DNA of 64,000 nt, taken from positions 1 through 64,000 of the forward strand of contig UCEY01000004.1 in assembly GCA_900471605.1 (NCBI GenBank). The letters run 5' to 3'. A program made the position numbers and the translations under genes. Positions within the stretch are counted from its first letter, which is position 1. Each line of letters opens with the position of its first letter. Of this stretch, positions 1-64,000 are shown piece after piece. A model generated the notes under the pieces. It was given only the letters and a program-made list of their open reading frames with translations, ran no database searches and was not told the DNA's origin. This DNA is from Hyphomicrobiales bacterium. GTDB taxonomy: Bacteria; Pseudomonadota; Alphaproteobacteria; Rhizobiales; Rhizobiaceae.

Positions 1-2
1 GG

Positions 3-1391
3 AGGCCAGAGGGTCATCGCGCCCTGGATGAGAAGCGAGAAGAAATCGTCCGGTCAGCCATTAATGCGTTCTACTTGAAGCGGACCCGGCCGACGATCTC
101 GCAATTGGTCCGGGACGTGCAAACGAACTGTATCTCGGCCGGGCTGAAGGCGCCACACCGCAGAACGATCGTCGCCCGCCTTGAGGACATCGACCTCCAG
201 AAGCGTGCAAGGCGACGCGGTGAACAGAAGGTCGTGAAGGCGACAACGGCCGTTCCCGGAGCGTTCGGCGTGTCCCGCCCCTTGGAGGTCGTCCAGATTG
301 ATCATACCAAGGCCGATGTCTTCGTCGTTGACGAGGAAACCCGGCAGCCGATTGGTCGCCCGTGGCTGACGTTGGCGATGGACGTCTGCAGCCGGATGGT
401 CACCGGTTTCTATCTCACCATGGACCCGCCATCTCGGCTATCAACCAGCCTGTGCCTGTTGCACTCCGTCTTCGACAAATCGGTATGGTTGAGGGAGCGC
501 GAGATTAGCGAGCCGTGGCCCGTCGCCGGCCTGCCGGACATGGTGCACGTCGACAATGGTGCCGATTTCCGCAGCCGGGCGTTCCAGAGAGGATGCCAGG
601 ACGCTGGAACTGCGATCGAATGGCGACCGCCGGGTGAGCCGCGCTTTGGTGGCCACATTGAGCGCCTGATCGGCACGCAGATGGGGAGGCTGCATCTGCT
701 GCCCGGCACAACATTCAGCAACGAAAGAGAGCTCGGCGACTACAATTCCAAGCGGCATGCGGCACTGACCTTAAGGGAGCTCGAGCGCTACATCGCGCTT
801 GATATCGTCGGCTCATACCATCAGTCGATCCATAGCAGTCTAGGCCGCCCGCCGATCGCGATTTGGCGGGAGCACGAGGGTGGGACTCCGCTTCGGCTAC
901 CCCAGGATCGCCTGCGTTTCTGGCTGACTTTTCTGCCTGAACAGGAGCGTACATTGCGCCCGACTGGCATTCATCTGTTCGGCTTGCGCTATTGGTCGGC
1001 GGCGCTGAGCGCCGACGTCGGGCGTTTAGACCGGCGGCTGCTCGTGAAATACGATCCACGCGACATGTCCCGCATATTCATTCGACGGACTTCAGGAAAC
1101 TTCATAGAAGCACGCTATGCCGACGTAACGTTGCCTTCGATCACCCTGCACGAGGCGCTAACTGCACGACGCACCCTGCTGGCGAAAGGTCGCCGCGAGG
1201 TCGACACTCGCACTGTCGTCCGCACCGCAATGGCACAGCGCGAACTAATAGACACGGCGATGAGAAAGACGGCGGCTGCGAGACGCGGACAGGCCGGCAT
1301 TTCGAAATCAAAGGTGGATGATCGCGGATGGGGCTCGCTCCGCGGTGTCGACTCCAGCAAACCTGTACCCTTCGTTGAGGATACAGATTGA
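3..1391 (+). CDS. tniA: TniA-type DDE transposase (5' end cut by window)
   Basis: This transposase would cut and join transposon ends with a DDE catalytic core. The reading frame is open to the first base of the window, so the N-terminal DNA-binding part is missing; TTG at 75 is only an internal codon. Counting from that TTG, the likely catalytic residues are Asp76 (in VQIDHTKAD), Asp160 (in HVDNGADF) and Glu196 (in FGGHIERLIGT), with the spacing expected of an rve integrase core. A Mu-transposase-like C-terminal region follows, with a basic tail. The gene is 12 bp upstream of tniB. The same gene order is found in Tn552, Tn5053 and Tn7 relatives. The family call is firm; the subfamily is not resolved. 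Confidence 0.9.
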   Translation, partial: RPEGHRALDEKREEIVRSAINAFYLKRTRPTISQLVRDVQTNCISAGLKAPHRRTIVARLEDIDLQKRARRRGEQKVVKATTAVPGAFGVSRPLEVVQIDHTKADVFVVDEETRQPIGRPWLTLAMDVCSRMVTGFYLTMDPPSRLSTSLCLLHSVFDKSVWLREREISEPWPVAGLPDMVHVDNGADFRSRAFQRGCQDAGTAIEWRPPGEPRFGGHIERLIGTQMGRLHLLPGTTFSNERELGDYNSKRHAALTLRELERYIALDIVGSYHQSIHSSLGRPPIAIWREHEGGTPLRLPQDRLRFWLTFLPEQERTLRPTGIHLFGLRYWSAALSADVGRLDRRLLVKYDPRDMSRIFIRRTSGNFIEARYADVTLPSITLHEALTARRTLLAKGRREVDTRTVVRTAMAQRELIDTAMRKTAAARRGQAGISKSKVDDRGWGSLRGVDSSKPVPFVEDTD

Positions 1392-1403
1392 GCTGGAGCG
1401 AAT

Positions 1404-2285
1404 ATGAACGATGAAATCTCTCATCTGACCGTCCATGCCGTAGCGCTGCTTGCCGAGACAGACGATCGGCGCGTTCGCGCGATACGATCACGCCGTTGGG
1501 TGCTCTACCCACGTGCCAAGCAGGCGTTGGACCGGTTGAGTGCCCTCCTTGATCATCCAAGAGGTACGCGCATGCCTTCGGTCGCAATTTATGGCGACAG
1601 CGGCATGGGTAAGACGATGATCATGAAGCGGTTCCGGGATGAGCACCCGCCGAGCTTCAATCCTCTGACAGGTACGCTGAAAACACCGGTCTTGGCCATC
1701 GAAATGACCAGCCGCCCCGGCGAACGGCGCTTCTACGCCGAACTGCTCACTCTTCTCGGCGCGCCGCAACGCGCACGCGCCGACATCGCCCAGATGGAAC
1801 AGTCGGCCCTGCGGATCATGGAAGCGATCGGCGTACAGGTTCTGGTCATCGACGAGGTACACAATATCCTCGCCGGAACCTATCGCGAGCAGCGCATCGT
1901 ACTGAACACGCTGCGCTTCCTCAGCAATCGCCTGCAAATCTCACTGGTCTGCTTCGGCGTCAACGAGGCGCGAGAGGCCATCAGCGGCGACGTTCAGCTT
2001 GCGCGCCGGTTCGAGCAGTTCACCTTGAGCCGGTGGGCTGCGAACGAACAGTTCGAGACCCTTGTGGCCTCTATCCTGCGCAACACGCCGCTGCGTCGGC
2101 CCTCGGTGCTCACCCCGAAATCGCTGCGACGGATTCTGCAAATCACCGAAGGTATCACCGCCAACATCTTCCATATGATCAACAGCCTCGCGGTCAACGC
2201 CATCGAGAGCGGTCGCGAATCCATCACCGATGAGTCGGTTGAGAACTGGGAGCCAGAGTTCGAGGTCGAGGCGGCGTTCGCATGA
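1404..2285 (+). CDS. tniB: TniB-like AAA+ transposition ATPase
   Basis: This protein would be the ATP-dependent regulator that links target selection to the transposase, as TniB, TnsC and MuB do. It is 293 residues long. A Walker A motif, GDSGMGKT, lies at residues 64-71, and a Walker B motif, VLVIDE, lies near residue 150. Start ATG 1404 has a GGAG-type ribosome site about 6 nt upstream. It overlaps the next gene, tniQ, by 4 bp, which suggests translational coupling. The length and motif order fit TniB rather than an IS21 IstB protein, because the flanking genes are tniA and tniQ. Confidence 0.9.
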   Translation: MNDEISHLTVHAVALLAETDDRRVRAIRSRRWVLYPRAKQALDRLSALLDHPRGTRMPSVAIYGDSGMGKTMIMKRFRDEHPPSFNPLTGTLKTPVLAIEMTSRPGERRFYAELLTLLGAPQRARADIAQMEQSALRIMEAIGVQVLVIDEVHNILAGTYREQRIVLNTLRFLSNRLQISLVCFGVNEAREAISGDVQLARRFEQFTLSRWAANEQFETLVASILRNTPLRRPSVLTPKSLRRILQITEGITANIFHMINSLAVNAIESGRESITDESVENWEPEFEVEAAFA

Positions 2286-3133
2286 TGCGCCAGTTACCAG
2301 TAAGATTGCCATCTGTCGCCGACGAGCTCCTGTCGTCTTGGATCTGCCGGCATGCCGCCTTCTACGCGGTTCCACCGCTGGTCATGCTGCGGCATTGCCT
2401 GCCGGAGGCTTTCTCATTGCGAGCGGCCGATCTCCGATTGAGCAATGATCAGGAAACCCGCCTGGGCAAGATGTTTGCCACCGAACCGGCTATGATGCGT
2501 CGAATGACATTCGCGAATCTCACGCAATCAGCGCATCGGCTTGTTGCCGCCGGGCGGATGCAGATCTGCACGAACTGCAGTCCCCGACATAGGGGGTCAG
2601 CGCCGACTCTGCGAAGTCAGCTTCTGGGGTGGCGCATTACCTGCCCATTGTGCGGAATACAGCTTTCAAACCCCGACGGCGGCGAACTCCCCTCGCCTTT
2701 CCGACAATATCGCGGTGCCGCCCTTCGTGGCGAAAAGCTGCTGGACGATGAAGCCGAACGGGGCATCGTAACCTGGACGTCGCCAATCGAAATTGCTCGG
2801 CTTCTCCTGATGCGACGCATTCCAAGACCTATACCGTGCGAGCACGATCTCTCGCGCTTCCGGCTACTCGGCGCAATTATCCCAGATCTGGATTGCATCG
2901 TCGCTGCGGAGCAGCAAAACCTGCCCACGCCTGCAAAGCCGATCCTACCGCTTTACATGCGGTCCGCTCTGCTTGCAGGAATCGCCATGGTCGAGCGCGC
3001 AGGACCGGAGATGCTCCGAATGCTGCGTGGTCACATGATGGGTGAAAACCGGGTCCGCTTTATCCAGACCACCGAGCGGATGATAGCCCAAGGGCGCAGG
3101 TCGAACGACTGGTCTCAGATGCAATTAATTTGA
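2282..3133 (+). CDS. tniQ: TniQ family target-selection protein
   Basis: TniQ/TnsD proteins help choose the insertion site. This one is 283 residues, shorter than the roughly 400-residue TniQ of Tn5053. The N-terminal part (DELLSSWICRHA) matches the TniQ domain opening. A CxxC pair at Cys96/Cys99 and another at Cys121/Cys124 form a likely zinc ribbon. It starts inside the tniB stop codon (ATGA). Its own stop codon lies inside an inverted copy of the transposon-end repeat, so the gene runs right up to the element's terminus. The short C-terminus may mean a reduced target-recognition domain. Confidence 0.85.
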   Translation: MMRQLPVRLPSVADELLSSWICRHAAFYAVPPLVMLRHCLPEAFSLRAADLRLSNDQETRLGKMFATEPAMMRRMTFANLTQSAHRLVAAGRMQICTNCSPRHRGSAPTLRSQLLGWRITCPLCGIQLSNPDGGELPSPFRQYRGAALRGEKLLDDEAERGIVTWTSPIEIARLLLMRRIPRPIPCEHDLSRFRLLGAIIPDLDCIVAAEQQNLPTPAKPILPLYMRSALLAGIAMVERAGPEMLRMLRGHMMGENRVRFIQTTERMIAQGRRSNDWSQMQLI

Positions 3134-3216
3134 GAATCCCGCGGCCACGATTCTCACAATTAAATGCCAAGCCTGAACCAAACGGCCGCATTCTTACAAT
3201 TACGTGCCAAGCGACA
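3121..3216. repeat. Transposon right-end transposase-binding repeats
   Basis: Two 22-bp direct repeats lie at 3151-3172 and 3191-3212, exactly 40 bp apart, differing at 3 positions (shared core ACAATTA followed by TGCCAAGC). A third, inverted and one base shorter copy lies at 3121-3138 and overlaps the tniQ stop codon. The inverted and first direct copies also give an 8-bp stem (TGAGAATC at 3131-3138 with GATTCTCA at 3149-3156). The outer copy runs into the terminal CGACA. This layout is usual for TniA/TnsB binding sites at transposon ends. Confidence 0.75.
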
Positions 3217-3257
3217 GACGGATCTTGAAGTGTTCCTGCTGATCAAGGCTGCCGAGT

Positions 3258-4079
3258 TTACGATCGGCGCTTGAATGTGTGTTCGTCGGCGGGAAATGCG
3301 CGCGAACGCACGTCTCCGGCATAGGCCGCCACGGCCAACCCTACCCTCGTCCCCAATTCATCGTAGCGTTTGACGAAACGAGGGGTAAAGTCGTTGAACA
3401 GCCCCAGCATGTCATCCGAAACCAGGATCTGGCCATCGCAGGCAACCGAAGCCCCGATCCCGATCGTCGGTACTGGGATTGCCGCTGTCACCTCGCGGGC
3501 AAATTCCTCGACCGTTCCTTCGACGACAACGGCGAAAGCGCCGGAGTTTCCGACAGCTTCGGCATCGGTGCGTATCTTGGCGACCTCCCTCTCGGAGTGC
3601 CCCACCGAACGGTAGCCCCCGGCGGCGTTCACCTGCTGCGGCATCAGGCCGATATGTCCAAGTACGGGAATTCCCCGCTCAACCAGGAAGGAGATGGTCT
3701 CGGCCATCTCCCTGCCGCCCTCGAGTTTGACTGCGTCGCAGCCGGTTTCCTGCAGGATGCGAACCGCATTGCGGTAGGCGATTTCCCGGCCTTCCTGATA
3801 GCTGCCGAACGGCATGTCGACGACGACGCAAGACTTGCGCACGCCGCGCATGACCGCCTTGCCGTGGGCAATCATCATGTCGAGCGTGACGGCGATCGTG
3901 CTCTCCATGCCATAGAGAACCATGCCGACGGAATCGCCCACCAGCAAAAGATCACAATGTTCGTCCAGCAGCCTCGCCATCGGCGTCGTGTAGGCGGTCA
4001 GGCTGACGATCGGGGTGCCGCTCTTCATCGCCTGAATGCGGCTCGGCGTCAGTCGCCTCTGTGATCCGGTCGCGCTCAT
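3258..4079 (-). CDS. panB: 3-methyl-2-oxobutanoate hydroxymethyltransferase
   Basis: PanB adds a hydroxymethyl group from methylene-tetrahydrofolate to 2-oxoisovalerate to make ketopantoate, the first step of pantothenate and CoA synthesis. The 273-residue protein has the usual full length, with the metal-site segment [13 protein letters not shown] near residue 45 and the conserved segments KLEGG and GHIGLMPQ further on. It overlaps panC by 4 bp (ATGA), so the two are translated together. Its stop codon is 41 bp from the terminus of the upstream-lying transposon, but the coding sequence looks intact. Confidence 0.96.
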
Positions 4080-4948
4080 CGGGTTCCTCCAGATGCTGCC
4101 GGTCGAGGTCTGGTGATGACCCTGTTGTCGAGAAGCTTGGTCGCACCGACCCTCACGAACAACGCGACCACCACCGGATTATCGATCGCGGCCACGGTTC
4201 GAAGCGTCACCGCATCCCTCACGGCCACCACCTCGGCTTTTGCCAGGGGTTCGCGCGAGATGAAACCGGTGAGCTTTGCCTCCAGAACCAGCGGATCCGT
4301 CAGTCCTTCGTCAACAAGGCGCTCGGCTTCGTCCAGTGCACGCGGAACGACCACAGCGGCGCGCCTTTCTTCGGCACTGAGATAAACGTTGCGCGATGAC
4401 AGAGCGAGAGCGTCAGCGTCTCGGACTGTCGGTACGGAAACCACGCGCACCGGCAAGGCGAGGTCATTGACCATCTGCTTGATAATGATGACCTGCTGAT
4501 AGTCCTTCTCGCCAAAATACGCGTTCCTAGGCTGAACGATGTTGAATAGCTTGCAGACGACGGTCGCCACGCCTGCGAAATGCCCTGGGCGAACGGCACC
4601 TTCGAGTTCGTTTCCAAGCTCCGGAACATCGACTACGGTCTTCATGGGCTGCGGATACATGTCATCAGGACGGGGGGCAAAGAGGAGATCGACGCCGGCT
4701 GCCTCCAGCATCGCCCTGTCGCGGTCGAGATCGCGCGGATACCGGCTCAGGTCTTCGTTCGGCCCGAACTGCAACGGGTTGACGAAGATGGACGCGACGA
4801 CGATTCCGTTTTCCGCACGAGCACGCGACACCAGTTCCATATGGCCCGCGTGGAGATAGCCCATGGTCGGAACGAAACCGATGCTGCTTTCTCCGCGCGC
4901 TTCGGCAAGCGCAGAGCGCACGGCATCAATATTCGACAGTACCTGCAT
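4076..4948 (-). CDS. panC: Pantothenate synthetase
   Basis: PanC joins pantoate and beta-alanine with ATP to give pantothenate. The 290-residue protein is of normal length. It shows the HIGH-like nucleotide motif as HAGH at residues 33-36 (within [10 protein letters not shown]), the FGEKDYQQ segment, and a KMSKS-equivalent ALSSRN. It lies 30 bp after the pyc stop codon and overlaps panB by 4 bp, so pyc, panC and panB may share a transcript. No terminator is evident between pyc and panC. Confidence 0.96.
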
Positions 4949-4978
4949 ACGCCCTCCCCGATCGTAACGCTTTATTTT

Positions 4979-7900
4979 TCATTGAACCCAAACCAACAAC
5001 AGATCCTTGACGTCGATCTGGTCACCGGCCTTAACGAGGACTTCGGCGACCGTGCCGTCCTTCTCCGCATGCAGCGCCGTTTCCATCTTCATCGCCTCGA
5101 TGGAGAGCAGCACGTCGCCGGCCTTGACCGCCTGACCCGTGGTAGCGAAGACGCGGGAGATGACGCCCGGCATTGGCGCCCCGAGATGCGCGGCATTGCC
5201 GGCGTCCGCCTTGGTGCGCGTGGCCGCCGAGCCCGAAGCGCCATGCGCCCGGTCCGGCACCTTGATGCGGCGCGGCTGGCCGTTCAGTTCGAAGAACACG
5301 GTGACGAGACCCTGCGCATCCGTCTGGCTCATCGCCTGGTTGACGATGACCAGCGTCTTGCCCTTCTCGATATCGGCGAACAGCTCCTCGCCGTCCTTCA
5401 GGCCATAGAAGTAGGCCGGCGTCGGCAGGACCGAGACGGGACCGTAAGTGTCCGAGGCGAAGGCGAAGTCGGTGAACACCTTGGGATACATCAGATAGGA
5501 GGCGAACTCGAAGTCGCTGACCTGACGACCAAGCTTCTCCTCGATTGCCTTGCGCTCGGCATCCAGATCGGCCGGCGCCAGCAGAGAACCCGGAACCGCG
5601 GTATAAGGCTCCTCGCCCTTCAGCACCTTCTTCTGGATCGCTTCCGGCCAACCACCCGGAGGCTGGCCGAGATCGCCCTTCAGCATCGACACGACCGAAT
5701 CCGGGAAGGCGATATCCTTCGCCGGGTTCTCGACATCGGCAACGGTCAGTTCCTGGCTGACCATCATCAGCGCCATGTCGCCGACCACCTTGGAAGACGG
5801 CGTCACCTTGACGATGTCGCCGAACATCCGGTTCACGTCCGCATAGGTCTGAGCCACCTTGTGCCACTTGGTATCGAGGCCGAGCGAACGGGCCTGTTCC
5901 TTGAGGTTGGTGAACTGGCCGCCCGGCATTTCATGCAGATAGACTTCCGACGCCGGTCCCTTGAGATCGCTCTCGAAGGCCGCATATTGGTTGCGCACCG
6001 CTTCCCAATAGAACGAGATTTTTCTGATCCATTCCGGATCGAGGCCCGGATCCCGTTCCGACCCGGAAAGCGCTTCGACGATCGAACCGAGGCAGGGCTG
6101 CGACGTATTGCCGGAAAGCGCATCCATTGCCGCATCGACGGCATCGACGCCCGCATCGACGGCAGCCAGCACCGTCGCCGCCGAGATGCCGGACGTATCA
6201 TGCGTGTGGAAGTGGATCGGCAGCGAGGTCGCCTCGCGCAACGCCTTGAACAGCACCCGCGCCGCAGCCGGCTTCAGCAGGCCCGCCATATCTTTCAGCG
6301 CGATGATATGCGCGCCGGCCTTTTCCAGCTCCTGAGCCAGACCGGTATAATACTTCAGATCGTATTTCGGCCGCGCGGAATTGAGGAGATCGCCCGTATA
6401 GCAGATCGCCGCCTCGCAGAGCCGGTTCTCCTCGTTGATCGCATCCATCGAGACGCGCATGTTCTCGACCCAGTTCAGGCAGTCGAACACGCGGAACAGG
6501 TCGATGCCGCCTTTCGCCGCCTGGCGGACAAAGTATTTTACGACATTGTCCGGATAGTTCTTGTAACCGACGCCGTTGGCACCGCGCAGCAGCATCTGCA
6601 GGAGCAGGTTCGGCGCATCCTCGCGGATCATCGCCAGACGTTCCCACGGGTCCTCCGTCAGGAAGCGCATGGAGACGTCGAACGTCGCGCCGCCCCAGCA
6701 TTCCAGCGAGAACAGGTTCGGCAATGCCCGCGCATAAACGCCGGCGGCCCGCGCAATGTCATAGGTGCGCATGCGGGTGGCGAGCAGCGACTGATGCCCG
6801 TCGCGCATCGTCGTGTCGGTCAGCAGCACTCGGCTTTGGTTGCGCATCCATTCGCCGAACTTTTTCGGGCCGAGCTGGTCGAGCAACTGCTTCGTGCCGT
6901 CCGGAACAGGTCCGTTGATATAAGGCAGAACGGGCTTCGCCGCCTGCGCCAAGGGTTCCGGCCGACCCTTGGTCTCCGGATGCCCGTTGACGGTCACATC
7001 GGCGATATAGGTCAGAAGCTTGGTCGCACGGTCGGCGCGCTTCACCTGCTCGAACAGTTCCGGCGTCGTGTCGATGAACCGGGTCGTATAGGTGTTGTTG
7101 CGGAACTTCTCGTGGCCGATGATCGCCTCGAGGAAGGTCAGGTTGGTCGCCACACCGCGGATGCGGAACTCGCGCAGCGCGCGATCCATGCGGGCGATCG
7201 CTTCCAGCGGCTGCGGCGCCCAGGCCGTCACCTTCACCAGCAGCGGATCGTAATAACGGGTGATGACCGCGCCGGAATAGGACGTGCCGCCATCAAGACG
7301 GATGCCGAAACCCGACGCCGAACGATAGGCAGTGATGCGGCCGTAATCCGGAATGAAGTTATGTTCCGGATCTTCGGTGGTGATGCGGCACTGCAGGGCG
7401 TGACCATTCAACCGAATGTCAGCCTGTGCCGGCACGCCCGATTCCGGCGTCCCGATCGCAAACCCGTCGAGAATGTGAATCTGCGCCTTGACGATATCGA
7501 TACCGGTGACGACCTCGGTCACCGTGTGCTCGACCTGAATGCGCGGGTTGACTTCGATGAAGTAGAACTTTCCGGTATCCGCATCCATCAGGTACTCGAC
7601 CGTGCCGGCACCGATATAGTTCGTGGCGCCGGCAATCTTCAGCGAATAGGCGGCAAGCTCGGCCCGCTGCGCTTCCGACAGATACGGCGCCGGCGCGCGC
7701 TCGACGACCTTCTGGTTACGCCGCTGGATCGAACAGTCGCGCTCGAACAGATGCACGACATTGCCATGCGTATCGCCGAGGATCTGGCTTTCCACATGGC
7801 GCGCACGCTCGACGAGCTTTTCGAGATAGACCTCGTCCTTGCCGAACGCGGCCATCGCCTCACGCTTGGCTTCCGTCACTTCCTTGGAAAGGTCCGCCTC

Positions 7901-8443
7901 GGAACGAATGACGCGCATGCCGCGCCCGCCGCCGCCCCAGGAGGCCTTGAGCATCACCGGATACCCGATTGCCGCCGCCATCTTCGCGACCTCGGCCATA
8001 TCCTCTGGCAAAGGCTCCGTGGCCGGCACGACCGGCACGCCGACCGAGACCGCCAGATTGCGCGCCGCCACCTTGTTGCCGAGCTGGCGCATGGTGTCGG
8101 CCGTCGGGCCGATGAAGATGATGCCGGCCTCGTTGCAGGCCTCGACGAATTCCGGACTTTCCGACAACAAGCCGTAACCGGGATGGATCGCATCGGCACC
8201 GGACTGCTTCGCCACCCGGATCACTTCCGGAATCGAAAGATAACTCTCGATCGGCCCCATATCCTTGGAGAGGTGCGGGCCGCGGCCGACCTGATAACTT
8301 TCATCCGCCTTGAAGCGATGCAGCGAAAGCTTGTCTTCCTCCGCCCAGATCGCGACGGTTTTTATCCCGAGCTCATTGGCCGCGCGGAACACGCGGATCG
8401 CAATCTCCGAACGGTTGGCAACCAGTATCTTCGAAATCGGCAA
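4979..8443 (-). CDS. pyc: Pyruvate carboxylase
   Basis: This biotin enzyme carboxylates pyruvate to oxaloacetate. With TTG 8443 as start the protein is 1154 residues, the length of the well-studied Rhizobium etli enzyme. That start has a GAGGA ribosome site 6 nt upstream, whereas the longer TTG at 8467 has none. Domains run in order: biotin carboxylase with ATP-grasp glycine loop (WGGGGRGM) in the first 450 residues, carboxyltransferase opening with TDTTMRDGHQS, a central allosteric region, and a C-terminal biotinyl domain with AMKM holding the biotinylated lysine. It lies 39 bp after a small hypothetical gene on the same strand and 30 bp before panC. Confidence 0.97.
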   Translation of the reverse strand: MPISKILVANRSEIAIRVFRAANELGIKTVAIWAEEDKLSLHRFKADESYQVGRGPHLSKDMGPIESYLSIPEVIRVAKQSGADAIHPGYGLLSESPEFVEACNEAGIIFIGPTADTMRQLGNKVAARNLAVSVGVPVVPATEPLPEDMAEVAKMAAAIGYPVMLKASWGGGGRGMRVIRSEADLSKEVTEAKREAMAAFGKDEVYLEKLVERARHVESQILGDTHGNVVHLFERDCSIQRRNQKVVERAPAPYLSEAQRAELAAYSLKIAGATNYIGAGTVEYLMDADTGKFYFIEVNPRIQVEHTVTEVVTGIDIVKAQIHILDGFAIGTPESGVPAQADIRLNGHALQCRITTEDPEHNFIPDYGRITAYRSASGFGIRLDGGTSYSGAVITRYYDPLLVKVTAWAPQPLEAIARMDRALREFRIRGVATNLTFLEAIIGHEKFRNNTYTTRFIDTTPELFEQVKRADRATKLLTYIADVTVNGHPETKGRPEPLAQAAKPVLPYINGPVPDGTKQLLDQLGPKKFGEWMRNQSRVLLTDTTMRDGHQSLLATRMRTYDIARAAGVYARALPNLFSLECWGGATFDVSMRFLTEDPWERLAMIREDAPNLLLQMLLRGANGVGYKNYPDNVVKYFVRQAAKGGIDLFRVFDCLNWVENMRVSMDAINEENRLCEAAICYTGDLLNSARPKYDLKYYTGLAQELEKAGAHIIALKDMAGLLKPAAARVLFKALREATSLPIHFHTHDTSGISAATVLAAVDAGVDAVDAAMDALSGNTSQPCLGSIVEALSGSERDPGLDPEWIRKISFYWEAVRNQYAAFESDLKGPASEVYLHEMPGGQFTNLKEQARSLGLDTKWHKVAQTYADVNRMFGDIVKVTPSSKVVGDMALMMVSQELTVADVENPAKDIAFPDSVVSMLKGDLGQPPGGWPEAIQKKVLKGEEPYTAVPGSLLAPADLDAERKAIEEKLGRQVSDFEFASYLMYPKVFTDFAFASDTYGPVSVLPTPAYFYGLKDGEELFADIEKGKTLVIVNQAMSQTDAQGLVTVFFELNGQPRRIKVPDRAHGASGSAATRTKADAGNAAHLGAPMPGVISRVFATTGQAVKAGDVLLSIEAMKMETALHAEKDGTVAEVLVKAGDQIDVKDLLLVWVQ

Positions 8444-8482
8444 GTGGCGTCCTCTACCAGGGAGCAAGTGGCTTAGGATGTT

Positions 8483-8755
8483 CTAGATGGTCGGCAGATC
8501 GGGCGGTGTGTGGCAAACTTTTCGATCCTCTCGAACAATTGGATCGCCTATGACCGGATAGCAGATCATAGGTTCGTCGATGAAAAACACGCCCACATCG
8601 CCAGGGAGTCCCACCCACAACTTGACGCGACGCTCATCAAGCACAATGACGTTGGTCTCGACCCGTTTCGGTAGCGCTGTACGTTTGGGCAGGACATTTC
8701 TGAGCGCTTTCAAAGCGTTATCCCACCACGTGAGCCCCGTTGATTGTGCTGCCAT
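8483..8755 (-). CDS. Small hypothetical protein
   Basis: This 90-residue protein is not recognised. ATG 8755 was chosen because GGAGG stands 5 nt upstream; a TTG 12 bp further out lies inside that ribosome site. The N-terminus contains Trp-Trp and a basic stretch (LPKRTALPKR). The rest alternates hydrophobic and charged residues in a way that suggests a small beta-rich fold. No signal peptide or membrane segment is seen. It is 39 bp upstream of pyc in the same direction, so it may be co-transcribed with it. Confidence 0.6.
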   Translation of the reverse strand: MAAQSTGLTWWDNALKALRNVLPKRTALPKRVETNVIVLDERRVKLWVGLPGDVGVFFIDEPMICYPVIGDPIVREDRKVCHTPPDLPTI

Positions 8756-9084
8756 TTTTTCCTCCAAACATCAGCGGCGGTCGAAGCGACATTGAACCGC
8801 TTTGGAGCGGCGACAGTCTCGGTTGAAAACTCGTCATCCAATCTCAATCGACTGGAGGACAGTCTGCCAACGTGATCCACGTCCTTATTGGAGCCGGCCG
8901 AAGCGCGGGAGACAGCTGCGCCAATCAGCACATTGATGCGATTTGGCCAAATTTGCTTTAGTGTCGGCTTTGGCAAGGCGGCGATCAGGATATTGCCGAT
9001 GCCGCCGGCTTCCGCTTTTATTCGGATACGTTTGTATGCTTGCCCCGCAAACTCTCCGTCGCGCGAGAACCTCATAGGGCGCAT
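8756..9084 (-). other. Gap with a weak possible reading frame
   Basis: This 329-bp stretch lies between the UPF0262 gene and the small hypothetical gene. A frame of 124 codons opens at ATG 9084, directly after the UPF0262 stop codon, and runs into the next gene to 8710. It has no ribosome site and no recognisable motif, and its codon use is mixed, so it is not called as a gene. The promoter of the small gene at 8755 probably lies in this stretch. Confidence 0.4.
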
Positions 9085-9648
9085 CTAACGGCCGCAGACT
9101 GCATTCCTTTCATCGGAGGCAGAATGGTTGAGAGTTCCTTTATGCTGAGGCGCGTGACAGGTTTCCTCAATGCCGCCAGGAACAAGATGCTGGGCAACAA
9201 TAAGAGTAAACAGCCCTCGAGCCGTGTCGAGGTCGAGTTCTACTTTCGAAGAGAGCCGTTCTCGTAAAAGTTCCGACGCCTCATTGTGGATAGCTCGCCG
9301 GGTCATGTCGAGTGCCTGAAGACGATAGGGATCCGCATGTGTGGTCGCGTGGCCATGTGCATTACATATCATGACATAATTGCTCACGACGCGCTTGAAC
9401 GGACCGAACGACAAGATATGGGAGATGATTGGCGCACCATTCATATCGGCCACATGAATGGCAAATCTCGACCCTTGAATGCACAATATGACTTGATAAG
9501 GTCCGCTGTCTCGTCCGACCAACTCGAAGTGATTCCCCTCCAGGATTTCGGCGATCACGAGATTTTCCTCCGCCTCGGCGTGGCTCCTTTTTCTCAAATG
9601 TTCGCGTTGAATTTTAATGGCGCAAATTCGGTTGCGGGCCTCCGGCAT
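9085..9648 (-). CDS. UPF0262 family protein
   Basis: This is a member of UPF0262, a family of unknown function largely limited to Alphaproteobacteria. Start ATG 9648 is preceded by GGGAGGAG 8 nt upstream, giving 187 residues. Family-like segments are GPYQVIL, SHILSFGPFKRVV, NYVMICNAH, DMTRRAIHNE and DLDTARGLFTL. Members are usually near 160 residues, and this one has an extra C-terminal tail of about 25 residues rich in polar residues. It lies 44 bp after a 59-residue gene and downstream of aceA, in the same direction. Confidence 0.85.
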   Translation of the reverse strand: MPEARNRICAIKIQREHLRKRSHAEAEENLVIAEILEGNHFELVGRDSGPYQVILCIQGSRFAIHVADMNGAPIISHILSFGPFKRVVSNYVMICNAHGHATTHADPYRLQALDMTRRAIHNEASELLRERLSSKVELDLDTARGLFTLIVAQHLVPGGIEETCHAPQHKGTLNHSASDERNAVCGR

Positions 9649-9692
9649 TTGCGCCACTCCTCCCTGAAGTCGAACGAAAAAACTCGCGATTG

Positions 9693-9872
9693 TCACGCGA
9701 TGCGTCCGAGGCGATGGTAGAGATTGGAGTACTTCATTGACTCGGGCTGGTCCTTGATCTCCTTGACGTAGTGCCCGATGGCCGTGCGAATTAGCTGGAA
9801 ATCTTCCTGCGAAAAGACGGCCCGCGAACGCTCGGGCTCTCTGGATTTTGAATTATCAATCGGTTCAGACAT
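9693..9872 (-). CDS. Small conserved-type protein downstream of aceA
   Basis: A 59-residue protein is encoded from ATG 9872 to TGA at 9693. The ribosome site GAGGAGG (9877-9883 on this strand) is strong and ideally placed. The sequence starts with a polar, charged segment (SEPIDNSKSREPERSRA) and continues as a probable amphipathic helix (EDFQLIRTAIGHYVKEI). No function is known to me. It sits between aceA and the UPF0262 gene, and its ribosome site could pair with one arm of the terminator after aceA, so its translation may be controlled by that structure. Confidence 0.7.
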   Translation of the reverse strand: MSEPIDNSKSREPERSRAVFSQEDFQLIRTAIGHYVKEIKDQPESMKYSNLYHRLGRIA

Positions 9873-9876
9873 AGGA

Positions 9877-9920
9877 CCTCCTCAGGATCGTAAAAAGGGC
9901 GAGGAGGCAAAACCTCCTCG
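9877..9920 (-). terminator. Terminator after aceA with possible ribosome-site masking
   Basis: On the minus strand an 8-bp stem (CGAGGAGG at 9920-9913, CCTCCTCG at 9907-9900) with a TTTTG loop is followed by CCC and five T residues, the classic Rho-independent layout. A third element, GAGGAGG at 9883-9877, is the ribosome site of the next gene and is identical to the 5' arm. The CCTCCTC arm could therefore pair with either copy. Confidence 0.8.
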
Positions 9921-9939
9921 GCTAGGTCCAGTTCGGCTG

Positions 9940-11532
9940 TCAGGCGGCGAACTGGTTCATGGTGTTGTGTTCGCCACCTGCCTTCAGCGCAGCATCCCCG
10001 GCGAAATATTCCTTGTGGTCATCGCCGATATCGGAGCCAGCCATGTTCTGATGCTTGACGCAGGCGATGCCCTGGCGGATTTCCTTGCGCTGGACGCCGG
10101 CGACATAACCGAGCATTCCCTGGTCGCCGAAATATTCCTTGGCGAGGTTGTCGGTCGAAAGCGCCGCAGTGTGATACGTCGGCAGCGTGATCAGGTGGTG
10201 GAAGATGCCGGCGCGGGCTGCAGCGTCGCGCTGGAAGGTCCTGATCTTTTCGTCAGCCTCGATCCCCAGTTCGGATGTGTCGTAGTCGGCGCTCATCAGC
10301 TTGGCCCGGTCATAGGCCGAAACATCCTTGCCGGCGTCCTTCCACGCATCGAAGACCTGCTGACGGAAGTTCAGCGTCCAGTTGAAAGACGGCGAATTGT
10401 TGTAGACCAGCTTGGCATTCGGGATGACCTCGCGGATCCGGTCCACCATGCCGGAGATCTGCTCGATATGCGGCTTTTCGGTTTCGATCCACAGGAGATC
10501 GGCGCCGTTCTGCAGCGAGTTGATGCAGTCGAGCACGCAACGGTCCGCGCCGGTGCCGGCCCGGAACTGGAAGAGATTCGACGGCAGGCGTTTGGGACGC
10601 ATGAGCCTGCCGTCGCGATTGATGACGACGTCACCGTTCAGGCTGGTCGCATCATTCACCTCCTCGCAATCGAGGAAGGAATTGTACTGGTCGCCGATAT
10701 CGCCCTTGCGGGTACTGACGGCGATCTGCTTGGTAAGGCCGGCACCAAGCGAATCCGTGCGGGCGACGATGACGCCGTCATCGACACCGAGTTCAAGGAA
10801 GGCATGGCGGCAGGCGCGGATCTTGGCGACGAAGTCTTCATGCGGCACGGTGACCTTGCCGTCCTGGTGGCCGCATTGCTTTTCGTCGGAGACCTGGTTT
10901 TCGATCTGCAGCGCACAGGCGCCGGCTTCGATCATCTTCTTGGCCAGCAGATAGGTGGCTTCCGCGTTGCCGAAGCCGGCATCGATGTCCGCAATGACGG
11001 GAACGACATGCGTCTGGTAGCTATCGACGGCATGCTGCAATTGCTTTTCCCTGACGTTATCGCCGGCCTTGCGGGCGGCGTCGATATCGCGGAACAACAT
11101 GCCCAGTTCACGGGCGTCTGCTTGACGCAGGAAGGTATAGAGCTCGCCGATCAGGGCCGGAACCGAGGTCTTCTCATGCATGGACTGGTCCGGCAGCGGG
11201 CCGAACTCCGAACGGAGCGCTGCGACCATCCAGCCCGAGAGGTAAAGGTAGCGGCCCTTGGTGGACCCGAAATGCTTTTTGATCGAGATGATCTTCTGCT
11301 GACCGATGAAGCCGTGCCAGCAGCCCAGCGACTGGGTATAATTGGCCGGATCGAGATCGTAGGCCGCCATATCGGCGCGCAGGATGCCGGCAGTGTAGCG
11401 GGCAATATCGAGGCCGGTCTGAAAGCGATTCTGCAGGCGCATACGGGCCACCGCCTCAGCAGACACACCCGTCCAGTTGTTGTGGTTGGCGATAAGCGAC
11501 CGCGCCTCGTCGATATAAGCTTGATACGGCAT
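9940..11532 (-). CDS. aceA: Isocitrate lyase
   Basis: This enzyme splits isocitrate into glyoxylate and succinate in the glyoxylate shunt. ATG 11532 has GGAGG close upstream and gives 530 residues, matching the long form known from Pseudomonas and Acinetobacter rather than the roughly 430-residue E. coli type. The signature around the catalytic cysteine reads KQCGHQ. The gene is transcribed away from a ScfR-type regulator across a 121-bp intergenic region with overlapping promoters. A terminator follows directly. The nearby cluster at 13354-17318 may handle itaconate, a known inhibitor of this enzyme. Confidence 0.96.
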   Translation of the reverse strand: MPYQAYIDEARSLIANHNNWTGVSAEAVARMRLQNRFQTGLDIARYTAGILRADMAAYDLDPANYTQSLGCWHGFIGQQKIISIKKHFGSTKGRYLYLSGWMVAALRSEFGPLPDQSMHEKTSVPALIGELYTFLRQADARELGMLFRDIDAARKAGDNVREKQLQHAVDSYQTHVVPVIADIDAGFGNAEATYLLAKKMIEAGACALQIENQVSDEKQCGHQDGKVTVPHEDFVAKIRACRHAFLELGVDDGVIVARTDSLGAGLTKQIAVSTRKGDIGDQYNSFLDCEEVNDATSLNGDVVINRDGRLMRPKRLPSNLFQFRAGTGADRCVLDCINSLQNGADLLWIETEKPHIEQISGMVDRIREVIPNAKLVYNNSPSFNWTLNFRQQVFDAWKDAGKDVSAYDRAKLMSADYDTSELGIEADEKIRTFQRDAAARAGIFHHLITLPTYHTAALSTDNLAKEYFGDQGMLGYVAGVQRKEIRQGIACVKHQNMAGSDIGDDHKEYFAGDAALKAGGEHNTMNQFAA

Positions 11533-11589
11533 GTTTCCTCCTGCTGTCATGTTGCGATAGCGAAGAGATACCGACCGGTGGCCGACGAA

Positions 11590-11640
11590 GAAATAGGCTT
11601 CGAAGTCAACTTGTCAAACTTTACAAGATTAGCTTGTAAT
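11590..11640. promoter_or_regulatory. Divergent aceA/scfR promoters with operator palindrome
   Basis: For aceA (minus strand) a perfect -35 TTGACA lies at 11617-11612 and a -10-like TATTTC at 11595-11590, spaced 16 bp. For scfR (plus strand) TTGTCA at 11611-11616 and TGTAAT at 11635-11640 are spaced 18 bp. A palindrome, TTACAAG-N5-CTTGTAA at 11621-11639, covers the scfR spacer and -10. Another CTTGT half-site is at 11610-11614. This is a good candidate operator for ScfR acting on both genes. The scfR start codon comes only 13 bp after its -10, so its message would be leaderless or nearly so. Confidence 0.6.
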
Positions 11641-11653
11641 GTTGTAATGCCAT

Positions 11654-13057
11654 ATGGACAAACAAGGCATCTATCTCGGTCCGCGTCTGCGGCGCCTTCG
11701 TCGCGATCTCGGGTTAACGCAAGCCAATATGGCCGCCGACCTGGATATCTCACCTTCGTATATCGCTCTCATGGAGCGCAATCAGCGTCCTGTCACCGCA
11801 GAGACCCTGCTGAAGCTGGCAAAAGCCTACAAGATCGATTTCTCGACATTCGACGAGGATACCGGGGCTGCCATCGTTGCCCGCCTCAATGCTGCGATGC
11901 GTGATCCGCTATTGGCCGATATCGATTTCGGACCGCTTGAAATCGCTGACGCCGCGCACAGTTTTCCCGGATTTGCGGAAGCTCTTCTGCGGCTTCATAC
12001 GGCTTATAAAGAGGAGCAGTTTGAACTGGCGGACCGGCGGCAGGGGTTCGCCGCCAAAAATACACCCATAGCCGGCGATCCGGTTGCTGCAGTGCAGAGC
12101 TTCCTATCCGCTCGGCGCAACTGCTTTCCGATCCTGGACGCGGAAGCTGAAAAGCTGGCATCCAGGATAAATGAGGCAGGCGGGCTGACGTCCTATCTGA
12201 AACAGCGCCATAATCTTCGTGTCCGTCGCCTGCCCACGAGCGTTATGACCGGCTCGCTCCGACGCCTGGACTGGCATCGGAAGGATCTGCTCCTGGACGA
12301 AAGTTTGGATGTTGCCGGCCAGAATTTTCAGATGGCCCAGCAGATCGCCTATCTCGATTTCGAGGAATCGATACAGACGACAGTCGCAGAAGGCAAGTTC
12401 GAGAACGACAACGGAGCGCGATTGGCAAGCCGGGCGCTGGCTGCATACTGTGCTGCAGCGATCCTCATGCCGTATGCTTCCTTTGCGAAAGCGGCCGAGG
12501 CACGACGCTATGACGTGGAGGCCGTCGCCCGCCAGTTTTCGGTGAGCTTCGAACAGGCGGCTCACAGACTGACGACACTACAAAAGCCGGGACAGGAGTT
12601 GATTCCCTTTTCCTTCATTCGCGTGGATGCGGCAGGGAATGTCTCGAAACGCCTGAACAGCGGAACCTTTCCTTTCGCCCGCCACGGAGGAGGCTGTCCG
12701 TTGTGGACGGTGCATCAGGTCTTCACTAGTCCCTATCAGGTCGTCACCCAATGGCTGGAACTTCCAGATGGCCAGCGGTTCTTCTCCATTGCACGGACGG
12801 TATCATCCGGTGGCGGCGGTTTCGGCATCCCTTCAGTAGAACGCGCCGTTGCCCTGGTATGCGAGGCGCATCACGCCGATCGACTTGTCTACAGCCGCAA
12901 TCACCCGCAAACACAGTCTCCCACGCCTATCGGTATCGTCTGCCGCCTTTGCCACCGCATGGAATGCACGGCACGGTCCGAACCACCGATCGGCCGTCAG
13001 ATACTCTTCGACAATTATCGAAGATTAAACGCACCCTTCGGATTCTCGGACCCGTAG
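11654..13057 (+). CDS. ScfR/RamB-type XRE regulator of aceA
   Basis: This 467-residue protein has an XRE helix-turn-helix at about residues 8-62, a central IrrE-like domain and a C-terminal DUF2083-type region ending in a cysteine cluster (CRLCHRMEC). This is the architecture of the short-chain fatty acyl-CoA regulators, which include RamB, a known controller of aceA in Corynebacterium. Its divergent position next to aceA supports the same role here. Start ATG 11654 has no ribosome site, in line with a leaderless message. The ligand is unknown; an acyl-CoA is an inference from the family. Confidence 0.88.
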   Translation: MDKQGIYLGPRLRRLRRDLGLTQANMAADLDISPSYIALMERNQRPVTAETLLKLAKAYKIDFSTFDEDTGAAIVARLNAAMRDPLLADIDFGPLEIADAAHSFPGFAEALLRLHTAYKEEQFELADRRQGFAAKNTPIAGDPVAAVQSFLSARRNCFPILDAEAEKLASRINEAGGLTSYLKQRHNLRVRRLPTSVMTGSLRRLDWHRKDLLLDESLDVAGQNFQMAQQIAYLDFEESIQTTVAEGKFENDNGARLASRALAAYCAAAILMPYASFAKAAEARRYDVEAVARQFSVSFEQAAHRLTTLQKPGQELIPFSFIRVDAAGNVSKRLNSGTFPFARHGGGCPLWTVHQVFTSPYQVVTQWLELPDGQRFFSIARTVSSGGGGFGIPSVERAVALVCEAHHADRLVYSRNHPQTQSPTPIGIVCRLCHRMECTARSEPPIGRQILFDNYRRLNAPFGFSDP

Positions 13058-13353
13058 GATCAATCGACATTCAGGAGTCAATTCGATTCGTCCTAGCGCC
13101 AGTGTCCTGAAAATGGAATCTTATGGCCAGTTGACTTGGGCGCGAGCTATAGTTGCTTCGAACAAAACTACGAGACGCCACACCGGCCCAAGGCGTCGCA
13201 ATCCGTTCAAGCTGTCGTTTGCTTTGAAAGCCCCGCCTGCGCTTGAGGATCAGTCGAGCTTTCGCTAAAATGAGACGGGCCTCTTTTTGAAATACCCGAT
13301 CACGAATAACTAATCGTCGCTTTCATGCCAACTTTGAAAAGTTCGTCCTCCCG
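13058..13353. other. Intergenic region without a supported gene
   Basis: This 296-bp stretch separates the convergent ends of scfR and the CitE-like gene. Its base composition is lower in GC than its surroundings in places, for example around 13290-13345. No reading frame with a ribosome site and no T-run hairpin was found. It marks the junction between housekeeping genes and the catabolic region. Confidence 0.4.
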
Positions 13354-14151
13354 CTATCGCAGAAGCTTGGAAATGATGGCACGTGCCCGGATTCGTACGG
13401 GTTCGTCGACCATTTCGCCGTCGATTGCGGCGGCGCCGTCGCCGGAACCGAGGACGCGTTCTGCCCAGGCGATCTCAGCCTCGTCGGGGGCGTAGCCGGC
13501 ACGCACAGGATCGATCTGCTTCGGATGGATGCAGAGCTTGCCGCCGAACCCGAGCATGCGGCCGTACCGGGCGTCGTCGGTGATGAGGATTGCATTGTCT
13601 ATGGCGGTGGTGACGCCATCGATCGGGGCGGGCAGGCCTCCGAGGCGTGAGGCCAGGACGAGTTCGCTGCGAGCAGAAAGCAGCGCCTCGCGCTCGTGGG
13701 CGCATCCGAGATCGGCGCAGAAATCGATGGAGCCGAAAGCGATCCGGGCGACGGCAGGATGGGCGGTAATGGCGCGGGCATCGGCAAGGCCGCGGGCAGT
13801 CTCGATCAGGGCAATGACGGGCAGGCGTCCGGCCAGACCGGCGTGGATAGCGTCAAGCGCGCCGTCCATCTCCGCCTTCGGCAGGACGATCGCGGCCAGG
13901 TCGAGCGCCGCCACTGCGGCGAGATCGGCCGCATGCCAGGGCGTACCGCGGGCGTTGATCCGTACGAGGACCGGAACATTTCCGAAGCCGGTGGCCAGCA
14001 TGACGCGAGCCGCATCCTTGTTCGCCGGCGCGACCGCGTCCTCAAGATCGAGGATCACAGCCCCGGCGCCCGACGAGGCCGCCTTGGCGAACCGCTCCCG
14101 CCTGTCGCCGGGCACGAACAGGGCCGTAGTGAAATCGAGAGAAGCGGTCAT
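13354..14151 (-). CDS. CitE-like CoA-ester lyase (HpcH/HpaI aldolase family)
   Basis: CitE-like proteins cleave or hydrolyse malyl-CoA-type esters. The 265-residue protein has the family opening ALFVPGDRRERF (residues 10-21), then ILDLEDAV at 34-41 with the metal and CoA-site acids, and the segment IAFGSIDFCADLG around residue 140. It starts 2 bp after the hydratase gene stop. In context it would act last, splitting citramalyl-CoA into acetyl-CoA and pyruvate, like Ccl of the itaconate pathway. A malyl-CoA or beta-methylmalyl-CoA lyase role is an alternative. Confidence 0.85.
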   Translation of the reverse strand: MTASLDFTTALFVPGDRRERFAKAASSGAGAVILDLEDAVAPANKDAARVMLATGFGNVPVLVRINARGTPWHAADLAAVAALDLAAIVLPKAEMDGALDAIHAGLAGRLPVIALIETARGLADARAITAHPAVARIAFGSIDFCADLGCAHEREALLSARSELVLASRLGGLPAPIDGVTTAIDNAILITDDARYGRMLGFGGKLCIHPKQIDPVRAGYAPDEAEIAWAERVLGSGDGAAAIDGEMVDEPVRIRARAIISKLLR

Positions 14152-14153
14152 TC

Positions 14154-15008
14154 CTAGCCCGCCTCTGCCGCCATGGCGACGGGACCGCCCTCGATCGCGG
14201 TCCAGAGTTTCAGCCCGCCTCCCTCCTCCGTCGCATTGAGGACGATCGGCGTACCGTCAAAGAGTGGTGACTGGCTGCGGAAGGAAAAGCGCGACGGTGG
14301 CCGGCCCTTCAACTCTGCCGCGAAGTCGATGAGCAACGTCGCCTGCAGCGGCCCGTGGACGACGAGACCGGGATAGGATTCGAAGCCGGTCGCATAGGGC
14401 CTGTCGTAGTGGATGCGGTGGCCGTTGAAGGTCAGTGCGGAATAGCGGAAGAGGATCGGCGTGGTCGGCGCGAAGCTGCGGCGATACGTCCCCTTCGGCG
14501 CGGCAGCCGGAGCCTTGTCGGCCGCAGTCGCCGGTGCGGCGTCCATGCCGCGATAGACGATATCCTGCCGCTCGAACAGGACGGCGCGGCCGTCGACATC
14601 GACCTGATGCTCGACCATCACGAAGACCAGTGTGCCGCTGCGTCCTTCCTTTACGGCGACGTCGGCGATGCGCGATATCCGCCGCGCCTTGTCGCCGACA
14701 CGGAGTTCGCCGGAAAATGACAGGCTGCCGCCCGCCCACATGCGCCTCGGCAGGGGGACCGGCGGCAGGAAGTCGCCGCGGGATGGGTGACCGTCTTCGC
14801 CGAGCATTGATGTCAGTGCGGCCGGCTGCGCCAGGCAGAAATGGATGAGCCGTGGCGCGACGGCGTCTTCGGAAAAGTCGATCGCGCGATCGAAGGTCGC
14901 GGCGAACTTGCGGACGAGATCGGCGCTCAGAAGATCGGAGACGATCTCCTCGCGACCGATCCAGCTGCGCAGGTGCTGCTCGTCCAGTTTCACTGTACCT
15001 TCGTTCAT
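14154..15008 (-). CDS. Double-hotdog acyl-CoA hydratase (mesaconyl/itaconyl-CoA hydratase-like)
   Basis: This 284-residue protein has an N-terminal FAS1-like dehydratase hotdog and a C-terminal MaoC-like half, as mesaconyl-C4-CoA hydratase and itaconyl-CoA hydratase do. ATG 15008 was chosen because GGGAGGAG stands 6 nt upstream and because it overlaps the preceding CoA-transferase stop by 4 bp. Segments typical of the C-terminal half are TFNGHRIHYDRPYA and GLVVHGPLQATLL, where a conserved histidine in the hydratase site is expected. It would hydrate an unsaturated C5-dicarboxyl-CoA to citramalyl-CoA. The exact substrate is an inference from the neighbours. Confidence 0.82.
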   Translation of the reverse strand: MNEGTVKLDEQHLRSWIGREEIVSDLLSADLVRKFAATFDRAIDFSEDAVAPRLIHFCLAQPAALTSMLGEDGHPSRGDFLPPVPLPRRMWAGGSLSFSGELRVGDKARRISRIADVAVKEGRSGTLVFVMVEHQVDVDGRAVLFERQDIVYRGMDAAPATAADKAPAAAPKGTYRRSFAPTTPILFRYSALTFNGHRIHYDRPYATGFESYPGLVVHGPLQATLLIDFAAELKGRPPSRFSFRSQSPLFDGTPIVLNATEEGGGLKLWTAIEGGPVAMAAEAG

Positions 15009-16135
15009 ACGTGCTCCTCCCGTGGCGCAGGTCCTGCCACCAACTCCTGCCCGCATCCGGGCACCGCGCCATAGTGGCGCTCCGTGTTCATGACGATCGG
15101 CGCCGGCGCCGGATATGACACCGGCCCGGCCGGCGTGCCTACCGTGATCCTGCGCAGATGTGGATGCGCCGACAGTCCCGCCATGTCGTTGACCGCGGCG
15201 AAGGCGACATCGGCCTTCGTCAGCCGTGCTTCGGCCTCCTCCTTCGTCAACGTCGTGAAGACCGAGGCGACCAGCGCGTCGGTTTCCGCGCGATTCCTGA
15301 CTCGCAGCACGTTGGTGACGAAGCGCGGATCGCTCGCCATCTCCGGCTGCACGAGGAAGTGGGCGGCAAAGGCTTGCCACTCGCGGTCGCTCTGGATCGA
15401 GATCAGCATCGGCGTGCCATTGCTCGTCTCGAACATGCCATAGGGGGCGATTGAGACATGGGCAAGCCCGATCCGCTTCGGCGGGCTGCCGCCTTCATGG
15501 AGGAGCAATGGCACAGAAAGCCAGTCTGCCATGACGTCGAACATCGAGATACGGATATCCGCCCCCTCGCCGGTGACGGATCGCCCGATCAGCGCCTCGA
15601 GGATTGCCGCATGGGCCGTGGCGCCGGCAGCGATATCGACGACCGAGATGCCTACCCGGGCTGGCGCCTCCGGACCACCGGTGATCGACGACAGGCCGGA
15701 TTCCGCCTGAATCAACAGATCGTAGGCCTTGCGGTTCGCACAAGGGCCGGTGTCGCCGTAGCCGCTGATCGAGCAGATGACGAGACGCGGATGACGAAGA
15801 CGAAGCTCGGCGGGGGCGAAGCCCAGCCGATCGAGCGCGCCCGGCTTCAGGTTCTGGAGCAGCACATCGGCTCCTTCGAGCATTCCGGCGAGCGCCGCCC
15901 TGCCTTCTTTCGAGGCGAGATCTAGAATCTTCGAGGACTTGCCGCGGTTGAGCCAGACGAAATAACTCGACTGGCCGCCGACGACAGCGTCATCGTAGCC
16001 CCTTGCGAAATCGCCTTCCGGACGCTCGATCTTGATCACCTCGGCGCCGGCATCGGCGAGGCGAGACGAACAGAAGGGCGCGGCCACCGCCTGCTCGACG
16101 GCAATGACTTTCAATCCCTTCAGCGGCAGCGCCAT
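15005..16135 (-). CDS. Family III CoA-transferase (CaiB/BaiF)
   Basis: This enzyme moves CoA between carboxylic acids. ATG 16135, 13 bp after the dehydrogenase stop, gives 376 residues and begins with the usual hydrophobic strand (PLKGLKVIAVEQAVAAPF). The segment KAYDLLIQAESG carries the conserved aspartate that becomes acylated in this family. It overlaps the hydratase gene by 4 bp. In an itaconate-type pathway it would activate the acid with succinyl-CoA, as Ict does. The mesaconyl-CoA transferase Mct is a related alternative. Confidence 0.88.
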   Translation of the reverse strand: MALPLKGLKVIAVEQAVAAPFCSSRLADAGAEVIKIERPEGDFARGYDDAVVGGQSSYFVWLNRGKSSKILDLASKEGRAALAGMLEGADVLLQNLKPGALDRLGFAPAELRLRHPRLVICSISGYGDTGPCANRKAYDLLIQAESGLSSITGGPEAPARVGISVVDIAAGATAHAAILEALIGRSVTGEGADIRISMFDVMADWLSVPLLLHEGGSPPKRIGLAHVSIAPYGMFETSNGTPMLISIQSDREWQAFAAHFLVQPEMASDPRFVTNVLRVRNRAETDALVASVFTTLTKEEAEARLTKADVAFAAVNDMAGLSAHPHLRRITVGTPAGPVSYPAPAPIVMNTERHYGAVPGCGQELVAGPAPREEHV

Positions 16136-16148
16136 CACGACACGGTCC

Positions 16149-17318
16149 TCAGAACGATCTCGGAAGCCCGAGCACATGTTCCGCGATATAGGAATAGATC
16201 AGGTTCGTGGAGATCGGCGCGACCTGATAGAGCCGCGTCTCACGGAACTTGCGTTCGACATCGTATTCGGCCGCGAAGCCGAAGCCGCCGTGGAACTGGA
16301 TGCAGGCATTCGCCGCCTCCCAGGAAGCCTTGGCGGCGAGATATTTCGCCATATTGGCCTGGGCGCCGCAGGGCTTGCCTTCGTCATAGAGCCGGCAGGC
16401 CTCGAAACGCATCAGGTTCGCGGCTTCCGTTTCGATATAGGTGTCGGCGATCGGGAACTGCACCCCCTGGTTCTGGCCGATCGGCCGGCCGAAGACGATG
16501 CGTTCCTTGGCATAGGCCGACACCTTGTCGATAAACCAGTATCCGTCGCCGATACATTCGGCTGCGATCAGCACGCGCTCGGCATTGAGACCGGTCAGGA
16601 TATATTTGAACCCCTGCCCCTCTTCACCGATCAGGTTTTCCTCAGGGATTTCCAGGTTGTCGAAGAACAACTCGTTGGTTTCGTGATTGACCATGTTGGG
16701 AATGGGCTGGATCGTCATGCCGTTGCCCGTCGCCTGCTTGATGTCGACAAGAAAGATCGACATGCCTTCCGATTTCTTCTTCACCTGATCGAGAGGCGTG
16801 GTGCGCGCCAGAAGGATCATCAGATCGGAATGCAGGACGCGTGAGATCCACACCTTCTGGCCGTTGATGACGTAGCGGCCATCCTTTTTCACGGCCGTGG
16901 TCTTGATCTTCGTGGTGTCGGTGCCTGTCGTCGGTTCGGTGACTCCCATCGACTGCAGCCGCAATTCGCCCGTAGCGATCTTCGGCAGGTATTTCTGCCT
17001 TTGCTCCTCCGACCCGTGACGGATCAGCGTGTTCATGTTGTACATCTGGCCGTGCATGGCGCCGGAATTACCGCCTGAACGGTTGATCTCTTCCATGATC
17101 ACCGAGGCTTCCGTCAGCCCCAGCCCGGAGCCGCCATACTGTTCCGGGATCAGCGCCGCCATCCAGCCCGCCTTGGTCAGCGCATCGACGAATTCGTCCG
17201 GATAGCCACGCCGTTCGTCCACCTTGCGGTGATATTCCGCAGGAAATTCCGCGCACAACGCACGAACCGCCTCCCTGATCTCAGGCACGTAACGATCACC
17301 GATGCTTTCCGATACCAT
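16149..17318 (-). CDS. Acyl-CoA dehydrogenase
   Basis: This flavoenzyme would oxidise an acyl-CoA and pass electrons to ETF. The 389-residue protein has the family's N-terminal helical part (PEQYGGSGLG), the beta domain (GVTEPTTGTD, YVINGQKVWIS) and the C-terminal part (QFHGGFGFAAEYDVER). The usual C-terminal EG motif with the catalytic glutamate is replaced by APIST. A glutamate in LNAERVLIAA is placed like the base of isovaleryl-CoA dehydrogenase and may serve instead. Its neighbours fit the acyl-CoA dehydrogenase that accompanies itaconate genes in Pseudomonas. Confidence 0.88.
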   Translation of the reverse strand: MVSESIGDRYVPEIREAVRALCAEFPAEYHRKVDERRGYPDEFVDALTKAGWMAALIPEQYGGSGLGLTEASVIMEEINRSGGNSGAMHGQMYNMNTLIRHGSEEQRQKYLPKIATGELRLQSMGVTEPTTGTDTTKIKTTAVKKDGRYVINGQKVWISRVLHSDLMILLARTTPLDQVKKKSEGMSIFLVDIKQATGNGMTIQPIPNMVNHETNELFFDNLEIPEENLIGEEGQGFKYILTGLNAERVLIAAECIGDGYWFIDKVSAYAKERIVFGRPIGQNQGVQFPIADTYIETEAANLMRFEACRLYDEGKPCGAQANMAKYLAAKASWEAANACIQFHGGFGFAAEYDVERKFRETRLYQVAPISTNLIYSYIAEHVLGLPRSF

Positions 17319-17396
17319 GAATCTCTCACACTGCTGCTGTTTGTCGGCGGGAATCTAGAAGGGCTCTCGTCTCGAGCGAAGCATCGTTTGTCGAAT

Positions 17397-18350
17397 TCAG
17401 ATATGCCATTCTGGCATTTCTCCCTCGACGTCCGGCTCCGCCAGAGTACCGGCCCAACGGCCTTTGGCGACAAGGCTTGCGACTTCGGAACGGACAAGAC
17501 GTGCAAATTGCTGGGCGGCCGAGGAGATCTGCCTATCGACCGTCCGCGCCAGAATAAGCCTGCGCGTGATGCCGGGCGAGACAAAGGCATGCGCGGTCAG
17601 TTCGCCGCTTTCGACATGCCGGAACACCGGCAGAAGGGGCAGGATCGTGGCGCCGAGGCCCCGCCTGACAAGATCGATCTGCACCGGCAAGGAATCCGCT
17701 TCGGCAACCGGATCGAGTTCCATGCCCTCCTTGGCCGCCAGTTCGTCCAGCAGAAGGCGAAGCCCGTGCTGGCGACCGGGAAGGATAAGCCGCTCGGCCG
17801 CGATCGCCGCAAGAGATATCTGCCCCCCGCCGGACCCGCCTGCCCGCCTGATCAGAAACAGTTCCTCCACGAGAAGCGGACGCGAGCGAACGGTCGTCGG
17901 GTGGCGCGCGCCATAAAGAACGCCCAGATCGATCGTGCCTCTTTGCAGCCAGTCCAGAACATAACCGCTATAACCCGACACGACGCGAAGCTTTACCTGC
18001 GGATGCAGTTGCATGAACCGTTCGATCAGAGGGCCCGCCAGAACGTCTGCGACGGTCGGCGGCATTCCGAACGAGACATCTCCGCGCAAGACACCCCCAC
18101 GCCCGATATCCGCGCGCGCCTGCTCCATTTCACGCAGGATGACTGTCGCTCTGGCGACCAGCGCGTGCCCATCGGCCGTCGGCTCCACGCCACGTCCATT
18201 CCGGTCGAAAAGCCTGACTTGAAGTTCTTCTTCCAGCGTCCGGATCTGCCGGCTCAGGGCTGACTGCGCGATATTCATACGGTCAGCCGCCAGCCGAATG
18301 CTTTTGAGTTCGGCGACGTTCACAATCGTCCGCAACTGGCGAAAATCCAT
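17397..18350 (-). CDS. LysR-type regulator of the dicarboxyl-CoA cluster
   Basis: A 317-residue LysR-type protein has its winged helix-turn-helix in the first 60 residues (SALSRQIRTLEEELQVRLFDR) and the inducer-binding domain after it. ATG 18350 was chosen for the AAGGAGG site 5 nt upstream. It is the first gene of the minus-strand cluster, 78 bp ahead of the acyl-CoA dehydrogenase, and may control it. Itaconate gene clusters in Pseudomonas also have a LysR regulator, which supports but does not prove the same signal here. Confidence 0.88.
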   Translation of the reverse strand: MDFRQLRTIVNVAELKSIRLAADRMNIAQSALSRQIRTLEEELQVRLFDRNGRGVEPTADGHALVARATVILREMEQARADIGRGGVLRGDVSFGMPPTVADVLAGPLIERFMQLHPQVKLRVVSGYSGYVLDWLQRGTIDLGVLYGARHPTTVRSRPLLVEELFLIRRAGGSGGGQISLAAIAAERLILPGRQHGLRLLLDELAAKEGMELDPVAEADSLPVQIDLVRRGLGATILPLLPVFRHVESGELTAHAFVSPGITRRLILARTVDRQISSAAQQFARLVRSEVASLVAKGRWAGTLAEPDVEGEMPEWHI

Positions 18351-18904
18351 CTTTCCTCCTTGCGGCTTGGGCAATGTGTTGCAGTGAGATCGAAAGCGGC
18401 CCGGCCTCGCGACGATGATGCGGTCGAGAGAGATACCAAACCGTCGAAATCTGTTCGCAACTCCTGGCCAACCACCATGATCGCGCCATCATGGATTTGG
18501 TGTAAAAATCCCGGCGGACGGTTCCTGACACAACCGACAACATTTTCTCAGCGACAACATTTTCCCGGCCGCACATACGCTCAGCTTATCGTGAACAAGG
18601 CCCTATTACCCACCCTGCAGTCTGCAGTCGTGTAAACTCACATATATATTTTTCTACGTTGTCCGTTGCCACGTTCATTGATTTGCATCTGTAGTTTTGC
18701 CTCGCTGCCCGCACTGCTTTGGAATAAAAGATGAGAAAAGCCCTTGTTCGTCGCTTTTCAGCTGTCGAAGCGGTTGTCGCAAGTCGCCCGGCAAAGGCAA
18801 AGGACTGGCAGTCAAAACGAAGGAAGCAACATTCGCCGGCAAGAGGACCGCGCACACCATCGGTGAGGACGTTGCAGCCATATCATTCCCGGAGAACTTC
18901 TCGG
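18351..18904. other. Divergent intergenic region with short direct repeats
   Basis: This 554-bp stretch separates the LysR gene from the damaged glutathione S-transferase gene. It has two identical 13-bp repeats (CGACAACATTTTC at 18535-18547 and 18552-18564, 17 bp apart). It also has a 7-bp tandem repeat (CTGCAGT twice) near 18614-18628 and an AT-rich tract near 18636-18656. No gene is supported. The repeats could be regulator sites for the LysR promoter. Confidence 0.45.
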
Positions 18905-19616
18905 ATGATCACCCTTTACGGCCGCGGCAGCCCGAACGTCTTCAAGGTTCAGCTCATGCTGGCGGAACTGGACCTCCACCACAGGTTCGAGGCGATCGAA
19001 CTGTACGATGGATCCCTCGAGGCGGCGGAATTCCGCAGCCTCAACCCGAACGGCCGGCTGCCGGTGCTGGTCGACGATGGCGTGCCGATTTTCGAGTCCG
19101 GCGCGATCCTGATCCATCTCGCGGAAAAGACAGGGCGCTTTTTGCCCGCAGACCCGAAGAATCGCAGCCGGGTCGGTCATGCAATGGCTGATGTGGCAAA
19201 TGGCGGGTGTCGGGCCGATGTTCGGGCAGGCGCTGCATTTCCGCTTCATCGCCCCGCGCTTCGCCGGCACCGAGGGCACTGCTTACAGCGCTACGCGCTA
19301 CACGGCGGAAGCCGAACGACTTTACGATGTCGCCGAGACGCGGCTCTCGCAGGCCGAATGGCTGGGGGGTGCCGACTACAGCATTGCGGACATCGCTGCC
19401 TTTCCCTGGCTCGGCCGCTATGCGAAAACCCTCGGCATAGACCTTGCCAACCGACCCGCGGTCTCGGCCTGGATCGCTCGCATCCAGCAGCGGCCGGCCG
19501 TTGTCGCCGTCGACGAGACGGCAAAGGCCCTCTTCAAGGCTGATCTCGCAGCACAATCGTCCGCCGAGCAGGCCAAAGTCGAATCCTTCTTCGGCATCCG
19601 ACGTTCCGCTCAGTAG
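18905..19616 (+). pseudogene. Glutathione S-transferase with a single-base frameshift
   Basis: The first part, from ATG 18905, has a thioredoxin-like GST N-domain (ITLYGRGSPNVFKVQ, LNPNGRLPVLVDDG, ESGAILIHLAEKTG). The frame is broken between about 19170 and 19179, and the rest continues one base out of register as MQWLMWQMAGVGPMFGQ, reaching TAG at 19616. Removing one base restores a protein of about 236 residues of the YfcG/Ure2-like type. Both halves look well conserved, so the break is recent or a sequencing error. The 3' end overlaps the convergent SDR gene by 7 bp. Confidence 0.8.
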
Positions 19617-20374
19617 CGACCGCCGTCGATGGTGATGACCTGGGCATTGACCATGGCGGGGCCGGCACACAGGAACAGAATGACCTCGGCGACCTCTTCC
19701 GGCTGGAGGATGCGCGGCATCATCGACATGCGGACAGAGCCTTCCTTGCGAGCGGCGGAAAACCCAGCCGTCCAGGGCGTATCGACGAGACCGGGCGCGA
19801 CCGCGTTGACCCGTACGTCAGGTGCAAGGATGGCTGCCAGGTTGCGCGTCAGGATATTGAGGCCTGCCTTTGAGGAGCTGTAGCTGAGCGAACCGCCACC
19901 GCTGGCACCGGAGGTCGAACTGGTGGAAACGATAGCGCCCTTCGACGCCTTCAACGCCGCCGCCGCCGCGCGCGCGCAGTAGAACGGCCCATAGAGATTG
20001 GTCGTGATCACCTTCTGCCAGAAAGCCTCGGTGTAGAAGTCGAGATCGTTGTAATCGACCTCCTTTCCGGCCGTTGCCGGCGTGCCGGCATTGTTGACGA
20101 GATAGTCGAGGCCGCCTAGCCGTTCGACAGCCTGGTTGACCATGCACGCCGCATCGCTCTCGCTGGAGACGTCGCCGGGCACGACGTGGATCCGGCCGCC
20201 GAGACCGGCCTGCTCGAACTCGCCGATGGCGGTCTCAGCATGGGCGTCGTTCGGAAGGCCGCTCGCGACCACCTGTGCGCCGAGGCGTGCGAACAGCAGG
20301 GCGGTCGCCTTGCCGATGCCGGACGTCGCCCCGGTTATCAGAACCTTCTTGTCGGTGAGATCGGCAGTGATCAT
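19610..20374 (-). CDS. Short-chain dehydrogenase/reductase
   Basis: This 254-residue SDR has the cofactor motif TGATSGIG near residue 13, the NNAG motif, and the catalytic pair in SYSSSKAG. A conserved C-terminal segment (VITIDGGRY) closes the protein. Start ATG 20374 was chosen over a far upstream ATG because the cofactor motif then lies at the usual distance. It is divergent from the flavin monooxygenase gene and convergent with the damaged GST. The NAD or NADP preference and the substrate are not evident. Confidence 0.85.
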   Translation of the reverse strand: MITADLTDKKVLITGATSGIGKATALLFARLGAQVVASGLPNDAHAETAIGEFEQAGLGGRIHVVPGDVSSESDAACMVNQAVERLGGLDYLVNNAGTPATAGKEVDYNDLDFYTEAFWQKVITTNLYGPFYCARAAAAALKASKGAIVSTSSTSGASGGGSLSYSSSKAGLNILTRNLAAILAPDVRVNAVAPGLVDTPWTAGFSAARKEGSVRMSMMPRILQPEEVAEVILFLCAGPAMVNAQVITIDGGRY

Positions 20375-20688
20375 GGTCTTGCAGTCCTTCAGCGATGTTA
20401 GAAAACGGGACACCGGCGTCACAGGCCCGAAAGGCAAACCGACGGATTGCCGGTAGGCGCGAAAATAGGCAAGCAGCCGCGCCGGTGCACCCTATGCGCG
20501 ACGAATTCGTATCCGCGAATGGCCCCGTCAGTCAGCGGCATCGCATTCGCATTTCCGAATTGCCCTCGCGGCGGTTGCGGCGATCCCGGCGGGAGAGGAT
20601 GCTCGTTCAGCGCCGCGAGCTGTCGACTGATGGACGCGTGGCCAGTCGAGACACGGTACCGCGAGGGACCACCGCAGGAGGAGTTTCC
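20375..20688. other. Divergent intergenic region before the monooxygenase operon
   Basis: This 314-bp stretch lies between two genes that point away from each other and must hold both promoters. A reading frame continuous with the downstream gene runs back to 20395, but it has no ribosome site and its sequence is not protein-like. No clear -35/-10 pair or long palindrome was found. Confidence 0.4.
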
Positions 20689-21885
20689 ATGAAGAGCTGG
20701 CATTTCAGCGAACAAGCCTACACCCCCTATACCGATTTCGAAGGGCCGATCCGTCTGACGGTCCCGAGCGAGATCGTCGATCCGAAGATGGTCCTTCAGA
20801 TCAAGGACTGGCGGCTCGAGGAATGGTGTCAGTCCGATGAACTCGGCCTCAACATCATGATCAACGAGCACCATGCGACGACCAACACGCTGTCGACCAG
20901 CGTGCTGCAGGATCTTGCCGTCGTTGCCCGCGCCACCAAGAAAGCGCGGCTGCTCTCGCTCGGCGTCCTCGTTACGAACCGCATGGACCCGCTCCGCGTC
21001 GCCGAGGAAGCGGCGATGATCGACATTCTTTCGCGCGGCCGGCTCGAACTAGGACTGGTGCGTGGCGCCAACTGGGAACCTTTCTCCTCCAACATCAATC
21101 CGGTGCGTGCCCGCGAACGCTACGAGGAATTCTTCAACCTCGTCGTCAAAACCCTCTCGACGACGGACGGCCCCTTCCCCTGGGAAGGCGAATTCTTCCA
21201 GTACCGCTCAGTCAATTGCATCCCGCGGCCATGGCAGCGCAAGGTTCCGATGTGGATTCCCGGTCACTCGACCGATTCGGCCCGCTGGGCGGCACGCAAC
21301 GACATCACTTTCGCGACCTTCCTCTGCGGCTATCTGGCGAAGATCCTGTTCGACGCCTATCGCGACGAATACCGCAAGGTGCACGCCCGCGAGGCGCCGG
21401 ACGAAAAGCTTGCCTACCTCTCGTGCCTTACCGTTGCCGGTTCGGAGCAGGAGGCGGAGAACCGGGCGCAGATCATGCGGCCTTATCTGGCGAGCATCGG
21501 CCGCATCCAGCAATGGGCCTCGAATCCGCCCGGTTACCAGTCGCCGGCTTTCTATGCCAAGGCTTTGAAGAAGAGCCGGCGCGGCAACATCGCCGGCCCG
21601 CTCATCCCGACGAAGGACGGCGGCGGCATCGACATCGCGACCTGCTCGCTGGAGGACCTCCGCAACACCGGCATGCTCATCTGGGGGACACCGGACACGG
21701 TGCTCGAGAAACTGAAGGAGTTCCGCGAGGGCGTTGGCGGCTTCGGCCACCTGCTCTTCATGCCGGATTGCCACAGGATTACCCACGACGAGATCATGGA
21801 CAGCGTCAAGCTCTACGCCAACGAGGTCGTGCCGCGGTTCGAGGACTTCCAGCCGGTCGAACGGCGTCAGAAGATATCGGCCTGA
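20689..21885 (+). CDS. LLM-class flavin-dependent monooxygenase
   Basis: This 398-residue luciferase-like protein would use reduced flavin and oxygen to oxidise an organic substrate. ATG 20689 has AGGAGGAG 6 nt upstream. The segment INEHHATT holds the family's conserved His-His pair, and RGRLELGLVRGA is the typical central strand that contacts flavin phosphate. It leads a plus-strand set with an alpha/beta hydrolase, an SDR and an esterase, which would suit cleavage of a cyclic or ester-forming substrate. The substrate is unknown. Confidence 0.88.
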   Translation: MKSWHFSEQAYTPYTDFEGPIRLTVPSEIVDPKMVLQIKDWRLEEWCQSDELGLNIMINEHHATTNTLSTSVLQDLAVVARATKKARLLSLGVLVTNRMDPLRVAEEAAMIDILSRGRLELGLVRGANWEPFSSNINPVRARERYEEFFNLVVKTLSTTDGPFPWEGEFFQYRSVNCIPRPWQRKVPMWIPGHSTDSARWAARNDITFATFLCGYLAKILFDAYRDEYRKVHAREAPDEKLAYLSCLTVAGSEQEAENRAQIMRPYLASIGRIQQWASNPPGYQSPAFYAKALKKSRRGNIAGPLIPTKDGGGIDIATCSLEDLRNTGMLIWGTPDTVLEKLKEFREGVGGFGHLLFMPDCHRITHDEIMDSVKLYANEVVPRFEDFQPVERRQKISA

Positions 21886-21946
21886 GCCGCTCGCCCGCAT
21901 TCCACTGCGCGCTACGGAGTTTCCCAAGAGGGAAGGATCTTGAAAT

Positions 21947-22753
21947 ATGGGTTACATGTATTCCAAGGCCGAGAAATCGGTGAAAATCAACGATATCGAT
22001 CTTGAGCTGATTGACGTCGGATCGGGGCCGGCGCTTCTCTACCTCCACCCGGTCGACGGGGTGAGCGCGAAATTGCCGTTCATCGAGAAGCTGTCCGGGC
22101 AATTCCGCGTGCTGGCGCCCTCGCATCCGGGTTTCGGTACCTCCACCCTGCCCACCGGCGTGATCACGCCTGACGATCTGGCCTATATCTACCTCGATCT
22201 CCTCGACCGGCTCGATCTTGAGGATGTGACCCTGGTCGGTTCCTCCTTCGGCGGCTGGGTCGCCGCCGAAATCGCCACCAAAAGCACCAAGCGGCTGGCG
22301 CGGCTCGTGCTGGCGGACACTACCGGCGTCAAGTTTGGCAGCCATCTGCAGCAGGACGTCACCGATTACTTCCAGGTCGCGATCGAGGGTCTGCCGGCAC
22401 TTCTGTTCCACGACCAGAAGATCGGCCTGGAGGCGTTCAACGGCCTCGATTTTTCAAGCCTGCCGGACGACGAGGTGCTCGCATTCGCGCGCAACCGCGA
22501 CAGCTTCTGCCTGTTCTCCTACAACCCCAACGGCTTCAACCCGGCGCTGAAACGCCGCCTGCACCGGATCGACATCCCGACGCTGGTTCTTTGGGGCGAG
22601 GAAGACAAAATCGTACCGGTGTCCTACGGAAAGCAGTTCGCGGAGAGCATACCCGGCGCAATTTTCAACACCATCCCCGCATGCGGCCACTATTCGCATA
22701 TCGAAAAGCCGGATGAGTTTACCTCAGCCATCATCGGCTTCGCCAATACATAA
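21947..22753 (+). CDS. Alpha/beta hydrolase
   Basis: The 268-residue protein has an alpha/beta hydrolase fold. The nucleophile elbow GSSFGG holds the serine, GEEDK the aspartate and CGHYSHIE the histidine. The oxyanion segment is YLHPVDG instead of the common HGxG. Such enzymes often cleave C-C or ester bonds after a ring-opening monooxygenase. It is 61 bp downstream of the flavin monooxygenase, and a long perfect hairpin follows its stop codon. Substrate unknown. Confidence 0.87.
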   Translation: MGYMYSKAEKSVKINDIDLELIDVGSGPALLYLHPVDGVSAKLPFIEKLSGQFRVLAPSHPGFGTSTLPTGVITPDDLAYIYLDLLDRLDLEDVTLVGSSFGGWVAAEIATKSTKRLARLVLADTTGVKFGSHLQQDVTDYFQVAIEGLPALLFHDQKIGLEAFNGLDFSSLPDDEVLAFARNRDSFCLFSYNPNGFNPALKRRLHRIDIPTLVLWGEEDKIVPVSYGKQFAESIPGAIFNTIPACGHYSHIEKPDEFTSAIIGFANT

Positions 22754-22754
22754 G

Positions 22755-22790
22755 GGCAGGATCTCCGGCCCCTTGGCCGGAGATCCTGCC
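22755..22790 (+). repeat. Perfect 16-bp hairpin after a hydrolase gene
   Basis: Arms at 22755-22770 and 22775-22790 are perfectly complementary and enclose a CCTT loop. The hairpin begins 1 bp after the TAA stop codon and is not followed by a T-run, so it is not a standard terminator. It could stabilise the upstream message, act as a weak terminator, or be a REP-like palindromic unit. Confidence 0.85.
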
Positions 22791-22864
22791 GCAACGCGCG
22801 GCATGAGTCTGAGCGGGTGCCGGGATTTCGTCCCGCGAAACTTCAACAAACCAGGAGAATGCGA

Positions 22865-23611
22865 ATGGGCCAGCTCGAAGGCAAGGTCGTTCTTATTACA
22901 GGGGGCGGCAACGGGATCGGCCGCGCGGCGGTGGAACTCTTCGCCAGCGAGGGCGCCAAGGTTGTCGTCGGCGAAGTGCAGGAAGAGGCCGGCGCCGCCG
23001 CAGCGAAAGCAGTCGTGGACGCGGGGGGCAAGGCGATCTTCGTACGAACCGATGTCACCGTTCCCGAAAATGCGGAGGCGGCGGTCGCGGCAGCGATTTC
23101 GAATTTCGGCAAGCTGGATGTGCTCTACAACAATGCCGGCCGCTCGTTCGAAAACGACGCCACCGTAGACGGAGACATCGACGTCTTCTGGAAGACGATC
23201 CAGCTCAATCTTTTCGGCACCTGGCTGATGAGCCGTTTCGCCATTCCTCGCCTCATCGAAAACGGCGGCGGCGCCATCGTCAATACCGCCTCGATCGCCG
23301 GCCTGGTAGGACTGCGCAAGATCGACGCCTATTCCGCATCGAAGGGCGGCATCATCGCTCTCACCCGGTCGCTGGCATTGCAATATGCGGAGCACAGGAT
23401 TCGTGTGAATGCCGTCGCCCCGACCAAGACGCTCACGCCGCGGGCCGCAAAGCTCGACGATGAGAGGCCCACCGGCGGCGGCGACCGAAACCATCTCGGC
23501 CACGCCATGCCGATCGACATTGCCCGCGGCGCCCTGTTCCTCGCATCGGAAAACGCTTCGCGCATCACCGGCCACACGCTGCCGGTGGACAGCGGTTTCA
23601 CATCGACTTGA
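22865..23611 (+). CDS. Short-chain dehydrogenase/reductase
   Basis: This 248-residue SDR has TGGGNGIG near residue 12, NNAG near residue 90 and the catalytic YSASK motif. ATG 22865 was preferred to the ATG at 22859 because AGGAG lies 7 nt upstream of the former and only 1 nt from the latter. It stands third in the monooxygenase gene set, after the strong hairpin. It may oxidise an alcohol released by the hydrolase; this is an inference from position. Confidence 0.88.
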   Translation: MGQLEGKVVLITGGGNGIGRAAVELFASEGAKVVVGEVQEEAGAAAAKAVVDAGGKAIFVRTDVTVPENAEAAVAAAISNFGKLDVLYNNAGRSFENDATVDGDIDVFWKTIQLNLFGTWLMSRFAIPRLIENGGGAIVNTASIAGLVGLRKIDAYSASKGGIIALTRSLALQYAEHRIRVNAVAPTKTLTPRAAKLDDERPTGGGDRNHLGHAMPIDIARGALFLASENASRITGHTLPVDSGFTST

Positions 23612-23698
23612 AGCCGGTGACGACGCGTCGGGTCGAGAGGTCGGGTTGCCGAATCAGTATCGCTGACGGCCCGGCATTTTCTTGCAGGTGATTTGTGG

Positions 23699-23775
23699 CC
23701 CGCCGGAAACCGGCGGGGTGGAGCAGCCGACTTCGCGCCCGCGCTGAAATCTCGACGGCAACAGCTGTCGAGATT
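23699..23775. repeat. Two perfect inverted repeats before an esterase gene
   Basis: CCCGCCGG-AAA-CCGGCGGG lies at 23699-23717 and AATCTCGAC-N10-GTCGAGATT at 23748-23775. They lie in a 278-bp gap between the SDR and the GTG start of the esterase gene. Neither is followed by a T-run. They may form leader hairpins or mark an operator. Confidence 0.55.
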
Positions 23776-23889
23776 CATTTGCTCGGACCGAGTCGGTTGA
23801 TCGGCGTCGAACATGAGGGCTGTCGGATCGTCCTTCGATTCGCTCTTGATCTCGGTCTTTTTCAAGGACGCAATGAAGGAGAAGGGCAA

Positions 23890-24795
23890 GTGAGCAAAGA
23901 GCAACTCGAAGCGATCCGGACGGCGATCCTGAAGGCCGCGCCGACGCTGACGGACGATATCGCCTCGAGCCGGCAGGGTTTTGACAGGGCATCGGCCGCG
24001 ATGGAACCAGCCGCCGATATCACGCTCTCACCGGCGGTGATCGGCTCTATGGACGGGCTCTGGGTGGACGCGCCGGTCTCGCAGGGCAAACGTGTCCTAC
24101 TCTATCTGCACGGCGGCGCCTACGTGCTTGGCAATGCGCACGGCTACCGGGCCATGGCCGGCGAACTCGCCCGGTCGAGCCGTGCCCGCGTGCTGGCGAT
24201 CAATTATCGTCTGGCGCCGGAAAACCCCTTCCCTGCAGCCGTGGAGGACGGCGTCGCGGCCTATCGCCACCTGCTCGATAGCGGTTTTCCTCCCGGATGT
24301 ATCGCCATTGCGGGCGACTCGGCCGGCGGCGGGCTTGCTCTAGGCGTTCTCCTGGCGATCCGTGACGCCGGGCTGCCGATGCCGGTCTGCGGCGCGGTGA
24401 TCTCGCCCTGGGCGGACCTTACCTGCTCCTCGCCCAGCATGGAGTCGCGCGCGGCCACGGATTTCATCCTGACGGCATCCAGGCTGCGCAGCCGCGCCGC
24501 AGCCTATCTCGGCGGCGGTTCTGCGGAGCACCCGCATGTCTCGCCGACTTTCGCCGATTTCACTGGTTTGCCGCCGCTGCTCATCCAGGTGGGGGAGGCG
24601 GAAATCCTGCTGGACGAAGCCATTGCGGTAGCGGATCGGGCTGCCCATTCCGGGGTGCGGGTGACGCTGGAAGTCTGGCCCGGCATGCCCCATGTCTGGC
24701 ATCGTTTCCTTGCCGTCCTCGATGAGGCTCGCGAGGGGCTTGAGGGCATCGGCGCCTTTATCAACGCGCGGTTCGCTTCCGGCTCCAGGGACTGA
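23890..24795 (+). CDS. HSL-family alpha/beta hydrolase (esterase)
   Basis: This 301-residue protein belongs to the hormone-sensitive-lipase (family IV) esterases. The oxyanion motif appears as HGGAY rather than HGGG, the nucleophile motif is GDSAGG, and the histidine lies in MPHVWHRF near the C-terminus. GTG 23890 was chosen as start because AAGGAG lies about 8 nt upstream; the frame further upstream is not protein-like. It ends just before the convergent IclR gene. The substrate is probably a short-chain ester, by family analogy. Confidence 0.85.
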   Translation: MSKEQLEAIRTAILKAAPTLTDDIASSRQGFDRASAAMEPAADITLSPAVIGSMDGLWVDAPVSQGKRVLLYLHGGAYVLGNAHGYRAMAGELARSSRARVLAINYRLAPENPFPAAVEDGVAAYRHLLDSGFPPGCIAIAGDSAGGGLALGVLLAIRDAGLPMPVCGAVISPWADLTCSSPSMESRAATDFILTASRLRSRAAAYLGGGSAEHPHVSPTFADFTGLPPLLIQVGEAEILLDEAIAVADRAAHSGVRVTLEVWPGMPHVWHRFLAVLDEAREGLEGIGAFINARFASGSRD

Positions 24796-24834
24796 AGCTA
24801 CCGTCGGCTTGGGAACGGCAACGCGCCGGATGTC

Positions 24835-25737
24835 TCAAACCGAGCGAGTTGCGAAACGGGCAATGACTTCCGCCAGTTTCCGGCCGAGGTCGGTCTCGTT
24901 CGGCATCAGGCGGTCCGTGTCGCCGCCGATGCCGATCGCCAGCGCGTCGCTGAGCGAGGCGTTCAACAGCGGCGCCGCGATGGACGTCAGTTCCGGCACC
25001 ATGCGGACGACCGCAAAGCCCTGCCGACGGAAACTCCTGATCAGCGAAAGGTAGCGGACGCATCCCGGATCTGCCGAGGTCAGCGACTTGCGACGGCTGA
25101 CCTTGCGCATAAGATCTACGATACATTCCTTTGATTGGCTCATGAGATAGCCGCAGCCGGCCGCGGAGTCGAGGATGGGCACGATGCTTCCTTCCGTCGC
25201 AAACACCGGGCCTGTCGATTCGGCGTATTCCACGGCGACCATCTGCATGTGTAGCCCGTTGCGCACCGAGACCGCCGCGGTTTCCCCGGTCTCGTCCTTC
25301 AGCGCGCCGAGCAGGTCGATCACGCGGGTTTCCCCAAAATAGAACGGGGCCACGAAATTCGCTATCCGCACGATGCGCAGCGACGGGAAGAACGTCCGCG
25401 TCGCGGAATTCGCCGTGAGAAAGCCGGTATCGACAAGCGTGTGAAGCAATTCGTGCGCACTCGATCGTGGTATGCCGAGCGCATCGCCGATCTCGTACGC
25501 CTTCGCGGGACGCCGTACGGTGTAGAAATATTCCAGTATCCGAAGAGCGCGATCTCCGGATTTGACCTGCGGCCGCGACGGGTTCGGAAGGCAAATCGGA
25601 TAGCTTTCTTTGGGCACATCCGGCTCGGCTTCCGCGCCGCGAAGATTGATCGGCGGATAACCGATCAGGCTTTTTCCAGGGGATACCAAATCATTCGATT
25701 GCAACATCGTCGACTTCGCGCCCATGGCATCGACCAT
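24835..25737 (-). CDS. IclR-family regulator
   Basis: A 300-residue IclR-type regulator. After an unusually long N-terminal extension of about 60 residues come the winged helix (RALRILEYF, IPRSSAHELLHTLVDTGFL) and the ligand-binding domain (SAAGCGYLMS). ATG 25737 has GGAGGAG 7 nt upstream, and this supports the long N-terminus. It points away from the thiolase gene across a 366-bp gap and is likely to control thiolase and the following binding protein. Ligand unknown. Confidence 0.87.
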   Translation of the reverse strand: MVDAMGAKSTMLQSNDLVSPGKSLIGYPPINLRGAEAEPDVPKESYPICLPNPSRPQVKSGDRALRILEYFYTVRRPAKAYEIGDALGIPRSSAHELLHTLVDTGFLTANSATRTFFPSLRIVRIANFVAPFYFGETRVIDLLGALKDETGETAAVSVRNGLHMQMVAVEYAESTGPVFATEGSIVPILDSAAGCGYLMSQSKECIVDLMRKVSRRKSLTSADPGCVRYLSLIRSFRRQGFAVVRMVPELTSIAAPLLNASLSDALAIGIGGDTDRLMPNETDLGRKLAEVIARFATRSV

Positions 25738-26103
25738 GCGCACGCTCCTCCAAATCGCTACGATCACATTACAGACGCATCCACGCGGGACGCGCTCTCC
25801 TCAAGGAGGAGCGGATCAAACTTTGTCGCTCGTGTAAAGCCTCGTCACGCGCGCAGCCCTTGATAGGCCCATCCGAAGGGAGCAATTCGCCTATATGAAT
25901 TTCGATCGCTTGTCAGACGATGGCATGCAATTGTGCTGGTTTGATCTGGCTTTCCGCGCAAAAAACACGTTTACGTTTTCTCGATACGGGAGATGTCGGC
26001 CACACACGTCCGACGGATAAAACAGCCTCGCGAAACAACCCGTCGGGCGTGCAGGCTATCAGGCCGCAGCTGGCGGACTCCGAACAGGATAAAGAGGGCA
26101 CCC
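25738..26103. other. Divergent iclR/thiolase regulatory region
   Basis: This 366-bp region has no supported gene. It contains AT-rich stretches and a GCATGCAATTG-like element near 25923. There is a small hairpin (CTCCT-CA-AGGAG) near 25798. The promoters of both flanking genes must lie here, but no confident -35/-10 pair was found. Confidence 0.45.
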
Positions 26104-27303
26104 ATGCGTCGCGCAGCAATTATCTCCCCCAAACGTACACCCGTCGGCGGCTTCGGCGGTTCCCTGAAGTCCGTCAGTGTAGAGGCCATGGGGGCAGCCG
26201 TTGCCAAGGCCGTGGTCGCAGAAGCGGGCATTGATCCAGGATTGATCGACGACGTCGTTTTCGCCCAGTCCTACGTGAACGGCGAAACACCCTGCGCCGG
26301 CCGCTGGATTGCGCTTGAGGCCGGCTTTCCGATAGAGGTTCCCGGCATGCAGCTCGACCGGCGCTGCGGCGGTGGCCTACAGGCCGTCATCACGGCGGCC
26401 ATGATGGTGCAGACCGGCGCGGCGGACGTCGTGCTTGCCGGTGGCGTCGAATCGATGAGCAATGTCGAGTATTATTCGACTTCGATGCGCTGGGGCGCAC
26501 GATCCGGCACCCAGCCCTTCCACGACCGGCTGGACCGCGGCCGCGAGCGCTCGCAGCCGGTGGATCGTTTCGGCAAGATATCGGGCATGATCGAGACCGC
26601 GGAGAACCTTGCAAGGGAATTCTCGATCACGCGCGAGGAGGCGGATGCCTATGCCGCCCGCAGCCAGCAGCGCGCCGCAGCCGCCTGGGAGAACGGCACG
26701 TTCTCGCGCGAGATCGTCCCGATCAGCGTTCCGCAGAAGAAGGGCGAGGCGATCGTCGTCGATCGCGACGAGGGCGTGCGGCCGGGCACGACCGTCGAGA
26801 CGCTTGCCAAGCTGAAGCCGATCATGAAGGACGGGACGGTGACGGCTGGCAACGCCGCGCAGCAGAATGACGCGGCCGCCGCCTGCCTCGTCGTCGCCGA
26901 GGACAAGCTGAAAGAATTCGGCCTCGAGCCGCTCGCCTATCTCTCCGGCTGGGCCGCTGCCGGCTGCCATCCGGCCACCATGGGCATCGGCCCTGTCCCA
27001 GCAGTGCAAAAGCTTTTCAAGAAGACCGGCCTCAGCTTTGACAAGATGGATCTCGTCGAGGTCAACGAAGCCTTCGCCTGCCAGGTCCTGTCCGTGCTCA
27101 AGGGCTGGGGTTGGAACGATCCGGACCGGCTGAACGTCCACGGGTCCGGCATTTCGCTCGGCCATCCGGTCGGTGCGACAGGCGTCCGCATCCTCTCAAC
27201 TCTGCTCTACGAACTTGAGCGTCGCAACGGCCGTTACGGCTTGGAAACAATGTGCATCGGCGGGGGCCAAGGCGTGGCGGCGGTGTTCGAACGGCCGGTC
27301 TGA
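26104..27303 (+). CDS. Acetyl-CoA acetyltransferase (thiolase)
   Basis: Thiolases cleave 3-oxoacyl-CoA with CoA, or condense two acyl-CoAs. The 399-residue protein has the nucleophile Cys88 in DRRCGGGLQ, the VNEAFA motif with the catalytic-site asparagine, the HPVGATG histidine segment and the second cysteine, Cys384, in CIGGGQG. All catalytic positions are present. ATG 26104 has an AGAGG site about 7 nt upstream. It is followed after 36 bp by a Bug-type binding protein and is divergent from an IclR gene. Confidence 0.93.
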   Translation: MRRAAIISPKRTPVGGFGGSLKSVSVEAMGAAVAKAVVAEAGIDPGLIDDVVFAQSYVNGETPCAGRWIALEAGFPIEVPGMQLDRRCGGGLQAVITAAMMVQTGAADVVLAGGVESMSNVEYYSTSMRWGARSGTQPFHDRLDRGRERSQPVDRFGKISGMIETAENLAREFSITREEADAYAARSQQRAAAAWENGTFSREIVPISVPQKKGEAIVVDRDEGVRPGTTVETLAKLKPIMKDGTVTAGNAAQQNDAAAACLVVAEDKLKEFGLEPLAYLSGWAAAGCHPATMGIGPVPAVQKLFKKTGLSFDKMDLVEVNEAFACQVLSVLKGWGWNDPDRLNVHGSGISLGHPVGATGVRILSTLLYELERRNGRYGLETMCIGGGQGVAAVFERPV

Positions 27304-27339
27304 TCGACGCAGCCGCCCGCTTTTTCGATGAGGAATGAG

Positions 27340-28305
27340 ATGATCAGGTTTTTCTTCGCAACTCTCGTCATGCTCGCCAGCGCGGGAGGATCGTACGCCG
27401 CCGAGAACTATCCGACGCGGCCGGTCAAGATCGTGCTGCCTTTCGCGGCGGCCGGCGGGACCGACACCGTCGCCCGCATCCTGGCACAGGAACTGGGCAA
27501 TCAGATGGGACAATCGGTCATCGTCGAAAACAGGGGCGGCGCCAACGGCAATATCGGCGCCGAGGTGGTGGCCGCCGCGGAGCCGGATGGTTATACCGTG
27601 CTTTACAACACTTCCTTCATCGTCACCAATCCATGGCTCTACAAGTCGCTGTCCTACGATCCCGTCAAGGATTTCGAGCCGGTGATGCTCAGCGCGCAGG
27701 TACCGCTGGTGCTGCTGGTCAACAATTCGGTTCCCGTAAAGACCGTCGAGGAATTCGTCACCTATGCGAAGGCTCGACCGGGCGCGCTTTCCTACGCCTC
27801 CTCCGGGATCGGCGGCTCGACGCATCTCGCCAACCTGCTCTTCCTGCAGGCCGCGGGTATTGAGGCCGTGCACGTACCCTATCGCGGAGGCGGGCCGGCT
27901 CTGAACGACCTGCTGGCCGGCGGGGTGGAATTTTACATGGATACTGCCAACACCGCGTTGCCGCACATCAAGGCCGGGACCCTCAGGGCGCTAGCCGTAA
28001 CCAGCAACGAGCGGCTTGCGGCGCTGCCGGACATTCCAACCGTGGCGGAAACGCTGAAACAGCCGGATTTCGAAGTCGTCTCCTGGCACGGCGTGATGGT
28101 GCCGGCCAAAACACCGGCGGAGATCGTTGCGCGTCTCCAGAGGGAATTCGCCACGGCCCTCAAGAAGCCGGCGGTAAGGGAAAAGCTGGCCGCGCAGGCA
28201 GCGGAGCCGATCGCCTCTTCGACCGAAGACTACAAAGCCTTCCTCGCCACCGAAAGTGAGCTCTGGGGCCGGACCATCAAGGCCGCCAAAGTGACCCTGG
28301 AATAA
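27340..28305 (+). CDS. Bug-family (TctC-like) substrate-binding protein
   Basis: Periplasmic binding protein of the tripartite tricarboxylate transporter type. ATG 27340 has GAGG 6-7 nt upstream. It opens with a signal peptide of about 20 residues ending in SYAAE. The mature protein has the Bug features YPTRPVKIVLPFAAAGGTD and PADG-like AEPDGYTVLYN, and the segment VPYRGGGPALNDL. No TctA or TctB gene is near it, so it either uses the TctAB pair at 57957-59916 or acts as an orphan sensor or binder. The ligand may be linked to the thiolase pathway. Confidence 0.9.
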   Translation: MIRFFFATLVMLASAGGSYAAENYPTRPVKIVLPFAAAGGTDTVARILAQELGNQMGQSVIVENRGGANGNIGAEVVAAAEPDGYTVLYNTSFIVTNPWLYKSLSYDPVKDFEPVMLSAQVPLVLLVNNSVPVKTVEEFVTYAKARPGALSYASSGIGGSTHLANLLFLQAAGIEAVHVPYRGGGPALNDLLAGGVEFYMDTANTALPHIKAGTLRALAVTSNERLAALPDIPTVAETLKQPDFEVVSWHGVMVPAKTPAEIVARLQREFATALKKPAVREKLAAQAAEPIASSTEDYKAFLATESELWGRTIKAAKVTLE

Positions 28306-28309
28306 GACC

Positions 28310-28540
28310 TCAGACGATCTCGACTTCGCGGATGCCGGTGCCATTGCGCTGGAAGGCCTCGCTCAGCATGTCGCGGAGGTCTTCCGGCGACAGCACGCAG
28401 GTCTCGCAATGAGCGTCGCCCGTCTTGGCATAGCGCACACGTGCAAGGCCGCTTTCGACCTCGATGAGGCTCAGGCTGCTGCCGTCGCCCTCCACCATGC
28501 GGTGAAACTGGGCGACGACGTCTGCTGGAGAAAGTGCCAT
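28310..28540 (-). CDS. Small NifU-C-terminal-domain-like protein
   Basis: A 76-residue protein that resembles the NifU C-terminal domain: a helix ending in MVEGDGSSLSLIEVESG, a strand ARVRY, then a CxxC pair (CETC) and a final IREVEIV strand. NifU-like domains hold or pass Fe-S clusters through this CxxC. ATG 28540 has AAGGAG 9 nt upstream. It is last in the minus-strand set after the fused UGSC gene and a 2-hydroxyacid dehydrogenase. The 254 bp before it holds no supported gene. The fit to NifU is moderate, because the usual GxCxxC spacing is not complete. Confidence 0.65.
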   Translation of the reverse strand: MALSPADVVAQFHRMVEGDGSSLSLIEVESGLARVRYAKTGDAHCETCVLSPEDLRDMLSEAFQRNGTGIREVEIV

Positions 28541-28794
28541 GGTCAGGTCTCCTTGGTTTGAAGCAGGAATTCTGCGTCGACTTCGGCGGTGATGGTGCGT
28601 ATCTGATTGACCACAATCGACACGGCCGTGCATCTGCAGGGTGAAATAGTAGTGGAGCAGTGCCGTGCCGTGGGTACCGGCGCGGTGAAACGCAGCGATC
28701 ATTGCGGCCGGTTCCGCGCCGCCCGTCCTTCGGGCTGCAAGCACCGCTTCCGTCGGGCGCCGTATCGTTGCGGCAGGCAGGAGGATTCCTATCG

Positions 28795-29712
28795 TCAGTA
28801 CCCCGCCTTCCTGTCGACCGGGTAAAGCGGCGGATCGCCGCGCTCCGCCCGGCGGAGGTTCTCGACGACGTCCGGAGCGATCTGTTCCGGCGTCGAGCAG
28901 ACTGCCGAATGGGGCGTCAGGAGGATTGCCGGGTTTTCGAAGAAGATGTGATCCGCCGGCGGCGGCTCCTGCCGGAGGACGTCGAGGGTAGCTCCAGCGA
29001 GCTGTCCGCTTGCTAGCGCGGCGAGGAGTGCCGCCTCATCGAGATGCCCGCCGCGGCCGGCATTGATCAGGAACGCGCCGCGCGGCAACTTTGAAAAGAG
29101 GCGGGCGTCCAGAATGTTTTCCGTTTCGCGCGTCAGCGGCAGCAGGCAGACGAGATGGTTGCATGCCGACAGGAAGGACGGCAGTTCGGCATCGCCGGCA
29201 AAACTTTCAACGCCTTCTACCTGCCTGCGGCGGCGGCTCCAGCCGCGCACGTTAAAACCCATCAGCGCCAGCTTGCGCGCCGCTTCGCTGCCGAGCCGGC
29301 CAAGGCCGAGGATGCCGACGGTGACGTCTCGGGCGCGTGGCCACAGCCGCCATTCCCAGTGATGCCTGCGCTGTTCGTCCTGCAGGCGAGCCAACTGGCG
29401 GTGCTGCCTCAGCACATGCAGCAGCACGTAATCGCTCATGCCTTCCGTCTGGATGTCGTTGGAGATGCGGCCGATGGCGACGTGATCCGGTACGGTACCG
29501 GCTGCCGTCAGCCGCTCCACCCCTGCCCCGAGGCTGAGCATAAGGCCGAGCGAAGGCAATGCGGAAAGATTCGGCGGGACATCAAGCCAGAAAAGAACGG
29601 AGCGGAAGATCGCCGGATCGCCGCCTACAGATGTCAGCACGTCCAGGCCAGGCCCCGCCCGCCGGATCGCCAAAACATAGGCCTCAGGAATATGATGTGC
29701 AAGGACAGCCAT
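28795..29712 (-). CDS. D-2-hydroxyacid dehydrogenase (GhrA-like)
   Basis: A 305-residue NAD(P)-dependent reductase similar to glyoxylate/hydroxypyruvate reductase A. It shows the Rossmann motif GILGLGRLG, the arginine of the active site in INAGRGGHLDE and the histidine in LTPHSA. ATG 29712 has GGGGGAG 5 nt upstream. It lies 61 bp after the fused UGSC gene on the same strand and so belongs to its operon. The substrate is likely a 2-oxo acid such as glyoxylate, from the family only. Confidence 0.85.
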   Translation of the reverse strand: MAVLAHHIPEAYVLAIRRAGPGLDVLTSVGGDPAIFRSVLFWLDVPPNLSALPSLGLMLSLGAGVERLTAAGTVPDHVAIGRISNDIQTEGMSDYVLLHVLRQHRQLARLQDEQRRHHWEWRLWPRARDVTVGILGLGRLGSEAARKLALMGFNVRGWSRRRRQVEGVESFAGDAELPSFLSACNHLVCLLPLTRETENILDARLFSKLPRGAFLINAGRGGHLDEAALLAALASGQLAGATLDVLRQEPPPADHIFFENPAILLTPHSAVCSTPEQIAPDVVENLRRAERGDPPLYPVDRKAGY

Positions 29713-29773
29713 GCCGCTCCCCCAATGATGAACCGGTCCCACCGCGCTCCTCCTCGCGGCGAGACCGTGTCTG

Positions 29774-31525
29774 TCAGGGTTTGCGGATTTCGCGCGTCAC
29801 CGAATAGGTGCCGCCGTCGTGCCAGGTGCTCCAGCCCGCATCGCCGCCCACGACGAAGATATCGAAGTTTTCCGGTGCACCGTATAGGGAGATTTCGGTC
29901 TCCGGATGCTCCCGCATCCATTGCAGATGCGGATGTACGACCTCGAAGAGTTCCGGTGTCTTGTTGAGCATCGCTTTGCGGAAGCTGAGGCGCGAGCCGC
30001 GATAGAGGCGCTCGCGGAGATCTGCAAGGGACCAGCCTGCCCGCGCAAAGACGGCGGCATGGTCGGGGCAAAGCAGCAGAAGGTTGTCCGGATCGCCACG
30101 CCAGACTGCCGGTACGCCGTCTGCCCCCTTGTGGGTCGTCAGCCAGGCGGCCCCCATGGCGTTGGCCGCCGAGGACATGGCCGAGCAGAACACTTCGGCT
30201 AGCATTTCCGGATCGTGGTTCTGGAAGTCGTAGAGGCAGGTCTGCGAGAAGGGTGAGTTCACTGTGACAGTGGAGCTTTCTCGTCCGTAGCCCTTGACGA
30301 CGCGGTAGGGGTCCCAGGGATTGCGCGCCTCATTCTCTGCGATGCAATAGGAGAACTTCATGGTCGTGCCGTGCGTGTCCATGTCGCTGACGCCCGGATA
30401 GGACAGGCCGATATTCATCATGATCAGCCGGGCTGCGCGGCCGATCGCGACATTCGCCGCGTTCTGCGAGCCGGGGCCGATAGGTGCGATGCCGTAGTTG
30501 AGGCCGAGTTCCTCGACGATCGGACCGGAGACCAGGATAACCGGCGCCTGCGGGCCGGTGGACATGTTGACGCCGCGCCACCCGGCGCGGAAATCCAGGA
30601 AGCAATCGACCATGGCGACGAGCAGCGGCATCATCTTCGGCGTGCAGCCAGCCATGACGGCATTGGCGGCGATCTTCTCGATGGTGGCGATGCCGAAACC
30701 CGGTTCAAGATAGCCGACGACGTGATCACCCGGAAGGCCGGAGCCCTCGATCATCGCCTCGACCTTGGAGCGGACCGGCGGCACGAGCGGAAAGCCGTCG
30801 CTCCAGCCCGAGCGGACGAAGGCGGCATTCATCGTGTCGAAAGCGTCCATCAGGTCGCGCCCGGCATAGGTCAGCGACGGCTGCTCGACACTGTCGCGGC
30901 TGATGCGTTTGAAGTCGAGCGTGGCGGAGGGCGGCGTGGTGGTGAAGCCGCGGATGATCGTGTCCATCGCGGCATCGACCATGGCATGGATCCGGTCGGG
31001 GCTATTGTTGGTGAAGCATTCGGGCACTTCGGCGATAACGAGATCCGGCACGCCCCAGACATTGGCGCTCCAGTGGGCGTCCTCGTGAAACTGGCTGGCC
31101 GTCCAGGCGATGGCCGGTGTGCCGCGCTGCTCGACGCCGCACATGTCGTGGATCAGCCACGAGGTACAGCTGCCGCAGTCCGCCGAGGTACCGACGACCG
31201 CGTCGCACTCCGCCGCCATCGCATCGAGCTGTGCGTCGGAAGCGCGCCGCAGGACGCCACCCATGGCACCGAGGTAATCGCGGAACTGGATGTCCGGATA
31301 GAGCCGCTTCAGGTTGGTCTTGGTACGCTCCAGCGCCTGATTGCCCTGCTGCTTGCCGTTCCAGAAGAAACCGACGGTCTTGCCGGCCAGCCTGTCCAGC
31401 CGCGGCGCCGCCGGATAACGAACCGCCTGAGCGGTCTCCACCTTCTGGCGGGCGATCGGGTTGACGATCTCCAGGATTGCGGCCTTCGTGGCATCGTCGC
31501 CTGCATCTCTGACAGTCACGTTCAT
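29774..31525 (-). CDS. UGSC-family protein fused to large domain of unknown function
   Basis: A 583-residue two-domain protein. The N-terminal domain (about 1-215) belongs to the UGSC family, named for a Sec-Gly-Ser-Cys motif; here residues 117-120 are CGSC, encoded with an ordinary TGC codon. The C-terminal domain (about 226-583) has GWSDGFPLVPP, IEKIAANAVMAG and AIGRAARLIMMN and matches the separate protein at 48606-49709. Start ATG 31525 has GAGGAGGAG 6 nt upstream. It leads an operon with a 2-hydroxyacid dehydrogenase and a NifU-like protein, and is divergent from a LysR gene. A redox role for the Cys pair is suggested by the motif; the reaction is unknown. Confidence 0.85.
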   Translation of the reverse strand: MNVTVRDAGDDATKAAILEIVNPIARQKVETAQAVRYPAAPRLDRLAGKTVGFFWNGKQQGNQALERTKTNLKRLYPDIQFRDYLGAMGGVLRRASDAQLDAMAAECDAVVGTSADCGSCTSWLIHDMCGVEQRGTPAIAWTASQFHEDAHWSANVWGVPDLVIAEVPECFTNNSPDRIHAMVDAAMDTIIRGFTTTPPSATLDFKRISRDSVEQPSLTYAGRDLMDAFDTMNAAFVRSGWSDGFPLVPPVRSKVEAMIEGSGLPGDHVVGYLEPGFGIATIEKIAANAVMAGCTPKMMPLLVAMVDCFLDFRAGWRGVNMSTGPQAPVILVSGPIVEELGLNYGIAPIGPGSQNAANVAIGRAARLIMMNIGLSYPGVSDMDTHGTTMKFSYCIAENEARNPWDPYRVVKGYGRESSTVTVNSPFSQTCLYDFQNHDPEMLAEVFCSAMSSAANAMGAAWLTTHKGADGVPAVWRGDPDNLLLLCPDHAAVFARAGWSLADLRERLYRGSRLSFRKAMLNKTPELFEVVHPHLQWMREHPETEISLYGAPENFDIFVVGGDAGWSTWHDGGTYSVTREIRKP

Positions 31526-31627
31526 GATGATCTCCTCCTCAAGAGAGCTGCATGATCTCGGGCTGCTAGTGAAAACGCAAATGTTAGTTTCTTGTCATTT
31601 TGATCGCAGAAAGTTATCATCTTTGGC

Positions 31628-32518
31628 ATGGAACTTCGCCATCTCCGCTATTTCGTCGCCGCCGCCGAGGCGGAGAGCATCCGCAAGGCTTCAGCGCGGC
31701 TCAACGTCGTGCAGCCTGCGCTCTCGCGACAGATCGCGGCGCTGGAGGAGGAACTCGGCTTCGCGCTGTTCTCGCGGGCAAAGCGCCGCATTCGTCTGAC
31801 GCCGGCGGGAGAAGCCTATCTCGCCGATGCAAGATGGATTTTGCGGGAGGTGGAACTGGCCGGCGAACGGGCGGCGCGGATCGCCAGCGGCAAGGCGGGC
31901 ATGGTCCGGCTCGGCTTCCACGAGACGGCCGGGCGCTCGCGAGTAGTCTCCGACACATTTCGCGACTTCCGCCGGGCTTGGCCCGATATCGAGCTGCGGC
32001 CGCTGCAGATGACCTCGCAGGCCCAGCTCGGCGCAATCGACCGCGGCGACCTGGACGCCGGTTTCGTCTATCTGCCGGAGAAGCTGCCGTCAGGATTTTC
32101 AAGCCTGCCGGTCGGTGAGCACCGGATCTGGCTCGCGATGAACGAGGGACACAGGCTGGTGGCACAGGAGCATATCCGGGTCGCCGACCTGCTGGGCGAG
32201 GACTTTGTCGGCCTCCTGCGAACGGTCAACCCGGTCTATCACGATGCCGTCGCGGCTGCCTGCAAGGCAGCCGGGCTTCAACCGCGAATCGTGCAGGAAA
32301 CACAAGGGGAAGCGACGACGATGAACCTCGTCGGCGTCGGCCTGGGCCTCGCTCTGGCGATCTCGGCCGACGGTGCGAGCTGGACGCGGGGTGTCGTCAT
32401 CCGCCCGGTCGAGGACCTGTCGCTCGTCATGTCGCTGGGGCTGGTCTGGAAGGACGGCGTTTCCGGGCCGACGCTCCGGCTGATCGATACGGTGCGCGCC
32501 TTGCTCAACCCTGTGTGA
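31628..32518 (+). CDS. LysR-type regulator divergent from fused UGSC gene
   Basis: A 296-residue LysR-type protein with an N-terminal helix-turn-helix (MELRHLRYFVAAAE, QPALSRQIAALEEEL) and a normal inducer domain. It diverges from the fused UGSC gene across 102 bp, the classic LysR arrangement, so it probably controls that operon. The ribosome site is weak. Its 3' end overlaps the convergent CoA-transferase gene by 14 bp. Confidence 0.9.
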   Translation: MELRHLRYFVAAAEAESIRKASARLNVVQPALSRQIAALEEELGFALFSRAKRRIRLTPAGEAYLADARWILREVELAGERAARIASGKAGMVRLGFHETAGRSRVVSDTFRDFRRAWPDIELRPLQMTSQAQLGAIDRGDLDAGFVYLPEKLPSGFSSLPVGEHRIWLAMNEGHRLVAQEHIRVADLLGEDFVGLLRTVNPVYHDAVAAACKAAGLQPRIVQETQGEATTMNLVGVGLGLALAISADGASWTRGVVIRPVEDLSLVMSLGLVWKDGVSGPTLRLIDTVRALLNPV

Positions 32519-33593
32519 GGCTTCCAAAAATCGCTTCGTTCGACTGCCCGACCGTCGGTGCAGGCGCACGGGCGTCACGGCGAAGCGACGGAGCGAGCGG
32601 CAGCGGCAATGTCAGCGAGCCATCGGCCGCCGGGGCGAAGCCGCGGTCGCGGGCAAGCGTTCCGGTGATCGCTTCCTCTGGCGTACGCACCACGGCGCAG
32701 CAGACTTCCTGCCCATCGAAAACCGCCGTCCATTCGGTGGAGGTCCGGCGCGCGATGCGTTCCGCGACGGCCTCGATCACCGCCGGCCAGTCTTCGCTGG
32801 AGGCGAGATCGGCTGGCAGCGCGATCAGGCGGCAGAACGTCTCCCAGAACTTCGGCTCGGCGCAGGCGACGGCAAGATGGCGGCCGTCGGCGGTGGGATA
32901 GACGCGGTAGCGCGGCGACGCGCCCGAGGCCGCGTGGCCGTTCGGCGCAGGCCATGTGCCTTTTTCCATCCGTTCCGCCAGCGCCCAGGAGGCGAAGACC
33001 AGAAGCCCGTCGAACATCGCCACTTCAATGCGCTCGCCCTCCCCTGTGCGCTGACGCTTGAGCAGTGCCATCAGCAGGTTGACGAGAAGCGGGTAGGTGC
33101 CGCCGCCGACATCGGCGACGAGCGCCCAGGGCACGACCGGCGCTCCGTCGGCGCCGGTCGTCAGGCCGAGCAGGCCGGCTTCCGCCGCATAGGTGAGATC
33201 GTGGCCCGGCACCGAGGCATAAGCACCGTTCGAACCGTAGCCGTTGATCGAGCAGTATATGACATCCGGGCGGATTGCCTTCACCGCTTCGTAGCCGAGC
33301 CCGAGGCGGTTCATCGTGCCGGGCCGGAACTGCTCGACAAGGATATCGGCCTTCTCGATCAGCGGCCGCAGCCTTTCAAGCGCGGCGGGGTCCTTCAGGT
33401 CGAGGGCGATACTGTCCTTGCCGGCATTAAGCAGGTCGAACTCGGCCTGGCCAAACTGGCGCATCATGTCGCCGCCGCCCGGCCTTTCCACCTTGATGAC
33501 GCGCGCGCCGGCCTCCGACAGGAAAAGCGTCGCCAGCGGGCCGGGCAGAAGCGTGGAGAAGTCGAGGACCGTGATACCGTCGAGTGGAAGCAT
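32505..33593 (-). CDS. Family III CoA-transferase / acyl-CoA racemase-like
   Basis: A 362-residue CaiB/BaiF-family protein close in pattern to alpha-methylacyl-CoA racemases (LLPGPLATLFLSEAGARVIKVERP). GHDLTYAAEAGLLG carries the conserved Asp; the racemase-type residues His and Asp are both present in that segment. So it may be a racemase rather than a transferase. It starts 3 bp after the SMP-30 gene stop and has no ribosome site of its own, which points to translational coupling. Confidence 0.85.
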   Translation of the reverse strand: MLPLDGITVLDFSTLLPGPLATLFLSEAGARVIKVERPGGGDMMRQFGQAEFDLLNAGKDSIALDLKDPAALERLRPLIEKADILVEQFRPGTMNRLGLGYEAVKAIRPDVIYCSINGYGSNGAYASVPGHDLTYAAEAGLLGLTTGADGAPVVPWALVADVGGGTYPLLVNLLMALLKRQRTGEGERIEVAMFDGLLVFASWALAERMEKGTWPAPNGHAASGASPRYRVYPTADGRHLAVACAEPKFWETFCRLIALPADLASSEDWPAVIEAVAERIARRTSTEWTAVFDGQEVCCAVVRTPEEAITGTLARDRGFAPAADGSLTLPLPLAPSLRRDARAPAPTVGQSNEAIFGSLTQG

Positions 33594-33596
33594 GGA

Positions 33597-34526
33597 TCAA
33601 TATACCAAGGGCAGGCCGGGGCGAGCCCACGGCAGGGAAATGACGTCGCCCACACCGGCGCGGGTGACGAAGGCCGTCTTCATGTCAGGTCCGCCGAAGC
33701 AGATGTTGGTGGTATGGGTATCGCCCGTATCCACCTGCTCGACAAGCGCGCCGTTCGGCGAGAAGACCGAGATCGCGCCCCGCGCCAGCGTCGCGACGCA
33801 GATATTGCCGGAAGCCTCGACGGCGAGCGAATCGAAGAGTTGATAGCCAGGCAGGCCGGCAACGAGCCGGCCGTTGATTCCGGGATAGTGACCGCAGAAA
33901 GGCCGAACCCTCCCCGGCCCCTCGATGTCGAAGGCCCAGAGCCGCCCGGTCAGCGTTTCCGCGACATACAGGGTGCGCCCGTCCGGCGAAAGGCCGACGC
34001 CATTCGGCCGGTCCATCGGCTGCACGACGGAGCGGATCTCGCTTCCGTCCGGCCGCGCCCAGTAGACGCAGCCTATATCGGCATCCGACAGGCGCCGCTT
34101 GCCGAGGTCGGTAAAGTAAAAGCCGCCTTCCGCGTCGAACACGATGTCGTTCGGCCCCTTCAGCGCCGTTTCGCCGCAGCCGCGATAGAGGGTCGACAGA
34201 ATGCCTGTCGCAGGATCGAAAACGTCGATCGAGCCACCGGAATAATCTTCGGCCTGGCTGACGGGAACCATGATGCCGTGAACATCAGCCCAGCGGAAGC
34301 CGCCGTTGTTGCAGATGTAGACTCGGCCATCCGGACCCAACGCGGCACCGTTAGGACCGCCTGGCACCTTCGCGGCCATGCTCACCGTACCGTCCGGAGC
34401 GATCCGCGTCAGTGTCTGACGGCGGATCTCCACCAGCAGCAGCGAACCGTCCGGCATGGCGACAGGCCCTTCCGGAAATTGCAGACCGGCTGCAACCACG
34501 TGAAGACCGTCGATAGTTTCGCTCAT
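33597..34526 (-). CDS. SMP-30/gluconolactonase-family lactonase
   Basis: This 309-residue beta-propeller protein belongs to the SMP-30/gluconolactonase/LRE family, metal-dependent lactone hydrolases. Likely metal ligands are the Glu in FPEGP, the Asn in DRPNGVGLS and the Asp in QLFDSLAV. ATG 34526 has GGGAGGAG 4 nt upstream. It forms a two-gene operon with the CoA-transferase or racemase, and could open a lactone that then enters CoA metabolism. Confidence 0.88.
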   Translation of the reverse strand: MSETIDGLHVVAAGLQFPEGPVAMPDGSLLLVEIRRQTLTRIAPDGTVSMAAKVPGGPNGAALGPDGRVYICNNGGFRWADVHGIMVPVSQAEDYSGGSIDVFDPATGILSTLYRGCGETALKGPNDIVFDAEGGFYFTDLGKRRLSDADIGCVYWARPDGSEIRSVVQPMDRPNGVGLSPDGRTLYVAETLTGRLWAFDIEGPGRVRPFCGHYPGINGRLVAGLPGYQLFDSLAVEASGNICVATLARGAISVFSPNGALVEQVDTGDTHTTNICFGGPDMKTAFVTRAGVGDVISLPWARPGLPLVY

Positions 34527-34740
34527 CTGCTCCTCCCGCATCTCGCTGATCTCCGACCGTCGGCGCGGCCCATGGCGAGGCTCACAAGCGGCTTTTCTCT
34601 GAGCATACATGTGATGCCTGCGGCGACGGCGGCGGCGGGACATTCAACAGCTACGTGTTGTTGTGGCCGCAGAGCGTTGTCTGCATTTGCAAGTGGCCGG
34701 GAGAACACCAATGTGGGGTGGAATCCAGGGAGAGATGCAG

Positions 34741-35454
34741 ATGTCGGATACAGCGGAAACGGAAAATGCGAAGAAGAAGCGTGCGCTTCGCCCACGCGAT
34801 GCGGCGACGCTCATCGTATACCGGCGTGACGCCGATGCGGTCCGGCTGCTGATGGGCCGCAGATCGATGAGTCATGTCTTCATGCCCGGCGCGCTGGTCT
34901 TTCCCGGAGGTCGGATCGAAAATCAGGACCGCTTCGTGACCGTCACCGATGAGCTCGATCCGGCGGTCGAGAACTTGCTTTGCAGGCGTTCAAGGACTAC
35001 TTCCGCGCGGGCCCGAGCGCTGGCACTGGCGGCAATTCGCGAGACTTTCGAGGAAACCGGCTACCTGATCGGCGTGGCGCGCGAGGCGACGCGCAAGCCG
35101 CCGGGCGCCTCCTGGCAGAACTTCTTCAGCCACGGTGTCATTCCGTCACTTTCGGGCCTGAGGCTCCTGACGCGTGCCATAACACCGCCCACGCAGCCGC
35201 GTCGTTTCGACGCCCGCTTTTTCGTCGTCGAGGCCGAGGCCCTCGTCAAGCAGGTGGACGTTCCCGACGAAGAGCTGGAGAGCCCCGCCTGGGTAACCTT
35301 CGATGAGGCCCGCGCCTTCAAGAAGCTGCCCATGGTGACGCGCGTCGTGTTGGACGAACTGGAGCCGAAGCTGGCGAAAGGTCCGCTGGCAGCCGATGCG
35401 CCGGCGGTGCTGCGCCGAATGGTTCAGGGCAAGTTCCAGAGCGAGCCGCTCTAA
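34741..35454 (+). CDS. NUDIX hydrolase with long insertion (CoA-pyrophosphatase-like)
   Basis: A 237-residue NUDIX protein. The Nudix box is split: FPGGRIE comes first, then about 45 extra residues, then RETFEETGYL with the metal-binding glutamates. A split box of this type is known from NUDT19-like CoA-diphosphatases. ATG 34741 is used; an ATG at 34735 is an alternative. It is divergent from the lactonase and upstream of a beta-oxidation-type operon. Hydrolysis of CoA or acyl-CoA would suit the neighbourhood, but this is inferred. Confidence 0.82.
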   Translation: MSDTAETENAKKKRALRPRDAATLIVYRRDADAVRLLMGRRSMSHVFMPGALVFPGGRIENQDRFVTVTDELDPAVENLLCRRSRTTSARARALALAAIRETFEETGYLIGVAREATRKPPGASWQNFFSHGVIPSLSGLRLLTRAITPPTQPRRFDARFFVVEAEALVKQVDVPDEELESPAWVTFDEARAFKKLPMVTRVVLDELEPKLAKGPLAADAPAVLRRMVQGKFQSEPL

Positions 35455-35594
35455 CCTGTCCCGCACCCCTGCAGGATCGCGCGCGGTCATCCGCATACCT
35501 GCCTTCTATTCGCATATATGTGCCGGTTCAGCGAAGAGACGGGACACTGGCGCTCGTTCTGCGGAAAATGCCGCACGTTGTTTGGAGGATCACA

Positions 35595-36353
35595 ATGGCT
35601 TTGCGACTTGAACGAAGCGGCAATGTCGCTGTCGCCGTTTTCGACTGGCCGGAGCAACGCAATGCGCTCGGCCCCGACGAATGCCGAGAAATCGCCGCGG
35701 GGCTTCGTGAACTGGCGCGGGACGGCTCGATCGCCGGCGTCGTGGTCACCGGCGAGGGCCCGGCTTTTTGCGCCGGCGGAAACCTGAAGGGCGCCGTCAG
35801 CCGGACCGGCATGTCCGAGGAAGAGCGCCGTCAGATCGTCTATACGGCTTATCAGGATGTCATCCGGGCTCTGGTCGAGATGCCGGTCGTCACCGTCGCG
35901 GCGGTCGACGGACCTGCGATCGGCCTGGGCTTCGACATCGCGCTCGCCTGCGACTGCCGTTTCCTGGGACCCGAAGGCTGGTTCATGCAGGGCTGGGCCC
36001 GTGTCGGCTTCGCCCCCGGCACCGGAGGCGAATGGCTGTTGCGGCTGAAGGCTCCGCATCTGCTTTGGAAGCTCCTCGAAGAGCAGCCGCGCATCGGCCC
36101 GGCGATGGCCGAAGCGATGAATCTTGGCGAATCTTCCGGCGAAGTCCGTGCCCGTGATCGTGCGATCGCGCGGGTCGAGAAGTTGGCCGCGCTTTCGCGC
36201 GACACGATCGAGGCTTATGTCCGCCTCTCGCGGATGGATCTGCGCGAGGGGCTGGAAGCACATCTTGCCGCCGCCGTCGGCGAACAGATCAAGCTGTTGG
36301 CCAGCCCCCTGGTGAAGGCGCGCGTGGAGCACGTTCTGAAGGGTGGCAAATGA
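35595..36353 (+). CDS. Crotonase-fold (enoyl-CoA hydratase/isomerase family) protein
   Basis: This 252-residue protein has the crotonase fold: FCAGGNLKG for the oxyanion hole and VDGPAIGLGFDIALACD. The two catalytic glutamates of true hydratases are not in place: the first position is Asp (GFDIAL) and the second region reads WARVGFAPGTGG. ATG 35595 has GGAGG 6 nt upstream. It overlaps the next gene, an acyl-CoA dehydrogenase, by 4 bp and begins a five-gene plus-strand operon. The reaction may differ from simple hydration. Confidence 0.87.
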   Translation: MALRLERSGNVAVAVFDWPEQRNALGPDECREIAAGLRELARDGSIAGVVVTGEGPAFCAGGNLKGAVSRTGMSEEERRQIVYTAYQDVIRALVEMPVVTVAAVDGPAIGLGFDIALACDCRFLGPEGWFMQGWARVGFAPGTGGEWLLRLKAPHLLWKLLEEQPRIGPAMAEAMNLGESSGEVRARDRAIARVEKLAALSRDTIEAYVRLSRMDLREGLEAHLAAAVGEQIKLLASPLVKARVEHVLKGGK

Positions 36354-37534
36354 GCGAGACGGGTTTCGGCTTCGAACTGCCGCCACATCTCGTGACGCTG
36401 CGCGATACCGTGGAGGACTTCGTCCGCGACGAGATCGTTCCGGCCGAGCGGAGCATTCCACCTGAGGCCCGCGGCATGCCGTCCGACCTGATCGCGCGAC
36501 TGCAGGACAAGGCGAGAGCTATCGGTCTGTGGTGCCTCGACGCACCGGAAGAATATGGCGGTGGCGGCCTCTCCTCCTTGGAATTCGTCATCGCCGCCGA
36601 GGCCGGAAGCAAGCACCGTTTCTGCTTTCCACAGCCGGGCGGCGGCGCCTTTGGCCACCCGCCCCCGATCGTCCTCTACTCCGGCACCGCCGAGCAGATC
36701 GAACGCTACGTCGTCCCCTCAATCCGCAACGGCTGGTACGGCTTCACCGCGATCGCCGAGGCGACCGGCGGCAGCGATCCGGCAAGGGCGATCCGCACCA
36801 CGGCGGCAAGGGACGGTGACAGCTACGTCATTAACGGCACGAAGATGTGGATCACCCACGCGGATTATGCACGCTACGGCGTCGTGTATGCGCGGACGGA
36901 GAACGGCATCAGCGCCTTCGTGGTCGATGCCGGTACGCCCGGCATGGAAGTCGTGCGTAGCCTGCCGGTGCTGCGCGACCACTGGCCGACCGAAGTAAGG
37001 TTCGACAATTGCCGTATCCCGGCCGGAAACCTGATCGGCGCGGAAGGGAAAGGGCTGGAACTTGCCGGCAAGTGGCTTCAGCGGGCGCGGTTGCTCTACG
37101 CGGCCCGCGCGGTCGGCATTGCCGAGGAGTCGCTGCGGATCGCCGCAGACTGGGCGCGGGAGCGCGAGACTTTCGGTGCGGCGCTGGCGACGCGGCAGGC
37201 GATCCAGTTCGCGGTGGCCGAAAGCCGGATCGACGTCAACGCGGCGCGCTGGCTGGTCTGGGAGGCTGCGTGGAAGCACGACCGGGACGAGGACATCCGC
37301 CTGCAGGCCACGATCGCCAAGGCGGGTGCCGTGGATGCAGCCAGCCGCACGGTCGACCGGATGATCCAGATCATGGGCGCGATGGGGCTCTCGCGTGAGC
37401 TGCCGCTGGAAGCATGGTACCGCGACCTGCGCACGGCGAAGATCCTCGAAGGATCGAGCGAGATGCTGCGCATATTCATCGCCCGGGCAGAGCTCGGGCC
37501 AGCCGCTTCGGCCCGCAATCCGAAACAAACTTGA
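36350..37534 (+). CDS. Acyl-CoA dehydrogenase
   Basis: A 394-residue FAD enzyme with an N-terminal helical domain (APEEYGGGGLS), beta domain (YVINGTKMWITHADYA) and C-terminal domain. The C-terminal motif ILEGSSEM carries the usual catalytic glutamate, so it looks active and of the medium-chain type. It overlaps the preceding crotonase gene by 4 bp and is followed by a Bug-type binding protein. Electrons would go to ETF and then to the ETF-ubiquinone oxidoreductase at 51172-52833. Confidence 0.92.
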   Translation: MSETGFGFELPPHLVTLRDTVEDFVRDEIVPAERSIPPEARGMPSDLIARLQDKARAIGLWCLDAPEEYGGGGLSSLEFVIAAEAGSKHRFCFPQPGGGAFGHPPPIVLYSGTAEQIERYVVPSIRNGWYGFTAIAEATGGSDPARAIRTTAARDGDSYVINGTKMWITHADYARYGVVYARTENGISAFVVDAGTPGMEVVRSLPVLRDHWPTEVRFDNCRIPAGNLIGAEGKGLELAGKWLQRARLLYAARAVGIAEESLRIAADWARERETFGAALATRQAIQFAVAESRIDVNAARWLVWEAAWKHDRDEDIRLQATIAKAGAVDAASRTVDRMIQIMGAMGLSRELPLEAWYRDLRTAKILEGSSEMLRIFIARAELGPAASARNPKQT

Positions 37535-37547
37535 AGGAATGACATCG

Positions 37548-38525
37548 ATGAAGAAACGGAATCTCGTCGCGGTCCTGACCGCCGCATTCCTCGCCCCGAT
37601 GACGGGCGCCCTGCCGGCCCATGCCGCGAACTATCCGACCAAGCCGGTCACTGTGATCGTACCGTTCGATCCGGGCGGTCCGGTGGAAATCATGGGGCGC
37701 ATCTTCGTCGACAAGCTTTCGCATCGCCTCGGACAGCAGTTCCTGATCGAAACGAAGCCCGGCGCCTCTACCGCCATCGGCACGGAACAAGTCGTGAGGG
37801 CGAAGAATGACGGCTATACGCTGCTCTATACTTCAGTCTCCTCGCTGATTACCCTCGAGTTGACAAAGAAAGGGCAGCTTTCCTTCGATGCAGCCAGGGA
37901 TCTGGCACCCGTCGCCACGACCCATACTGGCGCCTACGTGCTCTACGTCAACCCGTCGCTCGGCTTCAAGACGGCGAAGCAATTCATCGATGCCGCCAAG
38001 GCCAAGCCCGGGGAATACAGCTACAGTTCCACCGGCATCGGTGCACATACCTATTTCACCAGCGAGCTCTTCAAGAACATGACGGGCACGGACATCCTCC
38101 ACATTCCCTACAAGGGCACCGGGCCGGCGACCCAGGCGGTCGTCGCCAACGAAGTCTCGATGATCTTCGGGTCGCCCGTGCTTCATCAGCAGTATGGCAA
38201 GACCGGCCAGCTGACCGCGCTTGGGGTCACCTCCCCGAAGCCCATCAGCCAGTTGCCCGACATCCCGTCACTGGGCGATACGGTCCCCGGCTTCCAGTCG
38301 ATCTATGCCTTCACCTTCTTCGCGCCGAAGGACACGCCGAAAGAAATCGTCGACAGACTGAACGCCGAGATCAACCAGATCCTCGAATTGCCGGACGTGA
38401 AGCAGAAGATCCTCGCCGTCGGCGAGCCGGGCGGCTCGTCGCCCGAGCAGATGAAGGCCGACATGGCGACCGAACTCCGCACGCTTGAGCAATTGGTCGA
38501 AAAAGTGGGCCTCAAGCTTGAATAG
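37548..38525 (+). CDS. Bug-family (TctC-like) substrate-binding protein
   Basis: A 325-residue periplasmic binding protein. ATG 37548 follows GAAGGAA at a good distance. The first 30 residues form a basic-hydrophobic signal peptide ending in PAHAANY. The Bug pattern follows: YPTKPVTVIVPFDPGGPVE, then NDGYTLLY and IPYKGTGPATQAV. It sits inside an operon between acyl-CoA dehydrogenase and crotonase genes without membrane partners. That position suggests it binds the substrate of this pathway. Confidence 0.9.
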   Translation: MKKRNLVAVLTAAFLAPMTGALPAHAANYPTKPVTVIVPFDPGGPVEIMGRIFVDKLSHRLGQQFLIETKPGASTAIGTEQVVRAKNDGYTLLYTSVSSLITLELTKKGQLSFDAARDLAPVATTHTGAYVLYVNPSLGFKTAKQFIDAAKAKPGEYSYSSTGIGAHTYFTSELFKNMTGTDILHIPYKGTGPATQAVVANEVSMIFGSPVLHQQYGKTGQLTALGVTSPKPISQLPDIPSLGDTVPGFQSIYAFTFFAPKDTPKEIVDRLNAEINQILELPDVKQKILAVGEPGGSSPEQMKADMATELRTLEQLVEKVGLKLE

Positions 38526-38555
38526 ACAAGGTCGAACGAAACGACAGGGAACGCC

Positions 38556-39362
38556 ATGACGGCTGCGAGCGGAGACCACATCCTCGTCGAACAGCGCGAC
38601 GGCATTGCTGTCGTAACCCTCAACCGGCCGGAGCAGATGAACGCCTTCAGCAGCGAACTGCACCGGGAGGCAGAACTACTCTGGCCGAAGCTCGCCGCAG
38701 ACAAGACGATCCGCGCGATCGTGCTGACCGGAGCGGGAAAGGCATTCTCCGCCGGCGGCGACCTCAAGGCGATCGCCCGGCGGCTCGGCGATCCGAAGGA
38801 AAATTTCCGTCATACCGCGGCCGTGCCCGGATCGGCGCTGACGCTGCTGCGGGGACTCCTGGATATCCCCCAGCCGGTGATCGCGGCCGTGAACGGTGAC
38901 GCGGTCGGCCTCGGTGCTACGCTGGCGCTTGCCTGCGATGTCGTGGTGATGGCGGAAACGGCTCGCATCGGCGATACCCATGTAAAGGTCGGCCTTGTGG
39001 CCGGCGATGGCGGCGCGGTCGTCTGGCCACTTCTCGTCGGGCCGAGCCGGGCCAAGGACTTCCTTATGCGCAGCCGCCTCGTCGACGGCAACGAGGCCTA
39101 CCGAATGGGTCTCGTCGGCCATGTCGCGCCGTCTTACGGCGTGATGGACGCTGCCCTCGGCATCGCCACCGAAATGGCGGCACTGCCGCCGCTCGCTGTG
39201 CGCTGGACTAAACAGGCGATCAACAAGCAGATCCGCCAGCAGCTGGAACTCGCCTTCGATGCATCGATCGCTTTCGAGGCAATCACCATGCTCAGCGGCG
39301 ACTATGCCGAAGCGGTCAATGGTTTCCTCGAAAAGCGAAAGCCGGAGTTCAAGGGAGAATGA
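38556..39362 (+). CDS. Crotonase-fold (enoyl-CoA hydratase/isomerase family) protein
   Basis: A 268-residue crotonase-fold protein: TLNRPEQMNAF, FSAGGDLKA and VNGDAVGLGATLALACD. The first catalytic Glu is Thr here (GATLAL) and the second region reads THVKVGLVAGDGG, which leaves an Asp in AGDGG as a possible acid-base residue, as in isomerase-type members. AGGGA lies 6 nt upstream of ATG 38556. It overlaps the next crotonase gene by 4 bp. It probably works on an unsaturated acyl-CoA of this operon. Confidence 0.88.
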   Translation: MTAASGDHILVEQRDGIAVVTLNRPEQMNAFSSELHREAELLWPKLAADKTIRAIVLTGAGKAFSAGGDLKAIARRLGDPKENFRHTAAVPGSALTLLRGLLDIPQPVIAAVNGDAVGLGATLALACDVVVMAETARIGDTHVKVGLVAGDGGAVVWPLLVGPSRAKDFLMRSRLVDGNEAYRMGLVGHVAPSYGVMDAALGIATEMAALPPLAVRWTKQAINKQIRQQLELAFDASIAFEAITMLSGDYAEAVNGFLEKRKPEFKGE

Positions 39363-40147
39363 CGACCTCGGAAAGCGGCATCCGCACCAGCCTCGAGAAC
39401 GGCGTCGGCCGCATCCTCATCCACCGCCCGGATCGGCGCAACGCTATGGACAAGGACATGCGCCGCACTTTCGCGGACGCGCTGGAGGAGTTCGACGGCA
39501 ACCCCGAAGCGCGCTGCATCCTCATTTCGGGAGCCGGGGGGCATTTCTGCTCCGGCGCAGATGTCGGCCAGTTCGGGGCGGAAACCATTGCTTCTTCCCG
39601 CCGGCGCATGAAACAGGGCGGGCTGCGCATCGCATCGCTCCTCGCCGCGGCAGACAAGCCGGTGGTCGCGGCGGTGGACGGCACGGCCTTCGGCCTCGGC
39701 TGGGCGATCGCGCTCGGTTGCGATATCGTGCTGGCCGGCAGCCGGGCGAAATTCTGCATGCCTTTCGCCAAACTCGGTCTGGTTGCCGATTCCGGCGCGG
39801 CCTTTCACCTGACCCGACTTCTGGGGCCGCTTCGCGCCAAGGACCTGCTCTTCACCGCCAGAACCATCGATGCGAACGAAGCCCTCGCGCTCGGCCTCGC
39901 CAGCCGCGTCGTGGACAGCGCCGACCTGGAGGCGGAGGCTCTGGCGACGGCCGGCCAGCTCGCCGCCGCGCCGACGCTGGCCATCGCCATGATGAAGCAC
40001 CTCGTCGATCGCAGCGTCTCGCCGCGCATCGACGCTTTCCTGCGCGACGAGGCGCTGATCAGTCCGCAGATGCGCTATACGGCCGACTTCACCGAAGGCA
40101 CGAGCGCTTTCCGGGAAAAGCGGCCGCCGCGTTTCACCGGCGAATAG
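39359..40147 (+). CDS. PaaG-like crotonase-fold isomerase
   Basis: A 262-residue crotonase-fold protein with IHRPDRRNAMD, FCSGADVGQF and VDGTAFGLGWAIALGCD. The first Glu position is Ala (GWAIAL), and FAKLGLVADSGAAF has a single Asp at the place used by PaaG-type isomerases. So it is more likely an isomerase than a hydratase. It overlaps the preceding gene by 4 bp and ends 4 bp from the convergent CoA ligase. Confidence 0.88.
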   Translation: MTTSESGIRTSLENGVGRILIHRPDRRNAMDKDMRRTFADALEEFDGNPEARCILISGAGGHFCSGADVGQFGAETIASSRRRMKQGGLRIASLLAAADKPVVAAVDGTAFGLGWAIALGCDIVLAGSRAKFCMPFAKLGLVADSGAAFHLTRLLGPLRAKDLLFTARTIDANEALALGLASRVVDSADLEAEALATAGQLAAAPTLAIAMMKHLVDRSVSPRIDAFLRDEALISPQMRYTADFTEGTSAFREKRPPRFTGE

Positions 40148-40151
40148 CGCC

Positions 40152-41717
40152 TCACGCCGACCCCTCCGCCGCAGACGCGTTCTGCGCCAGATAGAGGTTC
40201 CTGAGTGCCCGCTTATCGACCTTGCCACTGGCCACTCGCGGCACGTCGTCCACGAATGCGACGATCCGGGGGACCTTGTAGCGGGCGAGGTGCTGGCTGC
40301 AGAAGGCGGTAACCTCTTCAGACGAAATGGCCGAAGCGGCGTCGCGGATGATGAAGGCGACGACTTTCTCGCCCCAGTAGTCGTCCGCGACGCCAAGTAC
40401 CGCGGCCTCGCTGACGCCTTCGCAGTTCATCAGCACCTGCTCGACCTCCTGGCAGTAAATATTCTCGCCGCCAGAGATGATCATGTCCTTCTTGCGGTCC
40501 ACGAGGTAGATGAAACCATCCTCGTCCATGACGCCGACATCGCCGGTGCTAAGCCAGCCGTCGCGGAGTGTCTGCTTCGTCGCTACGGAATTGTTCCAGT
40601 AACACGCCATCACGGTGGGTGAACGGAGGATGAGTTCGCCGGGCGTTTCCGGCGGCAGGACGTTTCCGGCGTCGTCAACGATTCGGATATCCGCATGCGC
40701 GGTCGGATGGCCGATGGAAAAGAGGCGGCGGCGGTCGCGCTCGTCTCCTTCCAGCCGGTGGTAGTGCTTCTGCAGGAAAGTGCCGCCGCCCTCGGTGGTA
40801 CCGTAGCCATTGGCGAGGATTGGGCCGAAGCGGGCGATGGCACGCTTCAGAAGTGCCACGGGCATGGGGGCAGAGGCGTAGAAGAGCGTGTCGAGACTGG
40901 AGAGGTCGCGCTTGTCGATTTCCGGCGACTCGAGAATGGCGCGCACGATGGTAGGCGCCATATGCGTCATTCCCACGCGGTAGCGCTCGATGTCGCCGAG
41001 TACCGCTGTCGCGTCGAACTTCCGATGCAGTACGACCGAGGCGCCGACCCATTGCGAGGCGAACAGGATGGACGTCGCACCGGTGTGGAACAGCGGCATC
41101 ATCACCAACGATCGTCCATTCGAGGGCAGTCGCAGCTGCGCTGCGAAGATCTCGCCGCGGGCGAGTTCGGCACGGTGGGTCTTGATGACGCCCTTTGGCC
41201 GGCCGGTGGTACCGCTGGAATACATCAGATGGGCGTAGTCTTCCGGCAGCGAGACGATCGGCGCGGCGCTCTCTTTCTCTTCTGCCACGAGCGCCTCGTA
41301 GGGGAGAGCCCAGTCAGGCGCGGTTTCGCCGATGCAGATCAAATGTCGCAGCGAGGGCACGGCCGTCCGCAACCTGTCCACTACGCCCGCATATTGTGCC
41401 TCGAAGACGAGCACCGAGGGCGCGGAATCGCCGAGTACGAATTCCAGCTCGGGCGGCGTCAGACGGTAATTGACCGTTCCGATGATATAACCGGCCAGGT
41501 GGCCGGCGCCGTATACCTCGACATATTCCGGGCAGTTCATCGCCAGGATGGAGACACGGTCCTGCCGCCGCACGCCGAGGCGATAGAGCGCGGCGGAAAA
41601 CCTGCCGGCGCGTCGGCGCAGCTCTCCGTAGGTCCAGTGTCTCTCACCAAACACCAGGGCCTCCTCGCCACCGTAAATCTGCGCGTTTCGGTCAAAAAGT
41701 CTTCCCAGGGTTTCCAT
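40152..41717 (-). CDS. Acyl-CoA ligase (AMP-forming)
   Basis: A 521-residue member of the ANL family that would activate a carboxylic acid with ATP and CoA. It shows the P-loop SSGTTGRPKGV, the hinge segment with STGDVGVMDEDGFIYLVDRKKD, GGENIYCQEVEQVL, and the catalytic lysine in ASGKVDKRAL near the C-terminus. ATG 41717 has GGAGGAG 5 nt upstream. It is divergent from the heteromeric acyl-CoA dehydrogenase operon and likely makes its substrate. The acid is unknown. Confidence 0.92.
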   Translation of the reverse strand: METLGRLFDRNAQIYGGEEALVFGERHWTYGELRRRAGRFSAALYRLGVRRQDRVSILAMNCPEYVEVYGAGHLAGYIIGTVNYRLTPPELEFVLGDSAPSVLVFEAQYAGVVDRLRTAVPSLRHLICIGETAPDWALPYEALVAEEKESAAPIVSLPEDYAHLMYSSGTTGRPKGVIKTHRAELARGEIFAAQLRLPSNGRSLVMMPLFHTGATSILFASQWVGASVVLHRKFDATAVLGDIERYRVGMTHMAPTIVRAILESPEIDKRDLSSLDTLFYASAPMPVALLKRAIARFGPILANGYGTTEGGGTFLQKHYHRLEGDERDRRRLFSIGHPTAHADIRIVDDAGNVLPPETPGELILRSPTVMACYWNNSVATKQTLRDGWLSTGDVGVMDEDGFIYLVDRKKDMIISGGENIYCQEVEQVLMNCEGVSEAAVLGVADDYWGEKVVAFIIRDAASAISSEEVTAFCSQHLARYKVPRIVAFVDDVPRVASGKVDKRALRNLYLAQNASAAEGSA

Positions 41718-41971
41718 GTACTCTCCTCCGGCAGGCGATCCATGTGAGCGCAGGCACACTCCGGATCAATTTTCGTGTCACCCGCGCAAAGTCAAAAACA
41801 CATTCTTGCTGTTGGCCCGCGCGGCGGATGGCGCGTGCGTTTTGAGGTTGGCAGGACGCCGGGCGAAGCTGATAGGTTGCCCGGCGACGGCGGTGACTGC
41901 TTGACGCGAGCATGACCATGCCGGCGGAGCAAGTCGGAAGGGCGTGATCCCGCCAATTATCGGAGGTGCAC

Positions 41972-43180
41972 ATGGATTTCGAACCGGATTCGGCGGACGA
42001 GGCGTTCCGCGAGGAAGTGCGCGCCTTTCTGAAGGCGGAGCTGCCGGAAGACCTCGCCGTACGCGGCAGGGCCGGCTTCCTTTCCGGGCACGAGGAAGCC
42101 ATGGCCTGGCAGAAGATCCTCGCGAAGAAGGGCTGGTCGGTCCCGCACTGGCCGGTGGAATATGGCGGCCCGAAATGGACGGCCCGCCAGCGCTACATCT
42201 TCGATGAAGAATGCTATCTTGCCGGCGCACCGGTGACCAACATTGGCGGCATCGGTCTTGTCGGCCCGGTGATCTTCACCTTCGGAACACCGGAGCAAAA
42301 GGAGCGCTTCCTGCCGGGCATCCGCAACGGTGACACTTTCTGGGTACAGGGCTTTTCCGAGCCGAACGCCGGATCGGACCTCGCTTCCCTGCGCACCACC
42401 GCCGTACGCGACGGTGACCACTACGTCATCAACGGCCAGAAGATCTGGACCTCGCACGGCAAGTTCGGCGACTGGAATTTCCTGCTCGCGCGCACCGATC
42501 CTTCCGCCAAGAAGCAGGCCGGTATCTCCTTCTTCCTACTCGACATCAAGACGCCCGGCGTCACCGTGCGACCGATCGAGAGCCTTGAAGGTTCCCACCA
42601 TCTTGCGGAGGTGTTCTACGACAACGTCCGCGTCCCGGTCGAGAACCTGATCGGCGAGGAAAACAAGGGCTGGAATTACACCAAGTTCCTGCTGTTCAAC
42701 GAGCGCGCCTTCTACGGCGCCGAGGCGCCGGCTCTGAAGCGCTACCTGCAGAAGATCAAGAAGATCGCCTCGATGGAGCGGGCCGGCGACCAACCGCTGA
42801 TCAACCGCCCGACCTTTGCGGCGCGGTTGGCCGAGCTGGAAATCGAGATGACGGCCATCGACATGACCGTATCCCGTGTCATCGCCCACGGACTGGACGA
42901 GCGCAACGGCGGGGCTGCCGTCGGCTCGATCCTCAAGGCCCGCGGCACAGAGCTTGCCCAGAAGCTGACGGATATGCTGGTCGAGACCATCGGCGACTAC
43001 GGCGCCTACTATTACCCCGACACCAACGACGAGCCGTCGCTGCGCAACTTGCCCTTCACAGGTCCCGACTATGCCCCCGGCCTGATGGCCGAACTGATCT
43101 ATCGGCGCGCGGCCTCCATCTATGGTGGCGCCAACGAGGTGCAGCGCAACATCGTCTCGAAAACGCTCTTCGGCTTCTGA
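41972..43180 (+). CDS. Acyl-CoA dehydrogenase, large subunit of PimC/PimD-like pair
   Basis: A 402-residue dehydrogenase similar in pattern to PimC, the large subunit of pimeloyl-CoA dehydrogenase, and to FadE partners of alpha2-beta2 enzymes. Landmarks are VPHWPVEYGGPKWT, GFSEPNAGSDLAS and YVINGQKIWTSHGKFG. The C-terminal motif is IYGGANEVQRN, with Gly instead of the catalytic Glu, as is common in heteromeric subunits. GGAGG lies 5 nt before ATG 41972. The small subunit gene follows after 11 bp. Confidence 0.88.
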   Translation: MDFEPDSADEAFREEVRAFLKAELPEDLAVRGRAGFLSGHEEAMAWQKILAKKGWSVPHWPVEYGGPKWTARQRYIFDEECYLAGAPVTNIGGIGLVGPVIFTFGTPEQKERFLPGIRNGDTFWVQGFSEPNAGSDLASLRTTAVRDGDHYVINGQKIWTSHGKFGDWNFLLARTDPSAKKQAGISFFLLDIKTPGVTVRPIESLEGSHHLAEVFYDNVRVPVENLIGEENKGWNYTKFLLFNERAFYGAEAPALKRYLQKIKKIASMERAGDQPLINRPTFAARLAELEIEMTAIDMTVSRVIAHGLDERNGGAAVGSILKARGTELAQKLTDMLVETIGDYGAYYYPDTNDEPSLRNLPFTGPDYAPGLMAELIYRRAASIYGGANEVQRNIVSKTLFGF

Positions 43181-43191
43181 CAGGATCAACC

Positions 43192-44343
43192 ATGGAACTG
43201 CAACTCAGCGACGAGCAGAAGCTCATCCTCGAAAGCGCCCAGCGTTACGCAACGGAGGAATATACCTTCGACAAGCGCCGCAAGCGCGTTGCCGAAGGCG
43301 TCACCATCGACCGCGCCGCCTGGAGCCAGTTGGCGGAACTCGGCTGGTTCGGCATAGGCGTGCCGGAAGCGGCCGGCGGCTTCGGCGCCTCGACCATCGA
43401 AAATACGCTGATCGCCGAAACGCTCGGCAAGGCGCAGGCGCTGGAACCCTACACGATGTGCGGCGTGTTCCCGGCGCGCCTCCTGACGGCGTTCCGCCAG
43501 AACGAGGCTGCGCAGGCTGCGCTCGAAAACCTGATTTCCGGCGAGGCGCTGGTTGCCGTCGCCTGGTCCGAAGCCATTTCCCGCGGCGACCCGCTCGCCA
43601 TCGAGACCAAAGCAAGTAGGACGGCCGACGGCTGGGTCCTTTCAGGGCGCAAGACGCTGGTGGTCGGCGGCGACGCCGCGGACCTCTTCCTGGTGACGGC
43701 GCTCGAAGACGGCAAAAACGGGACCGAAGGCCTGCGTCTCTTCCTGATCGGTAAGTCCGTCGCAGGACTTTCGCCCGAAGGCGACAAGCTGATCGACTGG
43801 ACTTCGGGCGTCGATCTGGTCCTCCAAGACGTGAAGGTCGATCAAAGCACGCTTCTCGCCTCGGGCGAGGATGCTCTGGCGGTGCTTTCCTCCAGTCTCG
43901 ACGAAACCGCCGTCGTCCTCTGTGCCGAGGCCGTCGGGGCCATGGAGGGTGCGATCGAGGTGACGTCGCAATATATCCGCGACCGCCACCAGTACGGCGT
44001 CTCCCTGTCGAGCTTCCAGGTGCTGCAGCACCGGATGGCCGATATGGTTATGGACATGGTGCTCGCCCGCTCTGCGGTCATGTGCGCACTGCAGGCCCTC
44101 GCCAATGCCGGGCCTGCCGAGCGCAGCGCCAAGGTCGCCGGCTGCAAGGCCTTCGTGACACGCATCGGCAAATGGGCAACCTCTCAAGGGATCCAGTTGC
44201 ACGGCGGCTACGGCATCACCGAGGAATACAGCGTCGGGCAGTTCTACAAGCGGCTGCTGGTCATCGACAGTTTCCTCGGCCGGCAGGACTTCCAGCTCGA
44301 GCGTTATACGAAATGGATGATCTCCGGGCTGTCCGCCACATGA
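43192..44343 (+). CDS. Acyl-CoA dehydrogenase, small subunit of PimC/PimD-like pair
   Basis: A 383-residue, more diverged dehydrogenase of the PimD type. It keeps the N-terminal helical part (PEAAGGFGAS), a weak beta domain (GWVLSGRKTLVVGGDAADLF) and the C-terminal segment RDRHQYGVSLSSFQ followed by LHGGYGITEEYSVG. It follows the large subunit after 11 bp and overlaps the MaoC gene by 4 bp, so the two dehydrogenases are probably made in equal amounts. Only one of the two may bind FAD, as in known heteromers. Confidence 0.87.
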   Translation: MELQLSDEQKLILESAQRYATEEYTFDKRRKRVAEGVTIDRAAWSQLAELGWFGIGVPEAAGGFGASTIENTLIAETLGKAQALEPYTMCGVFPARLLTAFRQNEAAQAALENLISGEALVAVAWSEAISRGDPLAIETKASRTADGWVLSGRKTLVVGGDAADLFLVTALEDGKNGTEGLRLFLIGKSVAGLSPEGDKLIDWTSGVDLVLQDVKVDQSTLLASGEDALAVLSSSLDETAVVLCAEAVGAMEGAIEVTSQYIRDRHQYGVSLSSFQVLQHRMADMVMDMVLARSAVMCALQALANAGPAERSAKVAGCKAFVTRIGKWATSQGIQLHGGYGITEEYSVGQFYKRLLVIDSFLGRQDFQLERYTKWMISGLSAT

Positions 44344-44762
44344 GCGCCGACGCGCCAACCTTCGAACCCGGCGAAACCCTGACGCCGCTTTTCACGGGCC
44401 AGATATTGCGACATCACCTGGTCGAATGGTGCGCCGCGGAGAACGACTACTACAATATCCACTACGACGACCGCGCCGCCCGCGAGATGGGTCTCGCAGG
44501 CGCACCGATCCAGGGTACCTACAAATTCGCCCTGTTCGGTCAGATGCTCGACCGGTGGCTTGCGGGCCGCGGCACAGTCGTGCGGATATCGGCCAGCTAC
44601 CGGCAAGCGGATTTCGAAGGTGCGGCGCTGGAAATCCGTTGTGAGGTGACGGAACGACAGGGTTCCGTTGTGACTGTCTCGCTTGTTGTCGTCAATGAGG
44701 CCGGCGAGCGCACGACGACCGGGCAGGCCATCATCAGGCTTTTCGAAGAGCCGATCCGATAA
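44340..44762 (+). CDS. MaoC-like single-hotdog dehydratase
   Basis: A 140-residue hotdog protein of the MaoC/R-hydratase family. DYYNIHYDDRAAREMGLAG holds the family's Asp...His pattern for hydration. It starts within the stop codon of the preceding dehydrogenase gene (ATGA). It would hydrate the enoyl-CoA made by the heteromeric dehydrogenase. The length is typical for a single-domain member. Confidence 0.85.
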   Translation: MSADAPTFEPGETLTPLFTGQILRHHLVEWCAAENDYYNIHYDDRAAREMGLAGAPIQGTYKFALFGQMLDRWLAGRGTVVRISASYRQADFEGAALEIRCEVTERQGSVVTVSLVVVNEAGERTTTGQAIIRLFEEPIR

Positions 44763-44781
44763 ATTACAGCTGGAGAAAATC

Positions 44782-45210
44782 GTGTCCGAATCGGCCGTAT
44801 CCGTCGAAGAATTGCAAACGATGGCGGACCGTTGTCCGTTCAATGCCTGGCTCGGCCTGCGCATCCTGTCGGTGGGTCACGGGGAACTGGAGGCTGCCGC
44901 AGTCTGGCGGGACGAAATGATGGGCGCGCCTGAGCGCAAGCTGATCCACGGCGGCGTGCTCGCCTCGCTGGTCGATGCCGGCGGCGATTATGCCATCGCA
45001 ACGGCGCTCGGCCACGCTTCGCCCACGGTGGATCTCCGGACCGACTATCACCGCATCGCCGCTTATGGTGACCTCAGGATATCAGCGAAGGTGGTCAAGC
45101 TGGGCAAGACCGTGACGACGGCGGATGCTTCGATTTTCGACAAGGACGGGCGGCTCGTGGCAAGCGGGCGCGGCGTGTACCTCACCTCGCAATCGACACG
45201 TGAGGGCTAA
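44782..45210 (+). CDS. PaaI-family thioesterase
   Basis: A 142-residue hotdog thioesterase of the PaaI type. The motif LIHGGVLASLVDAGGDYA holds the HGG turn and the helix with the catalytic Asp. VDLRTDYHRIA and SGRGVYL are typical later segments. GTG 44782 was taken as start, with GGAG 7 nt upstream; the frame upstream overlaps the MaoC gene. It closes the four-gene dehydrogenase operon and could release CoA from stalled intermediates. Confidence 0.87.
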   Translation: MSESAVSVEELQTMADRCPFNAWLGLRILSVGHGELEAAAVWRDEMMGAPERKLIHGGVLASLVDAGGDYAIATALGHASPTVDLRTDYHRIAAYGDLRISAKVVKLGKTVTTADASIFDKDGRLVASGRGVYLTSQSTREG

Positions 45211-45231
45211 CGACGCCTCTCCTTCAATGCC

Positions 45232-46002
45232 TTATTGTGCCGTGAATCCCCCGTCGATCGGCAGCGCGATCCCATGGATGTTTGAAGCCGCCGGCGAGCA
45301 GAGGAAGAGAATGGGCGCGGCCGCTTCCGCGAGGCTGCCCATGCGGCCTGTCGACGGATAGAGTGCTGCCATTCTGGCATCCCAGGCGTCGGGCTCGAAG
45401 GTCGCCTTAAAGGCCAGCGCCATATCGCTTTCATGCGCGGCCGGGCAGATGCAGTTGATGCGCACCCCCCTGCGGCCATAATCGATGGCCGCAGATTTCG
45501 TCATGCCGATGACAGCATGCTTTGCGCCCGTATATTCGAAATTGTTCGGCGCACCCCGCAATCCGGCCTTGGACGACAAGTTCACGATCGAGCCGCCGCC
45601 GGCTTCGATGATATGAGGAATGGCATATTTCATGCCGAGGAAGACACCTCGTGCATTGACTACAAAGACCGCATCGAACTCTTCATTCGAGACGTCGCAG
45701 AGAGGCTTGCCAACGGTTCCCAATCCCGCATTGTTGATCAGGATGTGCAATGAACCGAAGCGTTCGACGGCGGTCTTCATCAGTCGTTCGACATCGTCCG
45801 CCTTCGCCATGTCGGCCTCGACCGCCAGAGCCTCTCCACCTTCGGCCGAAATGGCCGCCACCGTCTCTTCCAGACGGGCGATCGTGCGGCCGGCAAGGAC
45901 GACCATTGCTCCGCAGCGGGCGAACTGCAACGCCGTCTCGCGCCCGATCCCGCTGCCACCGCCGGTCACAACGACCGTCTTGCCTTCAAATATGCCCCCC
46001 AT
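45232..46002 (-). CDS. Short-chain dehydrogenase/reductase
   Basis: A 256-residue SDR with TGGGSGIG near residue 14, NNAG near residue 93 and YTGAK as the catalytic YxxxK. The end (ALPIDGGFTAQ) is standard. ATG 46002 lies 13 bp after the CoA-transferase stop, and the ribosome site is weak, so translation may be coupled. It is the last gene of the split UGSC operon. A 3-hydroxyacyl-CoA or alcohol oxidation is possible, but not shown by the sequence. Confidence 0.87.
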   Translation of the reverse strand: MGGIFEGKTVVVTGGGSGIGRETALQFARCGAMVVLAGRTIARLEETVAAISAEGGEALAVEADMAKADDVERLMKTAVERFGSLHILINNAGLGTVGKPLCDVSNEEFDAVFVVNARGVFLGMKYAIPHIIEAGGGSIVNLSSKAGLRGAPNNFEYTGAKHAVIGMTKSAAIDYGRRGVRINCICPAAHESDMALAFKATFEPDAWDARMAALYPSTGRMGSLAEAAAPILFLCSPAASNIHGIALPIDGGFTAQ

Positions 46003-46015
46003 ATCGGCATCATCC

Positions 46016-47119
46016 CTATTGTGCGAACGCAGCCCGCCCCGGAAGCGGCCCCGCAGAGCCGAGTATCTCGGCATTGTGCTCGCCAAGCGCCGCGCCGGTC
46101 GAGCGGATTGAACCGGGGCTTTCGGACATTTTTGGCTGCGGTGCCGGCAGTACGGCCGGGCGGCCGTTCACCTCGGTGCGCAGCAGACTGCCGCGGGCGA
46201 TGACCTGCGGATCAGCCAGCATGGCGTCTATATCGTTGACCGGGGCGACGGGCAGCCGCTTCGCGACGAGAATCTCGAGAACGTCCGCCTGGCTGTGGCG
46301 CGCCACCCACGCAGCAACCGCCGCATCGGGATCTGTGCCGGCTTCGGCCCCGGCCAGTTGAGCCATTTCCGCGGCGTGGCGCGGCGTGCTTGCGGAAATC
46401 ACCACATGCCCGCCGTCCGCCGTGCGATAGGCGTTGCGGATGCCGCCGCCAAGGCGGCCGCCTTTGCGTTGCGGCGAATTGCCCGGCGACCAGTCCGCGC
46501 AAGCACCCGAGATCGCCATCAGGATGGGCTCGAACAGGGAGACATCGATCTCCTGGCCGGACCCGCCGCGCATGTCGCGCCAATAGAGCGCCGCGACCGT
46601 ACCCATGGCCGCATTCATTGCTCCGATGGCATCTCCCAGGGCGACCGAGGACAGCATCGGTACATCGTCCGGCCGCCCGGTGAGCCCGGTCAGACCGCCG
46701 AAACCTTCGCCGATCGTGCCCGAACCCGGCCGTCCGGCATAGGGTCCAGTCTGGCCGAAGCAGGAAACGCTGACCATGACGAGGCGCGGATTGCGCGTTG
46801 ACATGGCCTTCCAGTCGATACCGCGGCGTTCAAGCACCTCGCGTGGATAGTTCTGCACCACCACGTCGGCCGTCTCCACGAGCTTCAGCAGGTCCTCGCA
46901 TCCAGTGGGCGTACGCAGGTCGAGCGTCAAGGACTTCTTGTTGCGTCCGACGAGGCCCCACATGGCGGTGTTGCGGAAACTGTCGCCCTCGGGAGGTTCG
47001 ACCTTGATGACTTCCGCTCCGAAGTCCCCGAGTAGCGTTGCAGCGAAGGGCGCGGCATAGAGAGAGGCGATGTCGAGCACGCGCAGGCCGGCCAGCGGCA
47101 AAGGTTTTTCGTGCGTCAT
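46016..47119 (-). CDS. Family III CoA-transferase-like protein lacking the usual Asp
   Basis: A 367-residue CaiB/BaiF-family protein with the N-terminal Rossmann-like part (LRVLDIASLYAAPFAATLLGDFGAEVIKVEPP). Where active members carry Asp in an AYD-type segment, this one reads GSGTIGEGFGGLTG, with Gly at that place and a Glu four residues later. Some family members share this pattern, so it may use another residue or do a different reaction. AAGGA lies 6 nt before ATG 47119. It sits 8 bp after the CoA ligase and 13 bp before the SDR. Confidence 0.84.
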   Translation of the reverse strand: MTHEKPLPLAGLRVLDIASLYAAPFAATLLGDFGAEVIKVEPPEGDSFRNTAMWGLVGRNKKSLTLDLRTPTGCEDLLKLVETADVVVQNYPREVLERRGIDWKAMSTRNPRLVMVSVSCFGQTGPYAGRPGSGTIGEGFGGLTGLTGRPDDVPMLSSVALGDAIGAMNAAMGTVAALYWRDMRGGSGQEIDVSLFEPILMAISGACADWSPGNSPQRKGGRLGGGIRNAYRTADGGHVVISASTPRHAAEMAQLAGAEAGTDPDAAVAAWVARHSQADVLEILVAKRLPVAPVNDIDAMLADPQVIARGSLLRTEVNGRPAVLPAPQPKMSESPGSIRSTGAALGEHNAEILGSAGPLPGRAAFAQ

Positions 47120-47127
47120 AGGTTTCC

Positions 47128-48609
47128 TTAAACGCGGCGCTGACGACCGGCCCAGTAAGGCTCCCGCAGCGCTCTCTTCAGTATCTTGCCATTTTCAAGC
47201 CTGGGCAGTTCGGTCTGGAAGACGATCCGCTTCGGCACCTTGTAGGATGCGAGACGCTCCCGCAGATAGGCGCGCAGGCCATCCTCTGTCAGGTCGCCGA
47301 TTATCGCCAGATGCGCAGCAACCGATTCGCCGAATTCGGGATCCGGAATACCGAAGACGGCCGTATCCACCACGCATGGATGGGACAGGATCGCCGCCTC
47401 GATTTCGGCGGGATAGATATTGACGCCGCCGGAAATCACCATGTCCGCGACGCGGTCGCAGACATAGAGGTATCCGTCTTCGTCCAGCCAGCCGATGTCG
47501 CCGGAACCGATCATGCCGTCGCGACCGATCCGCTGACGGGCAGCGTCGTTGCCGTGATAGGTAAAATCCGGCGTTCCATGCATGACGGTATGGATCTCGC
47601 CGATCGTGCCGACCGGCATTATCTTGCCCTCACCGTCATAGATGCGGACCTCGCCGGTCGCGTAGGGCCGGCCGACGGATCCAGGCCTTTCCATCCACTC
47701 CGCGGAGTTGATCATGGTGACCGCCCCGGTCTCGGACGAACCGTAGCTTTCCCAGACGACCGGCCCGAACCATTCGATCATCGCCCGTTTGACGTCCTCG
47801 GCGCAGGGCGCACCACTATGGATCAGGAATTCAAGCGAGGACACGTCGTAGCGGGCGCGCACTTCCGCCGGCAGCCTCAGAAGCCGGACCATCATCGTCG
47901 GGACGAGATGCGTATGCGTGATCCGGTGCTCGGAAATCGCCGCAAGGAAAGCCTCGCCGTCGAAGCGGTCCATCACGAAAACCGAACCGCCGGCGCCGAA
48001 ATAGGTCATCGATACGGCGAGGCTAAAAAGATGGTATTGCGGGCCTGTGACCAGCGCCCGCGCCCCTGGGCGCGACGGATAGAGGAGGTTGAGCGCATGC
48101 CGCCGCGCGGCGATCTCGCTTTCCGATTTCGGCATGCGCCGCACACCCTTCGGATGTCCCGTGGTGCCGGAAGTGTAGATGATCGAGCTTTCCAGCCCGC
48201 TACCCTTGCGCTCGCACGTCACCGGCGTTGCCGCCAGTGCGTCGTACGAGAGACGGCCCGGCGTCTTGACATCAAGCGAGACCTGGATGACGCCATCGGC
48301 GATCTCGTCGCCGATGGCGGTGAGCAGCGCGTCCTCGCCGATAGTGACCTTGGCGTTGCAGTCCCTCAGGATATATCCCGCTTCCGCTGCGGTGAGATGC
48401 CAGTTCAGGGGCACAAGAAAGCCATCAAGTGACCGCATCGCGGTTTCCGCTTCGAAGAAGCTGAAACCATTGTGGGCGATCAGCGCGACCGCATCACCGC
48501 GACCGACGCCAAGGCCCGCAAGAGCCTCGGCAAGCGATGCCGCGCGGGCGCGGATTTCCGCCGCAGTCCGCTTCCTATCGCCTACGATGACGAAGGGCTC
48601 TTCGTTCAT
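47128..48609 (-). CDS. Acyl-CoA ligase (AMP-forming) in split UGSC operon
   Basis: A 493-residue ANL-family ligase with the P-loop YTSGTTGHPKGV, the GSGDIGWLDEDGYLYVCDR hinge and the catalytic lysine in LENGKILKRAL. ATG 48609 was chosen because it overlaps the stop codon of the UGSC large-domain gene by 4 bp; ATG 48645 would add 12 residues. A much longer frame upstream is only a shadow of the neighbouring gene. Its place between the UGSC genes and a CoA-transferase ties UGSC chemistry to CoA thioesters. Confidence 0.9.
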   Translation of the reverse strand: MNEEPFVIVGDRKRTAAEIRARAASLAEALAGLGVGRGDAVALIAHNGFSFFEAETAMRSLDGFLVPLNWHLTAAEAGYILRDCNAKVTIGEDALLTAIGDEIADGVIQVSLDVKTPGRLSYDALAATPVTCERKGSGLESSIIYTSGTTGHPKGVRRMPKSESEIAARRHALNLLYPSRPGARALVTGPQYHLFSLAVSMTYFGAGGSVFVMDRFDGEAFLAAISEHRITHTHLVPTMMVRLLRLPAEVRARYDVSSLEFLIHSGAPCAEDVKRAMIEWFGPVVWESYGSSETGAVTMINSAEWMERPGSVGRPYATGEVRIYDGEGKIMPVGTIGEIHTVMHGTPDFTYHGNDAARQRIGRDGMIGSGDIGWLDEDGYLYVCDRVADMVISGGVNIYPAEIEAAILSHPCVVDTAVFGIPDPEFGESVAAHLAIIGDLTEDGLRAYLRERLASYKVPKRIVFQTELPRLENGKILKRALREPYWAGRQRRV

Positions 48610-49709
48610 GCAGGCATCCGCACTGGCTTGGTGGTTGTCAGACATGTCCCCCACGAGTGAAGCATGGCGCAATGCAGCCCGCCCATGCCGCCGGCAACCA
48701 TGACGAAGACTTCTTCCGGCTTCTGGATCAGATGTACCCGCCCGTCGGCGCGGAGGCGCCCGCAGCGGTCGATCGGCTCGCGATAGACCGGATCGAGGAA
48801 ATCGATCGGGATCGCCGCATAATCGAAGATCTTCTGCTGTACGTCCTCGATATTTGGAAACGCCTTGCCGATCACTTCGGCCCAGACCGGATTGATCGCC
48901 ACCAGCGTTTCCGACCACTGCGAAGATGGCAGGAAGCCGTTGGCGCCCGGATAAGCGAGCGACTTGCCGATCATCTGCAGGAAATGGTCGGCGGTGTTGC
49001 CGATCATGTCGCAGATATTGGCCGTGCCCATCGCACCGTAAGCGGTAACGGCATTGCCCTTGACGCCGAGCCGTTCGCCGAGCGGCGCCCAGGGAGACTT
49101 CTCCTCCCATTCGCCGAAGACGATGCCGGAAACACGGCCGGGCGTGCCGTAGGTACTCTGCGAGGTGACGTCGATCACCTGGCCCGCGACGTTGCGGATC
49201 AGGAGGCGCAACGCGCGACCGATAGCGGGCGCCGGTCCGGCGACGCCGCCAAGGCAACCGGTCGCAAAGGGAATCTTCAACTGGTGGCGGATCGGCCCGT
49301 TGACGATCAGCGCCGGTACGACGGAGCCGGTCGTCGCGTTCAGCGACTGCAGTTCGAATTTCGGCTCTGCCATCGCCTCGACGGCAGCAATCAGCAGCGG
49401 CATCGATTCCGCCGGCGCCCCGGCCATGACCGCATTGATGGCGATCTTCTCCACCGTGCACTCTGTGCGAAGCGGCAGCAGCGTTGCCACCACCTCGTCC
49501 GGAAAGCGGCCGCTCATCTTCAGGTGCATGCGCACCCGGCCCTCCGTCGGCGGGATCAACGGCAGGCCGTCACCCCAGCCCTGCTCCATGGCGAAGGCAG
49601 TGAATTTCTCCGCGTCGAGCTCGGCTTCATGCCGCTGGCTGGACAGCCAGTCGATCTCGCACCCCGAGGGTCCGCAGGAACGATCGATAGTGGTCTCTTG
49701 CAATGTCAT
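48606..49709 (-). CDS. UGSC-associated large protein of unknown function
   Basis: A 367-residue protein that matches the C-terminal domain of the fused UGSC protein at 29774-31525. Shared landmarks in order are GWGDGLPLIPP, VEKIAINAVMAG, a NGPI segment and AIGRALRLLIRN. No known catalytic motif is recognised and no membrane segment is clear. ATG 49709 has AGAAGG about 9 nt upstream and overlaps the UGSC small gene by 83 bp. It overlaps the CoA ligase by 4 bp. Its constant link to a UGSC partner suggests a complex. Confidence 0.8.
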   Translation of the reverse strand: MTLQETTIDRSCGPSGCEIDWLSSQRHEAELDAEKFTAFAMEQGWGDGLPLIPPTEGRVRMHLKMSGRFPDEVVATLLPLRTECTVEKIAINAVMAGAPAESMPLLIAAVEAMAEPKFELQSLNATTGSVVPALIVNGPIRHQLKIPFATGCLGGVAGPAPAIGRALRLLIRNVAGQVIDVTSQSTYGTPGRVSGIVFGEWEEKSPWAPLGERLGVKGNAVTAYGAMGTANICDMIGNTADHFLQMIGKSLAYPGANGFLPSSQWSETLVAINPVWAEVIGKAFPNIEDVQQKIFDYAAIPIDFLDPVYREPIDRCGRLRADGRVHLIQKPEEVFVMVAGGMGGLHCAMLHSWGTCLTTTKPVRMPA

Positions 49710-50190
49710 GAACTTCAGCCTTCTGCCGGATGTCGAGCGGATAAGGGAGGATGTGGAGGCGAAGGCCCGAACGGCCGCCGCGCCGCGACAGGTTGCCGGC
49801 CAGTTCCTCGAAATGATCAGTCGCGACCGCAACCGTCGGGATCGATTTCTTTGCGGCCCAGAGAGCGTCGTGAATGGTCCAGGACGTGCAGGAACCGCAA
49901 TTGGCAAGACCCACCACGGCTGCATCGAGCGTGTCGGTAAAAGCGTCGAGCTCCTCGATCACGTGGGCGCCCACCTCGCCGGTACGGCCGCGGGCACGCC
50001 AGAACTTCACCGTGGCGCCGTCGCGCTCCAGCATCTGGCCCCAGATCTCGGAAACCCAGTCCCAGGATCGCCAAAGCTCGTCGACACGGAAGCCGATTAC
50101 TTTTCCAGCCAGGCTTTCGAGATCCGGACCGGGATCGGAGATGTCGTCCGAGCGGTGGGATGTAGGATCGAGGATCAGGCCTCGGTTCAT
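49627..50190 (-). CDS. UGSC-family protein (Cys form)
   Basis: A 187-residue UGSC-family protein with CGSC at residues 98-101, followed by TSWTIHDAL, the same segment as in the fused protein at 29774-31525. The first motif cysteine is encoded by TGC, not TGA, so this is the cysteine form of a family known from selenoproteins. ATG 50190 has AAAGGAG 6 nt upstream. It leads the operon of the large domain, CoA ligase, CoA-transferase and SDR, just after a 20-bp palindrome. A thiol redox role is plausible but unproven. Confidence 0.83.
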   Translation of the reverse strand: MNRGLILDPTSHRSDDISDPGPDLESLAGKVIGFRVDELWRSWDWVSEIWGQMLERDGATVKFWRARGRTGEVGAHVIEELDAFTDTLDAAVVGLANCGSCTSWTIHDALWAAKKSIPTVAVATDHFEELAGNLSRRGGRSGLRLHILPYPLDIRQKAEVHDIARDHYRSFLRTLGVRDRLAVQPAA

Positions 50191-50235
50191 CGGAATCTCC
50201 TTTCGGGAATGAGACGCACAACGGGTAGCATCTCA

Positions 50236-50255
50236 GCATGTTGCATGCAACATGC
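50236..50255. promoter_or_regulatory. Perfect 20-bp palindrome before the split UGSC operon
   Basis: GCATGTTGCA at 50236-50245 is followed directly by its exact reverse complement. The centre lies about 55 bp ahead of the UGSC start codon at 50190, the right place for an operator. The core TTGCATGCAA resembles GntR-type operators. No gene for such a regulator is next to it in the window. Confidence 0.65.
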
Positions 50256-50257
50256 AA

Positions 50258-51133
50258 TTATCCCCGATGGCGAATTTTTCGGTCGATAACGCCTACCGCA
50301 GTGATGCAGGCTGCTTCCGCGACGACGCCTTTACCGGCCGCATAGAATTCCCACTCGACAAGTGCATCGGAGTTCTGCTCGTGAAGGTCCGACAGGATCG
50401 GGACAAAATCGATTTCCCCGGTGCCGGGCTCGAAACGTTCGGGGAAATCGGCGATCTGGATCGAAAAGACGTGGCCAGCCGCCGCAGCCGCGGAGGCCAT
50501 CAGATCGCCATCCATGGCGCGGACGTGGTGGGTGTCGAAGACGAGCCCGAGCGCGGGATGGCCGATACCGGCGACCAGATGCATCGCGTCCCGCAAGTGG
50601 CGCAGGAGAAGGTCCGGCACCCGATTTCGGCTGACCGTTTCAAGACCGAACCTGAGCCCTGCATCCGCCGCAATGGGAAGGACGGCATCGAGATGGGCGG
50701 CCATGGCGTCCAGTTGGCGATCGAAGGCGATGGTGTCGTCAGCCATGCTGGTAATCGTCAGCACTTCCGCACCAACGCGTTGCGCAGCCTTGATGCAGCC
50801 GGAGATTTCAGATCGGATGCGTGCGGCATTTTCTTCGCCTGGCCGCCCCCACCAGAGGCGCGGCCATTCTGCCGGACTGACGACGAAACTTCCGAAGCGC
50901 AGGCCATGGGCGCGCAGCCGTTCGCCCATGGCGGCCTGGACCTCGGGCGGGCGCAGGCGAAGCATGTTGTCGGCGATGCCGGCTAGGCCGAGCTTGGCGG
51001 CATGGTCGATATGGACGAGCGGGTCGTCGGTGCCAAGGGTCGCTCTGAGCAGCGGCGTGTCGGGCGAACGGATGCCCATGTGAAGTGCATGCGGCAGATG
51101 CCAGCCATTCTCTCTCGCGCTAGTCGTCTCCAT
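50258..51133 (-). CDS. TIM-barrel sugar isomerase/epimerase-like protein
   Basis: A 291-residue protein of the xylose-isomerase-like TIM-barrel superfamily, near hydroxypyruvate isomerase and AP-endonuclease-2-type proteins. Likely metal ligands are in LRFGLETVS (Glu), LGLVFDTHHV (Asp, His), FSIQIAD and the final VEWEF (Glu). ATG 51133 has a GGGAGAG site about 10 nt upstream. It lies 38 bp after the ETF-ubiquinone oxidoreductase and 67 bp before the UGSC gene, and may be part of either unit. The substrate is unknown. Confidence 0.8.
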   Translation of the reverse strand: METTSARENGWHLPHALHMGIRSPDTPLLRATLGTDDPLVHIDHAAKLGLAGIADNMLRLRPPEVQAAMGERLRAHGLRFGSFVVSPAEWPRLWWGRPGEENAARIRSEISGCIKAAQRVGAEVLTITSMADDTIAFDRQLDAMAAHLDAVLPIAADAGLRFGLETVSRNRVPDLLLRHLRDAMHLVAGIGHPALGLVFDTHHVRAMDGDLMASAAAAAGHVFSIQIADFPERFEPGTGEIDFVPILSDLHEQNSDALVEWEFYAAGKGVVAEAACITAVGVIDRKIRHRG

Positions 51134-51171
51134 GCCACGCGGCTCTCCCTTCCGCCGACCGTTCCGCCTTG

Positions 51172-52833
51172 TCACATATTGGGATAAACCGGCCCCTCGC
51201 CGCCCTGCGGGGGGACCCAGTTGATGTTCTGGTTGGGGTCCTTGATGTCGCAGGTCTTGCAGTGGACGCAGTTCTGAGCGTTGATGACGTAGACCTCCTG
51301 CCCGTCCTTTTCCACCCATTCGTAGACCCCGGCGGGACAGTAGCGGGTCGACGGGCCGGCAAAGACCTCCAGCTCGGACTTCCTCTGCAGGTCCATGTTC
51401 TTGACGTGCAAATGCACCGGCTGGTCTTCCTCGTGGTTGGTGTTCGACAGGAAGACCGAGGACAGACGGTCGAAGGTCAGCACGCCGTCCGGCTTCGGAT
51501 AGTCTATCTTCTTATGCTTTTCAGCGGGTTCCAGCGACAGGGCATCGGTCTTGCCGTGCTTCAGCGTGAACGGCGAGCCGCCGAACAGCTGGTTGATCCA
51601 CATGTCCAGCCCGCCGAGCCCGATACCGATCAGGGTTCCGAACTTCGACCAGAGCGGCTTGACGTTGCGGACCCGCTTCAGGTCCTTGCCGATCGCGGTG
51701 GCGCGCCATTCGTTCTCGATCTCGACCGGTTCGTCATTGGCGCGGCCGGCGGCAATCGCCGCGGCGATCTTGTCGGCGGCCAGCATGCCGGAGAGAACTG
51801 CGTTGTGGCTGCCCTTGATGCGCGGCACGTTGACGAAACCGGCCGAACAGCCGATCAGCGCTCCACCCGGGAAGGACAGTTTTGGAACAGACTGGTACCC
51901 GCCTTCTGTGATGGCGCGGGCGCCATAGGACAGGCGCTTGCCGCCTTCGAACGTGCCCCGGATTGCCGGATGCGTCTTGAACCGCTGGAATTCCTCGAAG
52001 GGGTAGAGATAGGGGTTCTTGTAGTTCAGGTGCATCACGAAGCCGACGGCGACGAGATTGTCTTCCAGGTGATAGAGGAAGGAACCGCCGCCGGTGTTCA
52101 TATTCAGCGGCCAGCCGAAGGAGTGCTGCACGAGACCCGGCTTGTGATGCTCCGGCTTGACCTGCCAGAGTTCCTTCAGGCCGATACCGAACTTCTGGGG
52201 CTCGCGGCCTTCATCGAGCCTGAACTTCGCGATCAGCTGCTTGGCGAGCGAACCGCGCACGCCCTCGCCGATCAGCACGTATTTGCCATGCAGCTCCATG
52301 CCGCGGGTGAAGGCCGGGCCGGGTTCGCCGTTGCGCTCGATGCCCATGTCGCCGGTCGCCACCCCCTTGACCGAGCCGTCCTCGTTGTAGAGCACTTCGG
52401 TGGCGGCAAAGCCGGGATAGATCTCTACGCCCAAACCTTCCGCCTTTTCGGCGAGCCAGCGACAGACGTTTCCGAGCGAGACGATGTAATTGCCGTGATT
52501 GTTCATCAGCGGCGGCATCAAAAAGTTCGGCAGGCGGATCGAGCCGGCAGGTCCTAGGAACAGGAAATGGTCGTCGGTGACTTCGGTCTTGAACGGGTGG
52601 CCGTCCTCCTCGCGCCAGCCGGGCAGAAGCGCATCGATGCCGGCCGGATCGACGACGGCGCCGGACAGGATATGCGCACCGACTTCCGAACCCTTTTCGA
52701 GCACGACGACCGTCAGGTCCGGATTGACCTGCTTCAGCCGGATCGCAGCCGACAGGCCGGCTGGCCCAGCGCCGACGATCACAACGTCGAATTCCATCGC
52801 CTCCCGTTCGGGAAAATTCATATCATCGGTCAT
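51172..52833 (-). CDS. Electron transfer flavoprotein-ubiquinone oxidoreductase
   Basis: ETF-QO passes electrons from acyl-CoA dehydrogenases through ETF to the quinone pool at the inner membrane. The 553-residue protein has an FAD motif VVIVGAGPAGLS near residue 17, the LSGAVVDP segment, and a C-terminal 4Fe-4S site in CPAGVYEW and CVHCKTCDIKDP. The length is standard. Its place amid four acyl-CoA dehydrogenase genes is fitting, but etfA and etfB are not in the window, so it may be a second copy or serve a distant ETF. Confidence 0.95.
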   Translation of the reverse strand: MTDDMNFPEREAMEFDVVIVGAGPAGLSAAIRLKQVNPDLTVVVLEKGSEVGAHILSGAVVDPAGIDALLPGWREEDGHPFKTEVTDDHFLFLGPAGSIRLPNFLMPPLMNNHGNYIVSLGNVCRWLAEKAEGLGVEIYPGFAATEVLYNEDGSVKGVATGDMGIERNGEPGPAFTRGMELHGKYVLIGEGVRGSLAKQLIAKFRLDEGREPQKFGIGLKELWQVKPEHHKPGLVQHSFGWPLNMNTGGGSFLYHLEDNLVAVGFVMHLNYKNPYLYPFEEFQRFKTHPAIRGTFEGGKRLSYGARAITEGGYQSVPKLSFPGGALIGCSAGFVNVPRIKGSHNAVLSGMLAADKIAAAIAAGRANDEPVEIENEWRATAIGKDLKRVRNVKPLWSKFGTLIGIGLGGLDMWINQLFGGSPFTLKHGKTDALSLEPAEKHKKIDYPKPDGVLTFDRLSSVFLSNTNHEEDQPVHLHVKNMDLQRKSELEVFAGPSTRYCPAGVYEWVEKDGQEVYVINAQNCVHCKTCDIKDPNQNINWVPPQGGEGPVYPNM

Positions 52834-52876
52834 TCATCTCTGCCGCTAATTGACGTTCGGCCGTGATTAGCCTCTT

Positions 52877-52904
52877 GAGCCGGACAAGCGTAGTCATCCG
52901 GCTC
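52877..52904. repeat. Hairpin in leader of the ETF-QO gene
   Basis: GAGCCGGA at 52877-52884 pairs exactly with TCCGGCTC at 52897-52904 around a 12-nt loop. It lies 44 bp or more upstream of the ETF-QO start codon at 52833 and before the OYE gene's 3' end. No T-run follows on either strand, so it is not a clear terminator. Confidence 0.5.
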
Positions 52905-52953
52905 TAAACAACACATCGCTGCGATTTACGCGGCCGCGGAAACAGCGTCCCGC

Positions 52954-54168
52954 TCACTTTGCAGGCATGTAACGATCCATAGGCGTTTCGCCGTTGTCGC
53001 GCAGTTTACGCAGCAACGGCGCGCGCTTGTCGAGCCACCAGCCGGACTCCTGATGCCAAGCATCGAAGTTTTCGCCCTCGATCTCGGCCTGCGCATGATG
53101 GGCCCAGTTGGGGTCGTCCTGAAACTCGCGGCCGATGGCGATGATGTCGGCCTCGCCGGCCTGAAGGATGGCCTCAGCCTGTTGCCCCTCGACGATCAGT
53201 CCTACCGTCGCGACCAGGCCACCCGTTTCCTTGCGAAGATATGCCGAATAGGGCGTATGGAAACCGAAGCCGCGGCGAATGCGGACGTCGCGCGAGCGAT
53301 CGGCGATCGCGCCGCCCGAGGAGCAGTCGATGACATCGACGCCCCGCTTGAGGAGTTCCCGGCAAAATATCGCCGAATCCTCCAACGCCCAGCCACCCTC
53401 GATGCCGTCCAGCGTCGACAGGCGATAGAATATCGCCTTTCCTTCCGGCCAGACGGAGCGGACGGCATCGACCACTTGCAGTGGAAAACGCATGCGATTT
53501 TCCAGAGATCCGCCGTAGCCATCGGTACGCAGGTTGGAGATCGGCGTCAGAAAGGAATGCAGCAGATAGCCGTGGGCGCCGTGGAAATCGATGATTTCGA
53601 AGCCCGCCTCGTCGGCCCGTCGCGCGGCTTCCCGGTAGGAAACGACGATCTCCCCGATCTCCGCCTCGCTCAGTTCCCGCGGCGTCTGCCAACCTTCTCC
53701 CGCCGGGATGGCGCTCGGCGCGACCACCGGCCAGGGGGGGTCGTCGCGGGCCCGGTCAGCGTCCGTCAGCGGGCCGTTGCCATGCCAGGGTGCCTGGGTG
53801 CTGGCCTTGCGCCCGGCATGGCCGAGTTGGATGCCCGGCACGGCGCCATAGCGGCGGAGAAACGCCGTGATCTTTCTCATCGGTTCGACCTGATCGTCCC
53901 GCCACAGGCCGAGATCGCCGCGGGAAATTCGCCCGCACTCCTCGACCGCCGTCGCCTCGGCGATGACCATGCCGGCGCCGCCGAGCGCATAGCGTCCCAG
54001 ATGGACGAGATGATAATCGTTGGCGAGGCCGTGCTCGGCCGCATACTGGCACATGGGCGAGACCATTATGCGATTGCGGCTCGTAAAGCCGCGGATCGTC
54101 AGGGGCGAGAAGAGAAGCGATTTCTGCACGGGTCGGTTCATCCTTGTTGTCACGTTCCTCGCGATCAT
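52954..54168 (-). CDS. Old yellow enzyme family NADH:flavin oxidoreductase
   Basis: A 404-residue FMN-dependent TIM-barrel enzyme that would reduce activated C=C bonds. It shows the N-terminal SPLTIRGFTSRNRIMVSPMCQY with the flavin-site residues, FHGAHGYLLHSF, and DGYGGSLENRMRFPLQ. ATG 54168 was used because it overlaps the epimerase stop codon by 4 bp; ATG 54141 is an alternative. It is the last gene of the operon headed by the palindrome at 56682-56723. The YqjM-like subgroup seems likely. Confidence 0.9.
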   Translation of the reverse strand: MIARNVTTRMNRPVQKSLLFSPLTIRGFTSRNRIMVSPMCQYAAEHGLANDYHLVHLGRYALGGAGMVIAEATAVEECGRISRGDLGLWRDDQVEPMRKITAFLRRYGAVPGIQLGHAGRKASTQAPWHGNGPLTDADRARDDPPWPVVAPSAIPAGEGWQTPRELSEAEIGEIVVSYREAARRADEAGFEIIDFHGAHGYLLHSFLTPISNLRTDGYGGSLENRMRFPLQVVDAVRSVWPEGKAIFYRLSTLDGIEGGWALEDSAIFCRELLKRGVDVIDCSSGGAIADRSRDVRIRRGFGFHTPYSAYLRKETGGLVATVGLIVEGQQAEAILQAGEADIIAIGREFQDDPNWAHHAQAEIEGENFDAWHQESGWWLDKRAPLLRKLRDNGETPMDRYMPAK

Positions 54169-55163
54169 GCAGCAGCGGGGTCGCTGCTGGTGAGCTTTTC
54201 AACGGAACGCGCCCAATTTATCGTCCTTGTTATGGCTTCGGCCCGGGGCGTCGGCGCCCAGCCAAGCGCCTCGGTCGTTGCCGAGCAATCGATATAGGGC
54301 CGGGCATATTTGCGCAGCGCGAACTGCCGCATCGTCCCGATGTTCGGGGCATTTGGATCGTTGGGATTGATTTCGCGGACGCGGTGCGGCGAGCCGGCGA
54401 GTTCCGCGCCTTGATTGCAGAACGCGGCGAGGCTGGATACGTCCGAATCCCCGCCCATGGCGAGGTAGCGCCGGCCGATCTCGCCTTTTTCCAATGCCCG
54501 GACACAAATCTGCGCAAGGTCCTGCACGAAAGTCCAGAACATCGGATAGGTAAGAAACGTGTCGATCTCTCCCCTTATGCCGCGAAGCAGGACCGAGGTG
54601 AAAGAGGTGGGATCAAGAGAGCGCTCGACGAGAATGCCGGGTCCGTAGATTGCTCCGGGCGTCACGAAGCATATGTTCTGACCGGTCGCTGCACGGTAGA
54701 GTCCACCGTAATAGGCTGCGCGCTTCGAGCGGACATAGTGCGAATTGACCTCCTCGATGAGGATCACTGGTGAGCGCTCCCTATGGGTGAAGGACGGGTC
54801 CAGGATCGAGTGGGTGTCGATCACCACGGTTTTCTGGACGCCCGCCTTCCTCGCCGCGTCGAGGACATTGAGTGTACCCTGGTGGTTCACCGCCCAGAAA
54901 TCGTCAGCGCCGAAGGAAGACCAAGTGCCGCCGAGCGCGGCGGCGGCGTGGATGACGCCGTTTGCACCAGCCATGGCAAGGTCGAGCGAGAGGGGATCGG
55001 TAATATCGCCGGTCACCACCTCGATGCCTTTTTCGACAAGCGGCTCGGTGCCTTCGGTCCGGCGGACCAGCGCGCGGACGCTATAACCTTTTTCGCGAAG
55101 AAGGACCGCGATGTTGGAGCCGGCAAGGCCGGTGCCTCCTGTCACGAGGATCGTCTGGCTCAT
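54165..55163 (-). CDS. NAD-dependent epimerase/dehydratase family protein
   Basis: A 332-residue extended SDR. The cofactor motif TGGTGLAG lies near residue 8 and the catalytic YxxxK pair is in SHYVRSKRAAYY. The segment VTPGAIYGPG is typical of the dihydroflavonol reductase and epimerase groups. It lies 32 bp after the SnoaL-like gene and overlaps the OYE gene by 4 bp. It may reduce a carbonyl or change an alcohol group of the pathway substrate; no specific sugar function is suggested by its neighbours. Confidence 0.87.
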   Translation of the reverse strand: MSQTILVTGGTGLAGSNIAVLLREKGYSVRALVRRTEGTEPLVEKGIEVVTGDITDPLSLDLAMAGANGVIHAAAALGGTWSSFGADDFWAVNHQGTLNVLDAARKAGVQKTVVIDTHSILDPSFTHRERSPVILIEEVNSHYVRSKRAAYYGGLYRAATGQNICFVTPGAIYGPGILVERSLDPTSFTSVLLRGIRGEIDTFLTYPMFWTFVQDLAQICVRALEKGEIGRRYLAMGGDSDVSSLAAFCNQGAELAGSPHRVREINPNDPNAPNIGTMRQFALRKYARPYIDCSATTEALGWAPTPRAEAITRTINWARSVEKLTSSDPAAA

Positions 55164-55195
55164 AATGGGTTCCTTTCTTGTTGTACGGTCTAGGC

Positions 55196-55678
55196 TCAGC
55201 CACGGACGCCGCGGCCCAGGATGTCGCGTGGGTCGGACGTACCGTCCAGCGGCCGGTTCAGCCTGTGCTTCACGCGCCAGCCATCGGACGTGCGGACGAG
55301 TTCCCAGCGGTTGGCGCTGGCGCGCTCCACCTTCCAGTGATCGCCGTTCTTCGTGTAGACCCGTGTGTGGTTCGTCGCGACGGCCGTGTCGCCATCAATC
55401 ACCAGATGCGGCAGGCTGCCGACATGGGCGCAACCTTTTGCGACATAGCCCCGGTGAAGGTCTCCGTTGACGAGGTCGCCGATCTCCGCGGCTCCCCGCA
55501 TGGGGGTCGAGCCGCCGGCGTCATAGACCCCGTCTTCGGTCCAAAGGGACCCTACCGCCTCCTGCGAGAGGCTGTCCACGGACGGTCCATAGGTCGCCAC
55601 AAGCTGGTAGATCGCCAATTGGTCTTCCAGTTTTCGTAGTCGCGATTCGAGCGTCTCGATCGTCGTCTGCTCTGACAT
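55196..55678 (-). CDS. SnoaL-like (NTF2-fold) protein
   Basis: A 160-residue SnoaL/NTF2-fold protein. LEDQLAIYQLVATYGPSVDS starts the cone-shaped fold, and GSLWTEDGVYD, GSLPHLVIDGDTAVATNHTRV and GWRVKHRLNRPLDG are typical strands. Such proteins act as isomerases, dehydratases or binding partners in aromatic and steroid catabolism. ATG 55678 has AGGGAGA about 7 nt upstream. It lies 13 bp after the damaged Bug gene and before the epimerase gene. Confidence 0.82.
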   Translation of the reverse strand: MSEQTTIETLESRLRKLEDQLAIYQLVATYGPSVDSLSQEAVGSLWTEDGVYDAGGSTPMRGAAEIGDLVNGDLHRGYVAKGCAHVGSLPHLVIDGDTAVATNHTRVYTKNGDHWKVERASANRWELVRTSDGWRVKHRLNRPLDGTSDPRDILGRGVRG

Positions 55679-55691
55679 TATGGTCTCCCTT

Positions 55692-56662
55692 TTATTGAAC
55701 GGCCGCGCCGGAGGCTTCCACGATGGGCTTCCAGCGGGCGTTCTCGCTCTTGAAGAATGTGTCGAAACTGGTGGCGTCGGCATAATCCACCACACTGCCA
55801 AGTCCGACGACGCGCTCGATCACCTCCGGCTGGCCTAGCGCCCTGGCGATCTCGGCAGACATGCGATCGATGATATGCCGAGGCGTTCCCTTCGGAGCGA
55901 CGAGGCCGAACCAGGAAGTCACGTCATAGTCCGGAATGCCTGCCTCCATCATCGTCGGCACGTCGGGCAATTGCTCGGAACGCTTCGAGGAGGAGACGGC
56001 CAGCGCCTTTACTGCGCCGCTCCTGATATGCGGGATGACGGTTATCAGGTTATCGAACGAGGACTGCACCTCGCCCGTCAGCGTTGCCTGCACCGATTCG
56101 CTGTTGGACTTGTAGATGATCGGCGCCAGTTCGATGCCCGCGTTCCTGGTAAAGAGACGGTCGCCATGTGGAAGGACGAGCCGCCGGCACCGATGCCGAT
56201 GTTCATCTTGCCGGGCTGCGCCTTTGCGAGTGCGACGAATTCCGCGACCGTAGAGGCAGGGACAGCTTTGCCGACAAAAAGCACGTTCTGACCGGTGGTC
56301 AGCTTGGCGACGCCCGAGAAATCCCGGACGGGATCATATTTCGCATCCTTGTACAGCCGCGGCGCAATTGCGAGCGGCGCGACGCTGGCCAGGAAAAACG
56401 TGTTGCCGTCTGCAGGCTGCTGGGCCGCGTGGGTCGCCGCCAGCGTCGTTCCCGCGCCTGGCTTGAATTCCGGAACGATTGGCACGCCGAGCGCCTTCGA
56501 TACCGGATCGAAAATGGCGCGGATCAGGAAATCGCTGCTCGAACCTGCCGCACCAGCCGCCACGATCGTGATCGGCTTGACCGGCCATGATGTCTCGGCG
56601 GCGGCGCTCCCCGCCCATAATCCCAAAAGAAGACCACCTGCTACAACCAACAATCCACGCAT
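55692..56662 (-). pseudogene. Bug-family binding protein with a single-base frameshift
   Basis: From ATG 56662 (GGGAGGG 5 nt upstream) a signal peptide ending in GSAAAE leads into WPVKPITIVAAGAAGSSSD, QPADGNTFFL and NIGIGAGGSSFHMAT. Between about 56150 and 56162 one base is missing. The protein continues in another frame as LFTRNAGIELAPIIYKSNS, then ATLTGEVQSSFDNL, to the stop at 55692. Restoring one base gives the usual 323 residues. Both parts are well conserved, so the damage is recent or a sequence error. It is the first gene after the 42-bp palindrome. Confidence 0.82.
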
Positions 56663-56681
56663 GACACCCTCCCAAGTGCGT

Positions 56682-56723
56682 AATGGACTTATTTGCGAAA
56701 TCGATTTCGCAAATAAGTCCATT
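56682..56723. promoter_or_regulatory. Perfect 42-bp palindrome, probable LacI-family operator
   Basis: The left half, 56682-56702, reads AATGGACTTATTTGCGAAAT and one more C; positions 56703-56723 are its exact reverse complement. The core, GCGAAATCGATTTCGC, has the central CG and A/T flanks usual for LacI-family operators. It starts 20 bp upstream of the Bug start codon and 84 bp after the lacI-type gene stop, so it can repress the Bug-SnoaL-epimerase-OYE operon. Confidence 0.8.
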
Positions 56724-56807
56724 TACCTTGCGGCTGGCAACCCCGACGGATGTTCCACTTACGGAGACCACATATGTGTTGTTTCCAAGCCGGACGTCCG
56801 GATGCTG

Positions 56808-57857
56808 TCAGATCGCCGAGGTGGATCCGCGCACCATCAGCCTCGGCTGCAGGATCGCGACGTCACCTTCCGAGGCGGCGCCGTCGATCGCGTTCAGCAG
56901 GAGATGGGCTGCGTGGTTGCCGAGGCCTTCGAAATCCAGTCTGACGGTCGTCAGCGACGGATTGATGAGGTCCATGTTGGGAATGTCGTCGAAACCGGTC
57001 ACTGAGATTTCGGCCGGACAGGCGACCCCGCACTCGCGGAAGACATCAAGGCAACCGAGGGCCAGAAGATCATGGGCTGCGAGAATAGCGGTCGGGCGAT
57101 GCGATCCGAGCAGGCGCACGCAGGCCGCACGCCCCGCCTCGCGTGTATAGGCCGCAGCGATCTCCACTGGCGTCTCCTCTTGTCGCAAGCCGGCTGAGGC
57201 CATGATCTCCAAGAAGGCCGCGTGGCGGGATCGTCCTGTCGACAGAGCCTGCGGCCCTGCAATATGGGCGATCCGCCGATGGCCCAGAGACAGGAGATGG
57301 TCCGCCAGCAGCGCAACGCCGCTGCGCTCATCGTGGATGACAGCGGAAAGGCCCGGGCGCCGCTCCAGTCCGAACATCAGCACCGTAGGCACCGATGCCC
57401 TTGCGCAGGCATCGAGGACGATATCGGGCGTGGCTGAGCTCGCAAGGATCATGCCGTCGAGCTGTCTGTCAAGAAGCCGGTTGACGTCTTCAACGAGACT
57501 GGGGGAGCCCGGTTCGACATGGGCGAGAACCGAAATGAAGCCGAGCGGCGCCAGCACCTTCTCGATCGCGAGCAACGCCATCGGGATCGTTGGGTTGGAA
57601 ATGTCGGTGACGATGATGCCGACGGCGAAGGAACGGCTGGTGCGCAGGCTTGCTGCCAGCAGGTTCGGTCGATAACCCAGCGTTCTCGCCGCGTCCAACA
57701 CCCGATCGACCGTTACGGGCGGAATTCGACCGGTTTCTGACGATGCCGAAAGGACCTTCGAAACCGTCGATGCGTGGACGCCCGAAAGCGCGGCGACGTC
57801 ACGAAGTGTAACGCGACCCTTGCGCGGGAACTGTTCGGCGGCGTCCGGGATAGGCAT
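56808..57857 (-). CDS. LacI-family regulator
   Basis: A 349-residue LacI/GalR-type regulator. The N-terminal helix-turn-helix (VTLRDVAALSGVHASTVSKVL) and hinge (LGYRPNLLAASLRTSRS) are followed by a periplasmic-binding-like ligand domain ending in FDDIPNMDLINPSLTTVRLD. ATG 57857 gives the standard distance before the helix-turn-helix. It lies between tctA and the 42-bp palindrome on the same strand, so it may control both the transporter and the downstream operon. The effector is probably the transported acid. Confidence 0.9.
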   Translation of the reverse strand: MPIPDAAEQFPRKGRVTLRDVAALSGVHASTVSKVLSASSETGRIPPVTVDRVLDAARTLGYRPNLLAASLRTSRSFAVGIIVTDISNPTIPMALLAIEKVLAPLGFISVLAHVEPGSPSLVEDVNRLLDRQLDGMILASSATPDIVLDACARASVPTVLMFGLERRPGLSAVIHDERSGVALLADHLLSLGHRRIAHIAGPQALSTGRSRHAAFLEIMASAGLRQEETPVEIAAAYTREAGRAACVRLLGSHRPTAILAAHDLLALGCLDVFRECGVACPAEISVTGFDDIPNMDLINPSLTTVRLDFEGLGNHAAHLLLNAIDGAASEGDVAILQPRLMVRGSTSAI

Positions 57858-57956
57858 CGTCAACGATCCTGAATACGCCGAAACGATCGACGCTCTGCCC
57901 CGTATTACGATCGCTTTCCAGCCGGCGCAACCTCGCGGCGCGCCGGCCTGAAACAA

Positions 57957-59459
57957 TCATTCCTGGAACGCGTCTTCTCGATTCGAGCGAAAGGCGGGCA
58001 TCACCATCAGCAGGACCAGGAGAGCGCTGACGCCTAGGAGAACCGCGCTGATGGGGCGCTGGAGGAAGATCATGGGATCACCGCGCGACAGCAGCATGGC
58101 GCGCCTGAGATTTTCCTCCATCAACGGGCCGAGCACGAAGCCGAGCGCCAGCGGCGCGGGTTCGCAGCCGAGCCGGATGAAGAGATAACCGACGATCCCG
58201 AAGGCACCGGCAAGCATCACGTCGAACGTGCTGTTGTTGACGCTGAAGACGCCGACGCAGCAAAACAGGATGATGGCCGGGAACAGCACCCGGTAGGGGA
58301 TCGAAAGCAGCTTGATCCAGACGCCGATCAACGGAAGGTTGATGATGACGAGCATCAGGTTGCCCACCCACATGCTGCAGATCATTCCCCAGGCGAGCGT
58401 CGGGCGCTCGGTCATGACCTGCGGGCCGGGCACGATGCCCTGCATCATCATCGCGCCGATCATCATCGCCATGATCACGTTCGACGGGATGCCAAGCGTC
58501 AGCATCGGGATGAAGGATGTCTGTGCGCCGGCATTGTTGGCCGATTCGGGACCTGCCACGCCCTCGATTGCGCCGCGGCCGAAACGTTCCGGCGTCTTCG
58601 ACATCTTCTTCTCGACTGTATAGGACGCGAAGGAGGAGAGCAGCGCTCCACCACCCGGCAGAAGGCCGAGCACAGCGCCGATGCCGGTGCCGCGCAGGAC
58701 CGCCGGCCAGGCCTGCTTGAACTCCTGCATCGTCGGCCAGAGGCCGGAAACCTTCGCGACCCCGTGCGACCTGTCGGCGCTCCGGTCGGAGAGATTGGCT
58801 ATGATTTCGCCAAGACCGAAGAGACCGACGGCGATGACCACGAAATCGATTCCGTCCGAAAGCTCCAGGTTACCGAAGGTGAACCGCGTCGCACCGGACG
58901 TCACGTCCGTTCCAACGATGCCGAGCAGAAGCCCGAGGAACACCATCCCGATGGCTTTGACGACCGACCCGTGCGCCAGGACGACCGCGCCGATGAGGCC
59001 AAGCACCATCAGCGAGAAATAGTCCGGAGCGCGGAAGGCAAGACCGACCTGTGCCAGGGCGGGGGCGAACAGCGCGATCAGGATCGTGCCGACGGTGCCG
59101 GCGAAGAACGAGCCGAGAGCGGCGATGGCAAGGGCTGAGCCCGCGCGGCCGTTGCGGGCCATCTGATAACCGTCGATGCAGGTCACGGCCGACGAACTTT
59201 CGCCCGGTAGGTTGACGAGAATGGCCGTCGTCGATCCGCCGTACTGCGCGCCATAATAGATGCCGGCAAGCATGATGAGGGCAGATTCCGGCGGCAGGTA
59301 GAGCGTGATGGGAAGCAGCATTGCCATGGTCGCAAGCGGTCCGATGCCCGGCAGGACCCCGATCAGCGTGCCGATGATCGTTCCGATGAAACAGACGAAG
59401 AGATTGTAGGGCTGCAGTGCGACACCGAAGCCGATAGAAAGATTGTTCAGAAGATCCAT
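57957..59459 (-). CDS. tctA: Tripartite tricarboxylate transporter large permease
   Basis: TctA is the large membrane subunit of a three-part secondary transporter for carboxylates. The 500-residue protein is highly hydrophobic with about 11-12 membrane segments. It shows the two family glycine-proline motifs, GVLPGIGPLATM near residue 40 and GLLPGGGALLSSF near residue 265. It lies 4 bp after tctB. It is the only TctA in the window and may serve several of the five Bug proteins, two of which flank it. Confidence 0.94.
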   Translation of the reverse strand: MDLLNNLSIGFGVALQPYNLFVCFIGTIIGTLIGVLPGIGPLATMAMLLPITLYLPPESALIMLAGIYYGAQYGGSTTAILVNLPGESSSAVTCIDGYQMARNGRAGSALAIAALGSFFAGTVGTILIALFAPALAQVGLAFRAPDYFSLMVLGLIGAVVLAHGSVVKAIGMVFLGLLLGIVGTDVTSGATRFTFGNLELSDGIDFVVIAVGLFGLGEIIANLSDRSADRSHGVAKVSGLWPTMQEFKQAWPAVLRGTGIGAVLGLLPGGGALLSSFASYTVEKKMSKTPERFGRGAIEGVAGPESANNAGAQTSFIPMLTLGIPSNVIMAMMIGAMMMQGIVPGPQVMTERPTLAWGMICSMWVGNLMLVIINLPLIGVWIKLLSIPYRVLFPAIILFCCVGVFSVNNSTFDVMLAGAFGIVGYLFIRLGCEPAPLALGFVLGPLMEENLRRAMLLSRGDPMIFLQRPISAVLLGVSALLVLLMVMPAFRSNREDAFQE

Positions 59460-59463
59460 AAGT

Positions 59464-59916
59464 TTATGCTCCGGGCCATAGCGGGAAATTCAGGCCAAGC
59501 CCGTAAGCGAAAACCCCGACAGAAAACACAGCAAGGAAAATCGCCGTCAGCGCCACTTCGACCGGGCGCGAATCCTTGTCGGAAAAAGAAGCGACGACAA
59601 CGCTCAGGATGACGGCGATCACGAGGCCCAGCGGATAGAGAGCGAGGGAGAATACGAACATCGCGCCCGGGATGATGATCATCGGTCTCAGATTGAGACC
59701 GACCGTCTCATCTTCGCCGTCACTCACGCGGAAGCTGCGGACGAACAATACGGCCGCAACGATCAGCATCAGGATACACAGCATGCGGGGCATGTAGGCA
59801 GGCCCCATTCGGGCAGCCGTTCCCATGGCGAGCCCTGCACTCTGCCAGAGAAATACAAGTGATATGACGGCAAAAAGCATTGCCGCCCAAAAGTCGCGAT
59901 AGCTTTTCAGGCGCAA
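59464..59916 (-). CDS. tctB: Tripartite tricarboxylate transporter small permease
   Basis: TctB is the small membrane subunit. The 150-residue protein has four hydrophobic segments (about residues 9-30, 45-62, 80-107 and 120-140). The start codon is TTG at 59916 with GGGAGGA 7 nt upstream; no better ATG is available. It precedes tctA by 4 bp and is divergent from the Bug gene at 60111 across a 194-bp promoter region. Confidence 0.9.
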   Translation of the reverse strand: MRLKSYRDFWAAMLFAVISLVFLWQSAGLAMGTAARMGPAYMPRMLCILMLIVAAVLFVRSFRVSDGEDETVGLNLRPMIIIPGAMFVFSLALYPLGLVIAVILSVVVASFSDKDSRPVEVALTAIFLAVFSVGVFAYGLGLNFPLWPGA

Positions 59917-59956
59917 CGGCTGATCCTCCCATTAAACGCTTCAGTCCGATCGGGCT

Positions 59957-59968
59957 ATATGGCCATAT
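59957..59968. promoter_or_regulatory. 12-bp palindrome between tctB and a Bug gene
   Basis: ATATGGCCATAT is perfectly symmetric and lies 41 bp upstream of the tctB start in a divergent region. Its place suits an operator, but a 12-bp palindrome can occur by chance. A second small one, ACATATGT, lies near 60023. No confident promoter boxes were found. Confidence 0.3.
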
Positions 59969-60110
59969 TGAGCCATGGACAGTCAGAAAGCGAGAAGAGC
60001 GATACCGGCGGCGGTTTCGCCCACATATGTAATGGAGTGACGAAGAAGGTTGCCAAGACGCCGAGGGCGTCGAACATGGGCATCCAAAGACAATACCCGG
60101 AGGAGAAATC

Positions 60111-61082
60111 ATGAAGACTTTTTTGAAGGCAGCCCTGATCGTTGGCGGCTTCTCAGCGATGGCGGCGGCGGCCGAGGCACAGGATTGGCCTTCCAAGCCG
60201 ATCGAACTCGTCTCGGTCGGCGCAGCTGGCGGTAGCACGGATACGGTGTGGCGCGTAATCGGCGACGAGGTTTCCAAGACGCTCGGCCAGCCGATCGTCG
60301 TCAATTACAAGCCGGGCGGCGGCGGTCATATCGCGGGGGAATACGCGGCCCGCAAGCCCGCTGACGGCTACACGCTGCTGCTGACGACCATCCACTCGCA
60401 GAGTATCACACCGAACATCTACAAGAACCTGAACTATAATCCGATCGAGGACCTGCGCGGCGTGGCGCGTCTCGTCACGCTGCCCAACATACTCTATGCA
60501 AACGAAAACCTGCCGATAAATTCCGTCAAGGAGTTGATCGACTATGCCAAGGCCAATCCGGGCAAGATCAACTACGCATCTTCAAGCCTCGGCGCCTCTA
60601 CCCATATGTCGACCGTGCTTTTCTCGCAGAAGGCCGGCATCGAGATGAATCACATTCCATACAAGGCCAGCGCGCCGGCCGTGCAGGGCATCCTCACCGG
60701 CGAGGCCGACATCTCCTTTGAGAACCTCAGCGCCGTCATGGCTCAGGTAACGGCCAAGAAGGTAAAGGCGCTGGCGGTCACGTCCAGCACCCGCTGGCCG
60801 GATCTGCCGGACGTGCCGACGGTGGCTGAGGCTGGCGTACCCGGCTTCGAGGTCTCCTCATGGTTCGGCATCGTCGCGCCAAAGGGAACGCCGGATGCCG
60901 TCGTCAAGAAGTTCTCCGATGCGGTCAGCCAGGCGCTCAGCAATCCCGATTTCGACAAGAAGATGCATGCCATTGGCGCAGTTTCCGCCTATCTTGGGCC
61001 GGCTGACATGGACAAGATGATGAGGGAAGAAGTTGCCCGTTGGAAGCCGGTCGTCGAAGCCTCGGGTGTCAAGCCGGAATAA
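60111..61082 (+). CDS. tctC: Bug-family (TctC) substrate-binding protein
   Basis: A 323-residue periplasmic binding protein with a signal peptide of about 23 residues (ending AAAAEAQ). It has the Bug landmarks WPSKPIELVSVGAAGGSTD, KPADGYTLLL and IPYKASAPAVQGI. GGAGGAG lies just upstream of ATG 60111. It is divergent from tctB-tctA and so is the best candidate for the dedicated TctC of that transporter. A D-2-hydroxyacid dehydrogenase gene follows after 13 bp, which hints at a hydroxy acid ligand. Confidence 0.92.
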   Translation: MKTFLKAALIVGGFSAMAAAAEAQDWPSKPIELVSVGAAGGSTDTVWRVIGDEVSKTLGQPIVVNYKPGGGGHIAGEYAARKPADGYTLLLTTIHSQSITPNIYKNLNYNPIEDLRGVARLVTLPNILYANENLPINSVKELIDYAKANPGKINYASSSLGASTHMSTVLFSQKAGIEMNHIPYKASAPAVQGILTGEADISFENLSAVMAQVTAKKVKALAVTSSTRWPDLPDVPTVAEAGVPGFEVSSWFGIVAPKGTPDAVVKKFSDAVSQALSNPDFDKKMHAIGAVSAYLGPADMDKMMREEVARWKPVVEASGVKPE

Positions 61083-61095
61083 AGCGGAAAGTACC

Positions 61096-62046
61096 GTGAA
61101 GGTCGTCGTCTGGAGTTATCTGGCGGAAGGCGAAATTGTCGCAGAGCGGCTTTCCGCCTTCTTCGACGTTGTTGTCGTGAAGGACAAGGCCGATCTACCG
61201 GCGGCGCTGCAAAACGCTGCCGGTCTGCTTCTGGAGAATAGCCGCTACGATGAAGATATCGCCGCTCTGCTGCGCGGCTGCGGCGTCGGCTGGATCCAAC
61301 TGCTTTCGGCGGGATACGAAAACCTTGTGACGCACGGCATTCCGCCCGGCACGGTGGTTACGAACGCCGGCGATTCCCGCTCGCCCGGTGTCGCAGAACA
61401 CGCGGTGGCCTTGCTGCTTGCGCTTGCGCGCCGGCTGCCGGCGATCCTCGACGCGGCTGGCAAGGAAGCCTGGCGGCCCGGGATAGCGCAGGGTATTTCG
61501 ACGCTGGAAGACCGCGAAGCGTTGATTGTCGGCTATGGCAGCCTTGGCCGCCAGATCGCCACGCGTCTGCTCGCTTTCGGAATGCGGGTCAAGGCGGTCA
61601 ATCGCAGCCCTGTCGATGACGGTCGACTGGCCGGCTCCTCGGATTTCGGCGGACTGGACGCGGCTCTTTCGACGGCCGACGTCGTCGCGATCGCGGTCGC
61701 TTACGTTCCCGCCACGCACCATCTCTTCTCGGCACCGCAATTGGCGGCGATGAAGCCGAACGCGCTGCTCGTCAACGTCGCCCGCGGCGGCGTGATTGAC
61801 ACTGAAGCGCTGATATCCTGCTTGGAAGAAGGCTGCATCGCAGGCGCCGCGCTTGACGTCACCGACCCCGAACCTCTGCTGCCGGGACATGCGCTGTGGC
61901 GGGCGCCCAACCTGATCGTTTCTCCGCATCTCGGCGGTACGAACACGCAGCCGGCAACCGCACGGCTCTGCGAGGCGATCCTCGCCAATGCACGCCGGGT
62001 CGCTGATCGCCAGGAGCCCGACGGGATAATCCTAAGGGGGAAATGA
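61096..62046 (+). CDS. D-2-hydroxyacid dehydrogenase
   Basis: A 316-residue NAD-dependent dehydrogenase. It has the nucleotide motif VGYGSLGRQ, the active-site arginine in NVARGGVIDTE, the glutamate in VTDPEPLLPGH and the histidine in VSPHLGG. The start is GTG 61096, 13 bp after the Bug gene, with only a weak ribosome site; translation is probably coupled. Paired with a TctC-type protein, it may oxidise or make an imported 2-hydroxy acid. Confidence 0.88.
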   Translation: MKVVVWSYLAEGEIVAERLSAFFDVVVVKDKADLPAALQNAAGLLLENSRYDEDIAALLRGCGVGWIQLLSAGYENLVTHGIPPGTVVTNAGDSRSPGVAEHAVALLLALARRLPAILDAAGKEAWRPGIAQGISTLEDREALIVGYGSLGRQIATRLLAFGMRVKAVNRSPVDDGRLAGSSDFGGLDAALSTADVVAIAVAYVPATHHLFSAPQLAAMKPNALLVNVARGGVIDTEALISCLEEGCIAGAALDVTDPEPLLPGHALWRAPNLIVSPHLGGTNTQPATARLCEAILANARRVADRQEPDGIILRGK

Positions 62047-62094
62047 TCCGTAAGTCCGGATCGACGGAATTGTGACCATCGCTCCATGCGGCCA

Positions 62095-62320
62095 TCAGAG
62101 GCCGCGGCCACCGCCGTTCATGATCAGCGCATGGCCGGTCATGTGCCGGCTTTTCTCGCCGGCGGAAAAACGACGGGTTTCTATTCCCGGCGCTCGCGGG
62201 CAGGCGCCGCCATGCGGGCCGACCCGATATCCCTGCAGCACCGATGACGACGTCGGTCTTTCCCGAAAATTCAGGCAATGGAAACCCAGGATTCGTTCGT
62301 TCGGGATCTAGCAGCCACAT
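62095..62320 (-). pseudogene. Remnant of a short-chain dehydrogenase
   Basis: Two ends of an SDR survive in the 357-bp gap 62047-62403. Reading down the minus strand, an N-terminal piece from ATG 62320 contains EFSGKTDVVIGAAGISG, the opening strand and a degraded cofactor loop. A C-terminal piece in another frame, ending at TGA 62095, reads SRHMTGHALIMNGGGRGL, the typical SDR tail. About 200 codons of the middle are absent. This is a deletion relic; the rest of the gap shows no gene. Confidence 0.65.
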
Positions 62321-62403
62321 CACTTGGTTAGTCCCGCGACGAGCGTCATCGGAACGGCGCAATTCACCGATCTCAGGCGTGCTTGACGCTTACCGGCCCG
62401 GCA

Positions 62404-63366
62404 TCATTCGGGCTGGATTCCCGCTTCCTTGCCGACCGCTACCCATTGCGGGATTTCCTTCTCCAGACTGGCGCGGAATTCCGCCGGCGTAGAGCCAACG
62501 GCCTGCTGCCCGAGACTACCGAGCCGATCCACGACGTCCGGCGTCTTGACGACCTTGGCCACTTCCTCGCCAAGCTTCTTGACGATATCGTCGGGCGTGC
62601 CAGTTTTCACAAAGATACCGTTGTAGAAGGCAGCTTCGAACCTGCCGTTCATCGCCTCGGCGATGGTCGGCTTGTCGGGGAAGGTTTTCGAGCGTTCAGC
62701 CCCGCTGGTCGCCAGCGCCACGATCTTGCCGGCATCAACCTGAGGCTTGGTGGTGATCGTCGGCTCCATCATGCCCTGGATTTCGCCTGAGATGAGTGCC
62801 GTCATCGCCGGCCCAGCGCCCTTGTACGGGACGACCTGAACGTCGATGCCTGACTGGTGTTTCAACATCTCCACCGTCAGATGCGCGACGCCCGGCCCCG
62901 GCGTGCCGAAATTGAACGCACCCGGGTTCTTCTTGGCGTATTCGACAAAGTCCTTGTAGCTTTTGAGGCCGAGGCTCGGTTGAACCACGAGCGTCAGCAC
63001 GCCCTGGCTGACGAGCGATACAGGCTTGAAATCCTTCAGCGTGTTGACCTTGGCGTCCTTGTAGAAGACGTCGATGGTGGACATGGTCGAGGTACCGAAC
63101 AGGATCGTATAGCCATCGGCCGGCTGGGCCGAGACGGTCTGAGCACCGATCAGCCCCCCGGCGCCAGCGACGTTCTCGACGGCGAACTGTTGGCCGAGTG
63201 CCTGGGAAAGCTTCTCCGCGACGAGGCGGGCAATCCCGTCCGTGCTGCCGCCCGGTGCGAAAGGCACGACGAAACGTACGGGCTTTTCGGGCCATGCGGC
63301 CTTGGCGACGGTTGCGACCGCAAGGACCGCAAGGATCGTCACGGCCGCGGTTCTGAACATCTTCAT
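62404..63366 (-). CDS. Bug-family (TctC-like) substrate-binding protein
   Basis: A 320-residue periplasmic binding protein with a signal peptide of about 23 residues ending in TVAKAA. Landmarks are WPEKPVRFVVPFAPGGSTD, QPADGYTILFG and VPYKGAGPAMTALISGE. AGGAGGAGG lies 6 nt before ATG 63366. It is 82 bp downstream of the acyl-CoA reductase gene on the same strand, so it may be part of that operon. It has no membrane partner of its own. Confidence 0.91.
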   Translation of the reverse strand: MKMFRTAAVTILAVLAVATVAKAAWPEKPVRFVVPFAPGGSTDGIARLVAEKLSQALGQQFAVENVAGAGGLIGAQTVSAQPADGYTILFGTSTMSTIDVFYKDAKVNTLKDFKPVSLVSQGVLTLVVQPSLGLKSYKDFVEYAKKNPGAFNFGTPGPGVAHLTVEMLKHQSGIDVQVVPYKGAGPAMTALISGEIQGMMEPTITTKPQVDAGKIVALATSGAERSKTFPDKPTIAEAMNGRFEAAFYNGIFVKTGTPDDIVKKLGEEVAKVVKTPDVVDRLGSLGQQAVGSTPAEFRASLEKEIPQWVAVGKEAGIQPE

Positions 63367-63448
63367 GGTGTCCTCCTCCTAGACGATGCCGTATGACCGG
63401 CGCTCCTCCTGCCGGCCATTGGCGGTTGATGGAATTTCCGGATGTCCT

Positions 63449-64000
63449 TCAGCCGTCGATCGGGGCGACCACCTCACCGCGCACCTCGTCGTTGACCCAG
63501 CGCACGAAACGCTGAAGCGGCCGGAACCCGTCATGGGGCAAGCCATGCTCGATATTGACGGCAGCGCCGAGGCTGACGACCCTCTGGGCGCCGGCATTGG
63601 CGACCGCATCGCGCAGTGCGCGCTTGCGGCTTTCAGGATAGATGCCGACAGTTTGGGTTGCGATGTTGACGTGGCGAACGGCATCCTCGAGGCGCTTCAC
63701 GGGCACTACATTGACCACCTTATGGTCGGGATAGAAGTCTACCGGATCGTCGGAACGGATGACGAGACCGCCGCCGTCGCTCTCACCCCAGACCCCGTAG
63801 AAGTCCGGCATCTCGCGTAGGCTGTCGATTTCGTCGCGCAGGTCCACCGGCAGCGGCCGCCGAACCGCCGAGGCCGTTGCACGCGGCTTCTTCAGCGCGG
63901 CTTCGAGCAGCGCGCAGTAGCGGTCGACATCCGCCTCGTCGCCCTCGACGAACTGGAAACGACTCGACGAGCAGGCCTGCTGGTCGAACACCGTTGCGTC
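63449..64000 (-). CDS. LuxC-like acyl-CoA reductase (5' end cut by window)
   Basis: The C-terminal 183 residues of an acyl-CoA reductase family protein (LuxC type) are present; the frame is open to the window edge. LuxC proteins reduce acyl groups to aldehydes through an acyl-cysteine. Here FDQQACSSSRF near the cut end holds that cysteine, and later segments (VNVVPVKRLEDAV, RVVSLGAAVNIEHGLPHDGF) are typical. No LuxAB-like pair is visible in this window apart from the distant flavin monooxygenase. A partner ligase such as LuxE may lie outside. Confidence 0.82.
   Translation of the reverse strand, partial: DATVFDQQACSSSRFQFVEGDEADVDRYCALLEAALKKPRATASAVRRPLPVDLRDEIDSLREMPDFYGVWGESDGGGLVIRSDDPVDFYPDHKVVNVVPVKRLEDAVRHVNIATQTVGIYPESRKRALRDAVANAGAQRVVSLGAAVNIEHGLPHDGFRPLQRFVRWVNDEVRGEVVAPIDG

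Follow-up and report, generated by a model that had tools for sequence, protein, structure and literature searches.

Why does a bacterial genome keep a UGSC protein and a large companion both as one fused chain and as two separate genes, and what might the two parts do together? The window analysed here, a stretch of 64,000 nucleotides, holds both arrangements on the minus strand. The fused protein P0003 (583 aa, 29774..31525; BLASTP, Pfam) is a Cys form. Its UGSC domain (aa 20-195, 30941..31468, PF24696) contains a CGSC motif at 31166..31177, in which Cys117 occupies the selenocysteine (Sec) position and Cys120 is the second cysteine, and its large domain, recognised by BLASTP, spans about aa 226-583 (29777..30850). 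The split UGSC protein P0005 (187 aa, 49627..50190; PF24696; model m71dd00ed66a1), also a Cys form, carries the motif at 49888..49899 (Cys98, Cys101), and its gene overlaps by 83 nt with that of the large partner P0006 (367 aa, 48606..49709; BLASTP; model m956e0f29f535). These data confirm the fused and the split form described in an earlier note on this DNA, with the order UGSC then large in both, and the shared residues named there (CGSC-TSW-IHD, GW-DG-PL-PP and EKIA-NAVMAG) are present.

Both UGSC parts belong to the UGSC family PF24696, with E 8.7e-31 and 107.8 bits for P0003 aa 20-195 and E 3.5e-30 and 105.8 bits for P0005 (cut-off 25). With NF041046 they score 88.8 and 67.1 bits, respectively, below the equivalog cut-off of 125 bits. 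No Pfam family was found for the large domain among 15 scanned members. In BLASTP comparisons, the large domains of P0003 and P0006 are 26% identical over 366 columns (E 2e-29) and the UGSC domains of P0003 and P0005 34% over 116 columns (E 3e-12), so that the likeness between P0003 and the split pair is not due to chance. Twenty positions of the large domain, kept in P0003 and P0006, are invariant in an alignment of 76 rows, two of which are the window copies themselves. Invariant residues of the large partner include D47-G48-P50, E87 and G164-R165. A search for further fused and split pairs across genomes, as the earlier note had proposed, did find them, including a third copy in the same genome, fused and on another contig (C64). 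The fusion itself is not new: the accessible text of Zhang and Gladyshev 2008 (PMC2398784) already gives 'UGSC/Unknown_1', whose two parts, so far as that text goes, are of the kind joined in the window proteins. For P0003 no close relative was found among 398 genomes of the phylum; four other genomes match at 33-36% over partial length.

The distribution of the two domains supports the idea that the parts act together. UGSC occurs in 28 of 289 genomes of the class and the large domain in the same 28 and no others, and a check for genomes that have just one of the two found none among these 289. All 79 named loci that were found with the large domain have a UGSC stretch; in 72 of them it lies directly downstream, within 250 bp, in the order large then UGSC. 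From the other side, a large domain lies within 1.5 kb of UGSC in 28 of 29 UGSC loci fetched from other genomes. Given the co-occurrence in the same 28 genomes and in 79/79 loci, the UGSC and the large protein belong together. Their evolutionary distances correlate with r 0.935 (116 pairs; best of 1000 permutations 0.172), a value that includes any shared species history. The 13 fused rows of the tree fall on one side of a branch with a support of 31, and the tree thus neither shows nor rejects a single origin of the fusion.

All three copies of this genome have a Cys codon at the Sec position, and no selB over the cut-off was found in the genome. In the window copies, which lack Sec, CxxC is retained and the third Cys is replaced by Trp. 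Among the relatives the selenoprotein form with one in-frame TGA prevails (69 of 73 class matches to UGSC). Of the 80 UGSC stretches in the named loci, 77 have UxxCxxC and three are partial pieces that lack the motif. The accessible part of a review (PMC13188914) states UxxCxxC for GrdB as well.

The likeness to GrdB extends beyond the motif. When 69 UGSC members were scanned with NCBIfam, TIGR01917 (GrdB) matched 43 (best 8.7e-6), GrdF 40 and TIGR01918 20, and no unrelated family matched more than four; none of the scanned UGSC proteins reached the GrdB family cut-off, and the Pfam scan of the UGSC members gave no match to GrdB (PF07355). In hhalign, UGSC aligned Sec on Sec with four GrdB sequences (TSTUGTCTRCGA) taken from beside GrdE genes, with a probability of 92.5 and a P of 4.8e-7 for this single comparison; the score was 53.5, and 30 column shuffles gave 20.7 at most. 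The comparison with 15 short PF07355 selenoproteins gave a probability of 87.2, P 3.9e-6 and a score of 44.6 versus 19.1 for shuffles. Judged by sequence comparison, UGSC and the C-terminal Sec domain of GrdB are distant homologues. The large partner, in contrast, is not recognisably GrdE: none of 15 members matched PF09338, and in hhalign against a GrdE set of ten rows (nine different) the score of 17.0 was below the shuffle maximum of 27.1. The substrate-activating half of a GrdB-like mechanism is therefore left without explanation.

With moderate confidence we read the UGSC and the large protein as a GrdB/PrdB-like reductase that acts on small carboxylic acids and is fed by thioredoxin. It would be a two-part enzyme working like GrdB, the substrate-specific B component of glycine reductase, and like the PrdA/PrdB pair of D-proline reductase. 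The Sec of UGSC, or Cys in the window copies, would act as the nucleophile that attacks a carbon of the acid, which may be held mainly by the large partner; the neighbouring Cys of UxxC or CxxC would then free the product and leave a selenide-sulfide or disulfide bond. In the canonical split systems this bond could be reduced by the thioredoxin-like domain that the large partner carries at its N-terminus, and in many fused systems via a thioredoxin reductase encoded next door; for the two window loci the general thioredoxin of the cell would presumably serve. The constant pairing, the Sec of most relatives, the homology to GrdB and the thioredoxin parts are read at the level of sequence; from them we infer a cleavage that is both nucleophilic and reductive, the separate roles of the two parts and the acid substrates.

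Gene-level evidence for a thioredoxin supply comes from several arrangements. In 75 of the 79 named loci the reading frame runs without interruption from a thioredoxin-like N-terminal domain into the large domain, as detected by a profile built from 17 of these loci; one of seven members of this domain passed a Pfam cut-off (Redoxin). A thioredoxin reductase gene stands directly behind all 12 C64-type copies in the genus and within 5 kb in six of the 11 other fused loci fetched, while it is absent from the remaining five, one of which ends at a contig end. In Roseovarius an annotated trxB gene lies 137 bp from the pair, and in Variovorax the distance is 1.9 kb. At 18 of 20 chosen non-canonical split places, and at both window loci, no thioredoxin domain and no reductase was found within 5 kb. 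Dedicated trxA/trxB genes also occur in clostridial grd operons according to the accessible part of PMC10880999.

The same features could be claimed for a thiol-disulfide oxidoreductase or peroxidase, with UGSC acting on peroxides or protein disulfides as the reducing part and the large domain providing a scaffold or specificity. The UxxC motif, the thioredoxin-like domain and the thioredoxin reductase neighbours would fit such an enzyme, as would the Trx-like fold suggested for UGSC in the accessible text of the 2008 paper (PMC2398784) and a title on GrdB peroxidase activity in the reference list of PMC3091704. We nevertheless consider this explanation unlikely: the partner of about 360 residues is well conserved, there are up to eight UGSC copies per genome, and one copy of this genome lies inside an operon whose genes serve to activate and decarboxylate malonate. 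The predicted structure of P0005 (pLDDT 87) may point in the same direction. The model is a five-stranded alternating alpha/beta domain with the order E-H-E-H-E-H-E-H-E-H, which is not the thioredoxin order of elements, and a thioredoxin fold was not seen in it. The CGSC motif sits between strand 90-96 and helix 99-114, and the UGSC model matches structures at the level of generic alpha/beta folds (Z up to 9.6).

For the large partner, Foldseek and VIA-align returned matches to class I fumarate hydratase (E 2e-4 but TM 0.22-0.29), to cyclic amide hydrolases (E 0.04 and worse) and to chorismate mutase (Z 4.8 over about 90 residues). As these matches are weak, no fold is claimed. Searches of PDB sequences with the two single proteins gave nothing up to E 1, and profiles nothing better than E 0.21. 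The predicted likenesses might nonetheless hint at a pair without redox function, be it a hydrolase, lyase or dehydratase or a binding pair, whose large domain is catalytic and assisted by UGSC, with Cys/Sec added in most branches. Two distant fused relatives, from Vibrio europaeus and Sporomusa termitida, lend this some weight, since DMGTS replaces CxxC there and the proposed Cys/Sec chemistry is impossible; without both motif cysteines, they lie near aconitase X and DUF126 genes. Yet the fold matches are too weak for an assignment, and both the prevalence of Sec at the motif in the class and the thioredoxin parts would be left without explanation, which makes this reading improbable.

A D-2-hydroxyacid dehydrogenase gene (28795..29742, minus strand) lies 31 nt downstream of P0003 and likely forms one operon with it, and a LysR-type regulator gene (31628..32518, plus strand) diverges 102 nt from the P0003 start. 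On the minus strand with the split pair are an acyl-CoA synthetase gene (AMP-binding; 47128..48555, start approximate) downstream of P0006, a CoA-transferase family III gene (46016..47119) and an SDR oxidoreductase gene (45232..46086), and upstream of the pair genes for a xylose-isomerase-like TIM barrel (50258..51319), an ETF-ubiquinone oxidoreductase-like protein (51172..52833) and an old-yellow-enzyme-type flavin oxidoreductase (52954..54168). The gene order around this pair is not kept in its nearest relative (L140).

From such a setting the earlier note had proposed a new CoA-linked redox enzyme; its substrate would be an acyl-CoA. CoA-transferase, acyl-CoA synthetase, thiolase and acyl-CoA dehydrogenase genes do surround the window copies, malonyl-CoA genes adjoin the third copy, and elsewhere acyl-CoA dehydrogenases (5) and thiolases (4) appear among 118 scanned neighbours. 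CoA genes flank many copies, but they are common throughout the window, and among identified neighbours selA and selB are the most frequent (14 of the 79 named loci each), which no CoA gene in these loci equals in recurrence. Besides selA/selB and thioredoxin reductase, no frequent conserved neighbours were seen. GrdB-type enzymes use free acids as substrates, which also counts against a CoA ester. A redox function is likely. Nothing in the results connects a CoA ester with the active site, and we regard a CoA-linked enzyme as unlikely.

Among known systems, GrdB/GrdF/GrdH (PF07355, TIGR01917/01918) resemble the UGSC pair in the homologous Sec domain, the UxxCxxC of most UGSC relatives, the two-part substrate component and a dedicated thioredoxin system, as the genes at many UGSC loci suggest. 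UGSC differs in being much shorter, without the N-terminal part of GrdB, in its partner, in the CoA and malonate catabolism alongside, and in the Cys of the window copies. D-proline reductase PrdA/PrdB likewise combines a small Sec protein with a larger partner. PrdB has 242 aa with Sec at 152 and 90 residues behind it, as given in the accessible text of PMC3091704, where the Prd mechanism is a proposal; in P0005, 89 residues follow Cys98, and the median in the named loci is 79 (range 23-95). TIGR04483 (PrdB) matched one of 69 UGSC members weakly (E 0.062). No counterpart of the PrdA pyruvoyl cleavage site was identified in the large partner. For FarB/FarE in monofluoroacetate dehalorespiration, the part of PMC10838667 at hand proposes a GrdB-type Sec attack on a substituted acetate; these proteins differ from the UGSC pair in being GrdB/GrdE-related and in occurring in anaerobes.

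No description of the reaction of the UGSC-large pair appeared in the papers found. In the accessible text of PMC2398784 we found no statement of UGSC function and no mention of the partner's thioredoxin domain, the reductase neighbour or the kinship with GrdB. This orphan becomes a testable enzyme through its kinship with GrdB, its constant partner, the thioredoxin parts and the malonate operon, and its Cys forms from this genome are expected to be expressed in ordinary E. coli without selenium machinery. Tentatively, UGSC systems may even constitute a widespread second branch of the GrdB/PrdB reductases, at work in haloarchaea and aerobic bacteria, whose substrate-activating subunit is of an entirely different kind and perhaps has no pyruvoyl group, and whose thioredoxin is built in. 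Such systems might act on carboxylic acids, for example 2-substituted malonates, by reductive cleavage of C-N, C-O, C-S or C-halogen bonds, and the Neorhizobium Cys forms would do so without selenium. One would not expect a GrdB-like reductive step in aerobic catabolism. In the Global Ocean Sampling data, UGSC was among the most abundant selenoproteins, with 255 sequences according to the same accessible text (PMC2398784).

The UGSC domain and its large partner had been claimed in the earlier note to occur in this stretch both fused and split, and we found both loci, on the minus strand. The fused protein P0003 (29774-31525, minus strand) carries the UGSC domain PF24696 at residues 20-195, followed by the large domain, for which no Pfam family matched at E up to 1. 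The split pair consists of the UGSC protein P0005 (49627-50190, minus strand) and the large partner P0006 (48606-49709, minus strand), whose genes share 83 nt and, as had been proposed, follow the domain order of the fusion. Between the two loci, the large domains match with E 2e-29 and the UGSC domains with E 3e-12. A third copy, again fused and with the motif CSTC, is located on another contig of this genome (C64). The C64 type was present in 11 of 56 other genomes of the genus, and a 48% identical relative with Sec was found in a genome of the same family (L194). Both window loci were absent from all 56 genus genomes compared; P0005 and P0006 are nearest to the Cys form of the class genome G246 (54% and 64% identity).

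UGSC and the large domain belong together. Among 289 genomes of the class, PF24696 and the large domain (15-row alignment) were each detected in 28, and these are the same 28 genomes, none having one part without the other, in keeping with the earlier suggestion that the parts act together. In 28 of the 29 UGSC loci retrieved from the class scan outside the own genome, the large domain lies within 1.5 kb, the exception being L022. At least 585 relatives turned up in a large-domain scan of 84,980 species genomes; the 80 best correspond to 79 distinct loci, whose record titles name Proteobacteria, Chloroflexi, Actinomycetota, Acidobacteria and others. All 79 of these best-ranking loci contain a UGSC stretch: in 72 UGSC comes no more than 250 bp after the large gene, one has the reverse order, one lies within 1.5 kb, two are divergent and three stand 1.8-7.4 kb apart. 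The stretches of L067, L097 and L106 are cut by contig ends, and that of L087 is interrupted by TAG. Evolutionary distances in UGSC and in the large domain go together (r 0.935, 116 pairs, a value that includes shared species history; top of 1000 permutations 0.172).

Selenocysteine is the usual state of the family. One in-frame TGA was found in 69 of 73 UGSC matches of the class, at the first motif position wherever the sequence was read; all three own copies and a G246 copy make up the other four. A selB above the cut-off was found in 26 UGSC genomes of 28, the two without it being the own genome and G011 (77% complete); of eight genomes without UGSC, one had it. Genes like selA and like selB each occur in 14 of the 79 loci (best 80 of at least 585). 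Since the relatives usually carry TGA and we found Cys and no selB here, the window holds Cys versions of a usual selenoenzyme system. In Candidatus Blastococcus massiliensis a TAG stands exactly at the UGSC Sec place (L087:9308-9310); UAG-encoded Sec in UGSC-motif proteins has already been published for the Blastococcus family of bacteria (PMC5330540).

By profile comparison, the Sec domain of UGSC is evidently homologous to that of GrdB, the Sec subunit of glycine reductase. Canonically the motif reads U-G-S-C-T-x-C, and UxxCxxC, given for GrdB in a review (PMC13188914), was present in 77 of 80 UGSC stretches of the 79 loci (best 80 of at least 585), the remaining three being partial pieces. 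In an NCBIfam scan of 69 UGSC members (E up to 10), GrdB TIGR01917 matched 43 (best 8.7e-6), GrdF 40, TIGR01918 20, GrdH 13 and PrdB one; no unrelated family matched more than four. The link was not visible in a Pfam scan of UGSC members. Aligned by hhalign with four GrdB sequences from nine regions beside GrdE genes of one phylum, where GrdE was found in 6 of 148 genomes, UGSC gave a probability of 92.5, P 4.8e-7 (single comparison) and a score of 53.5, where 30 column shuffles reached no more than 20.7. The Sec residues of the two are aligned, and the similarity extends through the PHP segment.

The UGSC model (pLDDT 87, pTM 0.82) shows an alpha/beta domain whose elements alternate, with the motif placed after a strand and before the helix that follows. 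A thioredoxin-like fold was suggested in 2008 (PMC2398784); the element order of that fold was not seen in the model. PF07355 matched 19 of the 28 class genomes with UGSC and, among 20 others, 10. Of the 34 PF07355 loci retrieved (L117-L128, L142-L163), 15 encode a short UPxC selenoprotein; these form a further orphan GrdB-like group in these bacteria. A profile of these 15 gave an hhalign probability of 87.2, P 3.9e-6 and a score of 44.6 with UGSC (best of 30 shuffles 19.1; reversed 12.9).

The large-domain model (pLDDT 88, pTM 0.88) found no clear structural match, and no likeness to GrdE was detected (hhalign 17.0 versus a shuffle maximum of 27.1; GrdE set of ten rows, nine different). With a profile built from 17 of the 79 loci, an N-terminal thioredoxin-like domain was identified in one uninterrupted frame with the large domain in 75 of the 79 (best 80 of at least 585), and 73 of these 75 have CxxC. 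Of seven such domains scanned against Pfam, one exceeded the Redoxin and AhpC-TSA cut-offs, the rest being weak or unmatched. L116 (Acidimicrobiaceae), counted among the four exceptions, has the domain nonetheless; upstream of 7998, a TGA replaces the Cys of RPGCGS in the linker between the two domains. This is possibly a second Sec, which, if true, would mark the linker Cys as redox-active.

Thioredoxin reductases also accompany many of the fusions. A thioredoxin-reductase-like flavoprotein with CASCDG is encoded directly behind the C64 fusion, and a reductase stands there in all 12 genus copies retrieved. Six of 11 other fused loci retrieved have one within 5 kb, five of them no farther than 214 bp from the fused gene or from the second large gene of that locus. 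It was present in four of ten plasmid regions opened, N. galegae included; trxB lies at 137 bp in Roseovarius sp. THAF8 and 1.9 kb in Variovorax sp. SRS16, and a reductase at 1.0 kb in Variovorax boronicumulans. Clostridial grd operons likewise have their own trxA/trxB (PMC10880999). Against a thioredoxin link, neither thioredoxin domain nor reductase was found within 5 kb at either window locus or at 18 of 20 non-canonical split places sampled from the class scan.

By analogy, the UGSC pair most likely works in a GrdB/PrdB-like manner. From the Sec-domain homology, motif, pairing and thioredoxin parts shown here we infer its chemistry, the partner's role and its substrates. As in the mechanism proposed for the D-proline reductase pair PrdA/PrdB (PMC3091704), the partner would hold the substrate, Sec or Cys would attack a substrate carbon and become joined to it as a selenoether or thioether, from which the second Cys would set the reduced product free, and thioredoxin chemistry would regenerate the Sec/Cys-Cys pair. 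The UGSC family and its fusion are already known; the available portions of PMC2398784, PMC9312934, PMC13188914, PMC7539508 and PMC5330540 state no function. In literature that excludes most subscription journals and the 2008 supplement, we found nothing on a kinship of UGSC with GrdB, on a thioredoxin domain in the partner, on the neighbouring reductase or on the malonate operon.

The neighbourhoods suggest small acids, many of them multiply charged, rather than one substrate. In the C64 operon (L141:6995-12570), malonyl-CoA decarboxylase and malonyl-CoA synthetase precede the fusion and the reductase-like protein, and the malonyl-CoA genes are kept ahead of it in all 11 other genus genomes with the copy; in N. 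galegae VafX2 they are annotated likewise and the fusion as two hypothetical proteins. A D-2-hydroxyacid dehydrogenase gene lies 31 nt downstream of P0003, which a LysR gene faces. P0005 and P0006 belong to a minus-strand run encoding an acyl-CoA synthetase, a CoA-transferase, an SDR, a TIM barrel, an ETF-QO-like protein and an old-yellow-enzyme type flavoprotein. Plasmid relatives have nearby aconitase X and DUF126 genes (Vibrio europaeus, Sporomusa termitida), an isocitrate-lyase-like gene (Acidovorax) or RraA and CoA-transferase genes (Halalkalicoccus).

Fused and split pairs recur across genomes: 98 of 116 are large-then-UGSC, 13 fused, three UGSC-then-large and two divergent. In the tree, a branch with support 31 has the 13 fused rows all to the same side; P0003 and C64 form long branches. 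TGA is read through in the UGSC part of all 11 fused class loci retrieved outside the own genus; fused plasmid relatives are mixed, with Sec (UGSCTSW) in Acidovorax sp. T1 and Cys in V. boronicumulans. P0003-like fusions of Vibrio europaeus (L209:6782-8467) and Sporomusa termitida (L212:6980-8704) have DMGTS in place of CGSCT. They are a branch without the redox pair and, having neither Cys, must do something other than the proposed chemistry. Several of the Sec fusions have an additional, independent large gene behind them (L129-L136), which suggests a partner of two unlike large chains. Split UGSC-large pairs also occur on haloarchaeal plasmids (L208, L215), where the small gene is annotated as a UGSC family (seleno)protein.
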